Below are positions 1-64,000 of a stretch of 64,000 nucleotides of DNA, piece after piece. The notes beneath the pieces were generated by a model, which was given only the letters and a program-made list of their open reading frames with translations, did no database searches and was not told where the DNA came from. Position 1 is the first letter of the stretch. Each line of letters opens with the position of its first letter. Source of the DNA: Streptomyces sp. NBC_01283 (GTDB lineage: Bacteria; Actinomycetota; Actinomycetes; Streptomycetales; Streptomycetaceae); contig NZ_CP108430.1 of NCBI RefSeq assembly GCF_041435335.1, positions 7,970,001 to 8,034,000 on the forward strand, read 5' to 3'. A program made the position numbers and the translations under genes.

Positions 1-1026
1 GACCCGTGGTGTGCCGAACCGGTCGATCACCGAGCCGACCTTCGTGGACGACAGGGCGACCAGGGCGCCCGCCGGGAGGAAGGCGAGCGCGGTCTCCAGG
101 GCGGACCAGCCGAGCAGCGTCTGGAAGTACTGCGTGGCCAGGAACTGGAAGGAGACGTAGCCGCCGAAGAATGTCATCGCCCCTATCTGCGCCCGGAGTT
201 GAGGTCCGGAGCGCAGGACCCCGAGGCGGATCAGCGGGCTCGCGGTGCGCAGCTCGATGCGTACGAAGACGGCGAGCAGCACGGCCGCGGCGAGGAACGA
301 CAGCAGGGTGCGGGCCGACGCCCAGCCGGCCTCCGGCGCCTCGACGACGGTGAAGACGAGAAGGAGCATCGCGGCGGTGCCGGTGATGGCGCCGGGCACG
401 TCGTAGCCGCCGATGTTCTTCTCGCGGGCGCTGCGCGGGATCAGCTTGAGTCCGGCGATCAGCGCGATGACGGCGATGGGCGCGGGCAGCAGCATCGTCA
501 GGCGCCAGCTGGCCTCGGTGAGCAGCCCGGAGAGGACGAGGCCCATGGAGAAGCCGGTGGCGGCGCAGGTGGTGTAGATGGTGAGCGCGCGGTTGCGGAC
601 CGGGCCCTCCGCGAACGTCGTGGTGATGATGGAAAGGCCCGCGGGCGCGGTGAACGCGGCGCTCAGGCCCTTGATGAAGCGGCTCGCGATGAGCAGCGGG
701 CCCGAGTCGACGAACCCGCCGAGCAGCGAGGCGACGGCGAAGACGGCCAGCGCGATCAGGAAGACGCGGCGCCGCCCGAGCAGGTCGGCGGCCCGGCCGC
801 CCAGGAGCAGGAGGCCGCCGTAGCCGAGGATGTAGCCGCTGACGACCCACTGGAGGGTCGAGGTGGAGAGGTTCAGTTCGGAGCCGATGGAGGGCAGGGC
901 GACGCCGACCATCGACACGTCGAGGGCGTCGAGGAACATCGCGGCGCAGAGCACGAGGAGTGTGCCCCACAGACGCGGGGACCAGCGCTCCGGGGACGCG
1001 GAGACAGCTGTGAGCGGAGAAGTCAT
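1..1026 (-). CDS. MFS drug-efflux transporter, DHA2 (14-TM) type, C-terminus cut by window edge
   Basis: Proton-driven inner-membrane exporter of the EmrB/QacA class. The 342 visible residues are a run of hydrophobic helices starting near residue 20. The motif FLDALDVSMVGVALPSIG after helix 1 and GRAADLLGRRR at residues 77-87 are typical of the family. Start ATG at 1026 is the first Met, directly opposite the MarR gene. The gene is open at the left edge, so substrate and length cannot be judged. The divergent MarR gene and the dyad between them suggest ligand-induced derepression of the pump. Family assignment is firm; the substrate is unknown. Confidence 0.9.
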   Translation of the reverse strand, partial: MTSPLTAVSASPERWSPRLWGTLLVLCAAMFLDALDVSMVGVALPSIGSELNLSTSTLQWVVSGYILGYGGLLLLGGRAADLLGRRRVFLIALAVFAVASLLGGFVDSGPLLIASRFIKGLSAAFTAPAGLSIITTTFAEGPVRNRALTIYTTCAATGFSMGLVLSGLLTEASWRLTMLLPAPIAVIALIAGLKLIPRSAREKNIGGYDVPGAITGTAAMLLLVFTVVEAPEAGWASARTLLSFLAAAVLLAVFVRIELRTASPLIRLGVLRSGPQLRAQIGAMTFFGGYVSFQFLATQYFQTLLGWSALETALAFLPAGALVALSSTKVGSVIDRFGTPRV

Positions 1027-1040
1027 GCGGAGCACAGTAC

Positions 1041-1067
1041 ATGCACATGCATTGAGTGCAAGTGCAT
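1041..1067. promoter_or_regulatory. Imperfect dyad, probable MarR operator
   Basis: A 27-bp imperfect inverted repeat with outer arms ATGCAC and GTGCAT and inner TGCA repeats lies between the divergent MFS and MarR genes, 14 bp from the MFS start. MarR proteins usually bind such dyads in their own divergent promoters. That this one is the site is inference from position and symmetry. Confidence 0.5.
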
Positions 1068-1114
1068 TTAATTCTGATGCAACAAAGAGGTGTTCTCTGC
1101 TAACGTGCGATGTC

Positions 1115-1519
1115 ATGGCGGCGAAGAAGGCCGAGCAAGGGCTCGTGGACCAATGGCGCGACATCCTCGCGGTGCACGCGCGCACTCTGTGCGAACTCGA
1201 CAACGCCCTGCGGGAACACGGCCTCGGGGCGAGCGACTTCGAAGTCCTCGACGTGCTGTCCGAGGGCGCCGCGGCCGACGGCGACTGCGCCTACCGCGTG
1301 CAGGACATCGCGGGCCGGGTGCACCTGAGCCAGAGCGCACTCTCCCGACTCATCGGCCGCCTGGAGAAGGACGGCCTGGTGGAGCGCGCGATGTGCAGCG
1401 AGGACCGGCGCGGGGTGCGGGTCGTGCTCACCGACAAGGGCCGCCGACTGCACGCGGAGGTGCGGCCGCTGCAGCGTGCGGTGCTTGAGCGGACGCTGCA
1501 GCGGGCGGACTCCCAGTAG
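1115..1519 (+). CDS. MarR-family transcriptional regulator
   Basis: A 134-residue winged-helix protein. The central segment (about 64-100) has the recognition helix in HLSQSALSRLIGRLEKDGL, followed by the wing with SEDRRGVRVVLTDKGR, which is the classic MarR signature. The start ATG at 1115 gives the normal family length; upstream in-frame starts would run through the promoter dyad. It is divergent from the MFS pump and probably represses both genes until a ligand binds. The ligand is not predictable from the sequence. Confidence 0.9.
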   Translation: MAAKKAEQGLVDQWRDILAVHARTLCELDNALREHGLGASDFEVLDVLSEGAAADGDCAYRVQDIAGRVHLSQSALSRLIGRLEKDGLVERAMCSEDRRGVRVVLTDKGRRLHAEVRPLQRAVLERTLQRADSQ

Positions 1520-1529
1520 TCCGTGCGCC

Positions 1530-2294
1530 TTATACGCCGGACGTCTCGCTCCAGAACGCGCTGAGCGCGGTGTCGCCGGTGACGTGCGGGAAAGGCGCGC
1601 GGTTCCACAGCGCCAGGTAGAGGTGCTCGGCGGGACCAGACAGTTCACAGTCGGCCGGGCCTTCGTCGCCCCGCACCGTGACGGGCGGCTCCTGAGAGAG
1701 GCGCACGGTCCACACGGCATCCGCCTGCACATCACCATTCGCGACCGCATCAGCATTCGCGTCCGTCGTCCGTACGCGCAGGACCCGGGGCTCCTGCGTG
1801 CGCACCCTGCTGCGCGAGCGCGCGTGGAATCCGCGGAGCAACTCGTCGATCCCGTCCGCGGCGAACTCCGTGCCGATCGGGGAAGGTGTGCCCTCTTGCG
1901 CGGACTCGGCGTCCACGCGGTGGATCGTTGTCTCGTTCGCCTGCCGCCGCGCCCAGAACGCGAGCGGGGACGCCGCGGGCAGGAACGTCCAGCACTGCAG
2001 GTCGGGCGCCGCTGCACGCAGCGTGTCGACCAGGTCGCCGTGCATCTGCCGGTACCAGTCGATCAGGGACGCGCCGTCGAGGTCCGGCGGATCGCCGATG
2101 GGGTGCGGCGAGGTGTGTGCCTCGGCGACATGCGCGCCGGCCCAGCGGTGCACCGCCCCGGTGTGCCGCAGCAGATCGCGTACGGTCCAGTCGGGACAGG
2201 TGGCGACCTTGGCGTCGGTCCCGGCGGCTTCGGCGGCGCGGGCCAGCAACTGGCCTTCGGCGTCGAGGACGTGAAGGTGCTCGGCAATCTCCAT
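1530..2294 (-). CDS. Maleylpyruvate isomerase-family (DinB-like, mycothiol-dependent) protein
   Basis: A 254-residue protein of the actinobacterial TIGR03083 type. It has an N-terminal DinB-like four-helix metal-binding domain (CPDWTVRDLLRHTGAVHRW near 34-52; NETTIHRVDAE later, where the histidines are expected metal ligands) and a C-terminal small domain ending in a FWSETSGV tail. Family members use mycothiol as cofactor; most have no assigned substrate. The start at 2294 is chosen because the conserved domain begins there and the longer frame adds a basic, unconserved leader. It converges with MarR, with 10 bp between the stops. Confidence 0.8.
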   Translation of the reverse strand: MEIAEHLHVLDAEGQLLARAAEAAGTDAKVATCPDWTVRDLLRHTGAVHRWAGAHVAEAHTSPHPIGDPPDLDGASLIDWYRQMHGDLVDTLRAAAPDLQCWTFLPAASPLAFWARRQANETTIHRVDAESAQEGTPSPIGTEFAADGIDELLRGFHARSRSRVRTQEPRVLRVRTTDANADAVANGDVQADAVWTVRLSQEPPVTVRGDEGPADCELSGPAEHLYLALWNRAPFPHVTGDTALSAFWSETSGV

Positions 2295-2429
2295 AGGGGG
2301 ATTGTGCCGGATGCGGCTCCCCGGTGAGCTGCATTTTCGCCCTCCTCTCGTACAACTTTTCGACTCACGGGTGGGTCTCGTCCATGCCGCCGGTGTCATG
2401 CCCTGCCTGCGCTGCATGTCCTGCTATGA

Positions 2430-2582
2430 GACGGCTATGGCGACCTCGTCACCGCTTCCGGAGCCTCCGTGCCGGGTGCCTCGGACGCCGGGGCGATCGT
2501 CGTGAACAGCGGAGCTTCCGGCGGGATCTCGGTCGACCGCACGCAGATCGTCACGCAGAACTTGTCCGGCGTCCCCGGCGTC
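2430..2582 (+). pseudogene. Remnant of an FG-GAP (integrin-alpha-like) repeat protein
   Basis: The frame beginning right after a TGA at 2427-2429 reads DGYGDLVTASGASVPGASD and continues AGAIVVNSGASGG. This is one FG-GAP repeat as found in large secreted Streptomyces proteins (consensus DGY.DLAVGAPGA, then AG.V.V..GS..G). The match stops near SGVPGV. There is no start codon, signal peptide or further repeat on either side, so this is a fragment of a lost gene and not a functional CDS. Based on motif recognition only. Confidence 0.55.
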
Positions 2583-2635
2583 CACGTACTTCGGGCGCTC
2601 CATGCCGTAGGCGGACCCGACGGCACCGGCCGTGG

Positions 2636-2661
2636 CCCCAGGGCCCGGTCGGGGCCTGGGG
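2636..2661. terminator. GC-rich hairpin downstream of the FG-GAP remnant
   Basis: CCCCAGGGCCC and GGGGCCTGGGG form an 11-bp stem with one mismatch around a 4-nt loop (GGTC). It could be the old terminator of the decayed FG-GAP gene. A tandem GAAGGTTTGT repeat follows it at about 2669-2688. Confidence 0.4.
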
Positions 2662-2761
2662 CGTACCGAAGGTTTGTGAAGGTTTGTGAATACCGATCGC
2701 CCCGGCGGGCACCAGGAGGCAGTCAACGACGGTTCACCGCGCCCCAGGAAAGGAGCACCCC

Positions 2762-2989
2762 GTGCTCAGGCCCCACCCCACGTTCCTGCACACCCTGCTC
2801 GAAACCTATTCCTCGCTGTTGGACCAGCAGGGCCGGGAGGACTCGGCCGAGGTCAGGCAGCGGCTGGACGATGTGTCGTACACCTTGTGCGTCTCCACCG
2901 GTACGCGGACTCCCGAGGCAGCCGTGGCCTGGGCCCGCGCCCAACTCGCCGGCGTGCTCTCGCAGGACGACGCCCGCCTGTCCGCCTGA
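2762..2989 (+). CDS. DUF5133 domain protein
   Basis: A small 75-residue acidic protein of the Streptomyces DUF5133 family (family name from memory). It is recognised by the segment RQRLDDVSYTLCVSTGTRTP, which is nearly the same as in the second copy at 3637-3864. Start is GTG 2762 behind a good AGGAAAGGAGC ribosome-binding site. No catalytic motif, signal peptide or membrane segment is visible. Function is unknown; such genes often sit near regulators and sporulation genes. The pair flanks an SsgA-like gene here. Confidence 0.75.
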   Translation: MLRPHPTFLHTLLETYSSLLDQQGREDSAEVRQRLDDVSYTLCVSTGTRTPEAAVAWARAQLAGVLSQDDARLSA

Positions 2990-3104
2990 AACGCGATTCC
3001 TGCATCGCCCGCAGCGAGGAATGCGACGTCAGCCTGCCGCACGCGTGTCACCCGGTCTGCGCATTCTCCGCATGCATGGGCGACTACCGGGAACCCCGTT
3101 GTGC

Positions 3105-3518
3105 ATGGAATCCAGCCTCACCTGCCCCATCGCGTCCCACCTGCGCGTCGACGCCCTCGACCTCGTGCTCGAAGCCGAGCTGACCCTGACGTACAGCACC
3201 AAGGACCCGCTGGCCGTGACCCTCACCTTTCCGCGGTCCGAGGCCGAGCAGGCCCCGACGGTCTGGGTGCTCTCCAGGGATCTCCTTGCGTCGGGACTCC
3301 GGGCGCAGGTGGGCGAGGGTGATGTCGTGATCCGGCCGCGGGGGTGTCACACGGTGCTGGTGACGCTCACGTCCCCCGGTGGACGTGTCCGGGGGGAACT
3401 CGAGCGGGCGCCGATCGAGGCGTTCATCCGCGAGACGTACGCTCTGCTGCCCGCCTCTGAGGAGAGCGCGGCGCTGGACCTGGACGGGCTGATCGCGGCC
3501 CTCATCGCGGCGCCGTGA
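3105..3518 (+). CDS. SsgA-like (SALP) sporulation/cell-division regulator
   Basis: A 137-residue protein of the SsgA/SsgB family, which is found only in sporulating actinomycetes and controls septum placement and sporulation-specific division (SsgB recruits FtsZ). Family features visible are the N-terminal beta strand with LVLEAELTLTYSTKDPLAV, then VTLTFP, WVLSRDLLASGL, GDVVIRP, and a C-terminal helix with FIRETYALLP. Start ATG 3105 gives the normal length; no strong ribosome-binding site is seen. Which of the several SALP paralogues it is cannot be told from the sequence alone. Confidence 0.88.
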   Translation: MESSLTCPIASHLRVDALDLVLEAELTLTYSTKDPLAVTLTFPRSEAEQAPTVWVLSRDLLASGLRAQVGEGDVVIRPRGCHTVLVTLTSPGGRVRGELERAPIEAFIRETYALLPASEESAALDLDGLIAALIAAP

Positions 3519-3560
3519 GCGAGGTGCGCGATCTGGGCGAGGTCCGCGATCTGAGCGAGG
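3519..3560. repeat. 18-bp tandem repeat just after the SsgA-like gene
   Basis: Two copies of an 18-bp unit, GCGAGGTGCGCGATCTGG and GCGAGGTCCGCGATCTGA, stand head to tail from one base past the SsgA-like stop codon. A 6-bp start of a third copy follows. They precede the terminator hairpin. This looks like slippage duplication. Confidence 0.7.
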
Positions 3561-3596
3561 CCGGTCCAGGCCGTGCGCGTGCTTCACGCTGTCGGC

Positions 3597-3628
3597 GGGC
3601 CGGCGGCCGGGCGAGGCGCCGCCGGCCC
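3597..3628. terminator. Bidirectional terminator between the SsgA-like and DUF5133 genes
   Basis: A perfect 11-bp stem, GGGCCGGCGGC paired with GCCGCCGGCCC, around a 10-nt loop lies between two convergent genes. There is no T-run, as usual for Streptomyces terminators. Confidence 0.65.
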
Positions 3629-3636
3629 CACTCCTG

Positions 3637-3864
3637 TCACACGGGCTGCGGGGTCTCCGACGCGCCATCGGCCATGGCCAACTGCCGACGGGCGGCGGCA
3701 AGCGCCGACCGCACCTTGCGGGTGCCGGTGGAGACGCAGAGGGTGTAGGCGATGTCCTCGATCCGTTGCCGGGTCTCGGGAGCCATGCTCGGCGTATGCG
3801 GCGCGCTCAAAGTCTCGTACTGCTCCACCAGTTCGCGCAGTATCGTCGGGTCGGCCATCAGCAC
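3637..3864 (-). CDS. DUF5133 domain protein, second copy
   Basis: A 75-residue paralogue of the protein at 2762. It shares the core RQRIEDIAYTLCVSTGTRKV and the preceding LRELVEQYETL helix. Start GTG 3864 is preceded by AAAGGAGA at good spacing; ATG at 3858 is an alternative. No known catalytic residues. The two copies are in opposite orientation around the SsgA-like gene. Function unknown. Confidence 0.75.
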   Translation of the reverse strand: MLMADPTILRELVEQYETLSAPHTPSMAPETRQRIEDIAYTLCVSTGTRKVRSALAAARRQLAMADGASETPQPV

Positions 3865-4287
3865 GGCAGGTCTCCTTTGCTTTCAACGGGGTGACGCAGC
3901 CCTCAGCGGGCCGTGGTGCGGGGGTGCTTGGCCGCCCAGGCGTGCGTGCACGTGTGCGCGCGCGGGCCGACGGCAGATGAAGAGCGGGCGAGGTGACTGC
4001 CGGCGCGTGCCTGTCCACCACCACCGTGCGCGAGACAGGATGCGGGACGGCGGTTGAGGAAGAACGACACTCGCTCCGTGGAGGCGGGGGCTTTGGGGCA
4101 CGGCCGCTTCCTGACCTCGAAATCAGTGTGCCCACGAGGGAGCGCCGGACGCCACCCGGCGCTGTGACGTGAGCCGCACGCCCGCGGGGTTTGGGGGCGC
4201 CGTTACCCGGGATGCGGGCCCTGACGCCGAACCGGGCACGGGCGTGCGCGTGAAATCTCCCCGCGCTGTGCCACCGCGGCCGGTGGC
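3865..4287. other. Gene-free stretch with an alternating purine-pyrimidine tract
   Basis: I see no convincing coding frame here; the short leftward frame at 3883-4101 has arginine/proline-rich shadow composition. The one notable element is a strictly alternating pyrimidine-purine run of 24 bases at 3941-3964, of the type that can adopt Z-form DNA. The stretch presumably holds the promoter of the DUF5133 gene. Confidence 0.4.
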
Positions 4288-4722
4288 CTACGCGGCCTGG
4301 ATGAGTTCGGCACGGCCGAACAGGAGGGCATAGCCGGAGGGGAGCTGGCCCAGGATCCGGGTCAGGAGTTCGGGGCCCGCCAGGGCTGCGACGGCGGCCA
4401 GAACGGCGCCGGTGTCCCAGCGTGTGGTGGCGGGGCTTGCCCCGGCCCGGGTGGCGAGATCCTTGACGAAGCCCCAACCGGTGAGGGGCTCGATGGCGGG
4501 GACCTGCGCGGTGAGGATGCGGGCGGCCTCCACGGGCAGACGCGCCGCGAGCTCGACGCGTTCATCCCCGGTCAGCTGCCTGCCGAGGCCGCCGAGTACC
4601 AGCCGAACGGCTTCCTCGGCCCGCTCCCTGGTGGGGTACGCGCCTTCGTAGCGCACCTTCTCCAGCATCTGACGGAACGTCATCACAGGGAGGGGGCGGG
4701 CGGGTTCAGGTCGTTCGAACAT
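4288..4722 (-). CDS. DUF2267 domain protein
   Basis: A 144-residue protein of the DUF2267 family. The conserved opening TFRQMLEKVRYEGAYPTRER is followed by EEAVRLVLGGLGRQLTGDER and LAARLPVEAARILTAQ, a helical repeat shared by this family. Start ATG 4722 is chosen for its upstream GAGAAAGG; Met at 4683 is the alternative and still leaves the whole domain. It lies downstream of hsp18 on the same strand after 184 bp. DUF2267 genes often accompany small heat-shock proteins, so a stress role is plausible. Biochemical function is unknown. Confidence 0.8.
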   Translation of the reverse strand: MFERPEPARPLPVMTFRQMLEKVRYEGAYPTRERAEEAVRLVLGGLGRQLTGDERVELAARLPVEAARILTAQVPAIEPLTGWGFVKDLATRAGASPATTRWDTGAVLAAVAALAGPELLTRILGQLPSGYALLFGRAELIQAA

Positions 4723-4906
4723 CGCTGCGTGCGCGCCTTTCTCGTCGCGGAGGGGATGGTGTGGGTGAGTGTGGGTGTCGATACCGGTGCTGTCTGTACG
4801 GGGGCGTACATCAGGTGCGGAGGGCGGAGCCATGGGGGCCATGGCAAAGGGGGCCACAGGGGGGGCATCAGCCCGTCCTCCGCACCACTCGTCGTGCGGC
4901 TCCGGC

Positions 4907-5338
4907 TCAGGCGCGGATCTCCCTCCGGGACGCTTCGTTCCCGATGGAGATCTTGCGGGGCTTGGCGCGCTCGGCGATCGGGATGCGCAGGGTCAGCACA
5001 CCCGCGTCGTACGAGGCCTCGATGCGCTCGGTGTCCAGCGTGTCGGCCAGCACGATCTGGCGGGAGAACACGCCAAAGGGCCGCTCGGACAGTTCCAACT
5101 GGACGGAATCGGGCTTGGCGACCGGGCGGCGCTCGGCCTTGACGGTCAGCATGTTCCGTTCCACGTCGATGTCGATCGCCTCGGCGGTGACGCCGGGCAG
5201 ATCGAAGGCCACCACGTACTCGTCTCCCTCGCGATAGGCGTCCATGGCCATCGCGGACGGTCGTGACCCGGTGCCGGGGCCGACCAGCTGCTGGGCGAGG
5301 CGGTCGAGCTCGCGGAAGGGATCAGTGCGCATCAACAT
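4907..5338 (-). CDS. hsp18: Small heat-shock protein Hsp18 (Hsp20/alpha-crystallin)
   Basis: ATP-independent cytosolic holdase that binds unfolding proteins. The 143 residues start with [18 protein letters not shown]. An alpha-crystallin domain spans about 35-130 ([20 protein letters not shown], then [17 protein letters not shown] [15 protein letters not shown]), and the C-terminal anchor PRKISI carries the I-x-I tail motif. Start ATG 5338 follows a full AGGAGGT box at 8 bp; the longer frame is not conserved. It is divergent from rheA with two RheA-type operators between them, the arrangement known for S. albus hsp18. Induction by heat through loss of RheA binding is expected from that precedent. 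Confidence 0.93.
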
Positions 5339-5405
5339 CGCGAAACACCTCCTGAAGGTTCGGGCTGTACCCGCCAATGCGCTTCACCTGCCTTCGGTTG
5401 TAGCA

Positions 5406-5424
5406 TGTCGTCCAATGGATGACA
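5406..5424. promoter_or_regulatory. RheA-type operator 1
   Basis: TGTCGTCCAATGGATGACA matches, with one mismatch, the inverted repeat TGTCATC-N5-GATGACA that I recall as the RheA operator of hsp18. It lies between hsp18 (start 5338) and rheA (start 5469). Confidence 0.75.
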
Positions 5425-5431
5425 AGTTTGA

Positions 5432-5450
5432 TGTCGTCCATGCGATGACA
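5432..5450. promoter_or_regulatory. RheA-type operator 2
   Basis: TGTCGTCCATGCGATGACA is a second copy of the same inverted repeat, centred 26 bp from the first. The half-sites TGTCGTC and GATGACA are identical in both copies and only the spacer differs. A second site near the rheA start suggests autorepression as well as hsp18 control. Confidence 0.7.
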
Positions 5451-5468
5451 CTGACGAAGGAGGCCCTC

Positions 5469-6116
5469 ATGGAGGCAACCGGCCCGCCGGAACCACCCCA
5501 CGCCGAAGACCGAAATCCCGCGTCCTTCCCGGCCGCCGCCTCTGCCCTGGAGGCCATCCGCGACGCCATGCGGGTCGCCCGGCAGGACGACGCGGACGCC
5601 CCACTCGCCGGCCGCACCGACCCGGAGCAGGCCTTGGCCTCGCTCCTGCTGCTGCGCGAGGTGCGTGAACAACTCGCCGCGTGGGAAGCGGGCCTGATCG
5701 AGACGGCCCGCCACGCGGGTGCGAGCTGGGCCGATCTGGCCCAGCCTCTGGGGGTCGCGAGCCGCCAGGCCGCCGAACGCCGCTATCTGCGCCAGCGCCC
5801 CGGGCCGACCGGAAGCACCGGCGAGCAGCGCGTGCAGGCCACGCGCCAGCGCCGCGCCGCCGACCGCACCCGCACCGCCTGGGCGCGGGACAACGCCGGC
5901 GACCTGCGTCGCCTCGCGGGCCAGGTCACGGCCCTCACCGGTCTTCCGCCGCGAGCGCGGGCCGCGATCGGCCGTGTCGACGCGGCTCTGGCCGACGACG
6001 ACCCGGCGGCCCTGATCGACCCGCTGATCGCGGCCCGCCCATACGTGAAGCGCGCCCACCCGGATCTCGCCGCCCAGCTCGATGCCCTTACTGGTGACCT
6101 CTCTGGTGACCTCTAG
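5469..6116 (+). CDS. rheA: RheA-like hsp18 repressor
   Basis: A 215-residue protein matching what is annotated as HSP18 transcriptional regulator in Streptomyces. A central helix-turn-helix is visible around residues 85-110 (ASWADLAQPLGVASRQAAER). It is followed by a highly charged linker and a C-terminal helical region ending RPYVKRAHPDLAAQLDAL. In S. albus RheA is itself the thermosensor that releases the hsp18 operator on heating. Start ATG 5469 follows GAAGGAGG at 5 bp; earlier ATGs (5415, 5445) fall inside the operators. Identity rests on the divergent hsp18, the operators and the architecture. Confidence 0.85.
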   Translation: MEATGPPEPPHAEDRNPASFPAAASALEAIRDAMRVARQDDADAPLAGRTDPEQALASLLLLREVREQLAAWEAGLIETARHAGASWADLAQPLGVASRQAAERRYLRQRPGPTGSTGEQRVQATRQRRAADRTRTAWARDNAGDLRRLAGQVTALTGLPPRARAAIGRVDAALADDDPAALIDPLIAARPYVKRAHPDLAAQLDALTGDLSGDL

Positions 6117-6248
6117 GTGAGCGGCCGGCCGGTACCGCGTGATCGCGGGGTGCCTTGGAGGCCCCCCTGGGCATGGCGCTGAGGGTCGAATTGGTTCGCG
6201 GCAACTCCCCGCCGTCCGTGCGTTGCACGGCGGTCGATCCGTCGACGA

Positions 6249-6281
6249 CCGATCGATCGGATACTGAGTCCGACCGGTCGG
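6249..6281. promoter_or_regulatory. Paired palindromes upstream of the TetR gene
   Basis: Two perfect 12-bp palindromes, CCGATCGATCGG (6249-6260) and CCGACCGGTCGG (6270-6281), are centred 21 bp apart (two helical turns), about 55-90 bp upstream of the TetR start. The geometry fits two TetR dimers on one DNA face and suggests autoregulation. Binding is inferred from symmetry and position only. Confidence 0.5.
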
Positions 6282-6336
6282 ATGCCGAACGGCCCGCGAT
6301 CTCGGGGCCCGGACCGGCCCGGTAGGGTTCGGAGCC

Positions 6337-6918
6337 ATGGCGCCCCGCACAACTCAGATCCTTGAAGCCGCCGCCCGGTTGATCGCCCGTCGCGGCGTCC
6401 GCGGCCTCCGTGTCGAGGAGCTGGCCGCCGAGGCAGGCGTATCGACCGGGTTGATCTACTACCACTTCAAGGACCGCACCGGGATCCTGCGCCACACGCT
6501 GGAGTTCATCAACGACCGCGCGGAGCGCTACACCACGGACCGCGACCCCGACGCCCTGCCGCTCGCTCCCCGCGAGGAGCTCGACGAGGTTCTTCTCCTG
6601 GAGCTGCAGGACACCGTGGTGGTCAAGGAGAACAGCTCGGCCTGGGGCGAGCTGCGGGCGAGCGCCGTCTTCGACGAGGTGCTGCGGGAAGATCTCGCCA
6701 GGGCCACCCTGGTGTGGGTGCAGGAAGTGGCGGCGCTCCTCGGGCAGGTGCAGCCGATGGCCCCGGCGCCCGCGCTGGCCGCGGCAGGGGAGCGGCTCAC
6801 CGCGCTCCTGGAAGGCTTGAGCATGCGCTGGCTCAGCGGCGGGCTGCCGGTCGACCGCGCGCGTGACCTGATGCGGGGGGCCATCGACGCCGAACTGACC
6901 CTGCTGCAGGACAAGTAG
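6337..6918 (+). CDS. TetR-family transcriptional regulator
   Basis: A 193-residue regulator. The N-terminal helix-turn-helix spans about 8-52 (ILEAAARLIARRGVRGLRVE, then AEAGVSTGLIYYHFKDRTGI), a canonical TetR DNA-binding domain. The C-terminal ligand domain contains WGELRASAVFD as in BetI-like members. Start ATG 6337. No partner gene is co-directional or divergent nearby; the next gene (PucR-type) runs toward it, so the target may be distant or only itself through the paired palindromes. Confidence 0.9.
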   Translation: MAPRTTQILEAAARLIARRGVRGLRVEELAAEAGVSTGLIYYHFKDRTGILRHTLEFINDRAERYTTDRDPDALPLAPREELDEVLLLELQDTVVVKENSSAWGELRASAVFDEVLREDLARATLVWVQEVAALLGQVQPMAPAPALAAAGERLTALLEGLSMRWLSGGLPVDRARDLMRGAIDAELTLLQDK

Positions 6919-7077
6919 CGCCGGAACGGGCCGCGGTGCTTCCGAGCAGATCCGACGCGGCACATCAGCGACCGGCATCGGCCACGGCACCCACCGCAGG
7001 GCCCGTCACAGCGCACAACAGGGCTTCCGCGTAATTCCCCCGAAAGGGGTGATCGCGCCGCGCCGCGGCCGTGCGTA

Positions 7078-8319
7078 TCAGCCCGTGACGGACGGCAGGC
7101 CCGGGCGGTGAGCCGGGCGGGTCCGGCGGGAGCGCAACTCCAGGGCGCGCAGGACCAGTTCCGTGGCGAAACGGTGGTCCGGCGAGGCCAGCAGGTCGCC
7201 GAAGACCTTCTCCAGGTTGCGCATCCGGTAGCGGACCGTCTGAGGGTGCAGATGGAGCTGGTCGGCCATCCGCAGGACGTTTCCCCGGGTGTCGAGCCAC
7301 GCGCGCAGGGTGTGGATGAGCCGGTCGCGCTGATTGGACGTGAGGCCCGCCAAGGGAGCGAGCTGTTGCTTGGCGAGCGCCGTGATGAGGCCGGGGTCGG
7401 CGAAGAGGGAGAGCGTGACGAGGTGGTCCTCGCAGTGGATGTACGGGGCGTCCTCCAGGATGCCCGCCTCCGCGAGGCTCAAGGCTCTTCGGGCCCAGCG
7501 CAGGGACTCCGCCGCGTCCGCGAGCGGCACGGTCAGGCCGACGGCCGCGCGGGTGGTGTGCGGGGCCGCGTCCATGAAGGCGCGGCGGTGCTCGTCGACG
7601 GAACCGGGCATCAGGGCGTGCGGGAGCGGGGAGCCCAGGTCGACCAGGACGTCCTCGGAGATCGCGCCCCGGTCCGGTCTGCCGTCCGCGCTGAACGCGA
7701 TCGGGGTGACCTCGTCGGGCAACTGCCACTTGGCGCGCTCGGCGAGTTCCACGAGGGTCGCCCGGGGGACGGCGACGTCCGACAGCAGTTGCCTGAGCAG
7801 CCGTTGCCGCTGGATGTCCTGGCCCTGCTCCATCTCCGCCCGGGCCTCCTGGTAGCCCTCGCGGGAGACCTCCATCAGGTTGTCCACGTACGCCAGCAGG
7901 GCCTCTGCGAAGGAGAGCATCAGACCGGCCGGCAGGTTGAGCCGCCGGAGCACCCCCTTGGCCCGGTTGAGGGCGAGCCGCGCCCCGAGCCGGAAGATCG
8001 CCTGCATGGTGTCCAGGCTCCGGCCCTCGTACGCCTCGAAGCGGCCGAACATGCGGCACACCTTGTCGCGTTGGACGGTGGAGGTGTCCGGGGCCGCGAC
8101 CTGATCCACGAAGCTGGTCAGATTGTGCTCGACGATGAGATGCACGGCCCGGGAATAGGGACCGTCGAGAACTTCCGCGTATTCGGGGTAGGAGCGACGG
8201 ATCTCCTCGATGACTTCCTGGATGAGTCCGGGAAGTTCGGGCCGCATGACCGCGGCGAACTCGCGGGGGAGAACGGACGCCGGATGTCCCGCATCCCCCG
8301 CCCTTAACGCAGTTGTCAT
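7078..8319 (-). CDS. PucR/CdaR-type helix-turn-helix regulator with a TTA codon
   Basis: A 413-residue regulator. The N-terminal RsbT co-antagonist-like helical region (about 20-170, with LVEHNLTSFVDQV-like and LNLPAGLMLSFAEALLAYV segments) is followed by a central domain. The C-terminal PucR helix-turn-helix is DTRGNVLRMADQLHLHPQTV followed by RYRMRNLEKVFG. Start ATG 8319. Codon 5 is TTA (8305-8307), a rare leucine codon read by the bldA tRNA, so translation is likely developmentally delayed. It is transcribed away from the mce operon across a 700-bp gap and may regulate it, which is inference from position. Confidence 0.88.
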   Translation of the reverse strand: MTTALRAGDAGHPASVLPREFAAVMRPELPGLIQEVIEEIRRSYPEYAEVLDGPYSRAVHLIVEHNLTSFVDQVAAPDTSTVQRDKVCRMFGRFEAYEGRSLDTMQAIFRLGARLALNRAKGVLRRLNLPAGLMLSFAEALLAYVDNLMEVSREGYQEARAEMEQGQDIQRQRLLRQLLSDVAVPRATLVELAERAKWQLPDEVTPIAFSADGRPDRGAISEDVLVDLGSPLPHALMPGSVDEHRRAFMDAAPHTTRAAVGLTVPLADAAESLRWARRALSLAEAGILEDAPYIHCEDHLVTLSLFADPGLITALAKQQLAPLAGLTSNQRDRLIHTLRAWLDTRGNVLRMADQLHLHPQTVRYRMRNLEKVFGDLLASPDHRFATELVLRALELRSRRTRPAHRPGLPSVTG

Positions 8320-9023
8320 GGAACTCCCCTTACTCCGCCCGTGATCGAAACCGCTGACCGGCCGTGATGGGGACGGAACCGGTCCCGGACGACCTCGGTG
8401 GTCGTCGGCTGGCGGCGGGTCATGATTGATCTCGGCGCTTTGGAACCCCTGGCACGGTAGACCATGGACAGCCGGTGTGCACCCTGCTCATGACTCTCTT
8501 TCGGACAACCCCGTTCCACTGGTGACGTGTTCAGGGCGCCCTGTCGAAGCGGGGTCCGTCAAGGGGTCGGGAGCAGAATGCTCACCCGGGGATGAACCTC
8601 TTCCATGTGTTGTTGTTCGGGTGACAAAAGCGGGTGCCGCCTCCGGCCGTGATCGCGTGAGGAGAGCCGGAACCGCCCGTCGTCAAGAGGTTGGGCGCGG
8701 AGTACTCATCTGCGTACGAAGCCGCTCCTGGAATTACTGTCCGAGGGACAAGGAAATGCCTGGTGATTTCGGTCCCGGGCGCTTTTCCAATTCGGCCGTT
8801 GCGCCGTTCGGTTACTCGTGCGTAAGGTCCGGATCGCAAGCTGGACGGGAAGCAGAACAGGCTTTGTCGGAAGGTCTTTTCCGGGGTCTGCTCCGGCCCT
8901 CCCGGGTGCGGTCGCCCCTTCGTGCACGGGGTCCCGGCTCTCCCCGGCCCACGTGAGTACCCCCTCCATCGACCCCGTGGCGGCCCCCCTGCCGCGGGGT
9001 CCCCCCTTGATCGGAGAGCAGCG
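8320..9023. other. Long divergent intergenic region, PucR gene / mce operon
   Basis: About 700 bp without a credible gene. The frames present have scrambled, arginine/cysteine-rich composition. It must contain the promoters of both units. The only structure noted is a small hairpin, GACGACC-TCGGT-GGTCGTC, at 8388-8406. The local composition is less G/C-biased than the flanks. No clear operator was found by eye. Confidence 0.4.
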
Positions 9024-10511
9024 ATGACCGGAGCCACGAGCGGCAGGCGCGGCGTGCGACTGGCCGCGGTCGTCGCCGCCTCCTGCGTGCTCGGCCTGCT
9101 GCCCGGCTCCGGTTCCGCCGCGCGGGATCAGCGAGAGGCCCGGCTCACCGCCACGTACGACTGCGCACTGCCCTCGGGTGCTCGGCAGGTCGAGGTCGCC
9201 TTCGATGCCATGTTTCCCGCGCGCGGTGCGGTCGGGAAGCCGATCCGGCCCGCGTCGGTGAGCGTACGGGTGAGCCTGCCGCGGCAGGACGTGACGGATC
9301 TGCTGCCCGAGGGGACGGCTTCGGTCGCGGGGACGGCCGCGCTCACCACGGCGGTCGCCCAGGGACGGAACCGGGCGAGGGCCGAATGGGCGGACCTGGC
9401 CTCCGCCGAGGTGGAACTGCCCGCGCGGGGCGCCGTCGAGATCGGTTTCAGCGGCGGCGTGCCGTATGTGACCGTCGGCTCCGAAGGCGATGTCACCTTC
9501 AGGGTGGGGCAGTTGGGCCTCGCACTGGCCGCCGCCCCTGCCTCGGCCAGCGGCGGGCCGGGAGTCACCATCGACCCGGGAGTCACCGGCGCCGAGGGGG
9601 CGAAGCCCGCCCCGGCCCGGCTGGCCTGCGCCCCGGCCCGGGGCGCGGACACCCTGCTCGCGACGGTCCCTGTCGTGGCGGCCGATTCAGGGACGACCTC
9701 GGCGCCGCCGGACGACCCCAGCGGCCCGGACAGCAAGACCCCGGACAGCGACACCCCGGACGGCGCTTCCCCGGGCATCCACGCAGGGCCACGGCCCCGC
9801 GCCGCCCTGGACCAGTGCCCCGCGGAGCCGCCCCAGGGCAAGCTCGACCCGAAGAGGCTGCCGCCGGTGCCCCCGGGCGGTGCGGCCGAAGAGCTGGAGG
9901 CGACCTCGATGTGCGCGGTGCCGGTGGGCTTCGCCACCCTGCGCAAACTGAAGAGCTCCGCCCTGGTCAACGACCCGCGCGGGCACCGGGTCGGCCTCAT
10001 GCGCCTCGCCATGCGGATGCGTGAGGTCAGGGCGCCCGGTTACGTGGAGTACGACCACCTCGGGATCATGCAACTCCCCGACACCGAGGGCACGTTCCTC
10101 ACCTTCGGGTTTCAGCCGACCACCGCCAAGGTCCGCTTCGAGCCCGAGCCGGCGACCATCGTCAACATCATCCGGCCGGGCAAGCCGCCGGTGACCAAGG
10201 TCGGCTACCGCCAGTATCTGCGCCTGTACGACGTACGGATCAATGGCGTGCCCCTCGATGTCGGACCCCGGTGTCGCACTTCGCGGCCCGTCGAGACGCA
10301 GCTGACCGGCAGCTATCCCGTGAGCGAGGGCGGGCTGCTCCAGGGCGAGCTGGACATTCCGCCGCTCGAAGGGTGCGGCGCGAACGGAGAGGACCTGGAC
10401 CCGCTGCTCTCCGGCGCGGTCTCCGGGCCCGGCAACCCACTGAAATTCCGCCAGGGGCGCGTCTGCGGCGCCGGATCGACCTGCGGGATCCCGGAACTCC
10501 CCGGCCTCTGA
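9024..10511 (+). CDS. Secreted DUF6801-like leader protein of the mce operon
   Basis: A 495-residue exported protein. The signal peptide covers residues 1 to about 34 (GVRLAAVVAASCVLGLLPGS). An N-terminal beta-rich domain begins LTATYDCALPSGARQVEVAF. A Pro/Asp/Ser-rich linker (DPSGPDSKTPDSDTPDG) leads to a C-terminal domain containing FGFQPTTAKVRFE and an ending PLEGCGANGEDLDPLLSG. Both domains have visible counterparts in the surface protein at 24259-25518. Start ATG 9024 follows GGAGAG; the longer frame is not signal-like. It is first in the mce operon, 101 bp before the ATPase gene, so it may act in lipid handling outside the membrane. The family name DUF6801 is from memory. Confidence 0.75.
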   Translation: MTGATSGRRGVRLAAVVAASCVLGLLPGSGSAARDQREARLTATYDCALPSGARQVEVAFDAMFPARGAVGKPIRPASVSVRVSLPRQDVTDLLPEGTASVAGTAALTTAVAQGRNRARAEWADLASAEVELPARGAVEIGFSGGVPYVTVGSEGDVTFRVGQLGLALAAAPASASGGPGVTIDPGVTGAEGAKPAPARLACAPARGADTLLATVPVVAADSGTTSAPPDDPSGPDSKTPDSDTPDGASPGIHAGPRPRAALDQCPAEPPQGKLDPKRLPPVPPGGAAEELEATSMCAVPVGFATLRKLKSSALVNDPRGHRVGLMRLAMRMREVRAPGYVEYDHLGIMQLPDTEGTFLTFGFQPTTAKVRFEPEPATIVNIIRPGKPPVTKVGYRQYLRLYDVRINGVPLDVGPRCRTSRPVETQLTGSYPVSEGGLLQGELDIPPLEGCGANGEDLDPLLSGAVSGPGNPLKFRQGRVCGAGSTCGIPELPGL

Positions 10512-10565
10512 CCGCCGGGCGAGCCGCGCACGAGGCCGAAAGGAGACGGCCGGCTCCTGGACCGA

Positions 10566-10597
10566 GAGCAACCCGAACGCTGAGCAACCCGAACGCT
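10566..10597. repeat. 16-bp perfect tandem duplication before mceG
   Basis: The unit GAGCAACCCGAACGCT occurs twice head to tail, and a third copy begins (GAGCAAGG) and merges into the mceG ribosome-binding site. It is probably a recent slippage event within the operon's leader-to-ATPase gap. Confidence 0.85.
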
Positions 10598-10612
10598 GAG
10601 CAAGGAGGTGCG

Positions 10613-11704
10613 ATGGGAGTCGAAGTGGTCGTCGAAGGGCTGACCAAGTCGTTCGGAAAGCAGAACATCTGGCAGAACGTGACGCTCACCCTGCCGCGCG
10701 GCGAGGTCAGCGTGATGCTCGGCCCGTCCGGCACCGGCAAGACGGTCTTCCTGAAGTCGATCGTCGGCCTGGTCCGCCCCGAGCGGGGGCACGTCCTCAT
10801 CGACGGCGTGGACATGGTCAACAGCCGCGAACGGGACGTGTACGAGGCCCGGAAGCTGTTCGGCCTGATGTTCCAGGACGGCGCGCTCTTCGGCTCTCTC
10901 AGCCTCTTCGACAACGTCGCGTTCCCGCTGCGCGAGCACACCCGCAAGAAGGAGTCGGAGATCCGCCGGATCGTCATGGAGCGGCTCGATCTGGTCGGCC
11001 TCGCAGGCGCCGAGAAGAAGCTGCCCGGCGAGATATCGGGCGGGATGCGCAAACGCGTGGGCCTGGCGCGGGCGTTGGTGCTCGATCCGCAGATCATCCT
11101 CTGCGACGAGCCGGACTCCGGGCTCGACCCGGTGCGCACGTCGTATCTCTCGCAGCTCCTGATCGACATCAACGCGGAGATCGACGCGACGATGCTCATC
11201 GTCACGCACAACCTCGACATCGCGGCGACCGTCCCGGACAACATGGGGATGCTGTTCCGCCGCCACCTCGTGACCTTCGGGCCGCGCGAAGTGCTCCTCA
11301 CCAGCGAGGAGCCGGTGGTCGAGCAGTTCCTCACCGCCCGCAGGGCGGGCCCCATCGGCATGTCCGAGGAGAAGGACCAGGCCACCCTGGACCGGGAGGC
11401 CGCGCGCGGCATCGTCGCCGGGCCCGCCATGGAGCGGACCATCGTGCCGCAGCTGGCGCCCACCCCCGGGCTGCCGGAGCGCCGGGCGGTGCGCCGGCGC
11501 CGGGAGCGGGTCCGGGCCATGCTGCACGAGCTGCCGCCCGCGGCCCGCCGCGCCATCGAGGCAAGCCTGCGGGACGACGACGCACCCACGCTCGACGCAC
11601 CCAGGCCCGACGCACCCAGGCCCGACACACCCAAGCTCGCCGCCCCCACCCTCGACGGGCCCGGCCGTGCCGAGCCCCGCATCAGCCGGGGAGCGGGCGC
11701 ATGA
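10613..11704 (+). CDS. mceG: Mce ATPase (MceG/Mkl-type ABC ATP-binding protein)
   Basis: A 363-residue cytoplasmic ATPase that energises Mce lipid import with the YrbE permeases. Walker A is GPSGTGKT (37-44), the signature is EISGGMRKRVGLARAL, and Walker B is IILCDEPDSGLD. LMFQDGALFGSLSLFDNV is typical of the MlaF/Mkl branch. The C-terminus carries a long extension after about residue 250 ending in Asp/Pro-rich near-repeats (LDAPRPDAPRPDTP). Start ATG 10613 follows AAGGAGG. It overlaps the next gene by 4 bp. In mycobacteria Mkl is usually unlinked; in Streptomyces it heads the locus as here. Confidence 0.93.
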   Translation: MGVEVVVEGLTKSFGKQNIWQNVTLTLPRGEVSVMLGPSGTGKTVFLKSIVGLVRPERGHVLIDGVDMVNSRERDVYEARKLFGLMFQDGALFGSLSLFDNVAFPLREHTRKKESEIRRIVMERLDLVGLAGAEKKLPGEISGGMRKRVGLARALVLDPQIILCDEPDSGLDPVRTSYLSQLLIDINAEIDATMLIVTHNLDIAATVPDNMGMLFRRHLVTFGPREVLLTSEEPVVEQFLTARRAGPIGMSEEKDQATLDREAARGIVAGPAMERTIVPQLAPTPGLPERRAVRRRRERVRAMLHELPPAARRAIEASLRDDDAPTLDAPRPDAPRPDTPKLAAPTLDGPGRAEPRISRGAGA

Positions 11705-12498
11705 CCGCCCCTCCCTCGGTCCGTCCGCCGCTGCCGGGCCTGGGCGTGCTGCGCGAGATCGGCCACCTGTTCGCGCTCGCCGTGAGTGTGGTCCGGCTGA
11801 TCCTCAAGCGGCCCTTCCAATGGCGGGAGTTCGTCGAGCAGTTCTGGTTCATCGCGAGCGTCACGATCCTGCCCGCGATGCTGGTGACGATCCCGTTCGG
11901 AGCGGTGATAGCACTCCAAGTGGGCTCTCTGATCGAGCAGTTCGGCGCCCAGGCCTTCACCGGCGGCGCCAGCGTCCTCGTCATCATCCAGCAGGCGAGC
12001 CCCTTGATCGTGTCCCTGCTCATCTCGGGCGTCGCGGGGTCCGCGATCTGCGCGGACCTCGCCTCGCGCACCATCCGTGAGGAGCTCGACGCCATGCGGG
12101 TGATGGGTGTCTCGCCCGTCCAGCGTCTCGTCGTCCCCCGGGTGCTCGCCGTGATGCTGGTCGGGGTGCTCCTCAACGGGCTCGTCTCCGTGGTCGGCAC
12201 CCTCGGCGGCTACTTCTTCAACGTCGTGATGCAGAACGGCACCCCGGGTGCGTACGTCGCCAGCTTCTCCGCGCTGGCCCAGCTGCCCGACCTCTACATC
12301 AGCGAACTGAAAGCGCTGATCTTCGGCTTCATCGCCGGTGTCGTCGCCGCGTACCGCGGACTCAACCCGAAGGGCGGACCGAAGGGTGTGGGCGACGTGG
12401 TGAACCAGTCCGTCGTCTTCACCTTCCTCATCCTCTTCTTCGTCAACATGGTCCTGACGGGCGTCTATCTGCAGCTCGTCCCCCCGAAAGGGCTGTGA
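11701..12498 (+). CDS. yrbEA: YrbE-type Mce permease A
   Basis: A 265-residue integral membrane permease of the MlaE/YrbE family and partner of the second permease at 12502. Hydrophobic helices and the conserved block SAICADLASRTIREELDAMR with VMGVSPVQRLVVPRVLA identify it. This is the coupling region that contacts the ATPase. ATG 11701 overlaps the mceG stop (ATGA), indicating translational coupling. Confidence 0.93.
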   Translation: MTAPPSVRPPLPGLGVLREIGHLFALAVSVVRLILKRPFQWREFVEQFWFIASVTILPAMLVTIPFGAVIALQVGSLIEQFGAQAFTGGASVLVIIQQASPLIVSLLISGVAGSAICADLASRTIREELDAMRVMGVSPVQRLVVPRVLAVMLVGVLLNGLVSVVGTLGGYFFNVVMQNGTPGAYVASFSALAQLPDLYISELKALIFGFIAGVVAAYRGLNPKGGPKGVGDVVNQSVVFTFLILFFVNMVLTGVYLQLVPPKGL

Positions 12499-12501
12499 CC
12501 C

Positions 12502-13332
12502 ATGGCCCTCACCGAACGCGGCGGCAAGAGCCGCGCCTTCGCCTGGCTGGACCGGCCAGGAGACGAACTCCTCTTCTACGTGCGGGCGTTGATCTGGATT
12601 CCGCGCGCGGTGCGCCGCTATCCCAAGGAGATCCAGCGGCTCCTCGCCGAGGTCGCCTTCGGCAGCGGCGGGCTCGGGGTGATCGGCGGCACCGTCGGCG
12701 TGATGATCGGCATCACCGTCTTCACCGGCACGGTCGTCGGCCTTCAGGGGTACGCGGCGCTCAGCCAGATCGGCACCGACGCGTTCACCGGATTCGTCTC
12801 CGCCTACTTCAACACCCGCGAGATCGGCCCGCTCGTCGCCGCCCTGTCCCTGTCCACCACCGTCGGCGCGGGCTTCACCGCACAGCTCGGCGCGATGCGC
12901 ATCAACGAAGAGGTCGACGCCCTGGAGAGCATGGGCGTGCGCTCCACCCCCTTCCTCGTCAGCACCCGCATCGTGGCCGGCGCGCTCGCGGTCATCCCGT
13001 TGTACGGCATCGGTCTGCTCGGCTCCTATCTGGCCTCGCGGGCGACGACCGTACTGTTCAACTCGCAGTCCACAGGCACCTACGACCACTACTTCCAGCT
13101 CTTCCTGGTCCCGACGGACGTGCTCCTGTCCTTCCTCAAAGTGCTGGTCTTCAGCGTGCTCGTGATCCTCGCGCACTGCTACTACGGCTTCCGCGCCTCG
13201 GGCGGACCGGCGGGAGTCGGGGTGGCCGTCGGCCGCTCGGTGCGGACCGCGATCGTCCTCATCAGCGTCACCGACTTCTTCCTCAGCCTGGCGCTCTGGG
13301 GCGCCACGACCACGGTGAAGGTGGCCGGATGA
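12502..13332 (+). CDS. yrbEB: YrbE-type Mce permease B
   Basis: A 276-residue second permease subunit. The MlaE-family coupling block reads GFTAQLGAMRINEEVDALES and then MGVRSTPFLVSTRIVAG. The N-terminus has an amphipathic LFYVRALIWIPRAVRRYPKE segment typical of YrbEB. It follows yrbEA after 3 bp and overlaps mceA by 4 bp. It forms the heteromeric channel with yrbEA. Confidence 0.93.
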   Translation: MALTERGGKSRAFAWLDRPGDELLFYVRALIWIPRAVRRYPKEIQRLLAEVAFGSGGLGVIGGTVGVMIGITVFTGTVVGLQGYAALSQIGTDAFTGFVSAYFNTREIGPLVAALSLSTTVGAGFTAQLGAMRINEEVDALESMGVRSTPFLVSTRIVAGALAVIPLYGIGLLGSYLASRATTVLFNSQSTGTYDHYFQLFLVPTDVLLSFLKVLVFSVLVILAHCYYGFRASGGPAGVGVAVGRSVRTAIVLISVTDFFLSLALWGATTTVKVAG

Positions 13333-14651
13333 GCGCCCCGCCGAAGACCCGGGCCCGCACGACGGCCGCCGTACCGGTGGCGCGCACCCGCCCCACGGAG
13401 AGCGCTCTGGCCCGCCGCAGACGGCTAGCCGGAGTCGTGTACCTCGTGGTGCCCGCCCTGCTGGTGTGGCTGTCGATCGCCGTGTACGACAAGGAGTTCA
13501 CCGACTCGGCGACCGTCATCGTCGAGACGGGGCGGGCCGGCAGCGAGATGCACCCGCGCGCGGAGGTCAAACTGCGCGGCGTCGTCATCGGCGAGGTCGA
13601 GAGGATCGACACGGGCGGCCGGGCCGCGCGTCTCACCCTCGCCCTCCAACCCGACAAGATCGGCCGGGTCCCGTCCGACGTCCGCGCCCAACTCCTGCCG
13701 ACCACCCTTTTCGGACAGCGGTACGTGGCCCTCGTACCGCCCGAGAATCCCTCGCCCCGTCCGCTCGCCGCGGGCAGCGTCATCCCCCGGGACCGCAGCC
13801 GCAGCGCCGTGGAACTGGAGCAGGTGCTCGACAACCTGCTGCCCCTGCTGACCGCCGTGCGGCCCCAGGAACTGTCGGCCACGCTGTCCGCCCTCGCCCG
13901 GGCCCTCGAAGGGCGGGGCGAGAAGATCGGCGACGCGTTGGTGACCCTGAACGGCTACCTGAAGGACTTCAACCCCCATCTGCCGTCCCTGAACCGCGAC
14001 ATCGAGGAACTCGTCGAACTGAGCGACACCTACGCCGACGCGGCGCCCGATCTCGTCGACGCACTGCACGACGCCACCACCACGAGCGCCACCATCGCCG
14101 CGCAGCGGGCCGAACTGTCCACGCTGTACGCCTCCGTCACCAGCAGCTCCCAGGAGACCGGCAGCTGGCTGCGCGGCAACCGGGCCAACCTCATCCGGCT
14201 GACCGCGACCAGCCGCCCGACCCTGGAGATCCTCGCGCGGTACGCGTCCGCGTTCCCCTGCACCCTGCGCACGGTCGCCGACTTCGTGCCGGCGATGGAC
14301 GCCGCCCTCGGCAAGGGCACCGACCGGCCGGGCCTGCGCGTCGATGTCCGGGTCGTCCCCTCGCGCGGCGCCTATGTGCCGGGCCGGGACACGCCCCGCT
14401 ACGACGCGGACCGCGGGCCGCGCTGCTATCCCGTCCCCTACACGGGCGGCTCGTACGCCGCGCCGCAGAGCACGGCCACCACCCTGAGCGGCGTGTCCGG
14501 CGGTCTCGGTGTCGCCAACTCGCCCCAGGAGAACGACCTGGTCACCGAACTCCTCGCCGCACCGGACCAGGAACGTCACGCATCCCTGCCCGACTGGACG
14601 AGCGTGCTCGCCGGACCGGCCTTCCGCGGGGCGGAGGTGAAGCTGAGGTGA
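13329..14651 (+). CDS. mceA: MceA substrate-binding subunit
   Basis: A 440-residue subunit. A single N-terminal membrane anchor (about 36-54) is followed by the MCE/MlaD domain (ETGRAGSEMHPRAEVKLRGV then VIGEVERI, about 60-145). Next comes a helical region (about 160-320) that in other Mce proteins forms the hydrophobic tunnel, and a proline/glycine-rich tail with two cysteines. The family lines six such subunits across the cell envelope to carry sterols or fatty acids. ATG 13329 overlaps yrbEB by 4 bp. The transported lipid in this organism is unknown. Confidence 0.92.
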   Translation: MSAPPKTRARTTAAVPVARTRPTESALARRRRLAGVVYLVVPALLVWLSIAVYDKEFTDSATVIVETGRAGSEMHPRAEVKLRGVVIGEVERIDTGGRAARLTLALQPDKIGRVPSDVRAQLLPTTLFGQRYVALVPPENPSPRPLAAGSVIPRDRSRSAVELEQVLDNLLPLLTAVRPQELSATLSALARALEGRGEKIGDALVTLNGYLKDFNPHLPSLNRDIEELVELSDTYADAAPDLVDALHDATTTSATIAAQRAELSTLYASVTSSSQETGSWLRGNRANLIRLTATSRPTLEILARYASAFPCTLRTVADFVPAMDAALGKGTDRPGLRVDVRVVPSRGAYVPGRDTPRYDADRGPRCYPVPYTGGSYAAPQSTATTLSGVSGGLGVANSPQENDLVTELLAAPDQERHASLPDWTSVLAGPAFRGAEVKLR

Positions 14652-15682
14652 GCGGACAGCGCAGCCTGACCGGTCCCGCCGTGAAATCGCTGATCTTCAT
14701 CGTGGTGACCGCCCTGGCGACCACCGTGCTCGCTCTGAGCGTCGCGGGCACCGACGTCGGCGGGACCCGCGGCTACAAGGCGTGGTTCACCGATGCCACC
14801 GGTCTGAACGAGGGCGACTCGGTGCGCATCGCCGGGGTCGAGGTGGGCCAGGTGTCGTCGATCGAGATCGTCCAACACCGTTACGCGCAGGTCGAGTTCG
14901 TACTGGAAGGAGAACGGCGGGTGCCTGCCTCCGCGACGGCGTCCATCAAGTACCTGAACATGATCGGGCAGCGCTTCGTCGATCTGCGCCGCGGCCCCGG
15001 ACCGGTCGGCGGCACCCTGCGACCGGGGCAGACCATCCCGCTGAGCCGCACCACCCCGGCGCTCGACCTGACCCAGCTCTTCAACGGGTTCCAGCCGCTG
15101 ATGCAAGGGCTCGCCCCGAAGGAGACCAATCAGCTCACGGCATCGATCGTGCAGGTCCTCCAGGGCGAGGGCGGCACGGTCGAGAGCCTGCTGCGAACCG
15201 TCGGCTCACTGACCACCACGGTCGCCGCCAAGGACCAGGTGATCGGAGAGGTCATCACCAACCTCAACCGGGTCCTCAGATCGGTCAACACCCGGCAGAA
15301 GGGCTTCACCGAACTCATCGGCACGGTCGAGAAGCTGGTCTCCGGCTTCGCCGACGACCGAAAGACCGTCGGCCGGTCCGTCGACTCGCTCGCCAAGCTC
15401 AGCGTGAGCACGGCGGGTCTCTTCAAGGAGAGCCGGGCGCCCTTGAAGGACGGCATCCGCGATGTGGGGCGGGTGTCCAGGACCCTCGCCGACAACACGC
15501 CGCTCGTCGAGAACTTCCTGGAGAAGACCCCGCAGAAGATGACCGCCCTCACCCGGATCACGTCGTACGGCTCCTGGATGAACCTCTACCTCTGCGAAGC
15601 GAAGCTGAGCGGCGTCTCCACCTACGACGACAGCCCGCCGCCGACCGGACTCGCCCTCAAGGACGCGAGGTGCAGGGCATGA
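14648..15682 (+). CDS. mceB: MceB subunit
   Basis: A 344-residue MCE-domain protein. It has an N-terminal membrane anchor (SLIFIVVTALATTVLALSVA), an MlaD domain with FTDATGLNEGDSVRIAGVEV, a helical tunnel region, and a C-terminal block ending MNLYLCEAKLSG. That last block, with its cysteine, is typical of MceB-D. GTG 14648 overlaps mceA (GTGA). Confidence 0.92.
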   Translation: MSGQRSLTGPAVKSLIFIVVTALATTVLALSVAGTDVGGTRGYKAWFTDATGLNEGDSVRIAGVEVGQVSSIEIVQHRYAQVEFVLEGERRVPASATASIKYLNMIGQRFVDLRRGPGPVGGTLRPGQTIPLSRTTPALDLTQLFNGFQPLMQGLAPKETNQLTASIVQVLQGEGGTVESLLRTVGSLTTTVAAKDQVIGEVITNLNRVLRSVNTRQKGFTELIGTVEKLVSGFADDRKTVGRSVDSLAKLSVSTAGLFKESRAPLKDGIRDVGRVSRTLADNTPLVENFLEKTPQKMTALTRITSYGSWMNLYLCEAKLSGVSTYDDSPPPTGLALKDARCRA

Positions 15683-16725
15683 AGCTGCCCCGACCGCGGC
15701 GCCCCCGCCTCAAGCCCATCGGCGAGCGCAACCCGGTGGCCGTCGCCATGGCCGGGCTCCTGGCCCTGACCCTCGTCGGGCTGCTCGCCTTCCACGCCGA
15801 ATCGCTGCCCGTGATCGGCGGCGGCACCCGCTACACCGCCGACTTCAGGGATTCGGTGGGGCTCAAGGCCGGTGACGAGGTGCGGATCGCCGGTGTACGC
15901 GTCGGCAAGGTGCAGGACGTCACCCTGGACGGCCCCAAGGTGAAGGTGACATTCGAGGTCAAGGACGCCTGGATCGGCGACCGCAGCACCATCGGCATCG
16001 CCATCAAGACCCTCCTGGGCGCCAAATACCTGGCCGTGGACCCGCTCGGCAGCCGCGAGCAGGACCCCGGCACGCGCATCCCCGACCGCCGCACCACCTC
16101 TCCGTACGACGTGATGGAGGCCTTCAACGGCCTGAGCCGCACGACCGGCGAGTTGGACGAGGACCAGCTCGCCAAGAGCTTCGATGCCATCTCCGGGGCC
16201 TTCGAGAACACGCCGCCGCACGTCCGCAAGGCCGTCACGGGTCTGTCCGCGCTCTCCCGGACCATTGCCAAGCGCCATGACGACCTGGCCGAACTCCTCG
16301 ACGGGTCAGCCCGGTTCACCACGTCGGTGAACAGCAAGAAGACCCAGATCGAGCGGCTCATCGACAACGGCAATCTGCTGCTCGAAGAGGTACGCCACCG
16401 CCGCAAGGCGATCCACGCGCTGCTCACCGGCGCCCGCGACCTCGGCACGGAGATCAGCGGCCTCGTCGACGACAACGAACACGAGCTGGGGCCCGCGCTC
16501 GCCGCGCTCGACCGGGTCACCGGTGTCCTCACCAAGAACAAGAAGAACCTCGACAAGGCCCTCGCCGCCGCCGGACCGTACTACCGGCTCGTCGGCAACA
16601 CCCTGGGCAACGGGCGCTGGATGGACGGCTATCTGTGCGGCCTCGTCCCCAAGGACTACCTGCCGACGGGCACGGGGCCGGACAGCGGATGCATGCCGCC
16701 GAAGAAGCAGGGAGGCGTCCGCTGA
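15679..16725 (+). CDS. mceC: MceC subunit
   Basis: A 348-residue MCE-domain protein. A basic N-terminus and a membrane anchor (VAVAMAGLLALTLVGLLAF) precede the MlaD domain with FRDSVGLKAGDEVRIAGVRV. A helical domain and a C-terminal GRWMDGYLCGLVP follow, the last close to the MNLYLCEA of MceB. ATG 15679 overlaps mceB (ATGA). The conserved lengths and motif order confirm its place as the third subunit. Confidence 0.92.
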   Translation: MKLPRPRRPRLKPIGERNPVAVAMAGLLALTLVGLLAFHAESLPVIGGGTRYTADFRDSVGLKAGDEVRIAGVRVGKVQDVTLDGPKVKVTFEVKDAWIGDRSTIGIAIKTLLGAKYLAVDPLGSREQDPGTRIPDRRTTSPYDVMEAFNGLSRTTGELDEDQLAKSFDAISGAFENTPPHVRKAVTGLSALSRTIAKRHDDLAELLDGSARFTTSVNSKKTQIERLIDNGNLLLEEVRHRRKAIHALLTGARDLGTEISGLVDDNEHELGPALAALDRVTGVLTKNKKNLDKALAAAGPYYRLVGNTLGNGRWMDGYLCGLVPKDYLPTGTGPDSGCMPPKKQGGVR

Positions 16726-17861
16726 TGGCCCGTATACAAGCGCCTGCACGCGCACGCGCACGCGGCCTGGGACGCCTCGTGGCCGTCCTCGTCGCCCTCG
16801 CCCTGCTCACGGCGGCCGGGATCGCCGGTGTGGCGGCCCTCGCCCGGAGCGGGGACGGCAAACACATCACCGCCTACTTCGACCGGGCCGTCGCCGTCCA
16901 CGAAGGGTCCGACCTCAGGGTGCTCGGGGTCCGCGTCGGCAGCGTCGACGAGATCCGGCCCCAGGGCACGCAGGTACGGGTACGGCTCTCCCTCGACGAA
17001 GGAGTGAAGGTGCCCGCCCGGGTCCAGGCCGTCGTGGTCGCCCCCAGCGTGGTGTCCGGGCGGTTCGTGCAGCTCAGCCCCGCCTACAGCAGCGGCCCGC
17101 AGATCCGCGACGGCGCCGTCATCAGCGCCGAGCACACGGCGACCCCCGTCGAGGTCGACGAACTCCTCAAGAGTGTCACCGAGTTGAGTGACGCGCTGGG
17201 CCCCGACGGTGCGAACAAGGACGGCGCCCTGGCGGGGCTCGTCAAGGCCGGAGCGAAGAACCTCGACGGCAACGGCAAGAACATCGGCGACACCATCCAC
17301 CAGCTCGGCGGCGCGTCCGCCGTCCTCAACGGAAACAGCGGCGACCTCGTCCGGACCGTCGAGCAGCTGCAGCAGTTCATCACCCTGCTCAAGCGCAAGG
17401 ACGGCCAAGTGCGCCGCGCCGAGACCCAGTTGGCCGACGTCGCGGGCTTCCTCGCCGAGGACAAGGACGACCTGGCCGCCACCCTCAAGGACCTCGGCAC
17501 CGCGCTCGGTCAGGTCAAGGGCTTCATCAGGGACAACCGGGGCCGCCTCAAGTCGAACGTGGACAAGCTGGCGGGCCTCACCCGGTCCGTCGTCGACCAG
17601 CGGTCCTCGGTGGCCGAGGCCCTGGACGTGCTGCCGCTGGCCGCCGGCAACCTCGACCAGGCGTACAACCCGCGCACCCGCACCATCGACGGCCGCGCCG
17701 ACATCAACGAACTGGCCGGGACGACGGGCGCCGGGAAAGGCGACACCGACGATCTCATCGCCGTCCCCGAAAAGCGGATCAAGAACCTGCCCGCCCTGCC
17801 GCTGCCACCGGCCGGCACCGTGTACGGCTCGCCGGGCGATGCCGGGGGAGGCCGACCGTGA
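16725..17861 (+). CDS. mceD: MceD subunit
   Basis: A 378-residue MCE-domain protein. It has an Arg/Ala-rich cytoplasmic N-terminus, one membrane anchor (LVAVLVALALLTAAGIAGVA) and an MlaD domain with YFDRAVAVHEGSDLRVLGVR. A long helical region with LADVAGFLAEDKDDLAATLK follows, then a proline-rich C-terminus. ATG 16725 overlaps the mceC stop by one base (TGATG). Confidence 0.92.
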   Translation: MARIQAPARARARGLGRLVAVLVALALLTAAGIAGVAALARSGDGKHITAYFDRAVAVHEGSDLRVLGVRVGSVDEIRPQGTQVRVRLSLDEGVKVPARVQAVVVAPSVVSGRFVQLSPAYSSGPQIRDGAVISAEHTATPVEVDELLKSVTELSDALGPDGANKDGALAGLVKAGAKNLDGNGKNIGDTIHQLGGASAVLNGNSGDLVRTVEQLQQFITLLKRKDGQVRRAETQLADVAGFLAEDKDDLAATLKDLGTALGQVKGFIRDNRGRLKSNVDKLAGLTRSVVDQRSSVAEALDVLPLAAGNLDQAYNPRTRTIDGRADINELAGTTGAGKGDTDDLIAVPEKRIKNLPALPLPPAGTVYGSPGDAGGGRP

Positions 17862-19009
17862 AGAACCGCACCGCACGTATCGCGCTGGGCCTCTGCCTCA
17901 CCGTGACCCTCACGGGCCTCGCCCTGGGCTCCGGCGGCCTCCCGGACTTCGAGGGCCTCCAGGACCTGCCGCTGCCCGGCGGCGCCGACCTCGGCGACCA
18001 TCCGTACGAGATCACCGCCGAGTTCCGGGACGTCGTCAGTCTCTTCCCGCACTCCGCGGTCAAGGTCAACGACGTCGAGGTCGGCCGCGTCACCCGGATC
18101 TCCCTCGCCGACGACGGCTGGACCGCCCGCGTCACCCTCAAGGTCAACGGCGGCGTACGGCTGCCCGCCAACGCCTACGCCAACCTGGAGCAGTCCAGCG
18201 TCCTCGGCGAGAAGTACGTCCAACTAGTCGCCCCCAAGGACATGCGGGCCCGCCCCGACCTCCAGGACACCAGGACCGGCACCACGGCGGCGTACGCGGA
18301 CGACCGGGGCCGGTTGCGCGACGGGTCCGTCATCCCGGTCGCCCGCACCAACCGCAACCCCGAGGTCGAGGAGGTCCTCGGCGCCCTGTCGATGGTGCTC
18401 GGCGGCGGTGGCGTCCAGCAGATCGAGACCATCTCCAGCGAACTCAACAAGGCACTCGGCGGCAACGAGGGCGAAGTCCGCTCCGTGCTGCGGCAGATCA
18501 ACACCACCGCGAAGAGCCTCGACAAGAACAAGAAGCACATCACCGCCGCCCTCGACGGCATGAACCGGCTCTCCACCACCCTCGCCACCCGCGACCGCAA
18601 GATCGGCGAGATCCTGCGTGAACTGCCGCCCGGACTGAAGGTCCTCAGCGACCAGCGCTCCTCCCTCGTCGGCATGCTGCGCGCCCTGGACTCGCTCTCC
18701 ACCGTCGCGGTCGACACCGTCGACCGCACCAAGGACGACCTCGTGACCGACCTCAAGGCCCTCGCACCGGTCCTGAAGAACCTCGCCGACGCGGGCGCCG
18801 ACCTGCCCGAGTCGCTGCAGGTGATGTTCACCTATCCGTTCACCGACGAGGTGCTCACCGGAGTGAAGGGCGACTACCTCAACGTCTATCTGAAGATCGC
18901 GGCAGCCCCCGGCACGCAGATCGTGCCGCCGATCCGCGGTGGTGGCACCGCCACGCGCTCGTCCCTGCCGCTGCCCGCGGTCACCGGAACGTCAGGAGGC
19001 GGCTCCTAG
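17858..19009 (+). CDS. mceE: MceE subunit without a lipobox cysteine
   Basis: A 383-residue MCE-domain protein. In most actinobacteria MceE is a lipoprotein; here the hydrophobic leader reads LCLTVTLTGLALGSGG. It has no cysteine at the expected lipobox position before LPDFEGLQDLPLPGG, so it should be either cleaved or kept as a plain membrane anchor. The MlaD domain (EFRDVVSLFPHSAVKVNDVE) and the helical region are normal. GTG 17858 overlaps mceD (GTGA). Confidence 0.9.
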   Translation: MKNRTARIALGLCLTVTLTGLALGSGGLPDFEGLQDLPLPGGADLGDHPYEITAEFRDVVSLFPHSAVKVNDVEVGRVTRISLADDGWTARVTLKVNGGVRLPANAYANLEQSSVLGEKYVQLVAPKDMRARPDLQDTRTGTTAAYADDRGRLRDGSVIPVARTNRNPEVEEVLGALSMVLGGGGVQQIETISSELNKALGGNEGEVRSVLRQINTTAKSLDKNKKHITAALDGMNRLSTTLATRDRKIGEILRELPPGLKVLSDQRSSLVGMLRALDSLSTVAVDTVDRTKDDLVTDLKALAPVLKNLADAGADLPESLQVMFTYPFTDEVLTGVKGDYLNVYLKIAAAPGTQIVPPIRGGGTATRSSLPLPAVTGTSGGGS

Positions 19010-20220
19010 TGCTCACCCTCTCCACCCACCTCAAGAACATCGCTTTTCTCGTCCTCGGCGTGGTCGTCCTCGCACACATCGCCACGACGTACGCCGACCT
19101 GGGACGGTACGTGGGCGCCCGCGACCACTACACGGTCAGGGTCGAACTCGCCGAGACCGGCGGCCTGTTCAGCCAGGGAAACGTCACCTACCGGGGCGTC
19201 GACGTCGGCCGCGTAGAGGCCGTCGAGTTGACCCCCGACGGAGTCGAGGCCCGCATCCGCATCAAGGAATCGGCGCCGAAGATCCCCAGCGACCTGGAGG
19301 CGAAGGTCGCGCACCTCTCGGCGGTCGGCGAGCAGTACCTCGATCTGAGCCCGCGCACCGTCGACGGGCCCTACCTCGCCGACGGTTCCGTGGTCCCGCG
19401 CGGGGCCACGCGAACTCCCGCGCCGGTCACCGACGTACTCGCCAGCGTCGATCGGCTCGCCTCCTCGGTGGACACTGCCGCACTGCGCACGGTCGTCGAC
19501 GAGCTCGGCAAGAGCTTCGAGGGACGTGGACAGGACCTGCAGATCCTCATCGACACCAGCAGCGAATTCATCCGTGCTGCCGACAAGGCACTGCCCGCCA
19601 CCACCCGCCTCCTCATCGACGGCGAGACCGTCCTGCGCACCCAGAACCAGCGGTCCGACGCCCTGAAATCCTTCGCGAGCGGTGCCGCCGAACTGGCCGC
19701 GCAGCTCAAGAGGTCCGACCCCGATCTGCGCCGCCTCATCGCCCAAACACCGGACGCGGCAACCCAGTTCACAGCGCTGCTGCGCGACACCGACCCCGGG
19801 CTCGGCGTCGTGCTCGCCAACCTCGTCACCACCTCCGAGCTCCTGGTGACCCGCCAGCGCGGCACCCGCGAACTGATGGTGCGCATCCCGCAGGTCGCAG
19901 CCACCGGAGCCACCGCCGTCGGCCCCGACGGAGTGCGCTTCGGCATGACCACCACGTTCTTCAAGCCGCTGCCCTGCACCGCCGGATACGGCGCCACCCC
20001 CTACCGCAACGGCCTCGACACCTCACCGGCCCCCGCCAACACCAAGGCGGCCTGCACCGCGAACCCCGCCGGCGGCCAGAACGTACGCGGCTCCGCCAAC
20101 GCACCGCGCGGCGGCGTGCCCGAGCCCGCACGGGCCGCGGCGGGCGGCCTCGGGCACGGCCAGGAGCCGTCCGGAAGCCCGACCGACCTGGGCGGGCTGC
20201 TCGGGATGGGGGAGTCGTGA
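19009..20220 (+). CDS. mceF: MceF subunit
   Basis: A 403-residue MCE-domain protein. A membrane anchor near the N-terminus (NIAFLVLGVVVLAHIATTYA) precedes the MlaD domain with LAETGGLFSQGNVTYRGVDV. A helical region and a Gly/Pro-rich tail with GLGHGQEPSGSPTDLGGLLG follow. GTG 19009 shares its G with the TAG of mceE, so it is translationally coupled. It is the sixth and last Mce subunit. Confidence 0.92.
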   Translation: MLTLSTHLKNIAFLVLGVVVLAHIATTYADLGRYVGARDHYTVRVELAETGGLFSQGNVTYRGVDVGRVEAVELTPDGVEARIRIKESAPKIPSDLEAKVAHLSAVGEQYLDLSPRTVDGPYLADGSVVPRGATRTPAPVTDVLASVDRLASSVDTAALRTVVDELGKSFEGRGQDLQILIDTSSEFIRAADKALPATTRLLIDGETVLRTQNQRSDALKSFASGAAELAAQLKRSDPDLRRLIAQTPDAATQFTALLRDTDPGLGVVLANLVTTSELLVTRQRGTRELMVRIPQVAATGATAVGPDGVRFGMTTTFFKPLPCTAGYGATPYRNGLDTSPAPANTKAACTANPAGGQNVRGSANAPRGGVPEPARAAAGGLGHGQEPSGSPTDLGGLLGMGES

Positions 20221-20717
20221 GGCGCCGGCACGCGTGGTGGGCGGCGCTGCTTGCGGGAGCGCTGTTCTGCGGCTTCTCGGGATGGACCTACGCGCAGACA
20301 CGTGCCGACGGCGATCTGGCCCACGCCCGCGCCCGTGACAGCGCACTGACTGCCGCGCGCAGACACATCGCGCTGCTCAACACCATGGACGGCAAGGACG
20401 TACGGGCCTCGCTGCGTGCCTGGACGAATGCGGCGGAGGGGCCGCTCGCGGACGAGCTGCGGCGTACGGGCGATGACAGCGCCAAGGCCCTCGAACAGGA
20501 GGGCACCAGCACCCGCGCCGCGGTCACCGATGCGGCGGTCGTCGCCCTGGACACCCGGGCGGGCACGGCGAAGGTCATCGCCACGGTCCGCGTCGAGGTG
20601 ACCGAACGCGGCGGCAAGTCCACCACGGACCGCAAACGCTTCGAGGCGGGCCTCGACGACAAGGGTGCGGGCTGGAAGCTCAGCTCGCTGACGGCGGTGC
20701 CGGTCGCGGCGGAATGA
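20217..20717 (+). CDS. Mce-associated membrane protein 1
   Basis: A 166-residue protein. One N-terminal membrane helix (AWWAALLAGALFCGFSGWTY) is followed by a small extracytoplasmic domain of the Mce-associated type, with HIALLNTMDGKDVRASLRAW and a C-terminal GWKLSSLTAVP. It closely resembles the protein at 21430 (LNTLDHRDLAHGLDAWERSA; GWKLSGLGQAP). GTG 20217 overlaps mceF. Such proteins stabilise or assemble Mce complexes in mycobacteria; a similar role is likely here. Confidence 0.8.
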   Translation: MRRRHAWWAALLAGALFCGFSGWTYAQTRADGDLAHARARDSALTAARRHIALLNTMDGKDVRASLRAWTNAAEGPLADELRRTGDDSAKALEQEGTSTRAAVTDAAVVALDTRAGTAKVIATVRVEVTERGGKSTTDRKRFEAGLDDKGAGWKLSSLTAVPVAAE

Positions 20718-20777
20718 ATCGGAATGCAGGGGAATGGCGCGGAACGGAAGGGGACGCAGCAACATGAGAGGTCGTAG

Positions 20778-21374
20778 ATGAGCGCCGGACTGAAACCCCA
20801 GCGTGCGGCGGCGTCCGATGCCGTCGACGGCGATGTCGACACGAAGGTGGCGCTGCCCGCGGGCCGTCTCCGCGGTGGCCGCGGAGGCCGCACGCTGGTC
20901 GCCCTCGTCCTCGCCGCGCTGCTTCTCACCGGCGGCACGCTCCTCGTCCTCACCGACAGGACCGCGAACACACCGGGAGCCGCCAACCAGGCGCTGACCG
21001 ACGGCGAGCGGACCCGCCGGGTCATCGCGGACGTCAGCGACGCCCTCGCCGTGGTCTTCACCTACACGCCCCACGACCTGGCCACCACCGAGCGACGCGC
21101 CCGCGATGTGCTGCGGGGCCAGGCGGCGAAGGACTACCGCGCCCTGTTCGGCAAGCTCCGCAGGCAGGTCGGCAAGCAGCAGTTGTCGCTCACCACTCAG
21201 GTGGTCCGGGCGGGAGCCGTCGAACTCAGCGGTGACGGCGCGCGGTTACTGGTCTTTCTCGACCAGCGGGCCAAGCGCAAGGGCGCCAGGGCGACCACCG
21301 CGGCCGCCCAGCTCTCGGTCACCGCGCGCCTGGACGACGGCCACTGGACGATCACCGACATCACGGCCCGCTAG
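20778..21374 (+). CDS. Mce-associated membrane protein 2, with a TTA codon
   Basis: A 198-residue protein. A cytoplasmic N-terminus and a membrane helix (TLVALVLAALLLTGGTLLVL) lead into a SnoaL/VirB8-like exterior domain (DALAVVFTYTPHDLATTERR to DGHWTITDITAR). It is paralogous to the gene at 21987. Codon at 21246-21248 is TTA in frame (ARLLVFLDQ), the only TTA I found in the mce operon. Start ATG 20778, 60 bp after the previous gene. Confidence 0.78.
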   Translation: MSAGLKPQRAAASDAVDGDVDTKVALPAGRLRGGRGGRTLVALVLAALLLTGGTLLVLTDRTANTPGAANQALTDGERTRRVIADVSDALAVVFTYTPHDLATTERRARDVLRGQAAKDYRALFGKLRRQVGKQQLSLTTQVVRAGAVELSGDGARLLVFLDQRAKRKGARATTAAAQLSVTARLDDGHWTITDITAR

Positions 21375-21429
21375 GCCCGCCAGGGTGCTCACGCCACTAG
21401 GCCGGCCGGTCCGGTTAGGAGAGAGGGAC

Positions 21430-21975
21430 ATGGCACGTACGACAGCCCGGCACCGTACGAGACTTTCGCTCGCCGCAGCGGCGGCCGCCTTCGCCCTGGG
21501 CTTCGCGGGCTGGACGGGCTCGTCCTGGTACGCGGCGGCCCACGACGACTCCGCCCGCTTCGCGGAGACCCGGGACGAGGTCCTCGCGGCGGGCGAACAG
21601 GCCGCCCTGAACCTGAACACCCTCGACCACCGCGACCTCGCACACGGCCTGGACGCCTGGGAGCGGTCCGCCACCGGAAGCCTTCTCGATGAACTGCGCA
21701 AGGGCAGGCCCGAGTTCGAGAAACAGGTGCGGACCGCGCGCACGGTCACCACGGCCGAGGTGCTGTCCGGGGCCGTGACCGAACTGGACGAACGTGAGGG
21801 CAGGGCAGGCGTGATGATCGCGATACGGATCACCGTCGACCCGCCGAAGAAGAAGCCGAGCACCAAGGAGAGCCGACTGCTCGGCGAGCTCACCCGTACC
21901 GGCGAAGGCTGGAAGCTGAGCGGGCTCGGCCAGGCCCCCGCGGGCGAGACGCCCACCGACACTCCGTCCGACTGA
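21430..21975 (+). CDS. Mce-associated membrane protein 3
   Basis: A 181-residue paralogue of the gene at 20217. An N-terminal membrane helix (SLAAAAAAFALGFAGWTGSS) is followed by a domain with LNLNTLDHRDLAHGLDAWER and TRTGEGWKLSGLGQAP near the C-terminus. Start ATG 21430 behind GGAGAGAGGG. It begins the second copy of the two-gene module. Confidence 0.78.
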   Translation: MARTTARHRTRLSLAAAAAAFALGFAGWTGSSWYAAAHDDSARFAETRDEVLAAGEQAALNLNTLDHRDLAHGLDAWERSATGSLLDELRKGRPEFEKQVRTARTVTTAEVLSGAVTELDEREGRAGVMIAIRITVDPPKKKPSTKESRLLGELTRTGEGWKLSGLGQAPAGETPTDTPSD

Positions 21976-21986
21976 GGGACTGATCC

Positions 21987-22637
21987 ATGTCGACGACACG
22001 CCATATGGTCAACCGACAGAGGCGGTTGGCCGCGGTCAAGGCCCGCGAGGTACCCGCGCCCGCACCGCGAGCCCCGCGCCCGAACTCCCGGCTGCGCCGG
22101 TCCGGGCCTGCCCGGACCGCGCGGGGACCCGTCCCCTGGCCTCTGCTGCTAGCTCTGCTCGCCGTACTGGCCACGGCCTTCGCGGTCTTCGCCCACCACC
22201 GGGCCGACGGCCTGCGTGACGTACCTGCCCTGCGCAATGCGGCGCTGACCGACACCTCCCGCACCAGCGAGGTGAAGGGCTCGGTCGGCCAGGCCGTCGA
22301 CGCGGTCTTCTCCTACGACCACAACGACCCGGGCCGGACGGAGAAGGCCGCGGGCGCACACCTCACCGGCAAGGCGGTCGGCCAGCACCGGGAGATGCTC
22401 GCGCAGGTCCGCGCCCAGGGAGAGCGGCAGAAGCTCGTCCTCAGCACCACCGTCACGCACAGCGCGGTCGAGGCCATCGACGGCGACCGGGCCCGGGCCC
22501 TGGTGTTCGCCGACCAGAGCAACACCAGTACCGCCAAGGGTGGTTCGGCCAGCCACGCGGCAGCGATGTTCGCCGTGGACGTGGTCTACCGGGGCGGCAC
22601 CTGGCGCATCGCGAACATCGACACGTTCAGCAGATGA
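21987..22637 (+). CDS. Mce-associated membrane protein 4
   Basis: A 216-residue paralogue of the gene at 20778. A long basic, proline-rich cytoplasmic N-terminus and a membrane helix (PLLLALLAVLATAFAVFAHH) precede an exterior domain with AVDAVFSYDHNDPGRTEKAA and a C-terminal GGTWRIANIDTFSR, matching DGHWTITDITAR in the paralogue. Start ATG 21987, 11 bp after the preceding stop. Confidence 0.78.
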   Translation: MSTTRHMVNRQRRLAAVKAREVPAPAPRAPRPNSRLRRSGPARTARGPVPWPLLLALLAVLATAFAVFAHHRADGLRDVPALRNAALTDTSRTSEVKGSVGQAVDAVFSYDHNDPGRTEKAAGAHLTGKAVGQHREMLAQVRAQGERQKLVLSTTVTHSAVEAIDGDRARALVFADQSNTSTAKGGSASHAAAMFAVDVVYRGGTWRIANIDTFSR

Positions 22638-22657
22638 GAGTCGTAGGGGAGTCAGGC

Positions 22658-23236
22658 ATGGAGATCACGAGACGGAAGCGGCACACCGCCGCGCTCATGT
22701 CCGCCGCCTTGGGGGTCGCGGTCGCGGCGGTGGTGTCGGGATGCAGTTCGCGTGTCGACGAAGACCCGAAGGTCGACTGGGCCTCGGACGTCTGCGACAG
22801 CGTGCGGGACGTCGGGTCCAAGCTGACGGTGCCCACCGCGGACAGCAGGGACGCCAAGAAATACCACGCGGAGGTCGTCACCTTCATGGACGCGCTCGGT
22901 CGCCAACTCGGCGCGCTGGACGCGAAGATGCGGCAGGAGGGCGCACCGCCGGTCGAGGGTGGCGACGCCGCGTACAAGACGGCGCTCGCCAACCTCCGCA
23001 ACGCCCGCAGCAGCCTCGCCGGTACCACCGCCGAGCTCAAGAAAGCCAAGGTCACCGACGAGAAGTCCCTGAAGGCGGCGCTGAAGAAGGCCGGCAAGGG
23101 CATGGACCAGGCCAGTGCCTACCAGGGCCCCGCCCATGACTTCCGCGCCGACCCCGCACTCAAGCAGGCCTTCGAGAAGGCACCGCAGTGCGCGAACCTG
23201 CCCGGCGCCGGAGGCTCGGCGCCGTCGGCAGGGTAA
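22658..23236 (+). CDS. Small secreted lipoprotein at the end of the mce operon
   Basis: A 192-residue protein. Basic residues and a hydrophobic leader end in a lipobox VVSGC, so it should be lipid-anchored on the outer face of the membrane. The mature part is helical with two further cysteines (VCDSVRD, APQCANL) that could pair. Start ATG 22658 follows AGGGGAG; the upstream start at 22634 overlaps the previous gene and gives a worse signal peptide. No catalytic motif. Its position suggests an accessory to the Mce importer; function unknown. Confidence 0.75.
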   Translation: MEITRRKRHTAALMSAALGVAVAAVVSGCSSRVDEDPKVDWASDVCDSVRDVGSKLTVPTADSRDAKKYHAEVVTFMDALGRQLGALDAKMRQEGAPPVEGGDAAYKTALANLRNARSSLAGTTAELKKAKVTDEKSLKAALKKAGKGMDQASAYQGPAHDFRADPALKQAFEKAPQCANLPGAGGSAPSAG

Positions 23237-23253
23237 GGGCGGGGCGCCGCCCT
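23236..23253 (+). terminator. Hairpin at the end of the mce operon
   Basis: AGGGCGG and CCGCCCT form a 7-bp stem with a GGCG loop, beginning at the last base of the lipoprotein stop codon. It is a short but plausible operon terminator. Confidence 0.5.
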
Positions 23254-23426
23254 GCTCCTGGAGAAATGCAGTTGAGGGGGAACCTTGGGAGCCATAGGCT
23301 GACCAGGCTCAAGATCCATGCGTTCGAATGAGGTGCATTTGATGACGGTCCGAGCAACGGCTGCCGACTCCGGTCGGCTGTCTCCCGCGTACACCGTGAC
23401 CGCATCAAACCTAAGGAACACCTCTC

Positions 23427-24173
23427 GTGGATCTTCCACGCATCTTCACCATTCGCGAAAGTAGCCACCGCCTCCACAACCCGATCACCCCCGGCAAGGT
23501 CGCCGCCCTGGGCCAGGCCCTGCACCTGACACCCGGGACGCGTGTGCTCGACCTCGCCAGCGGATCGGGCGAGATGCTGTGCACCTGGGCCCGTGACCAC
23601 GGCGTCACCGGGACCGGGGTGGACATCAGCACGGTGTTCACCGAGAAGGCCCGCGCCCGTGCCGCCGAACTCGGCGTCGCCGACCGGGTCACCTTCGTGC
23701 ACGACGATGCCTCCGGCTTCGTCGCGGACGAGCCGGTCGATCTCGCCGCGTGCGTCGGCGCCACCTGGATCGGGGGCGGCGTCGCCGGCTCCGTCGAGCT
23801 CCTGGGCGGGAGCCTGCGCCCCGGGGGCCTCATGCTGATCGGCGAGCCGTACTGGCGTCGGGAAGCGCCGGACCAGGAAACCGCGGAAGCCTGCCACGCC
23901 GGCGGCAAGGACGACTTCCTGGCACTTCCGGAGCTGATCGAGCAGTTCGGCGGTCTCGGGTACGACGTCGTGGAAATGGTGCTGGCCGATCAGGACAGCT
24001 GGGACCGGTACCGGGCGGCACGGTGGCTCAACCTCCGCCGCTGGCTGGACGGGAACCCCGATGACGAGCTGGCCGCCGAGGTACGGGCCGAGCTCACCAC
24101 CGATCCCGCCCGCTATGCGCGCTACGAGCGTGAATACCTCGGCTGGGGGGTCTTCGCGCTGATGCGTCGCTGA
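23427..24173 (+). CDS. Class I SAM-dependent methyltransferase
   Basis: A 248-residue cytosolic methyltransferase. Motif I is VLDLASGSGEMLCTWA (about 38-53), the acidic residue of motif II is GTGVDIST, and then VTFVHDDASGF and LRPGGLMLIGEPYWRRE follow. Start GTG 23427 after AAGGA. The substrate is unknown. It sits alone between the mce operon and the surface-protein locus with its own upstream gap, so a link to either is not supported. Confidence 0.85.
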   Translation: MDLPRIFTIRESSHRLHNPITPGKVAALGQALHLTPGTRVLDLASGSGEMLCTWARDHGVTGTGVDISTVFTEKARARAAELGVADRVTFVHDDASGFVADEPVDLAACVGATWIGGGVAGSVELLGGSLRPGGLMLIGEPYWRREAPDQETAEACHAGGKDDFLALPELIEQFGGLGYDVVEMVLADQDSWDRYRAARWLNLRRWLDGNPDDELAAEVRAELTTDPARYARYEREYLGWGVFALMRR

Positions 24174-24212
24174 TGCGCCGCTGAAGCCGCCAGGGCTCCT
24201 GACGGCTCGATG

Positions 24213-24250
24213 AGTGTGGGTCCGGGCGGCATGCCGCCCGGACCCACACT
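24213..24250. terminator. Bidirectional terminator, 38-bp perfect palindrome
   Basis: Two 19-nt arms (AGTGTGGGTCCGGGCGGCA and its exact complement) adjoin with no spacer. It lies between the convergent methyltransferase gene (ends 24173) and surface-protein gene (ends 24259), so it should terminate both. Confidence 0.9.
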
Positions 24251-24258
24251 GGTCCTTG

Positions 24259-25518
24259 CTACTTCTTGTAGGTGAGGTCCATGTCGATGGTGTTGCCGGG
24301 ACCTGCCATGAAGGTGCTGATGATGTCGTTGAGGGCGCCGCAGCCCTTCAGACCGGGCAGGGTGTAGGTGCCCTTGAGCTTGCCGCCGGTGTACGGCTGG
24401 AAGCGGCCCTCGCTGGCGAGGTCGATCTTGGCGGGCGCGACCGTCTTGCAGTCGGGGCCCCCGCCGATGGGAATGCCGAAGGCGTTGACGCTGGAGAGCC
24501 TGACGAGCATCTCGGACTTCGACTTCAGGGCGCCGGCGGTGTCCAGCGTGCCGGTGGTCTTTCCGGTCTGCTCGAAGGCGATGTCCGCGGTCGTGGGCAG
24601 GAAGCCCATGATGGTGAACTTGCCCTTGGTCGGGTCGAGCCTCAGGTCGGCGTCGAAGGTGCCCTTGCTCAGGTCGTAGCGGGTGTCGATGCCGCCCGCC
24701 AGTGCCGCGTTGCCGTTGGCGGCCTTGATGGACGACGTGCCCTTGATGTCGAAGTTGAGCTTCACCGGGTCATCGCCCGGCGGGTCGGTGGGCGGGTCCG
24801 TAGGGGGGTCGGTCGGGGGATCGGTGGGCGGGTCGGTCGGTGGGTCCGTCGGCGGATCCGTGGGGTCCGTGCCGCCGCCGTTCACGGTCATCGTGTGCAG
24901 CGCGGTGGGCTGGCCCGCGTCCAGGGTGCAGTCCGCGGTGAACTCGTCGCCGTTCGGCGGTAGTTGGACGGGCTTCCCCTCGGCGTCCCGGGCGATCATG
25001 TTGTGCAGCTTGAGGCCCGTCACGTCGAACGTGGCCGTGCCCTCCTTCTCCCAGGTCAGCAGCCCGCCGGGCGACTTGCCGTTGGCGGTGAGGGTGAATC
25101 CTGCCGCCGGGTTGGGGATGTCGCCCTTGGCGACGGTGTTGACGACCTTGATGGGAAGGTTGCCGCTGCCGCCCGGCAGGGTCACGTTCACATCGGCGGT
25201 GGCCTTGCCCTCCAGCGTGACCGCGCCCATGACGCCTAGGCCCTGGGCGGCCCGCGCGCTGACCTTGGTGACGGCCTTGATGTCGTACTCGGGGACCGTC
25301 TCGCCCACCTTCATGGTGGTGGGCATGTCCGAGGTGATCTCAACTTCGATCGGGTCGTTGTTGATGATCGGGAACTTGCAGGTGTACTTCTGGGTGAGCT
25401 TCACCGGGTCGGCGGAGGCGGAACCGCCGCTCAGGGTGACCAGGCCGGTGACGAGGCCGGCGGCCGCCACCGCGCTCAGGGCGGTGCGTGCCCTGACTTG
25501 TCTCTTGTGCGCTCCCAT
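24259..25518 (-). CDS. Secreted two-domain DUF6801-like surface protein
   Basis: A 419-residue exported protein. The signal peptide ends in SGGSASADP. The N-terminal domain (about 40-215) starts KLTQKYTCKFPIINNDPIEV and ends DEFTADCTLD, with a likely Cys-Cys pair. A (PTDP)n linker follows. A C-terminal domain contains MGFLPTTADIAFEQTGKTTG and GLKGCGALNDIISTFMAGPG. Both domains are echoed in the mce-operon leader protein at 9024. No membrane anchor or sorting signal, so probably released or wall-associated through its linker. Start ATG 25518 follows GAGAGG. Transcribed from the palindrome-containing promoter at 25689-25717. Confidence 0.8.
   Translation of the reverse strand: MGAHKRQVRARTALSAVAAAGLVTGLVTLSGGSASADPVKLTQKYTCKFPIINNDPIEVEITSDMPTTMKVGETVPEYDIKAVTKVSARAAQGLGVMGAVTLEGKATADVNVTLPGGSGNLPIKVVNTVAKGDIPNPAAGFTLTANGKSPGGLLTWEKEGTATFDVTGLKLHNMIARDAEGKPVQLPPNGDEFTADCTLDAGQPTALHTMTVNGGGTDPTDPPTDPPTDPPTDPPTDPPTDPPTDPPGDDPVKLNFDIKGTSSIKAANGNAALAGGIDTRYDLSKGTFDADLRLDPTKGKFTIMGFLPTTADIAFEQTGKTTGTLDTAGALKSKSEMLVRLSSVNAFGIPIGGGPDCKTVAPAKIDLASEGRFQPYTGGKLKGTYTLPGLKGCGALNDIISTFMAGPGNTIDMDLTYKK
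24781..24870. repeat. Tandem 12-bp coding repeat, (Pro-Thr-Asp-Pro)n linker
   Basis: Seven imperfect 12-bp units encode a PTDP repeat linker between the two domains of the surface protein. A shorter version of the same linker is encoded at about 26632-26712 in the neighbouring gene. A stiff, proline-rich spacer typical of wall-spanning proteins. Confidence 0.85.
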
Positions 25519-25688
25519 GGACTACCTCTCGGGCTACGTGAATGGGCACGAACGAACGTCGGTGCCACCTCTGCGATTCCGGACTCGCCGGCCCAGCCGT
25601 CCAGGGAAATCGGAGAGGCGAAATGCGCCGTCGCGAGGAATCTGCCGACAGAATTGCTGCGGGCAATACGGCGGTGTTTCGAATACGC

Positions 25689-25717
25689 AAACTACTGATG
25701 AGTAGTTGGGCGGTCAA
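25689..25717 (-). promoter_or_regulatory. Promoter with embedded palindrome, driving the 24259-25518 gene
   Basis: Read leftward: -35 TTGACC (25712-25717), a 17-bp spacer, then -10 TAGTTT (25689-25694). The palindrome ACTACTCATCAGTAGT fills the spacer and overlaps the -10 box, as an operator would. The same layout, with CGAAACA and GCCGTAT just downstream, recurs at 29467-29495. The predicted leader is about 165 nt. Confidence 0.65.
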
Positions 25718-25939
25718 GGTCTGCTTCAACCTGACGATGAAAGGGGGTGGCGATCGGGCAGATTTGTGGCCGCGGTGAGTACGTGATGGTGCGTGGATGA
25801 CAAATTGTGGGACCCGTGTCGCAGGACTGCGTCGGACTTCGTCGGACTGCGCCTATCGGGTTGACGGGCGCCTTGGCTGTCAGTACTCATTTCTGGGTTG
25901 TGCCAATTCTCAGAAGTGGGGCCGCACATGGGAGATCGT

Positions 25940-26992
25940 ATGGGAAACCGCAGGGGAGAGGGTAAGGGAAAGGGCAGGGGGGAGCGACCAGGAATAGTCA
26001 CGGCGAGGTGGGCGCGGGGATCGGCCCTGACCGGGGTTGCCGGGGTGTTGCTCGCGCTGACCGGTGGTGGTGGCAGTGCTTCGGCCGAGCCGGTGTCGCT
26101 CACGCAGAAATACACCTGCAAGTTCCCGATCATCAGCAATGACGCCATCGAGGCCGCGATCACCACGGACATGCCCAACACCATGAAGGTGGGCGAGACG
26201 GTCCCCGAGTACGACATCAAGGCCGTCACCAAGGTCAGCGCGCGGGCCGCCCAGGGCCTAGGCGTCATGGGCGCGGTCACGCTGGAGGGCAGGGCCACCG
26301 CCGATGTCGTCGTCACCCAGCCCGGCGGCGACGGCACGCTGCCCATCAAGGTCGTCAACACGGTCGCCAAGGCCGAGATCCCCAACCCCGCCGCGGCGTT
26401 CGAGGTGACGGCGACCGGAAAGTCGCCGGGCGGGCTGCTGACGTGGGGCAAGGCGGGCGATGCGGCCTTCGACGTCAAGGGCCTGAAGCTGCACAACATG
26501 ATCGCCCGCGACGCGGCGGGCAAGCCCGTGCAACTCCCGCCGAACGGCGACGAGTTCACCGCGGAGTGCACTCTCGACTCAGGTCAGAAGACACTCCTGC
26601 ACACCATGACGATCACGGGCGACGGCGGCACGGACCCGACGGATCCGCCCACGGACCCGCCGACCGACCCGCCTACCGATCCGCCGACGGATCCGCCGAC
26701 GGACCCCTCCGATCCCACGGACCCGTCCGCCCCCGGCGCCACGGCCGGCGGTTCCTCGGGCGGCGACTCCGGCCCCTCGGGCGGCACGGGTGGCGCGGGT
26801 TCGAGTGACGGCTCCGGATCCTCCGGCACTCAGCTGGACACTCAGGTGACCGGCGGCTCGGGCGCGCTCGCGGCCACCGGAATGTCGGGCGTCGGCCTGA
26901 TGGTGGCGGCCGCGGGAGGCCTCGGTGCCGCCGGCATCGCGGCCTTCCACTATCTGCCACGGCGGCTCAGGAGGGACGACGAGGCGGTCTGA
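25940..26992 (+). CDS. DUF6801-like surface protein with a LAATG sortase signal
   Basis: A 350-residue protein. A long basic leader and hydrophobic signal end in GGGGSASAEP. The domain YTCKFPIISNDAIEAAITTD to DEFTAECTLD is nearly identical to its neighbours at 24259 and 28228. A PTDP linker and a Gly/Ser-rich stretch lead to LAATG, a hydrophobic helix (VGLMVAAAGGLGAAGIAAF) and a basic tail RRLRRDDEAV. LAxTG is the motif of class E sortases in Streptomyces, so covalent wall anchoring is expected. Start ATG 25940 follows GGGAG at 5 bp; ATG 25928 is an alternative. Confidence 0.8.
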   Translation: MGNRRGEGKGKGRGERPGIVTARWARGSALTGVAGVLLALTGGGGSASAEPVSLTQKYTCKFPIISNDAIEAAITTDMPNTMKVGETVPEYDIKAVTKVSARAAQGLGVMGAVTLEGRATADVVVTQPGGDGTLPIKVVNTVAKAEIPNPAAAFEVTATGKSPGGLLTWGKAGDAAFDVKGLKLHNMIARDAAGKPVQLPPNGDEFTAECTLDSGQKTLLHTMTITGDGGTDPTDPPTDPPTDPPTDPPTDPPTDPSDPTDPSAPGATAGGSSGGDSGPSGGTGGAGSSDGSGSSGTQLDTQVTGGSGALAATGMSGVGLMVAAAGGLGAAGIAAFHYLPRRLRRDDEAV

Positions 26993-27045
26993 GGCTCCGA
27001 GCCCACGAAGCCGCTGCTCCAGGGCGGCGTCGTACGGCAGCACAA

Positions 27046-27073
27046 GGCCCGGAGCGCGACGGCGCTCCGGGCC
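27046..27073. terminator. Bidirectional terminator
   Basis: GGCCCGGAGCGC and GCGCTCCGGGCC form a perfect 12-bp stem with a 4-nt loop (GACG) between convergent genes ending at 26992 and 27106. Confidence 0.85.
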
Positions 27074-27105
27074 CTCGGCGGCCATGTGTCGTCGTGTCGA
27101 AGGAG

Positions 27106-28116
27106 TCAACTCGGCACGGCGGAACGGGCCCTGCGGCGCCGCACCGTCACCCCCATGGCCAGGAAGACCACCACCAGGGCGAGCGTCACGAGGACGCCCC
27201 AGTTCACCGTGCGATACGCGGTGCTCCCGCTCTCCACCAGCTCACCGCCCTTGTCGCTCGCGGTCAGTTCGACGCTGCCCCAGTCCAGCGGAGGCGGCGC
27301 GGCCCACTTCTGAGTGATCCGTACCCGCTGGCCCGGCATCAGCTCGGCAGGCAGCTTGTTGCCCGCGCTGTCGAAGGACGTCCGGCCGAACAGGCCCTTC
27401 GCCTTGAGGTCGACCCTCGGCTCCAGCTGCACGTTCCCGTTGTTGACCAGCGTATACGTGACCGAGGCGTCCTTGCCGAGGCCGGGCAGCAGGGGTACGT
27501 CGTAGTCGAACGTCACGTCCTGGACGCTCAGGCCTGGCTTCCGCTCGCCGTTGACCTGGAGGTAGATCCGGGCCCCGACGGCCTGCCGGACGCCGACGCC
27601 GGTGCCCTTAGCGCGGGCGACGCGCTTGTCCAGGGCGATGACGGCACCGGGGTGGTCGCCGGGCGAGGCGGTGCGCGGGATGGCGACGGTGAACGGCACG
27701 GTGGCCCTGCCGCCTGCCGGAACACGTACTTCCGTACGTTCGAGGCGCGTCCACACGCCGACGGACCGCTGCTTCTCGGTGGGCTCGCGCACCGCGAAGC
27801 CGCCGTCGCGCGGGGTGTTGTACGCGTCGGCGGCATAGAGCAGAAAGGTCACCGGTTCCTTGGCGAGATTGGAGACGGTGACCTCGTCCTGCACGGTGCG
27901 GCCCGGATCCGCCTTCATCCGGAAGTACGCCCGGTGACTCCCGGCCTTGTCGGCCTTGTCGGCCTTCTCGGCGGGGAAGACGGACCAGCGGCCGTTGTCG
28001 GCGGCGTACGCGACCGGTGGTGGGCTCGCGGTGAGCAGGCCCAGTGCGAGGGTCAGGGCGGCGATGACTACGGCGGCGTATCTGTGATGCCTGAGCTGCG
28101 TACGGGCGAGGTTCAT
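27106..28116 (-). CDS. DUF916-type WxL-partner membrane protein
   Basis: A 336-residue protein with a signal peptide (VVIAALTLALGLLTASPPPV) and an N-terminal DUF916/peptidoglycan-binding-like domain (FRMKADPGRTVQDEVTVSNL, then VTFLLYAADAYNT). A second beta domain (VTYTLVNNGNVQLEPRVDLK) leads to a C-terminal membrane helix (VNWGVLVTLALVVVFLAMGV) with a basic tail. In Firmicutes such proteins anchor WxL-domain proteins to the wall. The next gene upstream (28228) encodes a WxL-like protein, supporting that role here. It has a small KADKADKAG repeat after the signal peptide. Confidence 0.82.
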   Translation of the reverse strand: MNLARTQLRHHRYAAVVIAALTLALGLLTASPPPVAYAADNGRWSVFPAEKADKADKAGSHRAYFRMKADPGRTVQDEVTVSNLAKEPVTFLLYAADAYNTPRDGGFAVREPTEKQRSVGVWTRLERTEVRVPAGGRATVPFTVAIPRTASPGDHPGAVIALDKRVARAKGTGVGVRQAVGARIYLQVNGERKPGLSVQDVTFDYDVPLLPGLGKDASVTYTLVNNGNVQLEPRVDLKAKGLFGRTSFDSAGNKLPAELMPGQRVRITQKWAAPPPLDWGSVELTASDKGGELVESGSTAYRTVNWGVLVTLALVVVFLAMGVTVRRRRARSAVPS

Positions 28117-28227
28117 GCGGCCCCCAGAGCGAAGTGATGCGAAGAGATGTAACGGGAAGGGCGGGGTAACGCCGAAGAGGTGGACCGGTCGCCGTACGAC
28201 GGCCGGCCCACCTGGCGGAGTGCGGGA

Positions 28228-29367
28228 TCAGGTCAGAGTGAGCGTGAGAACGGCCGCGTAGTCACCGGCGGCCGCGGTCGCCGGAACGTCGAGCGCGAGG
28301 CCCGCGCCGACCGTGAACTCGCCGCCCGTCTGCGCCCCGTCGGGCGCGCTCGCGAGTGTGGCGCCCGCCCCGCCGACCGGCCCCTTTGTGCCCGGCACAC
28401 AGGTACTTGCCGACCCGGGAGCCGTCGCGCAGGACGGCGTCCAGCCGAGCTTGTCCGCGCCGATGGTGCCGGCGTTGCCCGTGAAGTCGGTGACCTTCCC
28501 GGTGAGTGACCAGCCGGTGGCGCCGTTACGGGCGTCCTTGACGGTCACCTTCTGCAGGTCGCCCGTCGAGCTGCCGGCCGTGCCCTCCTCGACCGGGGAC
28601 AGCGCGACGGTGTCGCCCGCCTGGGCCATGGTGAGCTGGCCGCCGCCCTGCTTGGGGGTGACCTTGGTGTTCACGTTCTGCTTGCCGGTCGTGGGATTCG
28701 GTCCGGGGCCGGGGCCGGGATCGTCACCCAGGATCTCCATCGTGTGCAGGAGCGTCGGCTGGTCCGCGCCGAGCGTGCATGCGGTGTCGAACTCGTCGCC
28801 GAACGGCGGGAGTTGGACGGGCTTCCCCTCGGCGTCCCGGGCGATCATGTTGTGCAGCTTGAGGCCGGTCACGTCGAACTTGGCGGTACCGGGCTTGGCC
28901 CAGGTCAGCAGGTCGCCGGGGGACTTGCCGGTGGCGTCGACCTCGAACGCGGCTGCGGGATTGGGGATGTTGGCCTTGGCGACGGTGTTGACCACCTTGA
29001 TCGGCAGTGTGCCCTCGCCGCCCGGCAGCGCGACGACCACGTCCGCGGTGGCCTTGCCCTCCAGCGTGACCGCGCCCATGACACCGAGGCCCTGGGCGGC
29101 CCGCGCGCTGACCTTGGTGACGGCCTTGATGTCGTACTCGGGCACTGTCTCGCCCACCTTCATGGAGGTGGGCATGTCCGCGGAGATTCGGATCTCGATC
29201 GGGTCGTTGTTGATGATCGGGAACTTGCAGGTGTACTTCTGATCCAATTGCAGCGGAACTGCGGAAGCGGTGCCTCCCGTGAGGGTGAGCATGCCGGTTA
29301 CCAGGCCGGCGGTCGCGACCGCGGCCAGGGCGCCGCGCACCCCGGATCTCTTTCGATTAGCTCTCAT
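28228..29367 (-). CDS. Secreted protein: DUF6801-like N-domain plus WxL-like C-domain
   Basis: A 379-residue exported protein. The signal peptide ends TGGTASAVP. The N-terminal domain YTCKFPIINNDPIEIRISAD to DEFDTACTLG is shared with the two neighbours. A short Gly/Pro linker leads to a C-terminal beta-sandwich: VKDARNGATGWSLTGKVTDF has the W-x-L motif, then DKLGWTPSC, and the end reads AAGDYAAVLTLTLT, which resembles the closing strand of Firmicutes WxL domains. It lies directly upstream of the DUF916 gene on the same strand (111-bp gap), so the two may be a wall-binding pair. The promoter is at 29467-29495. Confidence 0.78.
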   Translation of the reverse strand: MRANRKRSGVRGALAAVATAGLVTGMLTLTGGTASAVPLQLDQKYTCKFPIINNDPIEIRISADMPTSMKVGETVPEYDIKAVTKVSARAAQGLGVMGAVTLEGKATADVVVALPGGEGTLPIKVVNTVAKANIPNPAAAFEVDATGKSPGDLLTWAKPGTAKFDVTGLKLHNMIARDAEGKPVQLPPFGDEFDTACTLGADQPTLLHTMEILGDDPGPGPGPNPTTGKQNVNTKVTPKQGGGQLTMAQAGDTVALSPVEEGTAGSSTGDLQKVTVKDARNGATGWSLTGKVTDFTGNAGTIGADKLGWTPSCATAPGSASTCVPGTKGPVGGAGATLASAPDGAQTGGEFTVGAGLALDVPATAAAGDYAAVLTLTLT

Positions 29368-29466
29368 GAGCTGCCTCTCGTACTGCGTGAACGAGCAGAA
29401 CGGGTGAAGGAAGAATGGCCGTACATGTCGCTATCTTCGCCAGATACGGCCCTGTTTCGGATCGGT

Positions 29467-29495
29467 AAACTACTGACGGGTAGTCGGGCGGTCAA
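29467..29495 (-). promoter_or_regulatory. Promoter with embedded palindrome, driving the 28228-29367 gene
   Basis: Read leftward: -35 TTGACC (29490-29495), 17-bp spacer, -10 TAGTTT (29467-29472). The dyad ACTACCCGTCAGTAGT fills the spacer and overlaps the -10. It matches the promoter at 25689-25717 in layout and in the downstream blocks CGAAACA and GCCGTAT. The two genes are therefore probably co-regulated. Confidence 0.65.
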
Positions 29496-29968
29496 GGTGT
29501 CGATTACCAGAGGAATTCAACTGCCCGCATTCGGGGGCTTCTTCATCCGCGAGTGACTAACAAGCAATGCGGACTCGTACATCGGTGCCAAATTTTCTAC
29601 GCGATCCCGATGAGTCCGGGTGACAACTCCTTCCGGCTCCTTGCTCACCGCGCAACAGATCCTCGGTGCGTGACGAAACTGCTCTTGACCGGCTTATCGA
29701 GGCGCGACTAGCTTCCGCTCTCGGCTCGATCGTCAATTCAACGCAATTTCCTGTGTCGCCGAGCGGTCGGAGTTCTGATGCTGTCTTGCGAGGCAATCCC
29801 GGACGCGGTCCCGGGGTTGATCCCTTCCGGCCGCCCGGACATACGACCGGTGCTCCCCGACACCCGCAATGCCCAACCGGCCCTGGGCATTGCGGGGTTC
29901 CCGTCACCGACGTGCCCTCCCGCACCGGAGTACGGCCGCACGTGGTCGCTGGGCGGGGCCGGGGCCCG
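29496..29968. other. Intergenic region between the surface-protein locus and the glycosyltransferase
   Basis: Roughly 470 bp with no convincing gene. Short frames on both strands lack coding character and family motifs. A strong hairpin at 29863-29896 is annotated separately. The region probably carries the glycosyltransferase promoter, but no clear -35/-10 pair was seen. Confidence 0.4.
29863..29896. promoter_or_regulatory. Strong hairpin in the leader of the glycosyltransferase gene
   Basis: CCCGCAATGCCCA and TGGGCATTGCGGG form a perfect 13-bp stem around an 8-nt loop, 73 bp before the start codon. It could be a terminator for upstream read-through, an attenuator-like leader structure, or a protein-binding dyad. 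The sequence alone does not decide. Confidence 0.5.
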
Positions 29969-31189
29969 ATGAGTCGCTTCCTCTTCGTGGTGCCGCCGCT
30001 CGCCCCTCACGTCCACCCGGCCTCGGCCGTCGCCGCCGAACTCGCGGGCCGGGGGCACGAGGTGGCCTGGGCCGGGCAGCCTGCCGCGCTGGAGGGCCTG
30101 GCGTCCGCCGACAGCCCCGTCTTCCCCTGCGCGAGCGTGCCGCCCGGCGACGCCCGACCCCGCGATCCGCGCGGCGCGGCAGGCCTGCGGTTCCTGTGGG
30201 GCGACTTCTTCGCGCCACTCGCGTACGCCATGGCGCCCGGAGTGACCGCCGCCGTCATGGAGTTCGGGCCCGACCTGCTCGTCGTCGACCAGCAGGCGGT
30301 CGCGGGCGCGCTCGTGGCGGAGCGGCTCGGCGTCCCCTACGTCACCTCCTCGACGGTTCCCACGGAGCTGCCGGGCAGTCCCATCGCCGGGGCCGTGCCG
30401 CAGTCCGACCAGTGGCTCACCGATCTCCTCGACGGGCTTCGGCTGCGCCTCGGTGACCCGTCCGCCCGCTACGACCCGCGCTTCTCGCCACGGCTCACGC
30501 TGGTCTTCTCCACCAGCGAACTCACCGGCCCACAGGTGCCGGACCGCGGCCCGGTGTGCTTCGTCGGACCGGTGCTCGGCTCTCGCGCCGATGCCCCCGA
30601 CGACGGCTTTCCGTGGGGGTGGGTCGACCGGGACGACGACCGGGCGCTGGTCCTGGTCTCCCTCGACCCTGCCGACCCCGCCGACCCCGTAGTGGGCGCC
30701 CATTTCCTCGCCCAGTGCGTCGACGGCGTACGCGCCCGATCACGCGAACTGCGCGCGGTGGTCGCCGACCCCTGCGGCATCCTCGGATCGCCGTGCGGCG
30801 ACGACGTACTGATCCACCCCGCCGTGCCCCGATTCGAGCTCCTGGCCCGCGCGGACGCCATCGTCTGCCACGCCGGGCACCACTCCGTCACCGAGGCCCT
30901 GTGGCACGGCGTCCCCCTGGTGGTCGCCCCGGTCCGCGGTGACCAGCCCGTCGTCGCCGCCCAGGTCGTTGCCGTGGGCGCGGGCGTGCGGGTGCGGTTC
31001 GGCCGGAGGGATGCCAAGGCTGTCGGATCCGCGCTGGAGGCCGTGCTCGGCCGCCCTCACTTCGCCGCGGCCGCGCGCCGCGTCAGCCGCTCCTTTCGCG
31101 AGGCGGGCGGAGCGCCGACAGCGGCCGCACGCCTCGAAGAGCTCGTCGCCGCTGAGCAGGAGAACCCATGGCAGGGACTGCAGATATAG
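29969..31189 (+). CDS. GT1-family (MGT-type) glycosyltransferase
   Basis: A 406-residue GT-B enzyme that transfers a sugar from a nucleotide donor to a small acceptor. The N-domain opens MSRFLFVVPPLAPHVHPASA, typical of macrolide/antibiotic glycosyltransferases. The C-domain carries the donor-binding block CHAGHHSVTEALWHGVPLVV then APVRGDQP. Start ATG 29969 is chosen because the family begins there; no strong ribosome-binding site. It stands alone, 9 kb from the biosynthetic cluster, so a link to that cluster is not supported. Confidence 0.87.
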   Translation: MSRFLFVVPPLAPHVHPASAVAAELAGRGHEVAWAGQPAALEGLASADSPVFPCASVPPGDARPRDPRGAAGLRFLWGDFFAPLAYAMAPGVTAAVMEFGPDLLVVDQQAVAGALVAERLGVPYVTSSTVPTELPGSPIAGAVPQSDQWLTDLLDGLRLRLGDPSARYDPRFSPRLTLVFSTSELTGPQVPDRGPVCFVGPVLGSRADAPDDGFPWGWVDRDDDRALVLVSLDPADPADPVVGAHFLAQCVDGVRARSRELRAVVADPCGILGSPCGDDVLIHPAVPRFELLARADAIVCHAGHHSVTEALWHGVPLVVAPVRGDQPVVAAQVVAVGAGVRVRFGRRDAKAVGSALEAVLGRPHFAAAARRVSRSFREAGGAPTAAARLEELVAAEQENPWQGLQI

Positions 31190-31351
31190 CCGGGTGCAGC
31201 CGTCACGACCGGCGGCGACCAACCAGCTGGGGGTGCGGGCGCGGGGCGGTTCCGGCCATGCAGTCGTCAACCACCACGCGTCCCAAGGGAATTGACCGCC
31301 GCGCTCGCGAACGCCGCCGCGCCCCCGCCACCCCACTTCGAGAGGTGAGTC

Positions 31352-32593
31352 ATGTCCACGGGCAACAGACATCGTAAGAAGGGTAGTTGCCGCATCCGTC
31401 GGGGCCTGGCCGGTACGGTCGTCGCGGCCGTCGCGATGGCCGGGCTGACCGCATCGGGCGCGCCCGGCAGCCCGCTCGCCGCGCCCCGACGCGGAGCAGC
31501 CCCGGACAGCGTCACCGGGAACGACGGGTGGATCCCCCCTGCCGGCCCCTCGGCGGACGCGTACCACACCGAACTCCCGCCCCTGCGGAGCAGGAAGAGC
31601 GCACCGGGCGGCGGCGGGAGCGAGGACATCGAGGTGCGGACCCAGTCCGGGATCGCGGCCACGGTCCTCACCGCCTATCGGCGGGCCGAGGCCGCCCTCG
31701 CCGCGACCGACCCAGGCTGCCGCCTGCCGTGGCAACTGCTCGCCGCCATCGGCAAGGTGGAGTCCGGGCAGGCCCGCGGCGGCCGGGTCGACGCGGACGG
31801 CACGACACTCAGCCCCATCCTCGGACCCGTCCTCAACGGCAGCGGATTCGCCCGGATCTCCGATACGGACAGCGGGGCGTACGACGGCGACACGACCTAC
31901 GACCGGGCTGTGGGGCCGATGCAGTTCATCCCCTCCACCTGGGTCCGCTGGGGCGCCGACGGCAACGACGACGGCCGTGCCGACCCGCACAACATCCACG
32001 ACGCCGCACTCGCCGCCGGCCGCTACCTGTGCGCGGGCGACCGCGACCTCGCGATCAAGGCGGACCTGGACCGGGCGATCCTCAGCTACAACCATTCGGC
32101 CGCCTATCTGCGCACGGTCCTGGCCTGGCTGGACTTCTACCGCCGTGGCGTCCACGAGGTGCCCGACGGCCGCGGCCCGCTGCCGACCAGTCCCGGGCCG
32201 GGCGGCAAGACCCCCGCGACCCGGCCGAACGGCGGAGGAGGCGTGGTCGTCGGCCCGCAGCCGTCGAACCCGTCGAACCCGTCGAACCCGTCGGATCCGT
32301 CGCGCCCACGGCCGGGCGACTCCGCGTCTCCGGGCGGCCCGACCCACCCCGGCCCACGCCCCTCCACTCCTCCTCCCGGAACAAGCCCCGCACCTTCCAC
32401 CCCCGGTCCCACCCCGGGCTGCCCCACCCCGTCATCCCCGTCGTCCCCGTCAGACGACCCGCCCCCCTCCGACACCCCACCCCCTTCACCTTCGCCCTCC
32501 CCCTCACCGTCTCCCTCCCCGACGGGGTCGCCCGAGCCCTCACCGTCATCCACTCCGTCGAACACAAGGCCACCGGACTCCTGCGCACCGTGA
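31352..32593 (+). CDS. Secreted lytic transglycosylase with a long Pro/Ser-rich tail
   Basis: A 413-residue exported wall-cleaving enzyme. The signal region (VVAAVAMAGLTASGAP) precedes an SLT_2/MltB-like domain at about 100-270. Visible motifs are LPWQLLAAIGKVESGQARGG (the likely catalytic Glu in KVESG), VGPMQFIPSTWVRWGADGND and AILSYNHSAAYLRTVLAWLD. The last 150 residues are a Pro/Ser/Asn low-complexity wall-spanning tail. Start ATG 31352 follows GAGAGGTGA. It remodels peptidoglycan during growth or sporulation by family analogy. Confidence 0.88.
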   Translation: MSTGNRHRKKGSCRIRRGLAGTVVAAVAMAGLTASGAPGSPLAAPRRGAAPDSVTGNDGWIPPAGPSADAYHTELPPLRSRKSAPGGGGSEDIEVRTQSGIAATVLTAYRRAEAALAATDPGCRLPWQLLAAIGKVESGQARGGRVDADGTTLSPILGPVLNGSGFARISDTDSGAYDGDTTYDRAVGPMQFIPSTWVRWGADGNDDGRADPHNIHDAALAAGRYLCAGDRDLAIKADLDRAILSYNHSAAYLRTVLAWLDFYRRGVHEVPDGRGPLPTSPGPGGKTPATRPNGGGGVVVGPQPSNPSNPSNPSDPSRPRPGDSASPGGPTHPGPRPSTPPPGTSPAPSTPGPTPGCPTPSSPSSPSDDPPPSDTPPPSPSPSPSPSPSPTGSPEPSPSSTPSNTRPPDSCAP

Positions 32594-32672
32594 GCGCCGT
32601 CACCCGAACCTGTGCTTCTTGCTGCGCAGTGAGGGTGGCGTCCCCGAGGATGGAGGGGGCCGCGACAGCGGC

Positions 32673-33026
32673 GTGAGCGTAGACCAGGGGCCAGGGGGAC
32701 GTGCTTTGTCACAGCAGTTGACGATGATGCTCGGTGACAGCAGCGAGGTAGTTGCCGTGTTCGAGACCGACGCCGATCCGGACGGCGCGGATCTGGAATT
32801 GGCAGCCGGGAACGGCATGCTGGCGCGCACGCGGACGTCGTTCCATGAGGCCTTGGAGCAGGTGAAGCCCACTCTGGCCATGGTCGCCGAGACACTTCGG
32901 GAGCTGGGGCCGGACGAGGCAGAGGTGGAGTTCGGCCTGAAGATGGGCGGTGAGACGGGTGTCATCATCGCCAAAGGAACGGCGGAAGTGAATTTCGCCG
33001 TACGCCTGACGTGGAATCGCCCCTGA
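32673..33026 (+). CDS. Trypsin-co-occurring domain protein (CU044_2847 type)
   Basis: A 117-residue single-domain protein. The core SEVVAVFETDADPDGADLEL and then LRELGPDEAEVEFGLKMGGE with TGVIIAKGTAEVNFAVRLTW matches what I recall as the trypsin-co-occurring domain 1 family. This family sits next to trypsin-like proteases in predicted NTP-dependent conflict systems. It ends 4 bp before the protease/STAND/kinase fusion gene, so the two are surely co-translated. Start GTG 32673 behind GGAGGGGG; a later ATG (32724) is possible but cuts the conserved region. Exact role unknown. Confidence 0.8.
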   Translation: MSVDQGPGGRALSQQLTMMLGDSSEVVAVFETDADPDGADLELAAGNGMLARTRTSFHEALEQVKPTLAMVAETLRELGPDEAEVEFGLKMGGETGVIIAKGTAEVNFAVRLTWNRP

Positions 33027-33030
33027 AGCA

Positions 33031-36000
33031 ATGGGCGCGCAGCGTGAGGGATTCATCGTCAAGATCCGCGCCGGCACATCGGGTGCGCCCATCGGTGTCG
33101 GCTTCGTCGTCGGTGACAAGCAGATCGTGACCTGTGCCCACGTGGTCAACGTCGCCCTGGGGCGGACGAAGGACTGCGTGGACTGCCCTGCCGGAGAGGC
33201 GCGTATCCAGGTCGAGTTCGTGCTCTTGGGGGATGCGGAAGGAGCGCCTCTGCGGCATTGCCGGGTCAGTTCCTGGGATCCACCGCCCGGGGTCGGCCGC
33301 CTGGGCCGGGATGTGGCGGGTCTTGTGCTGGTCGGCGGGGACACTCTTCCCGTTGGTGCGGGGGCTGCCCGGTTGCTCGACGCCCGCATGGGCCTTGTCG
33401 GCGATGCCGAGGTGAAGGTCTTCGGCTATCCCGGAAACCCGCCCCGTACGGCCAACGGTGCCTGGAGTATGTGTGTGCTGCGCGGTGCGGTCGGTGGAGG
33501 ACTCATCCAGCTGGATGCAGACAGCGAGTCCGCTCTACGGGCGCAACCGGGGTACAGCGGGTCGCCGGTCGTTGCCGCGGACCGCTGGGGAGACGCGATC
33601 GTCGGCATGCTCTCGCTCGCGAGCCGCGACGGCTCCGCCGGTGACGCGTACGCCGTGCCGTTGTCGGAGGTGTCTGCCGCATGGCCCGAATTCCTGGGCC
33701 GGAGCGTCCTCCCGCCCTGCCCCTACCGAGGGCTGCAGGCGTTCAGTGCCGATGACGCCTCGGCCGGTGTGTTCGTGGGGCGGGAGAGGGAGGTCGAAAG
33801 GCTCCGGGCCATGGTGAAGGCCCAGCCGTTGGTCATGGTCACGGGGCCGTCCGGGGTGGGGAAGTCGTCGCTGGTGGCAGCCGGGCTGGAGCCCGAGCTG
33901 GCCGCGGACGGGTGGTCAGTGGCCTCGTTCCGGCCGGGCATGGCTCCCTACGAGTCCGTCGCCCGCGCCTTGCTGGAGCTCGAGCACCCACGGCGGAATC
34001 ACAGCCTGGAGGAACTGGAACACCGTGCTCGCGCCGTGCGGGAGGAGGGGTTCTGGACGGTCGCCTCAAGGCTGGCGGTGCTGACGGGGCGCCGACTGGC
34101 CTTGGTCGGCGACCAGTTCGAGGAGGTGCTGAGCAGCGGCTCGGACCGGCAGGAGCCCCTCGGTTTCCTGCGGCAGTTCCTTCCGCCCCCGGACGAGGCG
34201 CAGGACCCGAACGTACGCCTGGTGTGCACCCTGCGCGCGGACTTCCTCCCCGACCTGTTGGAGATGCCCGACATCGGGCCCCGCCTCCAGGACCGCCAAT
34301 TGAACGTGTCCCCCTTGGACGAACTGGCCCTGACCCGCGTGATCGTAGAGCCGGCCGCAGTGACGGGCGTCGCTTTCACACCCGGTCTGGCGGAGACCAT
34401 CGCGGCGGAGGCGAGCAGAGCGGCGGGCAGCCTCCCGCTGCTGGAGTTCACCCTTACGGAACTGTGGCCCCTGCAGCACGACAGGCGCGTCAGTTTTGAC
34501 AGTTACCACGGCCTCGGCGGTGTGTCCGGCGCACTGAACCAGCATGCGGAGAAGGTGTTCCGCACGCTGTCCGAACAGCTGGATGAGTCCCGAATCCGCC
34601 GTGTGCTGCTGTCCATGGTCCGCGCCCGCGGGGGCGCCTCAAGCGCGGTCCGCGTCACCGCCCACCGCTCCCACCTCGGCAAGGACTGGTACATAGCGCA
34701 GCTTCTCGCGGACCCCGAACAGAGGCTGGTCGTCCTTGGTCCGGAGGGGCCCGACACCGCGGAAATCGCGCATGAAGCACTGATCCGGGAATGGGCCAGG
34801 CTGGCGACCTGGGTGGAGGACGACGCCGATTTCCAGCAGTGGCTCGCCGTCATCGAGGAGCGGGCGGGGGAGGGCGACCTCTTGTCCGCCACTCGTCTCG
34901 CGGAAGCCGACCGATGGCTTGGTGAACGCGCCCACGACATCCCCGAGCCGGTCACACGCCTCATCGAAGGCAGCCGCCAAGAGATCATGATGCAGCAGCA
35001 GACCGAACAAATGCTCAGTGCGTCACAGGAGCTGACCGAGCAACTGCGGCAGCGCTCGCACGAGTTGGAGGAGCATCGGGCGGCCTTGCAGCGCTCCAAC
35101 GCGGAGCTGGAGGAGAAGGCCGAGCTGCTCGCCCAGCAGAACCGCCACATCGAGGTCAAGAACACCGAGATCGAAGAGGCCAGGCAGGTCCTGGAGGAGC
35201 GCGCCGAGCAGCTCGCGATTTCGATGCGGTACAAGTCCGAGTTCCTCGCGAACATGTCGCACGAGCTGCGGACGCCGCTCAACTCCCTGCTGATCCTGGC
35301 CAAGTTGCTCGCGACCAACGCCGACGAGAACCTCACTCCCAAGCAGGTGCAGTTCGCCGAGACGATCCACGGTGCGGGCTCGGATCTGCTGCAGCTGATC
35401 AACGACATCCTCGACCTGTCGAAGGTCGAGGCGGGCAAGATGGATGTCTCCCCGACGCGGATCGCCGTGGTGCAGCTGGTGGACTACGTAGAGGCCACGT
35501 TCCGGCCGCTGACCGAGGAGAAGGGCCTCGACTTCTCCATACATGTGTCTCCGGAGCTGCCCGAGACGCTGCACACGGACGAGATGCGGCTCCTCCAGGT
35601 GCTGCGCAACCTCCTGTCCAACGCGGTGAAGTTCACCGACTCCGGAGCGGTCGATCTGGTGCTCAGGTACGCCAACGCCGATGTGCCCCATGACATCCGC
35701 GAACAGCTCCTGGAGGCCGGATCGCTGCGGGACGCGGACGCGGATCTGATCGCCTTCTCGGTGAGCGACACCGGCATCGGTATCGAGGCAAGCAAGATGC
35801 AGATCATCTTCGAGGCGTTCAAACAGGGCAGCAGCATGGTCGGCAGGAAGTACGGCGGCACGGGCCTCGGGCTGTCCATCAGCCGGGAGATCGCACGCCT
35901 CCTCGGCGGCGAGATCCACGCGGCGAGCGAACCGGGCCACGGCTCCACCTTCACCCTGTACTTGCCGAAGGACTTCGCAGAGCCACTGCCGGTCCGGTAT

Positions 36001-36513
36001 CCGCAACGGAGCGCCCCTGCCTCGGCGGTGGCCCGACGCGAGGACATACAGAGGGCGGCGAATCCGCGACAAGGAGCAGACTCATTCGGCTGGACGGGTC
36101 CGGAGCCGTCCGCACCCACCTTTCAGGGCGAGAAGGTACTGATCGTCGACGAGGACATCCGGAGCGTGTTCGCGCTCACCAGCGTCTTCGAGTGGCAAGG
36201 ATTGTCCGTGCTGTACGCGGAGGACGGCCGCGAAGGCATCGAGATCCTCGAACAGTACGACGACGTGAGGGTCCTGTTGCTGGACATGACGGGGCCGGAC
36301 GGGCACACGACGGCCAGAACGATCCGCAGAAGCCCCCAGTTCGCCGGACTCCCGATCATCGCGCTCACCACGGAGGCCACGAAGGGCGACAGCGAGCGGG
36401 CTGTCGAGTCCGGTGCTTCCGACTACGTGACGAAGCCGGTCGACTCGGATCACTTGCTCTCCCTCGTGAGCCGACGGATGCGCGAAGGGAACGACGCCGG
36501 GGACGCCGCGTAG
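33031..36513 (+). CDS. Trypsin-like protease / STAND NTPase / hybrid histidine kinase fusion
   Basis: A 1160-residue cytosolic multidomain protein. (1) Residues 1-215: trypsin-like protease with an intact triad His37 (TCAHVV), Asp94 (GRDVAGLVL), Ser178 (GYSGSPV). (2) About 230-640: nSTAND-type NTPase, PYRGLQAFSADDASAGVFVG, Walker A GPSGVGKS (272-279), Walker B-like LALVGDQFEEVL near 360, and a winged-helix part with DTAEIAHEALIREWARL. (3) About 650-730: coiled coil rich in Glu/Gln/Leu. (4) Histidine kinase with NMSHELRTPLNSLL (phospho-His744), NLLSNAVKFTDSG, DTGIGIE and GGTGLGLSI. (5) Receiver domain, KVLIVDEDIRS to TKPVD, phospho-acceptor Asp1085. No membrane segment. It probably senses a cytoplasmic signal through the STAND unit and couples it to proteolysis, phosphotransfer, or both. 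Confidence 0.9.
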   Translation: MGAQREGFIVKIRAGTSGAPIGVGFVVGDKQIVTCAHVVNVALGRTKDCVDCPAGEARIQVEFVLLGDAEGAPLRHCRVSSWDPPPGVGRLGRDVAGLVLVGGDTLPVGAGAARLLDARMGLVGDAEVKVFGYPGNPPRTANGAWSMCVLRGAVGGGLIQLDADSESALRAQPGYSGSPVVAADRWGDAIVGMLSLASRDGSAGDAYAVPLSEVSAAWPEFLGRSVLPPCPYRGLQAFSADDASAGVFVGREREVERLRAMVKAQPLVMVTGPSGVGKSSLVAAGLEPELAADGWSVASFRPGMAPYESVARALLELEHPRRNHSLEELEHRARAVREEGFWTVASRLAVLTGRRLALVGDQFEEVLSSGSDRQEPLGFLRQFLPPPDEAQDPNVRLVCTLRADFLPDLLEMPDIGPRLQDRQLNVSPLDELALTRVIVEPAAVTGVAFTPGLAETIAAEASRAAGSLPLLEFTLTELWPLQHDRRVSFDSYHGLGGVSGALNQHAEKVFRTLSEQLDESRIRRVLLSMVRARGGASSAVRVTAHRSHLGKDWYIAQLLADPEQRLVVLGPEGPDTAEIAHEALIREWARLATWVEDDADFQQWLAVIEERAGEGDLLSATRLAEADRWLGERAHDIPEPVTRLIEGSRQEIMMQQQTEQMLSASQELTEQLRQRSHELEEHRAALQRSNAELEEKAELLAQQNRHIEVKNTEIEEARQVLEERAEQLAISMRYKSEFLANMSHELRTPLNSLLILAKLLATNADENLTPKQVQFAETIHGAGSDLLQLINDILDLSKVEAGKMDVSPTRIAVVQLVDYVEATFRPLTEEKGLDFSIHVSPELPETLHTDEMRLLQVLRNLLSNAVKFTDSGAVDLVLRYANADVPHDIREQLLEAGSLRDADADLIAFSVSDTGIGIEASKMQIIFEAFKQGSSMVGRKYGGTGLGLSISREIARLLGGEIHAASEPGHGSTFTLYLPKDFAEPLPVRYPQRSAPASAVARREDIQRAANPRQGADSFGWTGPEPSAPTFQGEKVLIVDEDIRSVFALTSVFEWQGLSVLYAEDGREGIEILEQYDDVRVLLLDMTGPDGHTTARTIRRSPQFAGLPIIALTTEATKGDSERAVESGASDYVTKPVDSDHLLSLVSRRMREGNDAGDAA

Positions 36514-36615
36514 AGAACTCCTGCGTGTACCGCGAACGGAGTACCGCGCCCGTGGTAGTGGAAGCGGAATAGTGCCTGCATACGTACGTCGACTCGGCTG
36601 AGTCTGATCACGAGG

Positions 36616-36634
36616 ATTGAGCGCACCGCTCAAT
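36616..36634. promoter_or_regulatory. Inverted repeat before the MMPL gene (TetR-type operator)
   Basis: ATTGAGCG-CAC-CGCTCAAT is a perfect 8-bp inverted repeat with a 3-bp spacer, ending 17 bp before the MMPL start codon. Its form is typical of TetR operators controlling export pumps. No TetR gene is adjacent. Confidence 0.6.
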
Positions 36635-36651
36635 GACTCGAGGAGAAGACG

Positions 36652-38835
36652 ATGCCAACCGAGACTCCCCGCACGGATGGGGCTCTGGCGGGACTGGCCC
36701 GGTTCTGTTACCGGCGTCGCCGACTGGTCCTCCTGACCTGGATCGTCGGTGTGATCGCTCTCGCGTTCGTCGGCTTCGGTTTCGGTGCCGCGTCCGACAA
36801 CGACTTCACCGGTGGGGACTCCGGCTCCGCCAAGGCGCAGGTCCTGGTCGAGAAGCACTTTCCCGAACAGCAGGGCGACACGCTGACTCTGGCCATCAAG
36901 GCGGAGAAGGGAATCGACGACCCGGCCGCGCGGAAGAAGATCGAGAAGGTCGTCGCAGATCTCTCCGACTCCTCCGTCACGGGACCGGTGACCTCGCCGT
37001 ACGAGGACAAGGATCTGGTGACGGAGGATCGGCGCATCGCCCGTACGACGATCCCGCTCACCGACCAGGACGTGCCGAAGACCGACGTCAAGCCCCTGGT
37101 GGACACGGTGAAGGACGCCTCGGGTGACGGGGTGATCCTTGGGCTCGGCGGGGACAAGGCCGAGAAGGCCGAAACCCCCAAGCAGGGCCCGGCCGAGAGC
37201 GTGGGTGTCCTGGCGGCAGCGGTGATCCTGTTCATCGCCTTCGGTTCGCTGGTGGCGATGGGCCTGCCGATCGTGACCGCACTGATGGCGATCCTCGGAG
37301 GCATCGCCCTCATCAAGCTCGTCGGGCACCTGGTTCCCTCGCCCGACTTCACCGTGCTCGTCGCGGCCCTGATCGGGCTCGGCGTCGGCATCGACTACGC
37401 ACTGTTCATCGTGACGCGCTACAAGGAGAGCCTGCAGGAGGGGGATGAGCCCGAGGCCGCCACGGTCAAGGCCATCACGACCGCAGGTCACGCCGTGCTG
37501 TTCGCGGGCACGACCGTCGTGCTGGCGCTCCTGGGCCTGGTCACCATGGGACAGCGGCTGATGACCGGCGTGGCCATCGGCGCGTCGCTGACGGTGCTGG
37601 TCACGATGATCGCCGCCGTGACTCTGCTGCCGGCCTTCCTCGGCTTCACCGGCCACAAGATCAACTCGCTGCGCCTGCCTCGTCGCACGTCCCGCAGGAA
37701 CCAGAACAAGCCCGCCGGTGTCCCCTCGCGGGAGCGCCGCACGCCGGCCGAGCGCTGGGCCGGCGTGGTGCAGCGCAAGCCCTTGATCGCCGCGGTGCTG
37801 GCGGGAACGGGTCTGCTGGTGCTGGCCGCTCCCGCGCTGTCGATGCGGTTGAGCCTGCCCGACGCCAGTGTCCAGCCCCGGGACAGGAGCAGTTACACCT
37901 CGTACGAGATCGTCTCCGAGGGATTCGGCCCCGGCTACGGCGCGCCGCTGATCTTCGCCACCGAGATCGACTCCAAGGGCGCCGATCTGCAGCCCGTCGT
38001 CGAAGCGGTGCGGAAGACCGAGGGCATCGCCTACGCCACGCAACCCCGAGTGAGCAAGGACGGGCAGGCTGCCACCTTCATGGCCTTCCCCAAGACCGGG
38101 TACCAGGAGGAGGCAACGGCGGACCTGGTGCACGAGCTCCGCGACGACGTGCTGTCCAAGGCACCCGACGGCGAAGACGTCTATGTCGGCGGTCCGAACG
38201 CCGGCGCCATCGACTTCGCCGACGAGACCAGCTCGCGCCTCCCCTTCATGATCGCGATCGTCATCGTGATGTCCCTGCTGCTGTTGATCGCGCTGGTGCG
38301 GTCGGTCACCATCGCGCTGCAGGCCGCCGTGATGAACCTGCTGTCGATCGGTGCCGCCTACGGGGTGCTGGTCGCGGTGGTGCAGTGGGGATGGCTCGGC
38401 TCCGCCCTCGGTTTCCCCACGGAGATGCCGATCACGACCTGGGTGCCGATGATGATGTTCCCGGTCCTGTTCGGGCTGTCCATGGACTATGAGGTCTTCT
38501 TGATCTCGCGGGTCCGTGAGGAGTACGAGCGCACCGGTGACACCCGGATCGCCGTGACTCGTGGCCTGGCGCGTACCGCCAAGGTCATCACGGCCGCGGC
38601 CGCCATCATGATCGCCGTCTTCACCACCTCCCTGCTCGGCCCTGACGTCTCGATCAAGCAGATCGGTCTGGGCATGGCCGTCGCGGTGTTCATCGACGCC
38701 ACCATCATCCGGATGGTCCTCGTACCCGCCGTGATGGAACTGTGCGGCAAGGCCAACTGGTGGATGCCCGGGGGACGGGCGTCGAAGACGACCCCGGCCA
38801 CACGAGCCGGGGTCGAGGAAGAAGCCAGGGTCTGA
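36652..38835 (+). CDS. MMPL/RND-family exporter
   Basis: A 727-residue membrane exporter driven by the proton gradient. Two repeats of one helix, a large outside loop and five helices are visible. The hallmark segments are IGLGVGIDYALFIVTRYKES in the first half and LFGLSMDYEVFLISRVREEY in the second, which carry the conserved Asp-Tyr pairs. The external loop holds FIATEIDSKG-like FATEIDSKGADLQP. Similar proteins export lipids or antibiotics. Start ATG 36652 follows AGGAGA. It may serve the nearby biosynthetic cluster but is separated from it by terminators. Confidence 0.9.
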   Translation: MPTETPRTDGALAGLARFCYRRRRLVLLTWIVGVIALAFVGFGFGAASDNDFTGGDSGSAKAQVLVEKHFPEQQGDTLTLAIKAEKGIDDPAARKKIEKVVADLSDSSVTGPVTSPYEDKDLVTEDRRIARTTIPLTDQDVPKTDVKPLVDTVKDASGDGVILGLGGDKAEKAETPKQGPAESVGVLAAAVILFIAFGSLVAMGLPIVTALMAILGGIALIKLVGHLVPSPDFTVLVAALIGLGVGIDYALFIVTRYKESLQEGDEPEAATVKAITTAGHAVLFAGTTVVLALLGLVTMGQRLMTGVAIGASLTVLVTMIAAVTLLPAFLGFTGHKINSLRLPRRTSRRNQNKPAGVPSRERRTPAERWAGVVQRKPLIAAVLAGTGLLVLAAPALSMRLSLPDASVQPRDRSSYTSYEIVSEGFGPGYGAPLIFATEIDSKGADLQPVVEAVRKTEGIAYATQPRVSKDGQAATFMAFPKTGYQEEATADLVHELRDDVLSKAPDGEDVYVGGPNAGAIDFADETSSRLPFMIAIVIVMSLLLLIALVRSVTIALQAAVMNLLSIGAAYGVLVAVVQWGWLGSALGFPTEMPITTWVPMMMFPVLFGLSMDYEVFLISRVREEYERTGDTRIAVTRGLARTAKVITAAAAIMIAVFTTSLLGPDVSIKQIGLGMAVAVFIDATIIRMVLVPAVMELCGKANWWMPGGRASKTTPATRAGVEEEARV

Positions 38836-38851
38836 CCCCTACCTGAGCCGG

Positions 38852-38889
38852 AGTGCGGGAAGCCCGTGGAAAACAGGGTTTCCCGCACT
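38852..38889 (+). terminator. Terminator after the MMPL gene
   Basis: AGTGCGGGAA and TTCCCGCACT pair in a perfect 10-bp stem, and an inner CCC/GGG pairing closes part of the loop. T-rich bases (TCTTTCC) follow. It lies 17 bp past the MMPL stop. Confidence 0.8.
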
Positions 38890-38920
38890 TCTTTCCGTGG
38901 TTTCGAAAATCCCATTCTCT

Positions 38921-38945
38921 GCCCCTGTTCCCGGTGAACAGGGGC
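38921..38945 (+). terminator. Second terminator in tandem
   Basis: GCCCCTGTTC-CCGGT-GAACAGGGGC is a perfect 10-bp stem with a 5-nt loop, followed by TTTCG. It backs up the first terminator and insulates the LuxR gene. Confidence 0.8.
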
Positions 38946-39316
38946 TTTCGAATTGAGATGAGGCGGCGGCCATTTGTCCGCTATGCCCTGCCGCATAGTG
39001 CGCCGTTGGCCACACCGTACCTGGACAGCAGTTCCGTCGGCCACCCATTACGTATGTCATGGTCCGCACCAGTAGAAAGTAATACTGGAAACCATGAGAA
39101 CCACACCCCCATGCCATGACAAAAATTCTATGGAAACGCCCGAAAATTCAGGCCATGATTTCGCTATGCTGACTGGAAAGCTCCGGTGGGATTATCGCAG
39201 GGCCGGCCGTGTTGACAATTGCGACAGGCGATCGGGTTTCCATGCGTTAGACGGTCTGTAGTCGATCAAGTTTCGAGCGTTCTATCCAGTCGCACGAGCA
39301 TAATCTGAGTGGGGTT
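38946..39316. other. AT-enriched promoter region of the truncated LuxR gene
   Basis: About 370 bp, clearly richer in A/T than the rest of the window, with no coding frame of note. It includes a nested dyad (39058-39096) and an isolated TTGACA at 39212-39217, for which I could not identify a convincing -10 partner. The composition continues into the first third of the LuxR gene. Confidence 0.45.
39058..39096. promoter_or_regulatory. Nested inverted repeat upstream of the LuxR gene
   Basis: The outer arms CATGGT/ACCATG enclose the inner arms CCAGTA/TACTGG around an 8-nt loop. It lies in the AT-rich region about 220 bp before the LuxR start and could be an operator or an RNA stem. No known consensus fits. 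Confidence 0.4.
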
Positions 39317-41347
39317 ATGGCAATGAGACCGACGATAGAGAAGCAAGATTCAGTAGCTGCGCCCTTGCGGGGCCTCCTCGCGGCCGATGCGGACGACGGG
39401 CTGCTCGACTTCGCCGCCGGCGCCAGCGGTAACCCTCGACTCCTCGCCGAACTCGTACTCGGACTCGTGGAAGAAGGGCTCATAAAGGAACAAAACGGCA
39501 CGGTCAGGTTGACCGGACCGCAGGTTCCGCTTCGCGTGCTGACGTTCGTGAAGAATCGGCTGACCGATTTGAGTCCGAACTGTCAGCAGTTTCTGAAGGT
39601 CGCGGCGATGTTGGGAAAATCCTTCATGCTGGAGGATGTCTCCAGAATGCTGGATCAGTCTTCTGCCACCTTGCTCCCACCCCTGGAAGAGGCAATGTCC
39701 TCAGGTTTCATCATTGCCGCCGAACATCAATTTGCGTTCCACAGTGATTTTCTCTTCCAGGGGGTCATCGAGTCAATCCCGGTTCCGGCCCGTGGCGCAT
39801 TGCAACGCGAGGCGCTCGGGCATTCCGGGAAGCGGGTGCAGGCCCATGATCAGCAATTCTGGGTCACCGAGCGCAAGCCCGAACCGTCCGTACGTTTCAA
39901 AGAGGAAGTCGATGGCACGTGCTCAAGGGCGCACAGTCTCATCGTGAACGGGAATGCGGCAGAAGGCATACGTGTCGCGGAGCGAATACTCTCCGGTCCG
40001 ACTGCTTCGGCGGCGGACCGACTCGACGCGGAAGCGTCCGTCATTCTGGGTTACTCTCTGCTCGGCAAGCAAGAGGCCGATGAGCATTCCGTACGGATCC
40101 TGCGGGAGCGAGGGACGCGGCAAGGCGATATCGCCGCGTTGATGGCATTGACGACCCTCTCCAACGCTCGCTGGAGATCCGGGGAATTAGCCGAGGGGTT
40201 GAGCCTCGGTCGTACCGCGGTGCGGTACAGCGAAGACGTCGATCCGGTCTGGCGACTTCACTTCCGGCTCGCGCTGGCCGGAAAGCACGCGAATCTCCGG
40301 GAGTTCGACAAGGCGGAGCCGCTGATCAACGAGGCTGAAACCGGCCTGCGCAGTCTGCCCACGCAGGTCTGGACGGCCGCGCCCGCGGCCATGCGATCCC
40401 GGATGTTCCTGCAGGCCGGACGGTTCGGAGACGCCCGCCGTCAGGCGGAACTGGCGACTGCCGCAGTCGAGGGGGAGGCCTTCCCCGTACTCAGGCCCCT
40501 CGCGCACTCCGTGCTCAGCGCCGTTTGCCTGTATGTGGGGGATTTGGCCACGGCTGCCGAGTATCTCAAGCGGGTGCAGGATGAGTTGGCCGGCGACGAG
40601 GTGGTGTTCCACTCCGCGCAGTACGCGTGGACGGAGTTGCGGATCGCAGTCAAGACCGAAGGGCCCCAGGCGGCCATTGATCTGCTGTCGGACAAATACA
40701 GCCACCTTCCGACGCAGCGGAGTCTGTACATCGAGGATCCGGGCGCCGCCGCATTCCTGGTCCGGCTCGCGCTCGACGTGGGCGACACCAACCTTCTGCA
40801 CCGCGTGCTGGAGACGGTGGACGGCCTCGCGGGTGATAACCCGGGCATCTCCGTCATCAGCCTCGGTGCCATGCACGCGTACGCCCTGGCGAACAGTGAT
40901 CCGACCGCGCTGGCACGCATTGTCGCGCAGTCACCCGATCCCATCTCGGTCGCTCTGGCGACGGAGGAGCTCGCCAAGCTTTATGCCGCGAAGACTCCGC
41001 TCAGGAGAGGGCAGGCGCCTTCGATCTACCGGGCCTCGCAGCCCGCGGGTTCCGACGAGGCGGGCGCGCAGCAGAAGGCCATGTGCTGGGCCAGCCTCTC
41101 CGACATGGAACGGCGCATCGCGTATTTGGTGAGTGTGGGAATGACCAACCGTCAGATTGCCGGTCGGGTTCACCTGTCGGCGCATACGGTGAACTACCAC
41201 CTCAGGAAGGTCTACAAGAAGCTGGGTATCAATACCCGTGTCGAACTGGCGCGCGGAGCCGCACTCTATTCGAGTCGGGCAGCCATTTATTCGATGGAGG
41301 ACGAGGGGCACGGGGGATCCGGCAGGCCCGGAGGGGAAGCCTTCTGA
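39317..41347 (+). CDS. LuxR-family regulator lacking the ATPase core, with a TTA codon
   Basis: A 676-residue protein. The C-terminal LuxR helix-turn-helix is at about 594-647 (LSDMERRIAYLVSVGMTNRQ, then IAGRVHLSAHTVNYHLRKVY). The middle is TPR-like helical repeats. The N-terminus begins inside what is normally the end of the LAL NTPase module (GASGNPRLLAELVLGLVEEG), so no Walker A or B is present. The upstream DNA does not encode the missing part. An in-frame TTA codon at 40187-40189 suggests bldA control. It converges with the second LuxR gene, 8 bp apart. Likely a pathway-specific activator. Confidence 0.85.
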   Translation: MAMRPTIEKQDSVAAPLRGLLAADADDGLLDFAAGASGNPRLLAELVLGLVEEGLIKEQNGTVRLTGPQVPLRVLTFVKNRLTDLSPNCQQFLKVAAMLGKSFMLEDVSRMLDQSSATLLPPLEEAMSSGFIIAAEHQFAFHSDFLFQGVIESIPVPARGALQREALGHSGKRVQAHDQQFWVTERKPEPSVRFKEEVDGTCSRAHSLIVNGNAAEGIRVAERILSGPTASAADRLDAEASVILGYSLLGKQEADEHSVRILRERGTRQGDIAALMALTTLSNARWRSGELAEGLSLGRTAVRYSEDVDPVWRLHFRLALAGKHANLREFDKAEPLINEAETGLRSLPTQVWTAAPAAMRSRMFLQAGRFGDARRQAELATAAVEGEAFPVLRPLAHSVLSAVCLYVGDLATAAEYLKRVQDELAGDEVVFHSAQYAWTELRIAVKTEGPQAAIDLLSDKYSHLPTQRSLYIEDPGAAAFLVRLALDVGDTNLLHRVLETVDGLAGDNPGISVISLGAMHAYALANSDPTALARIVAQSPDPISVALATEELAKLYAAKTPLRRGQAPSIYRASQPAGSDEAGAQQKAMCWASLSDMERRIAYLVSVGMTNRQIAGRVHLSAHTVNYHLRKVYKKLGINTRVELARGAALYSSRAAIYSMEDEGHGGSGRPGGEAF

Positions 41348-41355
41348 CCCCCACT

Positions 41356-44151
41356 TCAGCCCGCCGAGCCGTGCTGCTGCGAAGCGGACAGCACGGGTGA
41401 GTGGGACTCGTTCGCGATGAAGTGCTTGGTCAGTTCGACGCGGCTCTTGATGTCGAGCTTCGAGAACACGCGCCGCAGGTGGCTGTCGACGGTGTGGGGT
41501 GACAGGAAGAGGGCGGTCGCCGCCTCCCTGTTGGTCCTGCCGTCGACGATCGCCCGTACGACGCGGAGCTCCGCGCTCGTAAGGCTCGCCCAGCCGGACT
41601 TGGGCAGGTCGGCGCCCAGGCCGCGCACGTTGAGCACGCCGAGATGACGCAGCTTCTTCTGCACCCGGGCCACGTCCCGCTGCGCACCGCAGTCCAGATA
41701 GAGCTCCTTGGCGGACTCCAGGAGCCGAACCGCCCGTGGCCGGTCCCGCAGGCTCTGCTCCACCTGTGCCATGTCCTCGAATGCGCCGGCCGCCGCGAGA
41801 GGGCGTCCGGCGAGCCGGTAGAGCTCCACCGCCCGGTGCAGAGCGGCTGGGTCGCCGCGCAGTGTTCCCTCCGCGTGTTCGGCGCCTCCCGCCAGCGACT
41901 GCACGGTCGGGTTGCGCTCGGCGATACGCCGGGCGAAGTCAGCCGTCTGCTCGGCCTCCGCAGCGAGCCCCACCTGCTTGGCCAGGCGTACGAGCGTCGC
42001 CGCGGCCGTCGGAGCCTCGGCGAAGAGCAGCGGGCCCGGCGTGACCTGCCCCTCGACGTTGATCAGCGTCTGGACCGTCATCTCCGGCCGCCCGCTGGCC
42101 GCATGGAACTGCGCGAGTACCCAGTCCAGGGCGACCTTGTCGGGTGCCGACTCCTCGGTCACCAGCCGTTCGGCCGTCCTCAACTGCTCGCTGGCAGTGG
42201 CGAGATCGCCACGAAGCATGCTGATGCGCGCCAGCACGATGCGTGCCGGTACGGACTCTTCCGGTGCCGTCCGGTCCGTCGGGCGAAGCGCGGCCTCGGC
42301 CTCGGCCCGCGCTTCCTCCAGCCGTCCCGTCGCCGCGAGGAGCTGGGCGTGGTGGCCGTGCCACAGCGACCGCGGCCATGACGTACCGAGCTTCTCCGCC
42401 TCCTGCCTGACGGCGGTGCAGACGGCTGTCGCCTCCTCCCACCGGTCGGCGGCGATGAGGGCCCTGAGCAGCCACGCCCACAGCGGGCGTCCGCATCCGC
42501 CGCAGCCGTGCTGGGCCGCCTTGCCCGGCTCCGTAGCCGGGAAGGACTCGGCGGTCGGGGCAGTGGCGCTGTGCGACACCGCGTCCCGGCCGGAGGTGAG
42601 CGGCGGTGCGAGGCTCACCGGCTGCCCGCGCCACGGCGCCGGGACCGAGCCGGGGAGACCGCTCACGCGCTTCGTGGTGCCCGTGATGGCGCCCTTCAAC
42701 TTGGCGCGGTCCAGCTCACAGATGTCGTGACGCGCGAGCGTGCGCTGCAGCAACTCGGCCGACATGTCGTGGCGTCCCGCGTCCCGCAGCCCTTGCCCCA
42801 GTTCGAGCGACAGGTGGGTTTCGGCCGCCGCCTTGATGCCGGGGCGTACGGCGATGGCCGCGAGGCGTCCTGCTTCGGCGCTCCGTCCCGCTGCGGCAAG
42901 GAGACGTACAGCAGGTGCCAGCGTTCGAGGCAGCTCGTCGAACGGCTCTCCCAGCGTCGACATGGCGCGAGCCGTCAGCTCGTCGCAGCCGCATCCGCCC
43001 GTCGCGCCGTCCGGGGACCGGTGCATCGCCGCGGCAGCGGTGATGCGGCCGACGGGCTGTACCCGAGGATCACTGGCGGGCGCCACAGTGTCGTCGACGG
43101 GCGCGGGAACCGGCGTGGCCGAGGTCGCGGTGGCCACCACGGCCCCGGCGGGTTCCTCCTGGAACGCGGCCTGCCGCAGTGCTTCTCCGATCACCTCATG
43201 GGCGAACGTCAGCTTCCCGCCGTCCTTGTGCAGCAGGCCCGCCTGCACCGCATCGTCGACGCTCGCGGACAATTCGGCGGCCGGGAACTCGAGCAGGACC
43301 GACGCCTCTTCGGCGGTGAAGGCCTGACCGATCTTCCTGCCGCACACGAGCAGACGCCGCGTCGCGGCCGGCATCTGACCCAGCAGACGTCCGACAGCGG
43401 CATGGACGTCCGCGGGCAGGCGCTCGGCCAGCACCGACGCGGTGCCGTCCATGATGACCACCTGCCCCGCGTCGATGAACGCGTTGAACAGGTTTTCCAC
43501 CAGCCAGGGATTGCCTCCGCAGCGAGCGGCCCAACTGAGCACGGACGCATCGGGTTTGGCTCCGAGGGTCCTCGTGCACATCTCGGCCACGGCCTCGTCG
43601 TCCAGCGTCCCCAGGTGCAGCCGCACGGCGGAGTGATCGGCGAGCCAGCCGATGGCGTGCTGGGCGAGGGACCGGGTGGAAACCGGTCTGCGGGCGAGCA
43701 GCCACAGCACGGGCGAGGGGGCGAGGGACTGCACGAGTCCCCGGAGCGCGAGGCCGCTGACGTCGTCGATCCGCTGGGTGTCGTCCAGGACGATCATGAG
43801 GGGGTGCCTGCGCGCCGCGCTCTCGAGCAGTTCGCCCAGGCGATCCATGAGCCAGAAGGGGTTCCTGTCCGGGCGGGCCAGATCACCCAAGCCGGCCGCA
43901 CCGGGCGTCACATGCCGAACGAGGTTGATCAGCCACTGCAGAGGGAGCGGTTGATCGGTCCCCCTGGCCTGCCCGGCGATCACGGTGAGGCCCCGGTCGG
44001 CCCCTTCCAGGGCCGTGGCCTTCAACAGCCGCGTCTTTCCCGTGCCGAACTGACCCTCGACGATCACGCAACTGCCGGAACCACGCGCGGCCGCATCCAA
44101 ATGGCTGCCCAGAGTGGACAGTGCGTGTTCTCGCCCTACCAGTGCATTCAT
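41356..44151 (-). CDS. LAL-type LuxR regulator (large ATP-binding)
   Basis: A 931-residue regulator with all parts. The N-terminal ATPase has Walker A GQFGTGKT (33-40) and Walker B HPLMIVLDDTQRIDD (about 110-124). A long helical-repeat middle follows. The C-terminal helix-turn-helix is LTSAELRVVRAIVDGRTNRE, then ATALFLSPHTVDSHLRRVF. Start ATG 44151 follows GGGGGG. It is divergent from the mevalonate operon, and the 18-bp dyad at 44283-44300 lies between them. LAL regulators commonly activate the clusters they sit in, so this is a good candidate for the protein binding that dyad. Confidence 0.9.
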   Translation of the reverse strand: MNALVGREHALSTLGSHLDAAARGSGSCVIVEGQFGTGKTRLLKATALEGADRGLTVIAGQARGTDQPLPLQWLINLVRHVTPGAAGLGDLARPDRNPFWLMDRLGELLESAARRHPLMIVLDDTQRIDDVSGLALRGLVQSLAPSPVLWLLARRPVSTRSLAQHAIGWLADHSAVRLHLGTLDDEAVAEMCTRTLGAKPDASVLSWAARCGGNPWLVENLFNAFIDAGQVVIMDGTASVLAERLPADVHAAVGRLLGQMPAATRRLLVCGRKIGQAFTAEEASVLLEFPAAELSASVDDAVQAGLLHKDGGKLTFAHEVIGEALRQAAFQEEPAGAVVATATSATPVPAPVDDTVAPASDPRVQPVGRITAAAAMHRSPDGATGGCGCDELTARAMSTLGEPFDELPRTLAPAVRLLAAAGRSAEAGRLAAIAVRPGIKAAAETHLSLELGQGLRDAGRHDMSAELLQRTLARHDICELDRAKLKGAITGTTKRVSGLPGSVPAPWRGQPVSLAPPLTSGRDAVSHSATAPTAESFPATEPGKAAQHGCGGCGRPLWAWLLRALIAADRWEEATAVCTAVRQEAEKLGTSWPRSLWHGHHAQLLAATGRLEEARAEAEAALRPTDRTAPEESVPARIVLARISMLRGDLATASEQLRTAERLVTEESAPDKVALDWVLAQFHAASGRPEMTVQTLINVEGQVTPGPLLFAEAPTAAATLVRLAKQVGLAAEAEQTADFARRIAERNPTVQSLAGGAEHAEGTLRGDPAALHRAVELYRLAGRPLAAAGAFEDMAQVEQSLRDRPRAVRLLESAKELYLDCGAQRDVARVQKKLRHLGVLNVRGLGADLPKSGWASLTSAELRVVRAIVDGRTNREAATALFLSPHTVDSHLRRVFSKLDIKSRVELTKHFIANESHSPVLSASQQHGSAG

Positions 44152-44282
44152 ATTTACCCCCCGTGTATGCCTCCGCGGAATTATTCAACGCATGCCGTGG
44201 GCATGGCAATGAATGTTCAACGAGCGTTCGACTGTCCGGACTGGGCAGTTGGACACTGGCGTGAATGCGTGGATGAGGCGGC

Positions 44283-44328
44283 ACTACTCGCGCGAGTAGT
44301 GGGCAGGACGGCGCGTTGTGAATACTGT
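44283..44328 (+). promoter_or_regulatory. Cluster operator and promoter of the mevalonate operon
   Basis: The perfect 18-bp palindrome ACTACTCGCGCGAGTAGT (44283-44300) is followed by GGGC and a probable -10 TACTGT (44323-44328). The same arrangement recurs at 57558-57603, with 40 bp from palindrome start to TACTGTCGTG in both. The place normally taken by -35 abuts the palindrome and is weak, which fits an activator. To the left, TGGCGTGAAT (44257-44266) matches TGGCGTAAAT at the other site and may mark the leftward promoter. Confidence 0.7.
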
Positions 44329-44534
44329 CGTGCCATGCCGGTTCGATGTTGAGAAGTGCGGAGAACGTGCATGCACTGCTTTCGGGATCGGCATTACCCA
44401 CTTGAGAATGCTCTGATGCATTCATCTCGGGCCGGAAAGCCCAACGCCCGAAGTGACGTGTCCTCAGCGAATTCATGGGAGTCCGAGATGCAGGGGAATG
44501 CGAGTGGCCTTCGCCTTGATCGGGAGAGGCAAGC

Positions 44535-45623
44535 ATGACCGTCAGTTACCTTGCGGCAGCAGCAGCCCCGGCTGCCTTCGATGCCGCGATCGGAAACTTC
44601 TTTGCCGAGCGCAGAGCTGAAGTCGAAGTGCTCGGCGCGGGCTTCGCGGACACGATCGCCGAGCTGGAGAGCTACGTTCTGCGCGGCGGCAAGCGCGTCC
44701 GGCCCGTCTTCGCCTGGCTCGGCTGGATCGGTGCGGGCGGTGACCAGTACGACCCGATCGCCACATCGGTGTTGAGCGCCTGCGCGGGGCTCGAACTGCT
44801 GCACGCGTCGGCCCTGATCCACGACGACATCATCGACGCGTCACGGACGCGCCGCGGCCATCCCGCCGCGCACGTGACGTTCGCCGACCGGCACCGGGCG
44901 GAGCGCTTCTCCGGCGATCCCGACGCCTTCGGCGTGAACACCGCCATCCTGGTCGGGGATCTGGCACATGTGTGGGCCGACAGCATGGTCCGCGCGTCCG
45001 GGTTGCCGACGGACGCGCAGGCCCGGCTCGGGCCGGTGTGGTCCGCGGTGCGTTCGGAGGTCCTGTACGGGCAGCTGCTCGACCTGACCAATCAGGCGGG
45101 CGGCGACGAAGGCATCGAAGCGGCACTGCGCGTCAATCAGTACAAGACGGCCTCGTACACGGTGGAACGCCCCCTGGAGTTCGGTGCCGCGATCGCGGGC
45201 GCCGGGACCGAACTGGTCGCGGCATACCGGGCGTTCGGTGCCGACATCGGCATCGCGTTCCAGCTCCGAGATGACCTGCTGGGCGTCTTCGGCGACCCGG
45301 CGGTGACGGGCAAACCATCGGGCGACGACCTTCGCGAGGGCAAGCGGACGGTGCTGCTCGCGTCGGCACTGGAGCGCGCGGACGAACGCGACCCGGCAGC
45401 GGCGAGGTTTCTCCGCAAGGTGATCGGCACCGACCTCTCCGACGAGGAAGTCGCCTCCGTACGCGCCGTGTTCGTCGACTGCGGTGCCGTGGACCACGTG
45501 GAGCGTCTCATCTCCCTCCGCACCGACAGGGCCATGGCCGTGCTGGACTCGAGTGACGCCACGGCCCCCGCCAGGAATGAGCTCGCCGCGATGGCGGTCA
45601 AGGCGACGCAGCGGGCCAGCTGA
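44535..45623 (+). CDS. Polyprenyl diphosphate synthase (trans, GPP/FPP/GGPP type)
   Basis: A 362-residue head-to-tail prenyl synthase joining IPP to an allylic diphosphate. The first Asp-rich motif is DDIID (97-101) in ELLHASALIHDDIIDASRTR. The second is FQLRDDLLGVFGD. The residues four and five before the first motif are small (Ala, Ser), which in this family tends to allow longer products, so FPP or GGPP is as likely as GPP. Start ATG 44535 after GGGAGAGG. First gene of the coupled mevalonate operon; it shapes the donor for the prenyltransferase at the operon's end. Confidence 0.9.
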   Translation: MTVSYLAAAAAPAAFDAAIGNFFAERRAEVEVLGAGFADTIAELESYVLRGGKRVRPVFAWLGWIGAGGDQYDPIATSVLSACAGLELLHASALIHDDIIDASRTRRGHPAAHVTFADRHRAERFSGDPDAFGVNTAILVGDLAHVWADSMVRASGLPTDAQARLGPVWSAVRSEVLYGQLLDLTNQAGGDEGIEAALRVNQYKTASYTVERPLEFGAAIAGAGTELVAAYRAFGADIGIAFQLRDDLLGVFGDPAVTGKPSGDDLREGKRTVLLASALERADERDPAAARFLRKVIGTDLSDEEVASVRAVFVDCGAVDHVERLISLRTDRAMAVLDSSDATAPARNELAAMAVKATQRAS

Positions 45624-46705
45624 TGGCATCGACGAACGCGCGCACTCGCGCCGGCCACGAATACCCCGCGGGGGGCCCGGCTGGCGGAAGCGGCAGGCCG
45701 GGTGTCGGAAACGCCCACGGCAAGGCCATCCTGCTGGGGGAGCATGCCGTCGTGTACGGCGCTCCGGCACTGGCCATTCCGGTTCCGCAGCTGACGGCCA
45801 CGGCGAAGGCCACCCGCTTTCCGTGCCCGGGCAACGGGGCGGACAGAGTCTCCTTCTCGCTGACGGGATCAGGGTCCGCGGCGGCGACGCCGCTGGCCAC
45901 GGACGGCCTGCGGCGCCTGGTGGCGGAGTTCAAGGAGATGACCGGCGTCACCGGCCGCATGTGCGTCGACGTACTCATCGACTGCTCGATCCCGCAGGGC
46001 CGTGGGCTCGGCTCCAGTGCCGCGTGCGCCCGGGCGGCCGTACTGGCCTTCGCGGATCTCTTCGGCCACCGGCTCGACGCCCAGGAGGTGTTCGATCTCG
46101 TGCAGACGTCGGAGAAGGTGGCGCACGGCAGGGCCAGCGGCATAGACGCCCTCGCCACGGGTTCGACGTCTCCCCTCCTCTTCCGTTCGGGGAGCGCACG
46201 GGAGTTGCCCGTTCCGGTGCCTGGTTCCGGCCCACCACACCCACCGGAACGGAGCGGACACCGCGGCTTCGACGGGGTGTTCGTCATCGGGGACAGCGGT
46301 GTCGGCGGCAGCACCAAGGACGCGGTGAGGATGCTCAGGCGCAAGTTCGAGCGCGACCCGGCAGCTCAGACGGACTTCGTATGCCGGGTGTCGAGCCTGA
46401 CCGACGGTGCCGCGGAGGACCTCGCCCACGGCCGATGCGGCGACTTCGGGGCGCGGATGACCGAGAACCACAGGTTGCTCCGTGACATCGGGCTCAGCAC
46501 GGACGTGATCGATGCGCTGGTCGATGCCGCCGTCGCGGCGGGCGGTCTGGGCGCCAAGATCAGCGGCGGTGGGCTCGGCGGTTGCATGATCGCCCTGGCC
46601 GGAGAGCCACGCCGGGCCCGGGCGGTCGTTCGAAGCCTGCGCGAGACCGGCGCCATACGGACCTGGGTCGTGCCCACGGGGAGGTTTGTGAGTCATGCCG
46701 ATTGA
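45623..46705 (+). CDS. mvaK1: Mevalonate kinase
   Basis: A 360-residue GHMP kinase that phosphorylates mevalonate at C5 using ATP. It has GKAILLGEHAVVYG (33-46), the ATP loop PQGRGLGSSAACARA, and the C-terminal motif KISGGGLGGCMIAL. It has about 30 extra residues at the N-terminus that are low in conservation. ATG 45623 shares its A with the preceding stop (TGATG). The next gene overlaps by 11 bp. The order kinase, decarboxylase, phosphomevalonate kinase is that of Streptomyces mevalonate clusters. Confidence 0.93.
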   Translation: MASTNARTRAGHEYPAGGPAGGSGRPGVGNAHGKAILLGEHAVVYGAPALAIPVPQLTATAKATRFPCPGNGADRVSFSLTGSGSAAATPLATDGLRRLVAEFKEMTGVTGRMCVDVLIDCSIPQGRGLGSSAACARAAVLAFADLFGHRLDAQEVFDLVQTSEKVAHGRASGIDALATGSTSPLLFRSGSARELPVPVPGSGPPHPPERSGHRGFDGVFVIGDSGVGGSTKDAVRMLRRKFERDPAAQTDFVCRVSSLTDGAAEDLAHGRCGDFGARMTENHRLLRDIGLSTDVIDALVDAAVAAGGLGAKISGGGLGGCMIALAGEPRRARAVVRSLRETGAIRTWVVPTGRFVSHAD

Positions 46706-47744
46706 TCGCGAGACGGAGCCGGCCGCTCTGCCCGAGAGTGTTCTCGACGGCGGCGCGACTGCCGTCGCCCATCCGAACATCGCGCTGATCAAGTACTGGG
46801 GCAAGCTCGACGAGCGACTCGTCATCCCGTGCGTCGACAGCCTGTCGATGACCCTGGACATTCTCCCGACGACGACCACCGTTCGGCTCACCCCGGCGGT
46901 CAGGGATGACACGGTAACCCTCGACGGCAAGCCCGCGACGGGCGAACAGAGGCAGCGCATCACCGCCTTCCTCGAGCTGATCCGGGAGATGGCAGGCCGA
47001 AGCGAACGAGCAGCCGTCGACACCCGCAACACGGTCCCCACCGGGGCGGGCCTCGCCTCCTCGGCAAGCGGCTTCGCGGCCCTGGCCCTCGCAGGCGCCG
47101 CCGCATACGGGGTCGGACTCGATCCCACCGCGTTGTCGCGGCTGGCACGGCGCGGATCCGCGTCGGCATCCCGGTCGGTGTTCGGCGGCTTCGCGGTCTG
47201 CCACGCGGGCCGGGGTATCGGCGCGACCGCGGACCTCAGCTCCTACGCGGAGCCGGTGTCCGTGCCGGACTTCGACCCGGCCCTGGTGATCGCGCTGGTC
47301 AACGCCGGCCCCAAGACCGTGTCCAGCCGTGCGGCCATGCGTCGCACGGTGGAGACCTCGCCGCTCTACAAGGCGTGGGCGATCTCGGGCAAGGCCGATC
47401 TGACCGACATGCGGGCGGCGTTGAGCCGCGGCGATCTCGAAGGAGTCGGAGAGATCGCCGAGCGGAACGCCCTCGGGATGCACGCGACGATGCTGGCCGC
47501 GCGACCGGCTGTGCGCTACCTCTCGCCCGCGACCCTGGCCGTGCTCGACAGCGTTCTGCAGCTCAGGGCGGACGGCGTACCGGCCTACGCGACCATGGAC
47601 GCCGGACCGAACGTCAAGGTGCTCTGCCACCACGCGGACGCCGCCCGGGTGGCGGACACGGTGCGCGACGCCGTGCCCGCATGTTCCGCGATCACTGCCC
47701 GGCGCGGCCCGGGCGCTCGTCTCGTCACCGGGGCGGAGCGGTGA
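46695..47744 (+). CDS. mvaD: Diphosphomevalonate decarboxylase
   Basis: A 349-residue GHMP-family enzyme that converts mevalonate diphosphate to IPP with ATP use and loss of CO2. It has the diagnostic NIALIKYWGKLDERLVIP, the loop PTGAGLASSASGFAALALA, and RRGSASASRSVFGGF with the active-site Ser/Arg region. Start ATG 46695 lies 11 bp inside the mevalonate kinase gene. Length is normal for bacterial MvaD. Confidence 0.94.
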   Translation: MPIDRETEPAALPESVLDGGATAVAHPNIALIKYWGKLDERLVIPCVDSLSMTLDILPTTTTVRLTPAVRDDTVTLDGKPATGEQRQRITAFLELIREMAGRSERAAVDTRNTVPTGAGLASSASGFAALALAGAAAYGVGLDPTALSRLARRGSASASRSVFGGFAVCHAGRGIGATADLSSYAEPVSVPDFDPALVIALVNAGPKTVSSRAAMRRTVETSPLYKAWAISGKADLTDMRAALSRGDLEGVGEIAERNALGMHATMLAARPAVRYLSPATLAVLDSVLQLRADGVPAYATMDAGPNVKVLCHHADAARVADTVRDAVPACSAITARRGPGARLVTGAER

Positions 47745-48868
47745 CCGGCCGCAGAACGGTCGTCCGGCATGCGCCCGGCAAGCTGTTCATCGCCGGAGAG
47801 TACGCGGTGCTGGAGCCGGGCCACCCGGCGATCCTGGTCGCGGTCGACCGGCAGATCAGCGTGACCGTGTCGGCAGCCGAAGGCGCCGATGCCGTGATCG
47901 ATTCCGATCTCTGCCCCGGAGAGACACACCTGGGGCGAGGGGACGGCGGGCTCACCGGCCTTGGCGCGGACGACGAACGACAGGCACGGGCCGGGCTCAC
48001 CCATGTCGTGTCGGCGATCGACGTCATCGAAGCGCTGCTGGCCGAGCGGGAGCTGACCGTACCCCCGCTGCACCTCTCGATCAGGAGCGGTCTGCACCAC
48101 GACGGAACCAAGATCGGCCTGGGGTCGAGCGGCGCGGTGACGGTCGCCGTGGTGGACGCCGTGGCCGCGTACTGCGGCATCGATCTCTCGCCCGACGCGC
48201 GCTTTCGGCTCGCGATGCTGGCGACGGCGCGCCTCGCCCCCCAGTCCTCGGGCGGCGACCTCGCCGCGAGCGTCTGGGGCGGCTGGATCGCGTACCAGGC
48301 GCCCGATCGCACTGCCGTGCTCGACATGGCGCGGCGCAGCGGCATCGCGGAGACGCTCCGCGCGCCGTGGCCGGGCTTCGGGCTGCGGCGGTTGCCGCCG
48401 CCCCGCCGGCTCGTCCTGGAGGTGGGCTGGACCGGACGACCGGCCAGCAGCACTTCGTTGGCCGGTCGCCTGGGAGCGGGCGACTGGCGGGGCAGTCCGT
48501 CGCAACGGAACTTCCTGGCCCGCAGCGATGAGTGTGTGGGCGCCTCGATCCGCGCGCTCGGGCAGGGAGACGACGACGAGCTGCTGCGACGGATCCGGGA
48601 CGCGCGCCGGATGCTCGCCGATCTGGACGGCGAAGCCCATCTGGGCATCTTCACCCCCGAGCTGACGGCCCTGTGCGACACCGCCGAGTCCTTCGGCGGT
48701 GCGGCCAAACCGTCGGGGGCGGGGGGCGGCGACTGCGGCATCGCGCTGCTGGATGCCGGGGCGGAGAAGGAGATCGCGCAACTGCGGGAGGGGTGGGGCG
48801 CCGCAGGGGTGCTTCCCCTGCCGGTTCATGTCCAGCCGGCGAAGCCGACACAAGGGAGCGCATCATGA
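47741..48868 (+). CDS. mvaK2: Phosphomevalonate kinase
   Basis: A 375-residue GHMP kinase making mevalonate diphosphate. It has APGKLFIAGEYAVLEPGHPA at the N-terminus, the ATP loop KIGLGSSGAVTVAVVDAV, and SGAGGGDCGIALL near the C-terminus. GTG 47741 overlaps the MvaD stop (GTGA), and its own end overlaps fni (ATGA). The upstream frame extension is a shadow of mvaD. Confidence 0.93.
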   Translation: MTGRRTVVRHAPGKLFIAGEYAVLEPGHPAILVAVDRQISVTVSAAEGADAVIDSDLCPGETHLGRGDGGLTGLGADDERQARAGLTHVVSAIDVIEALLAERELTVPPLHLSIRSGLHHDGTKIGLGSSGAVTVAVVDAVAAYCGIDLSPDARFRLAMLATARLAPQSSGGDLAASVWGGWIAYQAPDRTAVLDMARRSGIAETLRAPWPGFGLRRLPPPRRLVLEVGWTGRPASSTSLAGRLGAGDWRGSPSQRNFLARSDECVGASIRALGQGDDDELLRRIRDARRMLADLDGEAHLGIFTPELTALCDTAESFGGAAKPSGAGGGDCGIALLDAGAEKEIAQLREGWGAAGVLPLPVHVQPAKPTQGSAS

Positions 48869-49956
48869 TCGCGGATCGCAAGGACGACCATGTCCGATTC
48901 GCTGCGGAGCAGCAACGCCACCTCGGGGGACACAATCAGTTCGACGACGTGTCCTTCGTCCATCACGCCCTCGCCGGCATCGACCGGCCCGATGTCTCGC
49001 TGGCCACGCGGTTCGGCGGCATCGACTGGAAGGTGCCGCTGTACATCAACGCGATGACCGGCGGCAGCCCCAAGACGGGCGCCATCAACCGGGATCTGGC
49101 GATCGCCGCCCGCGAGACCGGCGTCGCCATCGCGACAGGGTCCATGAGCGCGTACTTCGCCGACGAATCGGTGGAGGACACCTTCAGCGTGATGCGCCGT
49201 GAGAACCCGGACGGTTTCATCATGGCGAACATCAACGCGAACGCCTCGGTCGAGAAGGCACGACGGGCCGTCGGACTGCTGCGCGCGGACGCCCTGCAGA
49301 TCCACCTCAACTCCATCCAGGAGACGGTGATGCCGGAGGGCGACCGGTCCTTCTCCTTCTGGGGCCCGCAGATCGAAGAGATCGTGGCCGGCGTCGACGT
49401 CCCGGTGATCGTCAAGGAGGTCGGCTTCGGACTGAGCCGCAAGACCGTCCTGATGCTGCAGGAGATGGGCGTGCGCGCGGCCGATGTCGCGGGCCGCGGC
49501 GGCACCAACTTCGCGCGCATCGAGAACGACCGGCGCGATCGTGCCGACTACTCCTACCTCAACGGCTGGGGACAGTCCGCTCCCGCATGCCTGCTGGACG
49601 TCCACGGTGCGGGGCTCCCGGTGCTCGCCTCCGGCGGTGTCCGCAATCCGCTCGACGTGGCGCGCGGACTGGCCCTCGGCGCCGCGGGCGTCGGAGCGTC
49701 CGGGCAGTTCCTGAAGACGGTGCTCGACGGCGGCGTGCCCGCTCTGATCTCGCAGATCTCCGCGTGGCTCGATCAACTGGAAGCCCTGATGACCGTACTG
49801 GGCGCGCACACCCCGGCCGACCTGACCCGCTGCGACGTGCTCGTCCGGGGCGACCTGCGGACGTTCTGCGTCGACCGGGGCATCGAGACCCGTCGACTGG
49901 CCACCCGCTCCAGCTCCTACAGCACCACTCACGAGACGATTGGAAACACCCGATGA
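48865..49956 (+). CDS. fni: Type II isopentenyl-diphosphate isomerase
   Basis: A 363-residue FMN- and NAD(P)H-dependent enzyme that interconverts IPP and DMAPP. It has MIADRKDDHVRFAAEQQ at the start, INAMTGGSPKTGAINRDLA, the flavin-site segments GSMSAYF and NANASVEKA, QIHLNSIQETVMPEGDR, and DVAGRGGTNFARIENDR. Type II (not the Nudix type I) is usual in mevalonate-bearing streptomycetes. ATG 48865, coupled on both sides by 4-bp overlaps. Confidence 0.95.
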   Translation: MIADRKDDHVRFAAEQQRHLGGHNQFDDVSFVHHALAGIDRPDVSLATRFGGIDWKVPLYINAMTGGSPKTGAINRDLAIAARETGVAIATGSMSAYFADESVEDTFSVMRRENPDGFIMANINANASVEKARRAVGLLRADALQIHLNSIQETVMPEGDRSFSFWGPQIEEIVAGVDVPVIVKEVGFGLSRKTVLMLQEMGVRAADVAGRGGTNFARIENDRRDRADYSYLNGWGQSAPACLLDVHGAGLPVLASGGVRNPLDVARGLALGAAGVGASGQFLKTVLDGGVPALISQISAWLDQLEALMTVLGAHTPADLTRCDVLVRGDLRTFCVDRGIETRRLATRSSSYSTTHETIGNTR

Positions 49957-51017
49957 ACGACACTCACGCGATCGCCGGCGTTCCCATGAGATGGGTGGGG
50001 CCCCTGCGCATCTCGGGAAACACGGCGACGACCGAGACGGACGTGCCGCTCGCGACCTACGAGTCGCCCCTGTGGCCCTCCGTCCGACGGGGCGCCAAGC
50101 TGTCGATGCTGGTCGAGAACGGCATCGTCGCCACGCTGGTCGACGACCGCATGACGCGCTCGGTCTACGTCAAGGCGGACGACGCGCAGACCGCATACCT
50201 GGCGGCACTGGAGGTGGACGCCCGTCTCGACGAACTCCGCGAGATCGTGCGCAAGTGCAGCAGATTCACCGAACTGATCGGGTTCCGTCACGAGATCACC
50301 GCCAACCTGCTGTTCCTCCGGTTCGAGTTCACCACCGGTGATGCATCGGGACACAACATGGCGACGCTGGCCGCCGATGCGCTCCTGACACACATCCTGC
50401 AGACCATTCCGGGCATCACGTACGGCTCGATCTCGGGCAACTACTGCACCGACAAGAAGGCCACCGCGATCAACGGCATCCTCGGGCGCGGCAAGAACGT
50501 GGTCACGGAACTGCTGGTGCCGCGCGCCGTCGTCCACGAGGTGCTGCACACGTCGGCGGCCGCGATAGCGGAACTGAACGTGCACAAGAACATGATCGGT
50601 ACCGCGCTCGCCGGCGGAATCCGCTCGGCCAACGCGCACTACGCGAACATGCTGCTCGCGTTCTATCTGGCCACGGGCCAGGACGCGGCCAACATCGTCG
50701 AGGGCTCCCAGGGCTTCACCGTGGCCGAGGACCGCGACGGCGACCTCTACTTCTCCTGCACCCTGCCCAACCTGATCATGGGGACGGTCGGAAACGGCAA
50801 GGGCCTCCAGTTCGTCGAGGAGAACCTGACCCGGCTCGGCTGCCGGGCGGCACGCGAACCCGGCGAGAACGCGCGCCGCCTCGCGGTCATAGCGGCCGCG
50901 ACGGTGCTGTGTGGCGAACTGTCGCTCCTGGCGGCACAGACGAACCCGGGCGAGCTGATGCGGGCCCACGTCCACTTGGAGCGCAAGAACGAGACCACGA
51001 AGGTCGGAGGTCAGTGA
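49953..51017 (+). CDS. mvaA: HMG-CoA reductase, class I
   Basis: A 354-residue soluble enzyme reducing HMG-CoA to mevalonate with NADPH; no membrane anchor. Diagnostic segments are FEFTTGDASGHNMATLAADA, GNYCTDKKATAINGILGRG, and AGGIRSANAHYANMLLAFYL. Start ATG 49953 overlaps fni; the stop overlaps the HMG-CoA synthase start. It catalyses the committed step of the pathway encoded here. Confidence 0.95.
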   Translation: MNDTHAIAGVPMRWVGPLRISGNTATTETDVPLATYESPLWPSVRRGAKLSMLVENGIVATLVDDRMTRSVYVKADDAQTAYLAALEVDARLDELREIVRKCSRFTELIGFRHEITANLLFLRFEFTTGDASGHNMATLAADALLTHILQTIPGITYGSISGNYCTDKKATAINGILGRGKNVVTELLVPRAVVHEVLHTSAAAIAELNVHKNMIGTALAGGIRSANAHYANMLLAFYLATGQDAANIVEGSQGFTVAEDRDGDLYFSCTLPNLIMGTVGNGKGLQFVEENLTRLGCRAAREPGENARRLAVIAAATVLCGELSLLAAQTNPGELMRAHVHLERKNETTKVGGQ

Positions 51018-52201
51018 TGTCAGTGATGTCGGGGGACCCCACCATCGGAATCCACGACCTTTCGTTCGCGACGACTCAGTACGTCCTGACGCACACGACG
51101 CTGGCCACCGAGAACGGCACCGACATCGCCAAGTACCACGCCGGTATCGGCCAGCGGTCGATGAGCGTGCCCGCCGCCGACGAGGACATCGTGACCATGG
51201 CGGCAGCCGCTGCCGCTCCCGTCATCGCCCGGCACGGCGCCGAACGGATCCGCACGGTCGTCTTCGCGACGGAGACCTCCGTCGATCAGGCGAAAGCGGC
51301 CGGCATACACGTCCATTCGCTTCTGGGCCTGCCGTCGGCCACCCGTGTCGTCGAGCTCAAGCAGGCCTGCTACGGCGCCACGGCAGCCCTGCAGTTCGCC
51401 ATCGGCCTCGTCCACCGCGACCGCACCCAGCAGGTGCTCGTGATCGCCAGCGACGTCTCGAAGTACGAGCTCGGCAACCCCGGTGAAGCGACCCAGGGAG
51501 CCGCCGCGGTAGCCATGCTGGTCAGCGCTGATCCCGCCCTGGTGCGGATCGAGGACCCCTCGGGCGTCTTCACCGCCGACATCATGGACTTCTGGCGGCC
51601 GAACTACCGCACCACTGCCCTGGTCGACGGGCAGGAGTCCATCTCCGCCTACCTCCAGGCGGTGGAAGGGACGTGGAAGGACTACACCGAGCAAGGAGGC
51701 CGTGCGCTCACGGAGTTCAGCGCCTTCTGCTACCACCAGCCGTTCACGAAGATGGCGTACAAGGCGCACCGTCACCTGCTGGAACACGGCGGGCACGACA
51801 CCGACCAGGCCGAGATCGCCCGTTGCGTCGGGCCCACGACGGCCTACAACATGGATGTCGGCAACAGCTACACCGCGTCGGTGTACCTCGCACTGGCCTC
51901 CCTGCTGGACCACGCCGACGACCTCACCGATCAGGCTGTCGGCTTCCTCAGCTACGGGTCCGGCAGCGTCGCGGAATTCTTCGCCGGCACCGTCGTGCCG
52001 GGATACCGCTCCCACCTGCGCTCCGCCATGCATCGCGAGGCGGTCGCCCGGCGCGAGGACATCGACTACGCGAAGTACCGCGCGCTCCACGAGCAGGCCT
52101 TTCCGGTCGACGGCGGGGACCATCCCCTGCCACGGGAAACCACAGGCCCGTACCGGCTGGCCGGAATCTCCGGTCACAAGCGCATCTACGAGCCCCGCTA
52201 A
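51017..52201 (+). CDS. mvaS: HMG-CoA synthase
   Basis: A 394-residue thiolase-fold enzyme condensing acetyl-CoA and acetoacetyl-CoA. Nucleophile Cys118 is in VVELKQACYGATAALQFA. CYHQPFTKMAYKAHRHLLE holds the catalytic His, and DVGNSYTASVYLALASLLDH and FLSYGSGSVAEFF are conserved. ATG 51017 follows GGAGG at 6 bp, shares one base with the preceding stop, and has a near repeat (ATGTCAGTGATGTC). No acetoacetyl-CoA synthase of the NphT7 kind lies in the window. Confidence 0.94.
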   Translation: MSVMSGDPTIGIHDLSFATTQYVLTHTTLATENGTDIAKYHAGIGQRSMSVPAADEDIVTMAAAAAAPVIARHGAERIRTVVFATETSVDQAKAAGIHVHSLLGLPSATRVVELKQACYGATAALQFAIGLVHRDRTQQVLVIASDVSKYELGNPGEATQGAAAVAMLVSADPALVRIEDPSGVFTADIMDFWRPNYRTTALVDGQESISAYLQAVEGTWKDYTEQGGRALTEFSAFCYHQPFTKMAYKAHRHLLEHGGHDTDQAEIARCVGPTTAYNMDVGNSYTASVYLALASLLDHADDLTDQAVGFLSYGSGSVAEFFAGTVVPGYRSHLRSAMHREAVARREDIDYAKYRALHEQAFPVDGGDHPLPRETTGPYRLAGISGHKRIYEPR

Positions 52202-52265
52202 GTCCGCTGCCGCTCCGGCCTCCGGATCGTCAGAACCCGTACAGAGACACACACTTGGAGGATGC

Positions 52266-53156
52266 ATGTCCGAAACCGCTGAGGTGGCAGAGCTCTATGC
52301 GGCCATCGAGGAATCCGCGCGCCTGCTGGAGGTTCCCTGCGCACGGGACACGGTCCTGCCCGTCCTGACCGCGTACGGGGACGCACTCGCGCACGACGCG
52401 ACCGTGGTCGCCTTCAGGGTGGCGACCGCCGTGCGCCACGTGGGCGAGCTCGACTGCCGCTTCACGACGTACCCGAAGGACCAGGACCCCTATGCCGTCG
52501 CGCTGTCGAACGGCCTTACCGCGACGACGGAGCATCCGGTGGGCGCGGTGCTCTCGGACGTCCAGGGACGCTGCCCCGTCGACAGCTACGGCATCGACTT
52601 CGGAGTGGTCGGCGGGTTCAAGAAGGTCTACGCGTTCTTCACCCCCGATGACCTGCAGGAGCTGTCAAAGATCGCCGACCTTCCGTCCATGCCGCCCGGC
52701 CTGGCCGCGAACGCCGACTTCTTCTCCCGCCATGGCCTGGACGACCGGGTCGGCGTGATCGGTGTCGACTACCCGCACCGCACGGTGAACATCTACTTCA
52801 ACGACGTACCGACCGCATGCTTCGAGCCGAAGACCATCGCGTCGATGCTCGCCGACCTCGGTATGCCGGACCCCAGCGAGCAGTTGCTGGGACTCGGCCG
52901 GGAAGCCTTCGGACTCTACGTGACCTTGAACTGGGAGTCCTCGGCGATCGAGCGGATCTGCTTTGCGGTGACCACCACGGATCTGGCGACGCTCCCGGTC
53001 AGGATAGAGCCGGAGATCGAGCAGTTCGTGCGCAGCGTTCCCTATGGCGGAGCCGACCGGAAGTTCGTCTACGGCGTGGCCTCGTCCCCCGAAGGGGAGT
53101 ACTTCAAGATCGAGTCCCACTACAAGTGGCAGCCGGGGGCGATGGACTTCATCTGA
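52266..53156 (+). CDS. NphB-type aromatic prenyltransferase (ABBA/PT barrel)
   Basis: A 296-residue soluble enzyme that attaches a prenyl group to an aromatic ring. The whole length aligns by eye with NphB: ELYAAIEESARLLEVPCARD at the start, VGGFKKVYAFFTPDDLQELS, LPSMPPGLAANADFFSRHGL, VNIYFNDVP, YVTLNWESSAIERICFAV, and KFVYGVASSPEGEYFKIESH near the end. Asp63 corresponds to the Mg2+-binding Asp62 of NphB. Start ATG 52266 after TTGGAGG. It is 64 bp after mvaS, as last gene of the operon. The acceptor is presumably made by the rightward genes from 57.6 kb. Confidence 0.93.
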   Translation: MSETAEVAELYAAIEESARLLEVPCARDTVLPVLTAYGDALAHDATVVAFRVATAVRHVGELDCRFTTYPKDQDPYAVALSNGLTATTEHPVGAVLSDVQGRCPVDSYGIDFGVVGGFKKVYAFFTPDDLQELSKIADLPSMPPGLAANADFFSRHGLDDRVGVIGVDYPHRTVNIYFNDVPTACFEPKTIASMLADLGMPDPSEQLLGLGREAFGLYVTLNWESSAIERICFAVTTTDLATLPVRIEPEIEQFVRSVPYGGADRKFVYGVASSPEGEYFKIESHYKWQPGAMDFI

Positions 53157-53192
53157 GCCGGCCGCCCCGTGGTCCTGGGCAGAGGCACCGCG

Positions 53193-53855
53193 TCAGCGGC
53201 TGCGCGGGGACACCAGGCCCGACTCGTAGGCCAGGACCACGAGTTGGGCGCGGTCGCGGGCCTGGAGCTTGCTCATGGCCCGGTTGATGTGGGTCTTCGC
53301 GGTCAGCGGGCTGATGACCATGCTGTCCGCGATCTCGTCGTTGGACAGGCCCTGCGCGACCAGGGTGACGGCCTCACGTTCGCGGTTGGTCAGCTCCTCC
53401 AGCCCGGTGCCGGCCTCTGTGCCGAGTGGCTGCGCGACATACCGGTTGATCAGCATTTTGGTGATGGAGGGCGCCAGCAGGGCGTCACCGCGGGCGGCGA
53501 CGCGGACCGCGTGCAGGAGGTCCTCCGGCACGATGTCCTTGACGAGGAATCCGGCGGCGCCGGCGCGCAGTGCGTTGAACACGTTCTCGTCCAGGCCGTA
53601 GTTGGTCAGGATGACGACGTGCATCTGGGCAAGCACCGGGTCCGCAGCGACCTCCCGGGTCGTCTCGATGCCGTCCATGACCGGCATCGAGATGTCGACG
53701 AGGGCGAGGTCGGGCATGTGCTCTCTGGCAAGGGCCAGGCCTTCTTTGCCGTTGGCGGCCTCGGCCACCACCTCGATGTCGTCCTCGGCGTCTAGCAGTG
53801 CGCGGAAGCCGCTGCGCAGGAGCGGCTGGTCGTCGACGAGCAGTACACGGATCAT
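53193..53855 (-). CDS. NarL/LuxR-type response regulator
   Basis: A 220-residue two-component regulator. The receiver domain (1-120) has phospho-acceptor Asp54 (ALVDISMPVMDG) and LVKDI with the conserved Lys. The C-terminal helix-turn-helix is LTNREREAVTLVAQGLSNDE, then IADSMVISPLTAKTHINRAM. It overlaps the histidine kinase gene by 4 bp and is its partner. The pair sits inside the cluster, but nothing in the sequence ties it to the cluster promoters. Confidence 0.94.
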   Translation of the reverse strand: MIRVLLVDDQPLLRSGFRALLDAEDDIEVVAEAANGKEGLALAREHMPDLALVDISMPVMDGIETTREVAADPVLAQMHVVILTNYGLDENVFNALRAGAAGFLVKDIVPEDLLHAVRVAARGDALLAPSITKMLINRYVAQPLGTEAGTGLEELTNREREAVTLVAQGLSNDEIADSMVISPLTAKTHINRAMSKLQARDRAQLVVLAYESGLVSPRSR

Positions 53856-54985
53856 GAAATCCTCGCCACGGGGAGTTCGGCCTGGACGGTGAAGCCGCCA
53901 CCGGTACGCGGTTCCGCGCGCAATCGGCCGCCCAGCGCGGCGACGCGCTCGCGCATCCCGAGCAGTCCGACGCCGGGTACCGGCGCGGCACCCGGTTTGG
54001 CCGTCCCGTCGTCGTCGACCTGGATGGACAGGGCGTCGGGAAGATAGTCGATGCGGACCGACGCAGTGGCGGCCGCCGCGTGGCGGGCGGTGTTGGTCAG
54101 CGACTCCTGGACGATCCGGTACGCGGTGCGGTCCACCGCATCCGGCACGTCGTGTCGCTGGCCCTCGATCGTCAGCGTCGTCTTCAGACCGATCCCGTGG
54201 GCCCGTTGCACCAGTTCGGGGAGGTGATCGAGCCCGTGGGACAGCGGCTGGACGGTGTCGTCGCGCAGGGTCTCCAGCGTCGCTCGCAGCTCCCGTGTCG
54301 CCTCGCGGCCGGCCACCTGGATCGCGAGGAGCGCCTCCGGCACCTGCTCGCCGCGCTTGCGGGCCAGGTGGACGGCGACCTCGGACTGCACCTTGACGAT
54401 GGAGATCTGGTGGGTGAGCGAGTCGTGCAACTCCCGTGCGATGTGGAGCCGCTCCTCCGTCGCGCGCAGCCGAGCGGTTTCCTCACGGGTGCGCTCGGCC
54501 TCGTCGGCCCGCCGCTCCGCCTGCCGCAGTGCCTCACCCGCGGCACCGGCGGCGACCAGCCAGGCGATCTCGAGCACGCTGCGGGCCTGTGCCAGCGCTT
54601 CTGCCGTCGCCTCGCCGCCGGGCGAGGCCAGAACGGCGAGCGGCAGCAGGATCAGCAGGGCCACGGAAGTCAGCACGGTGACGAGGCGATGCCCCGCTCG
54701 TACGGCCGCGTACACCGCGAACAGGTAGGCGACAGCGGGTACTTCGAAGCCGGCCGCGTTGTAGCCCGCGACGCACAGCCCCGTAACGACCAGGACCACG
54801 AGCGGAGTTCGCCTGCGGGCGATGAGCGCCAGGCCGCTCGCCACGACAAGCGCGTAGCCGAGTGAGTCGAGATCTGTGGCGGAGTGATCCTCGGCCAGCG
54901 CGGTGATGAGGAGTGTCCCCGTCACGCCGATCGCGATCACCCAGTCCTTGGTCCGGGCCCAGACTCTGGACAGTCCTGTGGTCAT
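53852..54985 (-). CDS. Sensor histidine kinase (HisKA_3 type)
   Basis: A 377-residue membrane sensor. Four to five hydrophobic segments in residues 15-150 have very short loops, so it is an intramembrane-sensing type. The HisKA_3 dimerisation helix has phospho-His187 in HIARELHDSLTHQISIVKVQ. The ATPase domain has VQESLTNTARHAAA and GVGLLGMRERVAALGGRL. Start ATG 54985. Co-transcribed with the response regulator. It probably senses envelope or membrane state. Confidence 0.92.
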   Translation of the reverse strand: MTTGLSRVWARTKDWVIAIGVTGTLLITALAEDHSATDLDSLGYALVVASGLALIARRRTPLVVLVVTGLCVAGYNAAGFEVPAVAYLFAVYAAVRAGHRLVTVLTSVALLILLPLAVLASPGGEATAEALAQARSVLEIAWLVAAGAAGEALRQAERRADEAERTREETARLRATEERLHIARELHDSLTHQISIVKVQSEVAVHLARKRGEQVPEALLAIQVAGREATRELRATLETLRDDTVQPLSHGLDHLPELVQRAHGIGLKTTLTIEGQRHDVPDAVDRTAYRIVQESLTNTARHAAAATASVRIDYLPDALSIQVDDDGTAKPGAAPVPGVGLLGMRERVAALGGRLRAEPRTGGGFTVQAELPVARIS

Positions 54986-55072
54986 ACGCGCACCTTAACC
55001 GGACCTTGTCCGGCGGGAGTCGCTCTCGGGGACGAACGATCCACTACCGCACGCGCAGTAGCTTCGCCGCTT

Positions 55073-55474
55073 CTACTGCTGCCGCGGCAAGAGGGCCTTG
55101 GTGCGGTCCCGCCGCCCCCACGCGACCACGGTGCCGAGCAGGAGCAGGATCACCGCCAGGAGCGAGAACGCGTCGATGACGAGGTTGGTGATCACCGCCC
55201 CGACCATCAGGCTGACCAGCCCGAGCGCGGCCAGGCCGACCAGGCGCGGCACCAACAGGCCGACAACACCGAGAAGTTCGAGGCAGCCGACGAAGTACCT
55301 GAGCCACTGGCCTGCACCGATCTGGTCGAAGGCCTCGACCATCGGCTCGGCGCCCGCGAGCTTCGCGGTGCCGGCGGCCAGGAACACCAAGGTCAGGAGT
55401 GCCTGGGACACCCACAGGGCGATGACCGTGGTCCGGCCCGATCCGGCACCCGCTGTTCTCAGCAGCCCGCTCAT
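55073..55474 (-). CDS. DoxX-like membrane protein
   Basis: A 133-residue protein with four predicted membrane helices. VFLAAGTAKLAGAEPMVEAF and then WLRYFVGCLELLGVVGLLVP are typical of the DoxX/DoxD-like family. Its ATG shares a base with the stop of the PhzE-like gene (TGATG), so it is translated with it. Family members are associated with quinone or redox processes, but this one has no assigned reaction. Coupling to the aromatic pathway suggests a role in the cluster. Confidence 0.8.
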   Translation of the reverse strand: MSGLLRTAGAGSGRTTVIALWVSQALLTLVFLAAGTAKLAGAEPMVEAFDQIGAGQWLRYFVGCLELLGVVGLLVPRLVGLAALGLVSLMVGAVITNLVIDAFSLLAVILLLLGTVVAWGRRDRTKALLPRQQ

Positions 55475-57420
55475 CAGAGCCTCCAGTTCTTGTCCAGCAA
55501 TGAGGCGAGCAGATCGCCGAGGATCTGCGGGCCGTGTTGTGTGAGGACGGATTCGAGGTGGAATTGCACGGACTGGAAGCCCGCGCCGCGCAGGGCGTGC
55601 ACTTCGCCCGTCCGGGGGTTCCGGCTGATGTCGACGGGCTTGCGCCGGCCGGTCCCAGGAAGGAAGTCGTGTTCGGTGCGGGCGGCGTAGGTGTTGTAGA
55701 AGCCGACGAGTTCGGATCGGTCGAACAGGTCGACCCGCTTCTGTACGCCTTGGTTGGGCACCGCGCGCCGTACGAGGTCGAGCCCGATCTCGCGGGCGAG
55801 TATCTGGTGAGCCAGGCAGATCGAAAGGAACGGGACGCTGCCGGCGAGGAGGTCACGGGTGAGCACGCGCAGCGTGGCCATGCGCGGGTCCGTGGTGTCA
55901 CGGGGATCGCCGGGGCCGGGGCCGACGATGACCAGGTCGAATCCTGCCGGGGCGAGTGGCTCGTCGAACCGCGTCAGGGTGGTCCGCAGGCCGAGGGAGC
56001 GCAGCTGATGGCCGAGCATCCCCGTGAAGGTGTCTTCGTTGTCCACGACCAGGACGCGCCGCCCCTCCAGCGCCGGGTCCGGTCTCCTCTGGTGCGCGCC
56101 GTCGAGCCAGAACCGCGAGAGCGTCCTGTTGCGGGACTTCAGCGCCTGGCGCACTTGAGGATGGGTGGCCGGTGAGGAGCGGGCTCCCACCGGAGTGCGT
56201 GCGTCCTCCTCGGTGCCTCCTCCCACGAGGCCGAGCGCCTTGAGCATGCCCGCGGCCTTGGCCCGGGTCTCGGCCACCTCGGAATTGGGGCGGGAGTCCC
56301 GGACGAGCGAAGCACCGACGCCCAGGCGCAGACGGCCGTCGCCGCCGACCTCGGCGGTCCGGATCATGATCGCGGAGTCGAGGGTGCGGCCACCCGCCGC
56401 ATCGTGTCCGATCACCGCGAGGACGCCGCCGTAGTATCCGCGGCCCGTCGTCTCATGACGGCGGATGACCCGGAAGGCGTTCTCCAGGGGGCTGCCGGTG
56501 ACGGTCGGCGCGAGCAGGGTCTCCCGCAGCACGTCGCGTACGTCGAGATCACTGTGCCCGGTCAGGATGTATTCCGAGTGGGTCAGGCGCGCCATTTCCT
56601 TCAGGAATGGTCCTTGAATCTGCCCGCCGAATGTGCACATACGGGCCATCATTTTCAGTTCTTCGTCGACGACCATATAGAGTTCATTGGCCTCTTTCGG
56701 GTCGTTCAGGAACTCGAGGAGACCGTCAATGTCCGGGCCGGTCGCAGGGTGCCGGTACGTCCCGCTGATGGGGTTCATCGAGACGGTCCCGTCGGCGTCC
56801 CTGCTGACGTGCCGTTCCGGCGACGCGCCGATGAAGGTGCCCGCGCCGGTGTGGAACAAGAACGTCCAGTACGACCCCAGTTCACCGGTCAGCAGCCGCC
56901 GGAAGACGGCGAGCTCCGTACGGACCGAGTAGTCGTCGAGCCGCGCGGTGAACGAACGTCTGATGACGAAGTTGGACCCGGCGCCCTGCCCGATCTCGTC
57001 CGCCAGCACCCGCTCGACGATCCCCGCGTAGTCCTCGTCGCTGATGTCGAATCCGGAGTCGGACACCTGCACGCTCTGCTCGGGCAGGCCCATCAGGGCC
57101 TGTTCCAGGGTGAGTTCGCTCTGCTCGTGGACCTGCATGGCGAGCAGGGGCGCCTGGTCGTCGACGCAGTCGAAGCCGCGTTCCGTGATCTGCCGGTACG
57201 GAACCGCCACGAGCAGATCATGTCGCGCGCCGCCCGCCGGCCCCGCGGGCAGGGGCAGTTCGGCGAGGCTCTCGAACGCCTGGACCTCGCCGGTCAGGAC
57301 CTCCACGAGCGCGTTCGACGCCGAGCCCGGCCGGTAGAGCAGGGCGAAGGGACGCCCGTCGTCGCCGAGTCCGGCCAGAGAGTGCGAGGGGCCGGCCGTG
57401 CTCGCATCCGTCCCGTACAT
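55474..57420 (-). CDS. phzE: PhzE-type aminodeoxyisochorismate/anthranilate synthase (fused)
   Basis: A 648-residue fusion. The N-terminal chorismate-binding domain (about 1-430) has NPISGTYRHPATGPDIDGLL, NELYMVVDEELKMMARMC and the ending GASLVRDSRPNSEVAETRAK. The C-terminal glutamine amidotransferase (about 455-648) has GPGPGDP, nucleophile Cys535 in FLSICLAHQ, and His621/Glu623 in QFHLES. The VGFYNTY segment and the single-chain order resemble PhzE, which makes 2-amino-2-deoxyisochorismate rather than anthranilate. No other phenazine genes are in the window. Start ATG 57420 follows AAAGGGGAG. It is divergent from the AHBA genes across the shared operator. Confidence 0.85.
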   Translation of the reverse strand: MYGTDASTAGPSHSLAGLGDDGRPFALLYRPGSASNALVEVLTGEVQAFESLAELPLPAGPAGGARHDLLVAVPYRQITERGFDCVDDQAPLLAMQVHEQSELTLEQALMGLPEQSVQVSDSGFDISDEDYAGIVERVLADEIGQGAGSNFVIRRSFTARLDDYSVRTELAVFRRLLTGELGSYWTFLFHTGAGTFIGASPERHVSRDADGTVSMNPISGTYRHPATGPDIDGLLEFLNDPKEANELYMVVDEELKMMARMCTFGGQIQGPFLKEMARLTHSEYILTGHSDLDVRDVLRETLLAPTVTGSPLENAFRVIRRHETTGRGYYGGVLAVIGHDAAGGRTLDSAIMIRTAEVGGDGRLRLGVGASLVRDSRPNSEVAETRAKAAGMLKALGLVGGGTEEDARTPVGARSSPATHPQVRQALKSRNRTLSRFWLDGAHQRRPDPALEGRRVLVVDNEDTFTGMLGHQLRSLGLRTTLTRFDEPLAPAGFDLVIVGPGPGDPRDTTDPRMATLRVLTRDLLAGSVPFLSICLAHQILAREIGLDLVRRAVPNQGVQKRVDLFDRSELVGFYNTYAARTEHDFLPGTGRRKPVDISRNPRTGEVHALRGAGFQSVQFHLESVLTQHGPQILGDLLASLLDKNWRL

Positions 57421-57557
57421 TTCGCTCCCCTTTGCGTGAGATCAGATCACCCCTCTGGATACTGCGGCGGCGAAAAGCCTCGCACAATGACGTGAAGCCG
57501 CCATCGCGTGTTTCCGGTAACGCGGCACGGCATGGCGTAAATATCTGAATGCCGTGC

Positions 57558-57603
57558 ACTACTCACGCAGGTAGTGGGCGGGCAGGTGCGGCGCAATTAC
57601 TGT
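57558..57603 (+). promoter_or_regulatory. Cluster operator and promoter of the aminohydroxybenzoate genes
   Basis: The dyad ACTACTCACGCAGGTAGT (57558-57575) is followed by GGGCGGG and TACTGT (57598-57603, likely -10), extending to TACTGTCGTG. Spacing and bases match the promoter at 44283-44328. It lies between the divergent PhzE-like and aspartate kinase genes, and TGGCGTAAAT (57533-57542) to its left is also shared. The aspartate kinase start follows about 27 bp after the -10. Confidence 0.7.
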
Positions 57604-57629
57604 CGTGGCATACCGGGTCGACGAGAGCG

Positions 57630-58913
57630 GTGAAAACGACTGTGGATGTGCTGGTCCAAAAATATGGCGGTACCTCTTTGCAGACGCTCGACTGCGTTCG
57701 TCACGCCGCCCTGCGCATCGCGGAGGCGCGGCGTCGCGGATCGTCGATGGCCGTGGTGGTCTCCGCGCGCGGCGACAGAACGGATGCTCTGCTGCGCCTT
57801 GCGGCAGACGTGGGCGCCTCGGCCTCGTCCCGGGAACTGGATCAGTTGCTGGCCGTGGGCGAGTGCGAGTCGGCGGCGCTGATGGCTCTGGCGCTGAACG
57901 GCCTCGGCGTGCCGGCGGTGTCGCTGACCGGTCATCAGGCCGGGATCAGGACCACCGACCGGCATGGCGACGCACTCATCGCGGGGATCGACCCGGCCCG
58001 GGTGAGCGCGGCCATGGACGGTGGCGAGGTCGCCGTGATCACCGGCTTCCAGGGGGTCGACCAGGCCGGGGACGTCGCCACGCTCGGGCGGGGCGGCTCG
58101 GACACGACCGCCGTGGCGCTCGCGGCTCGGCTCGGGGCCTCCGCCTGCGAGATCTACACCGACGTGGACGGAGTGTTCAGCGCAGATCCCCGCATCCTGC
58201 CCGCAGCTCGCTGCCTGCCGTGGATCGACCCCGGCGTCATGGCGGAGATGGCATTCGCGGGCGCTCGGGTGCTGCACACCCGCTGCATCGAACTGGCCGC
58301 CATGGAAGGGGTCGAAGTGCACGTTCGGAACGCGTCGACGCAGGCACCCGGAACCACCGTCGCGGGACGCCAGGACAGTCGCCCGCTGGAGACCCGGCGG
58401 GCTGTCATGGCAGTGACGCACGACACCGATGTCGCCCGCGTCCTGGTGCACTGCCGCGACATCCGCCGGGACCTGGCCCCCGACGTGTTCGACGCGCTGG
58501 CCGCCGAGGGAACGGTGGTGGATCTGGTTGCCAGGTCCGGGCCGCACGAGAGCGAGTTCCGCATGGGGTTCACGATCCGCCGCAGCCAGGCCGGCCCGGT
58601 GCGGGCCGCGCTGCACGAGCTGACGGCGGCCTTCGACGGAGGTGTGCACTTCGACGAGAACGTCGGCAAGGTCTCGGTGGTCGGGATGGGGCTGCTCAGC
58701 CGCCCGGAGTACACGGCCAGGCTCATGGCGGCGCTCGCCGCGGCCGGCATTCCCACGAGCTGGATGTCCACGTCCCAGATGAGGCTGTCCGTGATCGTGC
58801 CTCAAGAACGCACCGTCGAAGCGGTCGAGACCCTGCATCACGAGTTCCAGCTCGACCGGGATGAGCCGACAGGCGTCGCGTCCGCGAACTCCGGCCGTTC
58901 CGCATCCGTCTGA
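57630..58913 (+). CDS. Aspartate kinase (cluster-specific copy)
   Basis: A 427-residue enzyme phosphorylating aspartate toward aspartate semialdehyde. It has KYGGTS (11-16), SARGDRTDAL, TLGRGGSDTTAVALAARLG, and EIYTDVDGVFSADPRI. Two C-terminal ACT domains follow (VARVLVHCRDIRRDLAPDVF; KVSVVGMGLLSRPEYTARLM), which normally bind Lys/Thr. A dedicated copy next to griI/griH homologues supplies aspartate semialdehyde for 3-amino-4-hydroxybenzoate. Start GTG 57630 is favoured, given the promoter; GTG 57642 is possible. No ribosome-binding site is obvious. Confidence 0.9.
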   Translation: MKTTVDVLVQKYGGTSLQTLDCVRHAALRIAEARRRGSSMAVVVSARGDRTDALLRLAADVGASASSRELDQLLAVGECESAALMALALNGLGVPAVSLTGHQAGIRTTDRHGDALIAGIDPARVSAAMDGGEVAVITGFQGVDQAGDVATLGRGGSDTTAVALAARLGASACEIYTDVDGVFSADPRILPAARCLPWIDPGVMAEMAFAGARVLHTRCIELAAMEGVEVHVRNASTQAPGTTVAGRQDSRPLETRRAVMAVTHDTDVARVLVHCRDIRRDLAPDVFDALAAEGTVVDLVARSGPHESEFRMGFTIRRSQAGPVRAALHELTAAFDGGVHFDENVGKVSVVGMGLLSRPEYTARLMAALAAAGIPTSWMSTSQMRLSVIVPQERTVEAVETLHHEFQLDRDEPTGVASANSGRSASV

Positions 58914-58928
58914 GAGAGGCAGGACACA

Positions 58929-59756
58929 GTGGCTGCTGTACACAACGCTTCGTTCGCTCGCGATCTCCGCCTGCGACGTCTGTTCCGCCATGGCGACGGG
59001 CGCCTGCTCGTGGTGCCGCTCGATCATTCCGTCACCGACGGGCCACTGCCTCGCGGCGGTCTGAACTCCCTGCTCGGGGAGCTCGCCGGCACGGGCGTGG
59101 ACGCCGTGGTGCTGCACAAGGGCAGTCTCCGGCACGTGGATCACGGCTGGTTCGGTGACATGTCGTTGATCATGCATCTGAATGCGAGCACGCGGCACGC
59201 CCCGGATCCGGACGCCAAATATCTCGTCGCCCACGTGGAAGAGGCGCTGCGGCTGGGAGCCGATGCCGTCAGCGTGCACGTGAACCTGGGATCGCACCAA
59301 GAGGCCCGGCAGGTCGCGGATCTGGCGGCCGTGGCGGGGGAGTGCGAGCGCTGGAACGTCCCGCTGCTCGCCATGGTGTACGCCCGCGGACCGCAGATCA
59401 GTGACTCGCGGGCCCCGGAGCTCGTGGCGCACGCCGCGTCCCTGGCGGCCGACCTCGGCGCCGACATCGTGAAGACCGACTACGCGGGCACACCCGAGCG
59501 GATGGCCGAGGTGGTGGCGGCCTGTCCGATCCCCGTCATCGTGGCCGGCGGCCCGCGCTCCGCCGAGACCGACGTCGTACTGGCCCATGTGTCCGACGCA
59601 CTGCAGGGCGGCGCGTCCGGTGTGGCCATGGGCCGCAACGTCTTCCAGGCCGACCGGCCCGGCTGGATGGCGGCGTCGATCGCCCGGCTGGTGCACGAAT
59701 CACGGCGCCTCCCTGACCGGGACGGCGTCGACAACCGGCTTGCCCTTACGTCCTGA
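58929..59756 (+). CDS. griI: GriI-like aldolase (class I, DhnA family)
   Basis: A 275-residue TIM-barrel aldolase. Schiff-base Lys182 lies in ADIVKTDYAG, with likely acid Tyr151 in AMVYARG and phosphate-binding VIVAGGPRS and GVAMGRNVFQ. The N-terminal VVPLDHSVTDGPLPRGG is typical of the family. In grixazone biosynthesis GriI joins aspartate semialdehyde to dihydroxyacetone phosphate, giving a C7 amino-keto phosphate. The order aspartate kinase, griI, griH is strongly diagnostic. Start GTG 58929, 15 bp after the kinase stop. Confidence 0.9.
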   Translation: MAAVHNASFARDLRLRRLFRHGDGRLLVVPLDHSVTDGPLPRGGLNSLLGELAGTGVDAVVLHKGSLRHVDHGWFGDMSLIMHLNASTRHAPDPDAKYLVAHVEEALRLGADAVSVHVNLGSHQEARQVADLAAVAGECERWNVPLLAMVYARGPQISDSRAPELVAHAASLAADLGADIVKTDYAGTPERMAEVVAACPIPVIVAGGPRSAETDVVLAHVSDALQGGASGVAMGRNVFQADRPGWMAASIARLVHESRRLPDRDGVDNRLALTS

Positions 59757-59785
59757 CTCTCTGACCGCTCTTCAAGGAGACATCT

Positions 59786-60889
59786 GTGAAGCTGTGCTGG
59801 CTGGACATCCGTAGCGCGAACGGAGCCAAGGAAGCCATCGTCGAGGAAGCCGTCCACCAGCGGGTGGACGCCATCGTCGCGGCCGATCCGGCTGACCTGG
59901 AGCCGCTTCCCCCGACGGTGAAGAAGGTCCTGTTCCCGCAGAACCAGCCGCTGCCGGAGAAGCTGGAACCCGCTGACCTGGTCATAGTCGACCCGGCCCG
60001 CCACGGGGAGCCCGCCGAACTGGCGCATCAGTACCCGGACGTGGAGTTCGGCCGCTACGTGGAGATCACGGACGCCGACAGTCTCGAGGACGCCTGCCGC
60101 GCCGCGCGCCTCGACAAGTGGAGCCTCCTCTACTTCCGGGACCCCACCAAGATCCCGCTGGAGATCGTGCTGGCCGCCGCGGCCGGAGCGGAGGGCAGCA
60201 TCATCACGCAGGTGGCCGACGTCGAGGAGGGAGAGATCGTCTTCGGCGTCCTCGAACACGGCTCCGACGGCGTGATGCTCGCCCCCCGCACGGTGGGGGA
60301 GGCGACCGAACTCAAGGCCGCCGCGGTCAGCAAGGCGGCGGACCTGCCGCTGGTGGAGCTTGAGGTCACCGGGATCCGGCGTGTGGGGATGGGGGAGCGT
60401 GCGTGCGTCGACACCTGCACGAACTTCCGTCTCGACGAAGGCATTCTCGTCGGCTCGCACTCCACCGGCATGATCCTTTGCTGCAGCGAGACGCACCCGC
60501 TGCCGTACATGCCGACACGGCCGTTCCGGGTCAATGCCGGTGCGCTGCACTCGTACACCCTGTCGGCCGAGGGGCGGACCAACTACCTCAGTGAACTCGT
60601 CTCCGGCGGCCGGGTGCTGGCTGTCGACTCGCAGGGCAAGTCGCGGGTGGTCACCGTGGGCAGGGTCAAGATCGAGACGCGTCCGCTGCTCGCGATCGAC
60701 CTGGTCGCGGCCTCAGGGGTGAAGGTCAACCTCATCGTCCAGGACGACTGGCATGTACGTGTGCTCGGTCCGGGCGGCACGGTCCTGAACGTCACGGACC
60801 TGACGCCGGGCACGAAGGTGCTCGGCCACCTGCCGGTCGAGCAGCGGCACGTCGGCTACCCGATCGACGAGTTCTGCATCGAGAAGTGA
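59786..60889 (+). CDS. griH: GriH-like 3-amino-4-hydroxybenzoate synthase (DHQ synthase II family)
   Basis: A 367-residue protein of the archaeal-type 3-dehydroquinate synthase II family. It has LCWLDIRSANGAKEAIVEEA at the start, ELEVTGIRRVGMGERACVDT, GILVGSHSTGMILCCSETHP, RPFRVNAGALHSYTL and TKVLGHLPVEQRHVG near the end. GriH cyclises and aromatises the GriI product to 3-amino-4-hydroxybenzoic acid. The archaeal paralogue makes dehydroquinate with NAD, but the aspartate-kinase neighbour and the bacterial host favour the GriH role. Start GTG 59786 after AAGGAGA. Confidence 0.9.
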   Translation: MKLCWLDIRSANGAKEAIVEEAVHQRVDAIVAADPADLEPLPPTVKKVLFPQNQPLPEKLEPADLVIVDPARHGEPAELAHQYPDVEFGRYVEITDADSLEDACRAARLDKWSLLYFRDPTKIPLEIVLAAAAGAEGSIITQVADVEEGEIVFGVLEHGSDGVMLAPRTVGEATELKAAAVSKAADLPLVELEVTGIRRVGMGERACVDTCTNFRLDEGILVGSHSTGMILCCSETHPLPYMPTRPFRVNAGALHSYTLSAEGRTNYLSELVSGGRVLAVDSQGKSRVVTVGRVKIETRPLLAIDLVAASGVKVNLIVQDDWHVRVLGPGGTVLNVTDLTPGTKVLGHLPVEQRHVGYPIDEFCIEK

Positions 60890-61686
60890 GCGACGGCAGC
60901 GAGGCGAGGCGAGCGGTGGCCGCGATGACCGCTCGACCCGTGCTGGATTTCCATGTACGTCTGGCTCCCCGGCCCGGGGCCGGGGAGCGGCTCCTGTCGG
61001 CCATGGACGACAGCGGGCTGGAGCGGGCCGTGGTGTGCGCCGGCGGCACCATCGACCTGGACCGCCTGGCCCGCCAGCTCGTCGAGGGCGGGTACGTCGA
61101 GACCGATGCCGACAACGACACGGTGCTGAAGACCTGCGCGGACACGGACGGGCGCCTGGTGCCGTTCTACTTCGCCAACCCGCACCGCCCGAGCGAGGAA
61201 TACCGTTCCAGGGCCGCCGAGTTCCGCGGCCTGGAGGTCTCGCCCGCCGTGCACGGCATCGGTCTGGCCGACCCCCGTGTCGAGGAACTGGTCGGTGTGG
61301 CGGCCGAGTTCGGCCACCCGGTCTATGTGGTGTGCCTGTCCCGGCCCGGGGCGGGCGTCGCCGACCTGGTCGGTGTGGCCCGCCGGTTCCCGCAGGTGAA
61401 CTTCGTGCTCGGGCACAGCGGCATCGGCAACATCGACTTCCACGCGCTCACCCTGATCCGGGACGAGCTCAACATCGTGCTGGAGACCTCCGGCGGCTAC
61501 ACCTGCGTGGCCGAGGCGGCGGTGAGCCGCCTCGGGGCCGAGCGCGTGGTGTTCGGCTCCGAGTATCCGCTCCAGCACCCGGCCGTGGAGCTTGCCAAGT
61601 TCCAGGTGCTGCGGCTGCCGCCCGAGCAGTGGCGGCAGATCGCCTGGGACAACGCGCACCGACTCTTGGGAGAGGAACAGCAGTGA
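60886..61686 (+). CDS. Amidohydrolase-2-family enzyme with altered metal motifs
   Basis: A 266-residue TIM-barrel protein of the amidohydrolase-2 superfamily. Residues near the start read LDFHVRLAPRPG, where the usual HxH has Arg in place of the second His. The middle has HPVYVVCLSRPG where a His is usual, then NFVLGHSGIGNIDFHALT. The end has VVFGSEYPLQHP, with Glu for the usual Asp. So only part of the metal site is standard. It overlaps griH (GTGA) and the ligase gene (GTGA). In nataxazole-type clusters an amidohydrolase closes benzoxazoles together with a ligase; this pair could do the same. Function is inferred. Confidence 0.75.
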   Translation: MSDGSEARRAVAAMTARPVLDFHVRLAPRPGAGERLLSAMDDSGLERAVVCAGGTIDLDRLARQLVEGGYVETDADNDTVLKTCADTDGRLVPFYFANPHRPSEEYRSRAAEFRGLEVSPAVHGIGLADPRVEELVGVAAEFGHPVYVVCLSRPGAGVADLVGVARRFPQVNFVLGHSGIGNIDFHALTLIRDELNIVLETSGGYTCVAEAAVSRLGAERVVFGSEYPLQHPAVELAKFQVLRLPPEQWRQIAWDNAHRLLGEEQQ

Positions 61687-62999
61687 CCGACCCCCACGCG
61701 AGCCTGCCTCGACTCGGCCAGTGGAACGGCCCGGAGGAGCTGCGGCTCCTGCAGGAGAAACAGCTCCAGCAAACCGTCACCTGGGCCGCCCGCTCACCCT
61801 TCTACCGTCGGCGGCTGAACGGCACAGCCCTGCCCACGACCCCCTCCGACCTCGCCGCGCTGCCGTTGACCACCAAGCAGGACCTGCGCGACAACTACCC
61901 CTTCGGCATGCTCGCCGTCCCGAAGGAACGGCTGGCCACCTACCACGAGTCGAGCGGGACCGCCGGGCACCCCACCCCCTCGTACTACACGCAAGAGGAC
62001 TGGGCCGACCTGGCGGAGCGCTTCGCCCGCAAGTGGATAGGGATCTCCGGCGCGGACACCTTCCTGGTCCGCACGCCGTACGCGCTGCTTCTGACGGGAC
62101 ATCTCGCGCATGCCGCCGGCCGTCTGCACGGCGCCACGGTGGTGCCCGGTGACAACCGGTCGCTGGCCATGCCGTACGCCCGCGTGGTCCGCGTCATGCA
62201 CGACCTGGACGTATCGCTGACCTGGTCGGTACCGACCGAATGCCTCATCTGGGCCGCCGCGGCGAAAGCGGCCGGGCACCGGCCGGACACCGACTTCCCC
62301 GGACTGCGTGCGCTGTTCGTCGGCGGAGAGCCGCTCACCTCCGCCCGCCGCCGCCGGATCAGCCGGCTGTGGGGGGTACCGGTGATCGAGGAGTACGGCT
62401 CCACGGAGACCGGCAGCCTCGCCGGGGAGTGCGAGCACGGCCGGATGCACCTGTGGGCCGACCGGGCGCTGTTCGAGGTGTACGACCCGCGGACGGGCAC
62501 GGTCAGCGCGGACGGCGAGGGCGAACTCGTGGTCACGCCCCTGTTCCGCGAGGCGATGCCCCTGCTGCGCTACAACCTTGAGGACAACGTGTCGGTCTCC
62601 TACGACGACTGCGCCTGCGGGTGGGGCCTGCCCACGGTCCAGGTGCTCGGCAGAGCGGCGTTCGGCCACCAGGTCGGCGGCGCGACGATCACCCAGCACA
62701 AGCTCGAGGAGCTCGTCTTCTCCCTGCCGGACTCCTACGAGGTGTTGTTCTGGCGGGCGAGGGCGGAACCGACCGTACTGCGCATCGAGATCGAGGTGCC
62801 CGAGGAGCACCGGGCCGCCGCCCAGGCGGAACTGGAGGCCTCGGTGCGCGCCGTGCTCGGCGTCAGCAGCGAGGTCACCGGCCTGGCCCCGGGGACTCTG
62901 ATACCCCACGAGGCGCTGACCGCCATGCCTGATGTGGTGAAACCACGCAGCCTCTTCGGGCCCGACGAGGACTGGGGCAAAGCGCTCCTCTACTACTGA
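61683..62999 (+). CDS. PaaK-like AMP-forming ligase
   Basis: A 438-residue adenylating enzyme of the phenylacetate-CoA ligase group. It has ATYHESSGTAGHPTPSYYTQ (phosphate loop), LRALFVGGEPLTSARRRRIS, VIEEYGSTETGSLAGEC, GELVVTPLFREAMPLLRYN, and the C-terminal lid with GATITQHKLEELV. It should activate an aromatic carboxylic acid, most simply the aminohydroxybenzoate made next door, and pass it to CoA, an amine or a hydroxyl. Start GTG 61683 overlaps the amidohydrolase stop. The tight coupling suggests the two act in sequence. Confidence 0.88.
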   Translation: MTDPHASLPRLGQWNGPEELRLLQEKQLQQTVTWAARSPFYRRRLNGTALPTTPSDLAALPLTTKQDLRDNYPFGMLAVPKERLATYHESSGTAGHPTPSYYTQEDWADLAERFARKWIGISGADTFLVRTPYALLLTGHLAHAAGRLHGATVVPGDNRSLAMPYARVVRVMHDLDVSLTWSVPTECLIWAAAAKAAGHRPDTDFPGLRALFVGGEPLTSARRRRISRLWGVPVIEEYGSTETGSLAGECEHGRMHLWADRALFEVYDPRTGTVSADGEGELVVTPLFREAMPLLRYNLEDNVSVSYDDCACGWGLPTVQVLGRAAFGHQVGGATITQHKLEELVFSLPDSYEVLFWRARAEPTVLRIEIEVPEEHRAAAQAELEASVRAVLGVSSEVTGLAPGTLIPHEALTAMPDVVKPRSLFGPDEDWGKALLYY

Positions 63000-63012
63000 G
63001 GAGGACGACGAC

Positions 63013-64000
63013 ATGCCGCAGATGAGGGTGGCCGTGGCCGGCGGCGGAATCGCCGGCCTCGTCCTGGCCGTCGCGCTCCGCCGGGCCGGCATCGACTGCC
63101 ACGTCTATGAGCAGGCGGAACATCTGACCGAGGTCGGCGCAGGGGTCCAGGTGGCGCCCAACGCCAGCCGGCTTCTCCGCCGCCTCGGCCTGCGAGACCG
63201 CTTGCGCAGCATCGCTGTCGCACCGCAGGCGATCGAGATGCGCCGCTGGGACGACGGCACGCTGCTGCAGCGGACTCCGCTGGGTGAACCGTGCCGCCGC
63301 CGCTTCGGAGCGCCGTACTACACCGTGCACCGTGCGGACCTGCACAGCAGCCTGCTCGCGCTCCTTCCGCCCGACCGCATCCACCTCGGGGCCCGTTGTG
63401 CCGCCGTGTCGCAGGACCAGGACGCGGCCCGGCTGCACCTGTCGGACGGCACGGTCGTCGCTGCGGACCTCGTCGTGGGCGCCGACGGCATTCACTCGCT
63501 CGTGCGGGAGCAGATCGTGGCCGACCGGCCGCGCTATTCCGGGCAGACGATCTACCGGGGTCTGGTTCCGGCCGAGCGGGTGCGCCACCTGCTCGACGAG
63601 CCGTGTGTGCGGCTGTGGTTCGGACCGGACCAGCACTGCGTGTGCTACCCGGTGTCAGCCGGACGGCAGGTGAGTTTCGGCGCGACCGTGGCCGCATCGG
63701 ACTGGCGGGAGGAGTCCTGGTCGGCGCGGGGTGACGTCGCCGAACTGGCAGCCGCGTACAAGGGCTGGCACCCGGATGTCGTGCGGCTCATCGGTGCGGC
63801 GGACACGGTCAGCAGATGGGCGCTGCACGATCGCGACAGCATCGACCGGCTCAGTTCGGGGCGGGTGACCGTCATCGGTGACGCCGCGCACCCGATGCTG
63901 CCGTTCCAGGCACAGGGCGCGAACCAGGCGGTCGAGGACGCCGTCGTACTCGCTGTCTGTCTGGCCGGGGCGGGATCGGGCGGCCTGGAAGGGGCGTTGC
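63013..64000 (+). CDS. FAD-dependent aromatic monooxygenase, cut by window edge
   Basis: The first 329 residues of a group A flavin monooxygenase. It has the FAD-binding GGGIAGLVLAVALRRAG (10-26), the LVVGADGIHSLVREQI block, and the second FAD motif GDAAHPMLPFQAQGANQAVE near residue 290. The closest look is to salicylate- or 3-hydroxybenzoate-hydroxylases, which hydroxylate, sometimes with loss of CO2. An action on an aminohydroxybenzoate intermediate is plausible. Start ATG 63013 after GAGGAGGA. The C-terminus lies beyond the right edge. Confidence 0.9.
   Translation, partial: MPQMRVAVAGGGIAGLVLAVALRRAGIDCHVYEQAEHLTEVGAGVQVAPNASRLLRRLGLRDRLRSIAVAPQAIEMRRWDDGTLLQRTPLGEPCRRRFGAPYYTVHRADLHSSLLALLPPDRIHLGARCAAVSQDQDAARLHLSDGTVVAADLVVGADGIHSLVREQIVADRPRYSGQTIYRGLVPAERVRHLLDEPCVRLWFGPDQHCVCYPVSAGRQVSFGATVAASDWREESWSARGDVAELAAAYKGWHPDVVRLIGAADTVSRWALHDRDSIDRLSSGRVTVIGDAAHPMLPFQAQGANQAVEDAVVLAVCLAGAGSGGLEGAL

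What the first reader, a model, noticed from the sequence alone, without database searches (positions are those of the whole stretch)
44535..64000. Probable new cluster for a prenylated aminohydroxybenzoate, possibly a benzoxazole
In one place stand a full mevalonate pathway with an NphB-type prenyltransferase, aspartate kinase-GriI-GriH (3-amino-4-hydroxybenzoate), a PhzE-type synthase, a coupled amidohydrolase plus PaaK-like ligase, and an FAD monooxygenase. A ligase and an amidohydrolase close the benzoxazole ring in nataxazole-type pathways, and 3-amino-4-hydroxybenzoate-based benzoxazoles are known from anaerobes. Adding a prenyltransferase and its own isoprenoid supply would be a new combination as far as I know.
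Basis: partly seen in the sequence, partly recalled or inferred. Interest (0 to 1): 0.85.

Follow-up and report, generated by a model that had tools for sequence, protein, structure and literature searches.

The report
Diazepinomicin-type gene cluster in Streptomyces
This stretch of a Streptomyces-like genome closely matches, gene by gene, the known set of genes behind diazepinomicin, an antitumour compound with a farnesyl tail, so it is not a new kind of pathway, although it travels with one enzyme-like protein whose role I could not find described.

Summary
With the flank right of 64 kb, it matches a Micromonospora cluster gene by gene. That cluster's DNA has zero-mismatch sites for the gene-matching parts of four primers published for a diazepinomicin producer (PMC3871700). 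The window's prenyltransferase is about 70% identical to the Micromonospora enzyme and 61% to an S. griseoflavus protein taken to be Ssrg_00986, which farnesylates dibenzodiazepinone. The product is most likely diazepinomicin or a close analogue, not a benzoxazole.

The building-block reading holds in part. GriI/GriH plus a dedicated aspartate kinase point to 3-amino-4-hydroxybenzoate for ring B. PhzE, a PhzD-type isochorismatase and a DhbA-type dehydrogenase (the last two beyond the edge) give 3-hydroxyanthranilate for ring A. The ligase is a NatL2 relative (66%); the amidohydrolase lacks NatAM's zinc-ligand motifs.

Unexpected: a haloperoxidase homologue with the vanadate-binding His replaced by Asn accompanies the cluster (15 of 16 genomes; 14 of 14 copies covering the site). 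Role unknown. New member of a known kind; moderate interest.

The parts
39317..41347 (+). LuxR-family regulator (LAL2), left edge of the conserved stretch
   Evidence: GerE domain; relative at >=57% in 14 of 15 related clusters
41356..44151 (-). large ATP-binding LuxR regulator (LAL)
   Evidence: AAA_16 + GerE; relative in 15 of 15 related clusters
44535..45623 (+). polyprenyl (probably farnesyl) diphosphate synthase
   Evidence: PF00348; best NCBIfam model is a farnesyl/geranyl diphosphate synthase, 414 bits, below its cut-off of 600; 11 of 15 clusters
45623..46705 (+). mevalonate kinase
   Evidence: GHMP kinase domains; which kinase is which from operon context; 10 of 15 clusters
46695..47744 (+). 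diphosphomevalonate decarboxylase
   Evidence: PF22700, PF18376; 10 of 15 clusters
47741..48868 (+). phosphomevalonate kinase
   Evidence: GHMP kinase domains; assignment from operon context; 10 of 15 clusters
48865..49956 (+). type 2 isopentenyl diphosphate isomerase
   Evidence: PF01070 FMN-binding domain; assignment from operon context; 7 of 15 clusters
49953..51017 (+). HMG-CoA reductase
   Evidence: PF00368; 10 of 15 clusters
51035..52201 (+). HMG-CoA synthase (start uncertain)
   Evidence: TIGR01835 513 bits, above cut-off; 6 of 15 clusters
52266..53156 (+). ABBA prenyltransferase, DzmP orthologue, 296 aa
   Evidence: PF11468; 69% to P0048, 61% to S. griseoflavus P0101, 70% to G1067; both Arg of Mg-independent ABBA enzymes present
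53193..53855 (-). response regulator
53852..54985 (-). sensor histidine kinase (orf12-like)
   Evidence: relative at >=71% in 12 of 15 clusters, 35-38% in the other three
55073..55474 (-). DoxX-family membrane protein, not conserved (1 of 15)
55474..57420 (-). PhzE-type aminodeoxyisochorismate synthase
   Evidence: best PDB match 3r74, 658 bits; 11 of 15 clusters
57549..58913 (+). aspartate kinase, cluster copy
   Evidence: NF005154 399 bits, above cut-off 376; 15 of 15 clusters
58929..59756 (+). GriI-type aldolase (3,4-AHBA step 1)
   Evidence: BagB/FevI model 382 bits, cut-off 500; 14 of 15 clusters at >=81%
59786..60889 (+). GriH-type 3,4-AHBA synthase
   Evidence: BagC/FevH model 606 bits, cut-off 750; 14 of 15 clusters at >=87%
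60886..61686 (+). decarboxylase-like Amidohydro_2 protein with altered metal-site motifs
   Evidence: PF04909; H23-x-R25, H177, E226 invariant in 10 aligned sequences; Foldseek top hits are decarboxylases (model pLDDT 67.5)
61704..62999 (+). NatL2-type PaaK-like ligase (start approximate)
   Evidence: 283 of 430 residues identical to 6siw_A; 14 of 16 NatL2 residues checked are conserved
63013..64000 (+). FAD monooxygenase FMO1 (ends at 64212, right of the window)
   Evidence: PF01494; best NCBIfam 3-hydroxybenzoate 6-monooxygenase, below cut-off

Best explanation
The region is a diazepinomicin-type biosynthetic gene cluster, running from about 39.3 kb to about 75.2 kb in window numbering, and most likely makes diazepinomicin or a close farnesylated dibenzodiazepinone. 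Inferred route: the mevalonate genes and the polyprenyl synthase supply farnesyl diphosphate. PhzE, the PhzD-type isochorismatase and the DhbA-type dehydrogenase turn chorismate into 3-hydroxyanthranilate (ring A). Aspartate kinase, GriI and GriH make 3-amino-4-hydroxybenzoate (ring B). The NatL2-type ligase adenylates 3-hydroxyanthranilate and joins it to 3-amino-4-hydroxybenzoate. The two FAD monooxygenases then replace the ring-B carboxylate by a hydroxyl and add a second hydroxyl, giving an aminoquinone whose carbonyl condenses with the ring-A amine to close the seven-membered ring. The DzmP-type enzyme farnesylates the amide nitrogen. Shown elsewhere by experiment: the farnesylation step for DzmP and Ssrg_00986, and by feeding the origin of ring A from 3-hydroxyanthranilate (both as told in PMC3871700). 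Shown here: gene content, order and conserved residues. The ligation order, the ring-B route and ring closure are inference.
For: Of 30 query genes, 28 have a relative at >=50% identity in G1067, in nearly the same order. G1067 has 0 mismatches to the gene-matching parts of dzmP_F and dzmP_R and to the degenerate orf10_F and orf12_R of PMC3871700; the window has 4, 4 and 3 mismatches to the first three. The window PT is 70% identical to the G1067 enzyme and 61% to P0101 of S. griseoflavus. PMC3871700 (abstract, passages and one section) reports that DzmP and Ssrg_00986 farnesylate dibenzodiazepinone and places orf11 between HMG-CoA synthase and a sensor gene, as in G1067; in the window the PT likewise follows HMG-CoA synthase and precedes the two-component pair. 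The PhzE/PhzD/MxcC-like route to 3-hydroxyanthranilate named there is present: 3r74 658 bits; a probable isochorismatase and two PhzD chains 236-247 bits; TIGR04316 354 bits above cut-off 300. AK is in 15 of 15 and GriI, GriH, ligase, FMO1, SDR1, SDR2 and FMO2 in 14 of 15 clusters (the 15th contig is cut). The ligase keeps NatL2's 3-HAA contact Glu235, the second-pocket Thr128, Thr135, Arg156 and Trp178, and the zinc ligands.
Against: No product was measured here, and S. griseoflavus made no diazepinomicin in culture (PMC3871700), so such clusters may be silent or make analogues. McAlpine et al. (not held; known only through PMC3871700) proposed 3-amino-5-hydroxybenzoate for ring B. GriI and GriH score below the curated cut-offs of the Bag/Fev models, which are narrow 'exception' models. 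The RR/HK pair and the helix-turn-helix gene are turned round relative to G1067, which also has about 4 kb between RR and PhzE that I did not annotate. The link of G1067 to a proven producer rests on primer sites and on the prenyltransferase, not on the deposited cluster sequence, which I could not fetch. In NatL2 the pocket residues Ala211 and Ala212 are Ala; here both are Gly. The roles of amidohydrolase, SDR2, DUF6081, symporter and haloperoxidase homologue are not explained.
Confidence: 0.87

Rival explanations
1. The cluster makes a farnesylated benzoxazole: the ligase joins 3-hydroxyanthranilate to 3-amino-4-hydroxybenzoate and the amidohydrolase closes a benzoxazole ring, as NatL2 and NatAM do.
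For: The ligase is 66% identical to 6siw_A (NatL2 by numbering) and keeps most of its checked contacts. 3,4-AHBA, an o-aminophenol, is the benzoxazole precursor in closoxazole biosynthesis (PMC12118335, passages).
Against: The amidohydrolase is 266 aa against about 494 in NatAM, gave only a weak decarboxylase match in the PDB at E <= 0.01, and lacks the HxH, third His and Asp motifs (compared by motif, no NatAM alignment was made). The collinear Micromonospora cluster belongs to the diazepinomicin family. The two FAD monooxygenases and the N-farnesylating type of prenyltransferase are unexplained by it.
Confidence: 0.05
2. A close analogue is made rather than diazepinomicin itself: same core, but with a changed tail length or oxidation pattern. 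(This lies inside the best explanation, which covers both.)
For: Prenyltransferases are 64-75% and haloperoxidase homologues 59-78% identical to the window's across clusters, and regulators, DoxX and symporter vary. PMC3871700 itself says the exact structures in Streptomyces, including chain length, remain to be elucidated.
Against: The core enzymes are shared with the Micromonospora cluster, and Ssrg_00986, whose likely record P0101 is 61% identical to the window PT, has the same activity as DzmP (PMC3871700).
Confidence: 0.25
3. A prenylated phenazine cluster in which PhzE and the prenyltransferase belong together and the 3,4-AHBA genes are a neighbour.
For: PhzE and PhzD-type proteins and an ABBA prenyltransferase of the phenol/phenazine branch are present.
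Against: No PhzF, PhzG or PhzA/B-like protein among the ORFs scanned between 44.5 and 76.6 kb. A DhbA-type dehydrogenase points the PhzD product to 3-hydroxyanthranilate. GriI/GriH and the ligase stay with the prenyltransferase in four loci that lack PhzE.
Confidence: 0.02

Closest known systems
Diazepinomicin (ECO-4601, BU-4664L) cluster of Micromonospora 046Eco-11 / RV115
   Same: Same gene set and nearly the same order, judged through G1067, which carries the published primer sites
   Different: Relative to G1067: two-component genes and HTH gene turned round; an extra DoxX gene; prenyltransferase about 70% identical; host is Streptomyces (inferred)
Streptomyces griseoflavus Tu4000 diazepinomicin-like cluster (Ssrg_00986)
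   Same: Prenyltransferase P0101 61% identical; reported to hold orthologues of all genes thought essential (PMC3871700); a His-less haloperoxidase homologue, P0152, lies on a contig of the same length
   Different: Gene order not compared here; silent in the published cultures
Nataxazole pathway (NatL2 ligase, NatAM amidohydrolase)
   Same: Ligase is a NatL2 relative (66%, 14 of 16 checked residues kept)
   Different: Amidohydrolase is a decarboxylase-like Amidohydro_2 protein without NatAM's zinc-ligand motifs; no benzoxazole expected
MAR4 orphan cluster HIBGC2 (prenyltransferase clade PTC13, 'haloperoxidase', product unknown; PMC4650096, passages)
   Same: The S. griseoflavus enzyme is sister to PTC13; S. 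aculeolatus and CNH099 loci found here carry the same core genes plus the haloperoxidase homologue
   Different: Those loci lack the polyprenyl synthase, mevalonate, PhzE, isochorismatase and DAHP synthase genes that the window has
NapH1/NapH3 vanadium haloperoxidase family
   Same: Right-flank protein at 73758-75248 matches four solved members with 358-469 bits
   Different: Vanadate-anchoring His replaced by Asn (which residue is the axial ligand is recalled; that it is a His is in PMC8407142)

Membership tests
Diazepinomicin-type cluster | DzmP-type farnesyltransferase next to HMG-CoA synthase and a two-component sensor | tested here: met
   PT 61-70% to DzmP-clade enzymes; neighbours HMGS and RR/HK
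Diazepinomicin-type cluster | PhzE, PhzD and dihydroxybenzoate-dehydrogenase-like genes for 3-hydroxyanthranilate | tested here: met
Diazepinomicin-type cluster | Collinear core (AK-GriI-GriH-AmdH-Lig-FMO1-SDR1-IsoC-SDR2 ... FMO2-DAHPS) as in G1067 | tested here: met
Diazepinomicin-type cluster | Produces diazepinomicin | not testable with these tools
   needs expression and mass spectrometry
ABBA prenyltransferase, Mg-independent DzmP branch | Two phosphate-binding Arg (51 and 64 in PMC3871700; 51 and 65 in the numbering here) | tested here: met
   R51 and R65 invariant in the 7-sequence alignment
GriI/GriH 3,4-AHBA pathway | ADH-synthase-like aldolase paired with DHQS-II-like synthase, with aspartate kinase | tested here: met
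   best NCBIfam models are BagB/FevI and BagC/FevH, though below their narrow cut-offs
NatL2-type ligase | C-terminal extension, Cys3His zinc site, 3-HAA contact residues | tested here: met
   full-length alignment; Cys248, His254, Cys308, Cys310, Glu235, Thr239, Lys418 kept; Ala211/Ala212 changed to Gly
NatAM-type condensing amidohydrolase | Zinc ligands His75, His77, His253 and Asp345, catalytic His290 | tested here: not met
   HxR in place of HxH, no His seen at the third position, Glu for Asp; the His290-like H177 is kept (equivalence by motif, no NatAM alignment made)
Prenylated phenazine cluster | PhzF, PhzG and PhzA/B beside PhzD/PhzE | tested here: not met
   none among ORFs scanned to 76.6 kb
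Vanadium haloperoxidase (right-flank gene) | Axial His that binds vanadate | tested here: not met
   Asn at that column in 14 of 14 cluster copies that cover it, the window's included

The most novel reading that the evidence does not exclude
Diazepinomicin-type clusters depend on a conserved, vanadium-free member of the haloperoxidase fold. This clade has lost the vanadate-binding histidine (mostly Asn instead) and keeps most of the Arg/Ser/Arg pocket, while the pocket Lys is gone in about a quarter of members. It would catalyse a non-halogenating step, such as closing the diazepine ring or rearranging the farnesylated product, in the way NapH3 catalyses a rearrangement. Together with ring B coming from 3-amino-4-hydroxybenzoate through a NatL2-type ligation, this would replace the published pathway hypothesis.
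Probability: 0.27. Interest if true: 0.62.

Novelty: new member of a known kind. Interest (0 to 1): 0.36.

Why it matters
It removes a supposedly new pathway from the list and ties it to a compound that reached a phase II trial (PMC3871700). The comparison also sharpens three open points about that compound. Ring B is more likely built from 3-amino-4-hydroxybenzoate than from 3-amino-5-hydroxybenzoate, the amide-forming enzyme is probably the NatL2-type ligase, and a haloperoxidase-fold protein without its metal ligand travels with the cluster. It also suggests a product class for the orphan MAR4 cluster HIBGC2. All are testable with standard gene removal and feeding experiments.

Tried and rejected
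Rejected readings: benzoxazole (amidohydrolase not recognisably NatAM-like; known cluster collinear) and phenazine (no further phz genes among the ORFs scanned, DhbA-type dehydrogenase present). The AlphaFold model of the haloperoxidase homologue was weak (mean pLDDT 61.4) and was not searched. The amidohydrolase model was modest (67.5); its Foldseek hits count only as fold-level support. GriH against PDB sequences gave no match at E <= 0.001. No Rfam search was made; no tRNA was found. McAlpine et al. 2008 is not held, so the original cluster annotation was not seen. Papers: PMC3871700 abstract, passages and one section; PMC7204872 passages and one section; PMC12118335, PMC5867642, PMC4650096, PMC10897937, PMC4684245, PMC8407142 and PMC12871659 passages only; others only as search listings. 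That the His-less haloperoxidase homologue of these clusters and the NatL2 link were not found in print rests (held open-access library only): 0 papers with diazepinomicin plus haloperoxidase, 0 with diazepinomicin plus NatL2, 0 with DUF6851, and 4 with NapH3, vanadium and haloperoxidase, of which two were looked into. One search found 3 papers with diazepinomicin, biosynthesis and 3-amino-4-hydroxybenzo-; by their listed titles and abstracts none treats this pathway, and none was opened.

Limits of counts. The column headed 'n>=45%' counts matches at 50% or more. In one search twelve further matches had no locus and their His site was not read. After checking, the odds of the novel case were lowered from 0.30 to 0.27 because the pocket Lys is lost in 18 of 67 non-His proteins and both Lys and Arg in the Micromonospora copy P0190.


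Full report
What was checked. The window is G000:C1:7970001-8034000, so the right flank could be read (L005; window coordinate = L005 coordinate + 60000).

Right flank. After FMO1 (63013-64212) come an SDR (64209-64988), an isochorismatase (start uncertain, about 65030-65700), a second SDR (65760-66491), DUF6081 on the minus strand (66484-67410), a sodium:solute symporter (67551-69443), a second FAD monooxygenase with a Rng_hyd_C domain (69459-71102), a class II DAHP synthase (71109-72383), a protein with weak helix-turn-helix matches on the minus strand (72441-73649) and a vanadium-haloperoxidase homologue (73758-75248). The first SDR passes the curated cut-off for 2,3-dihydro-2,3-dihydroxybenzoate dehydrogenase (354 against 300 bits). 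The isochorismatase's best solved relatives are a probable isochorismatase (3r77) and PhzD (1nf9, 1nf8), and the PhzE-type protein's is 3r74. Together they spell the chorismate-to-3-hydroxyanthranilate route that PMC3871700 attributes to the diazepinomicin cluster.

Identity of the cluster. The prenyltransferase found 516 relatives at E <= 1e-30, of which 120 were listed. Among them are P0101 of S. griseoflavus, the species of the tested Ssrg_00986, 61% identical and 295 aa as published; and P0048 of Micromonospora chalcea, 69% identical, whose ends match those encoded by the published dzmP primers. P0048 and P0101 are 60.8% identical, against 61.4% published for DzmP and Ssrg_00986. In a sample of 300 genomes of the family of G592, 11 had a match at E <= 1e-90; the best, G1067, is 96% identical to P0048. 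A phylum-wide sample of 396 gave 2, the window's own genome and G592 (56%). G1067's DNA has 0 mismatches to the gene-matching parts of dzmP_F and dzmP_R and to orf10_F and orf12_R. Its cluster reads LAL2, LAL, FPPS, MVK, MVD, PMK, IDI2, HMGR, HMGS, PT, HK, RR, a stretch of about 4 kb not annotated, PhzE, AK, GriI, GriH, AmdH, ligase, FMO1, SDR1, IsoC, SDR2, DUF6081, SSF, FMO2, DAHPS, HTH gene, haloperoxidase homologue. The window has the same order, except that RR/HK and the HTH gene are turned round and a DoxX gene is added.

Related clusters. Of 16 places fetched, one (G1077b) holds only a prenyltransferase and was dropped, leaving 15 clusters. AK is found in 15 and GriI, GriH, AmdH, ligase, FMO1, SDR1, SDR2, SSF and FMO2 in 14; the exception, G152, sits on a 20 kb contig that ends after AK. 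Supply genes vary more: FPPS and PhzE are in 11 of 15, IsoC, DAHPS, MVK, MVD, PMK and HMGR in 10, IDI2 in 7 and HMGS in 6. In S. carminius (G356) the symporter and haloperoxidase homologue lie between PhzE and the prenyltransferase.

How it probably works. Diazepinomicin's structure is recalled, not fetched: a dibenzodiazepinone whose ring B carries the farnesylated amide nitrogen, the bridging nitrogen and two hydroxyls. Mapped on 3-amino-4-hydroxybenzoate, the amine gives the amide nitrogen, the 4-hydroxyl carbon takes the bridging nitrogen, the carboxyl carbon gives one hydroxyl by oxidative decarboxylation and C5 gives the other. Two oxidations are needed and two FAD monooxygenases are present in 14 of 15 clusters. 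PMC3871700 reports that McAlpine et al. suggested 3-amino-5-hydroxybenzoate; the genes seen here argue for the 3,4 isomer. The ligase is identical to 6siw_A at 283 of 430 residues. Residue numbers given for NatL2 in PMC7204872 fall on the right residues of that chain, which is how I take it to be NatL2. Of 16 residues checked, 14 are kept and Ala211 and Ala212 are Gly. The kept Arg156, which in NatL2 orients the carboxylate of the second substrate, suggests that the acceptor still has its carboxylate when it is joined, so ligation may come before decarboxylation. This order is inference.

The amidohydrolase. It belongs to Amidohydro_2. Ten aligned sequences keep H23-x-R25, H144, H177 and E226. 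NatAM uses His75, His77, His253, His290 and Asp345 (PMC7204872). The fold search with a modest model returned dihydroxybenzoate and carboxyvanillate decarboxylases and ACMSD among its best hits. I read it as a protein of decarboxylase-like fold with a changed metal site. A part in ring closure or decarboxylation is possible; benzoxazole formation in the NatAM manner is not supported.

The haloperoxidase homologue. Its four best solved relatives are two vanadium-dependent haloperoxidases, NapH3 and NapH1. The His of their VHF/AHF motif, recalled as the axial vanadate ligand, is Asn in the window. Of 16 genomes with the cluster, 15 have an orthologue at about 60% identity or more, inside the cluster or within about 13 kb of it; G152, with the cut contig, has only a 45% match. 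Fourteen of the 15, the window's included, cover the site and all 14 have Asn; the G837 match stops at residue 394. Of 15 paralogues read in these genomes, 14 keep His; 12 more matches were not read. Of 16 further loci from the Streptomyces sample, 15 keep His. The two exceptions are VNF (L122, L134). In a tree of 118 of the 120 listed proteins, 67 non-His rows and one His row form one side of a branch with support 100. In the non-His group Arg348 is kept in 66 of 67, Ser397 in 61 and Arg460 in 58, but Lys341 only in 49, and position 399 varies; the Micromonospora protein P0190 has lost both Lys341 and Arg348. That weakens the idea of one conserved catalytic pocket. In 392 Streptomyces genomes, a prenyltransferase at 64% or more was found in 5 and this orthologue at 67% or more in 4 of those 5 and in none of the other 387 (three candidates scored per genome; the handles of the two samples agree). 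The link to the cluster is strong; the function is not known. G852 and G868 also carry a second, His-bearing homologue inside the cluster.

Variants. In S. aculeolatus, Streptomyces sp. CNH099, G105 and G047 the stretches held (36 of the 37-39 kb around the core) lack FPPS, the mevalonate genes, PhzE, isochorismatase and DAHP synthase; all four genomes have more distant PhzE copies elsewhere (54-57%), as do other cluster genomes, so supply from other loci is possible. G152 also lacks the mevalonate genes between FPPS and the prenyltransferase. These loci look like HIBGC2 of PMC4650096 (prenyltransferase clade PTC13, next to the S. griseoflavus enzyme; 'haloperoxidase'; product unknown). The correspondence is inferred from strains and content, not from locus tags.

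Verdict. A well-preserved member of a published cluster family, already known from Streptomyces (PMC3871700). The remaining interest lies in the ring-B route, the NatL2-type ligase and the His-less haloperoxidase homologue.

Noticed in passing
L005:13758-15248 (window numbering 73758-75248): NapH-type haloperoxidase homologue with the vanadate-binding His replaced by Asn, conserved with the cluster; its relatives form a clade of their own.
   Followed up: yes
L051-L058 (S. aculeolatus, CNH099, G105, G047): MAR4-type loci keep the diazepinomicin core but lack FPPS, mevalonate, PhzE, isochorismatase and DAHP synthase genes; they may be the orphan HIBGC2 of PMC4650096.
   Followed up: partly
L082:14048-15538 and L084:12300-13799: A second haloperoxidase homologue with the His kept sits inside the cluster between SDR2 and the isochorismatase in G852 and G868.
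   Followed up: partly
L108 (G837): The haloperoxidase homologue near this cluster matches only residues 2-394 of the query; the C-terminal part is missing or changed.
   Followed up: no
L088/L089 (G1077): A second prenyltransferase, 61% identical, with no other query gene found in the 40 kb read.
   Followed up: no
L122 and L134: Distant haloperoxidase paralogues in two Streptomyces genomes with VNF instead of VHF, possibly a separate loss of the His.
   Followed up: no
window 33031-36513: A 1160 aa protein joining a trypsin-like domain, an nSTAND1 NTPase, a histidine kinase and a receiver domain.
   Followed up: no
window 36652-38835: MMPL-family transporter just left of the cluster regulators; possible exporter, not tested for conservation.
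   Followed up: no
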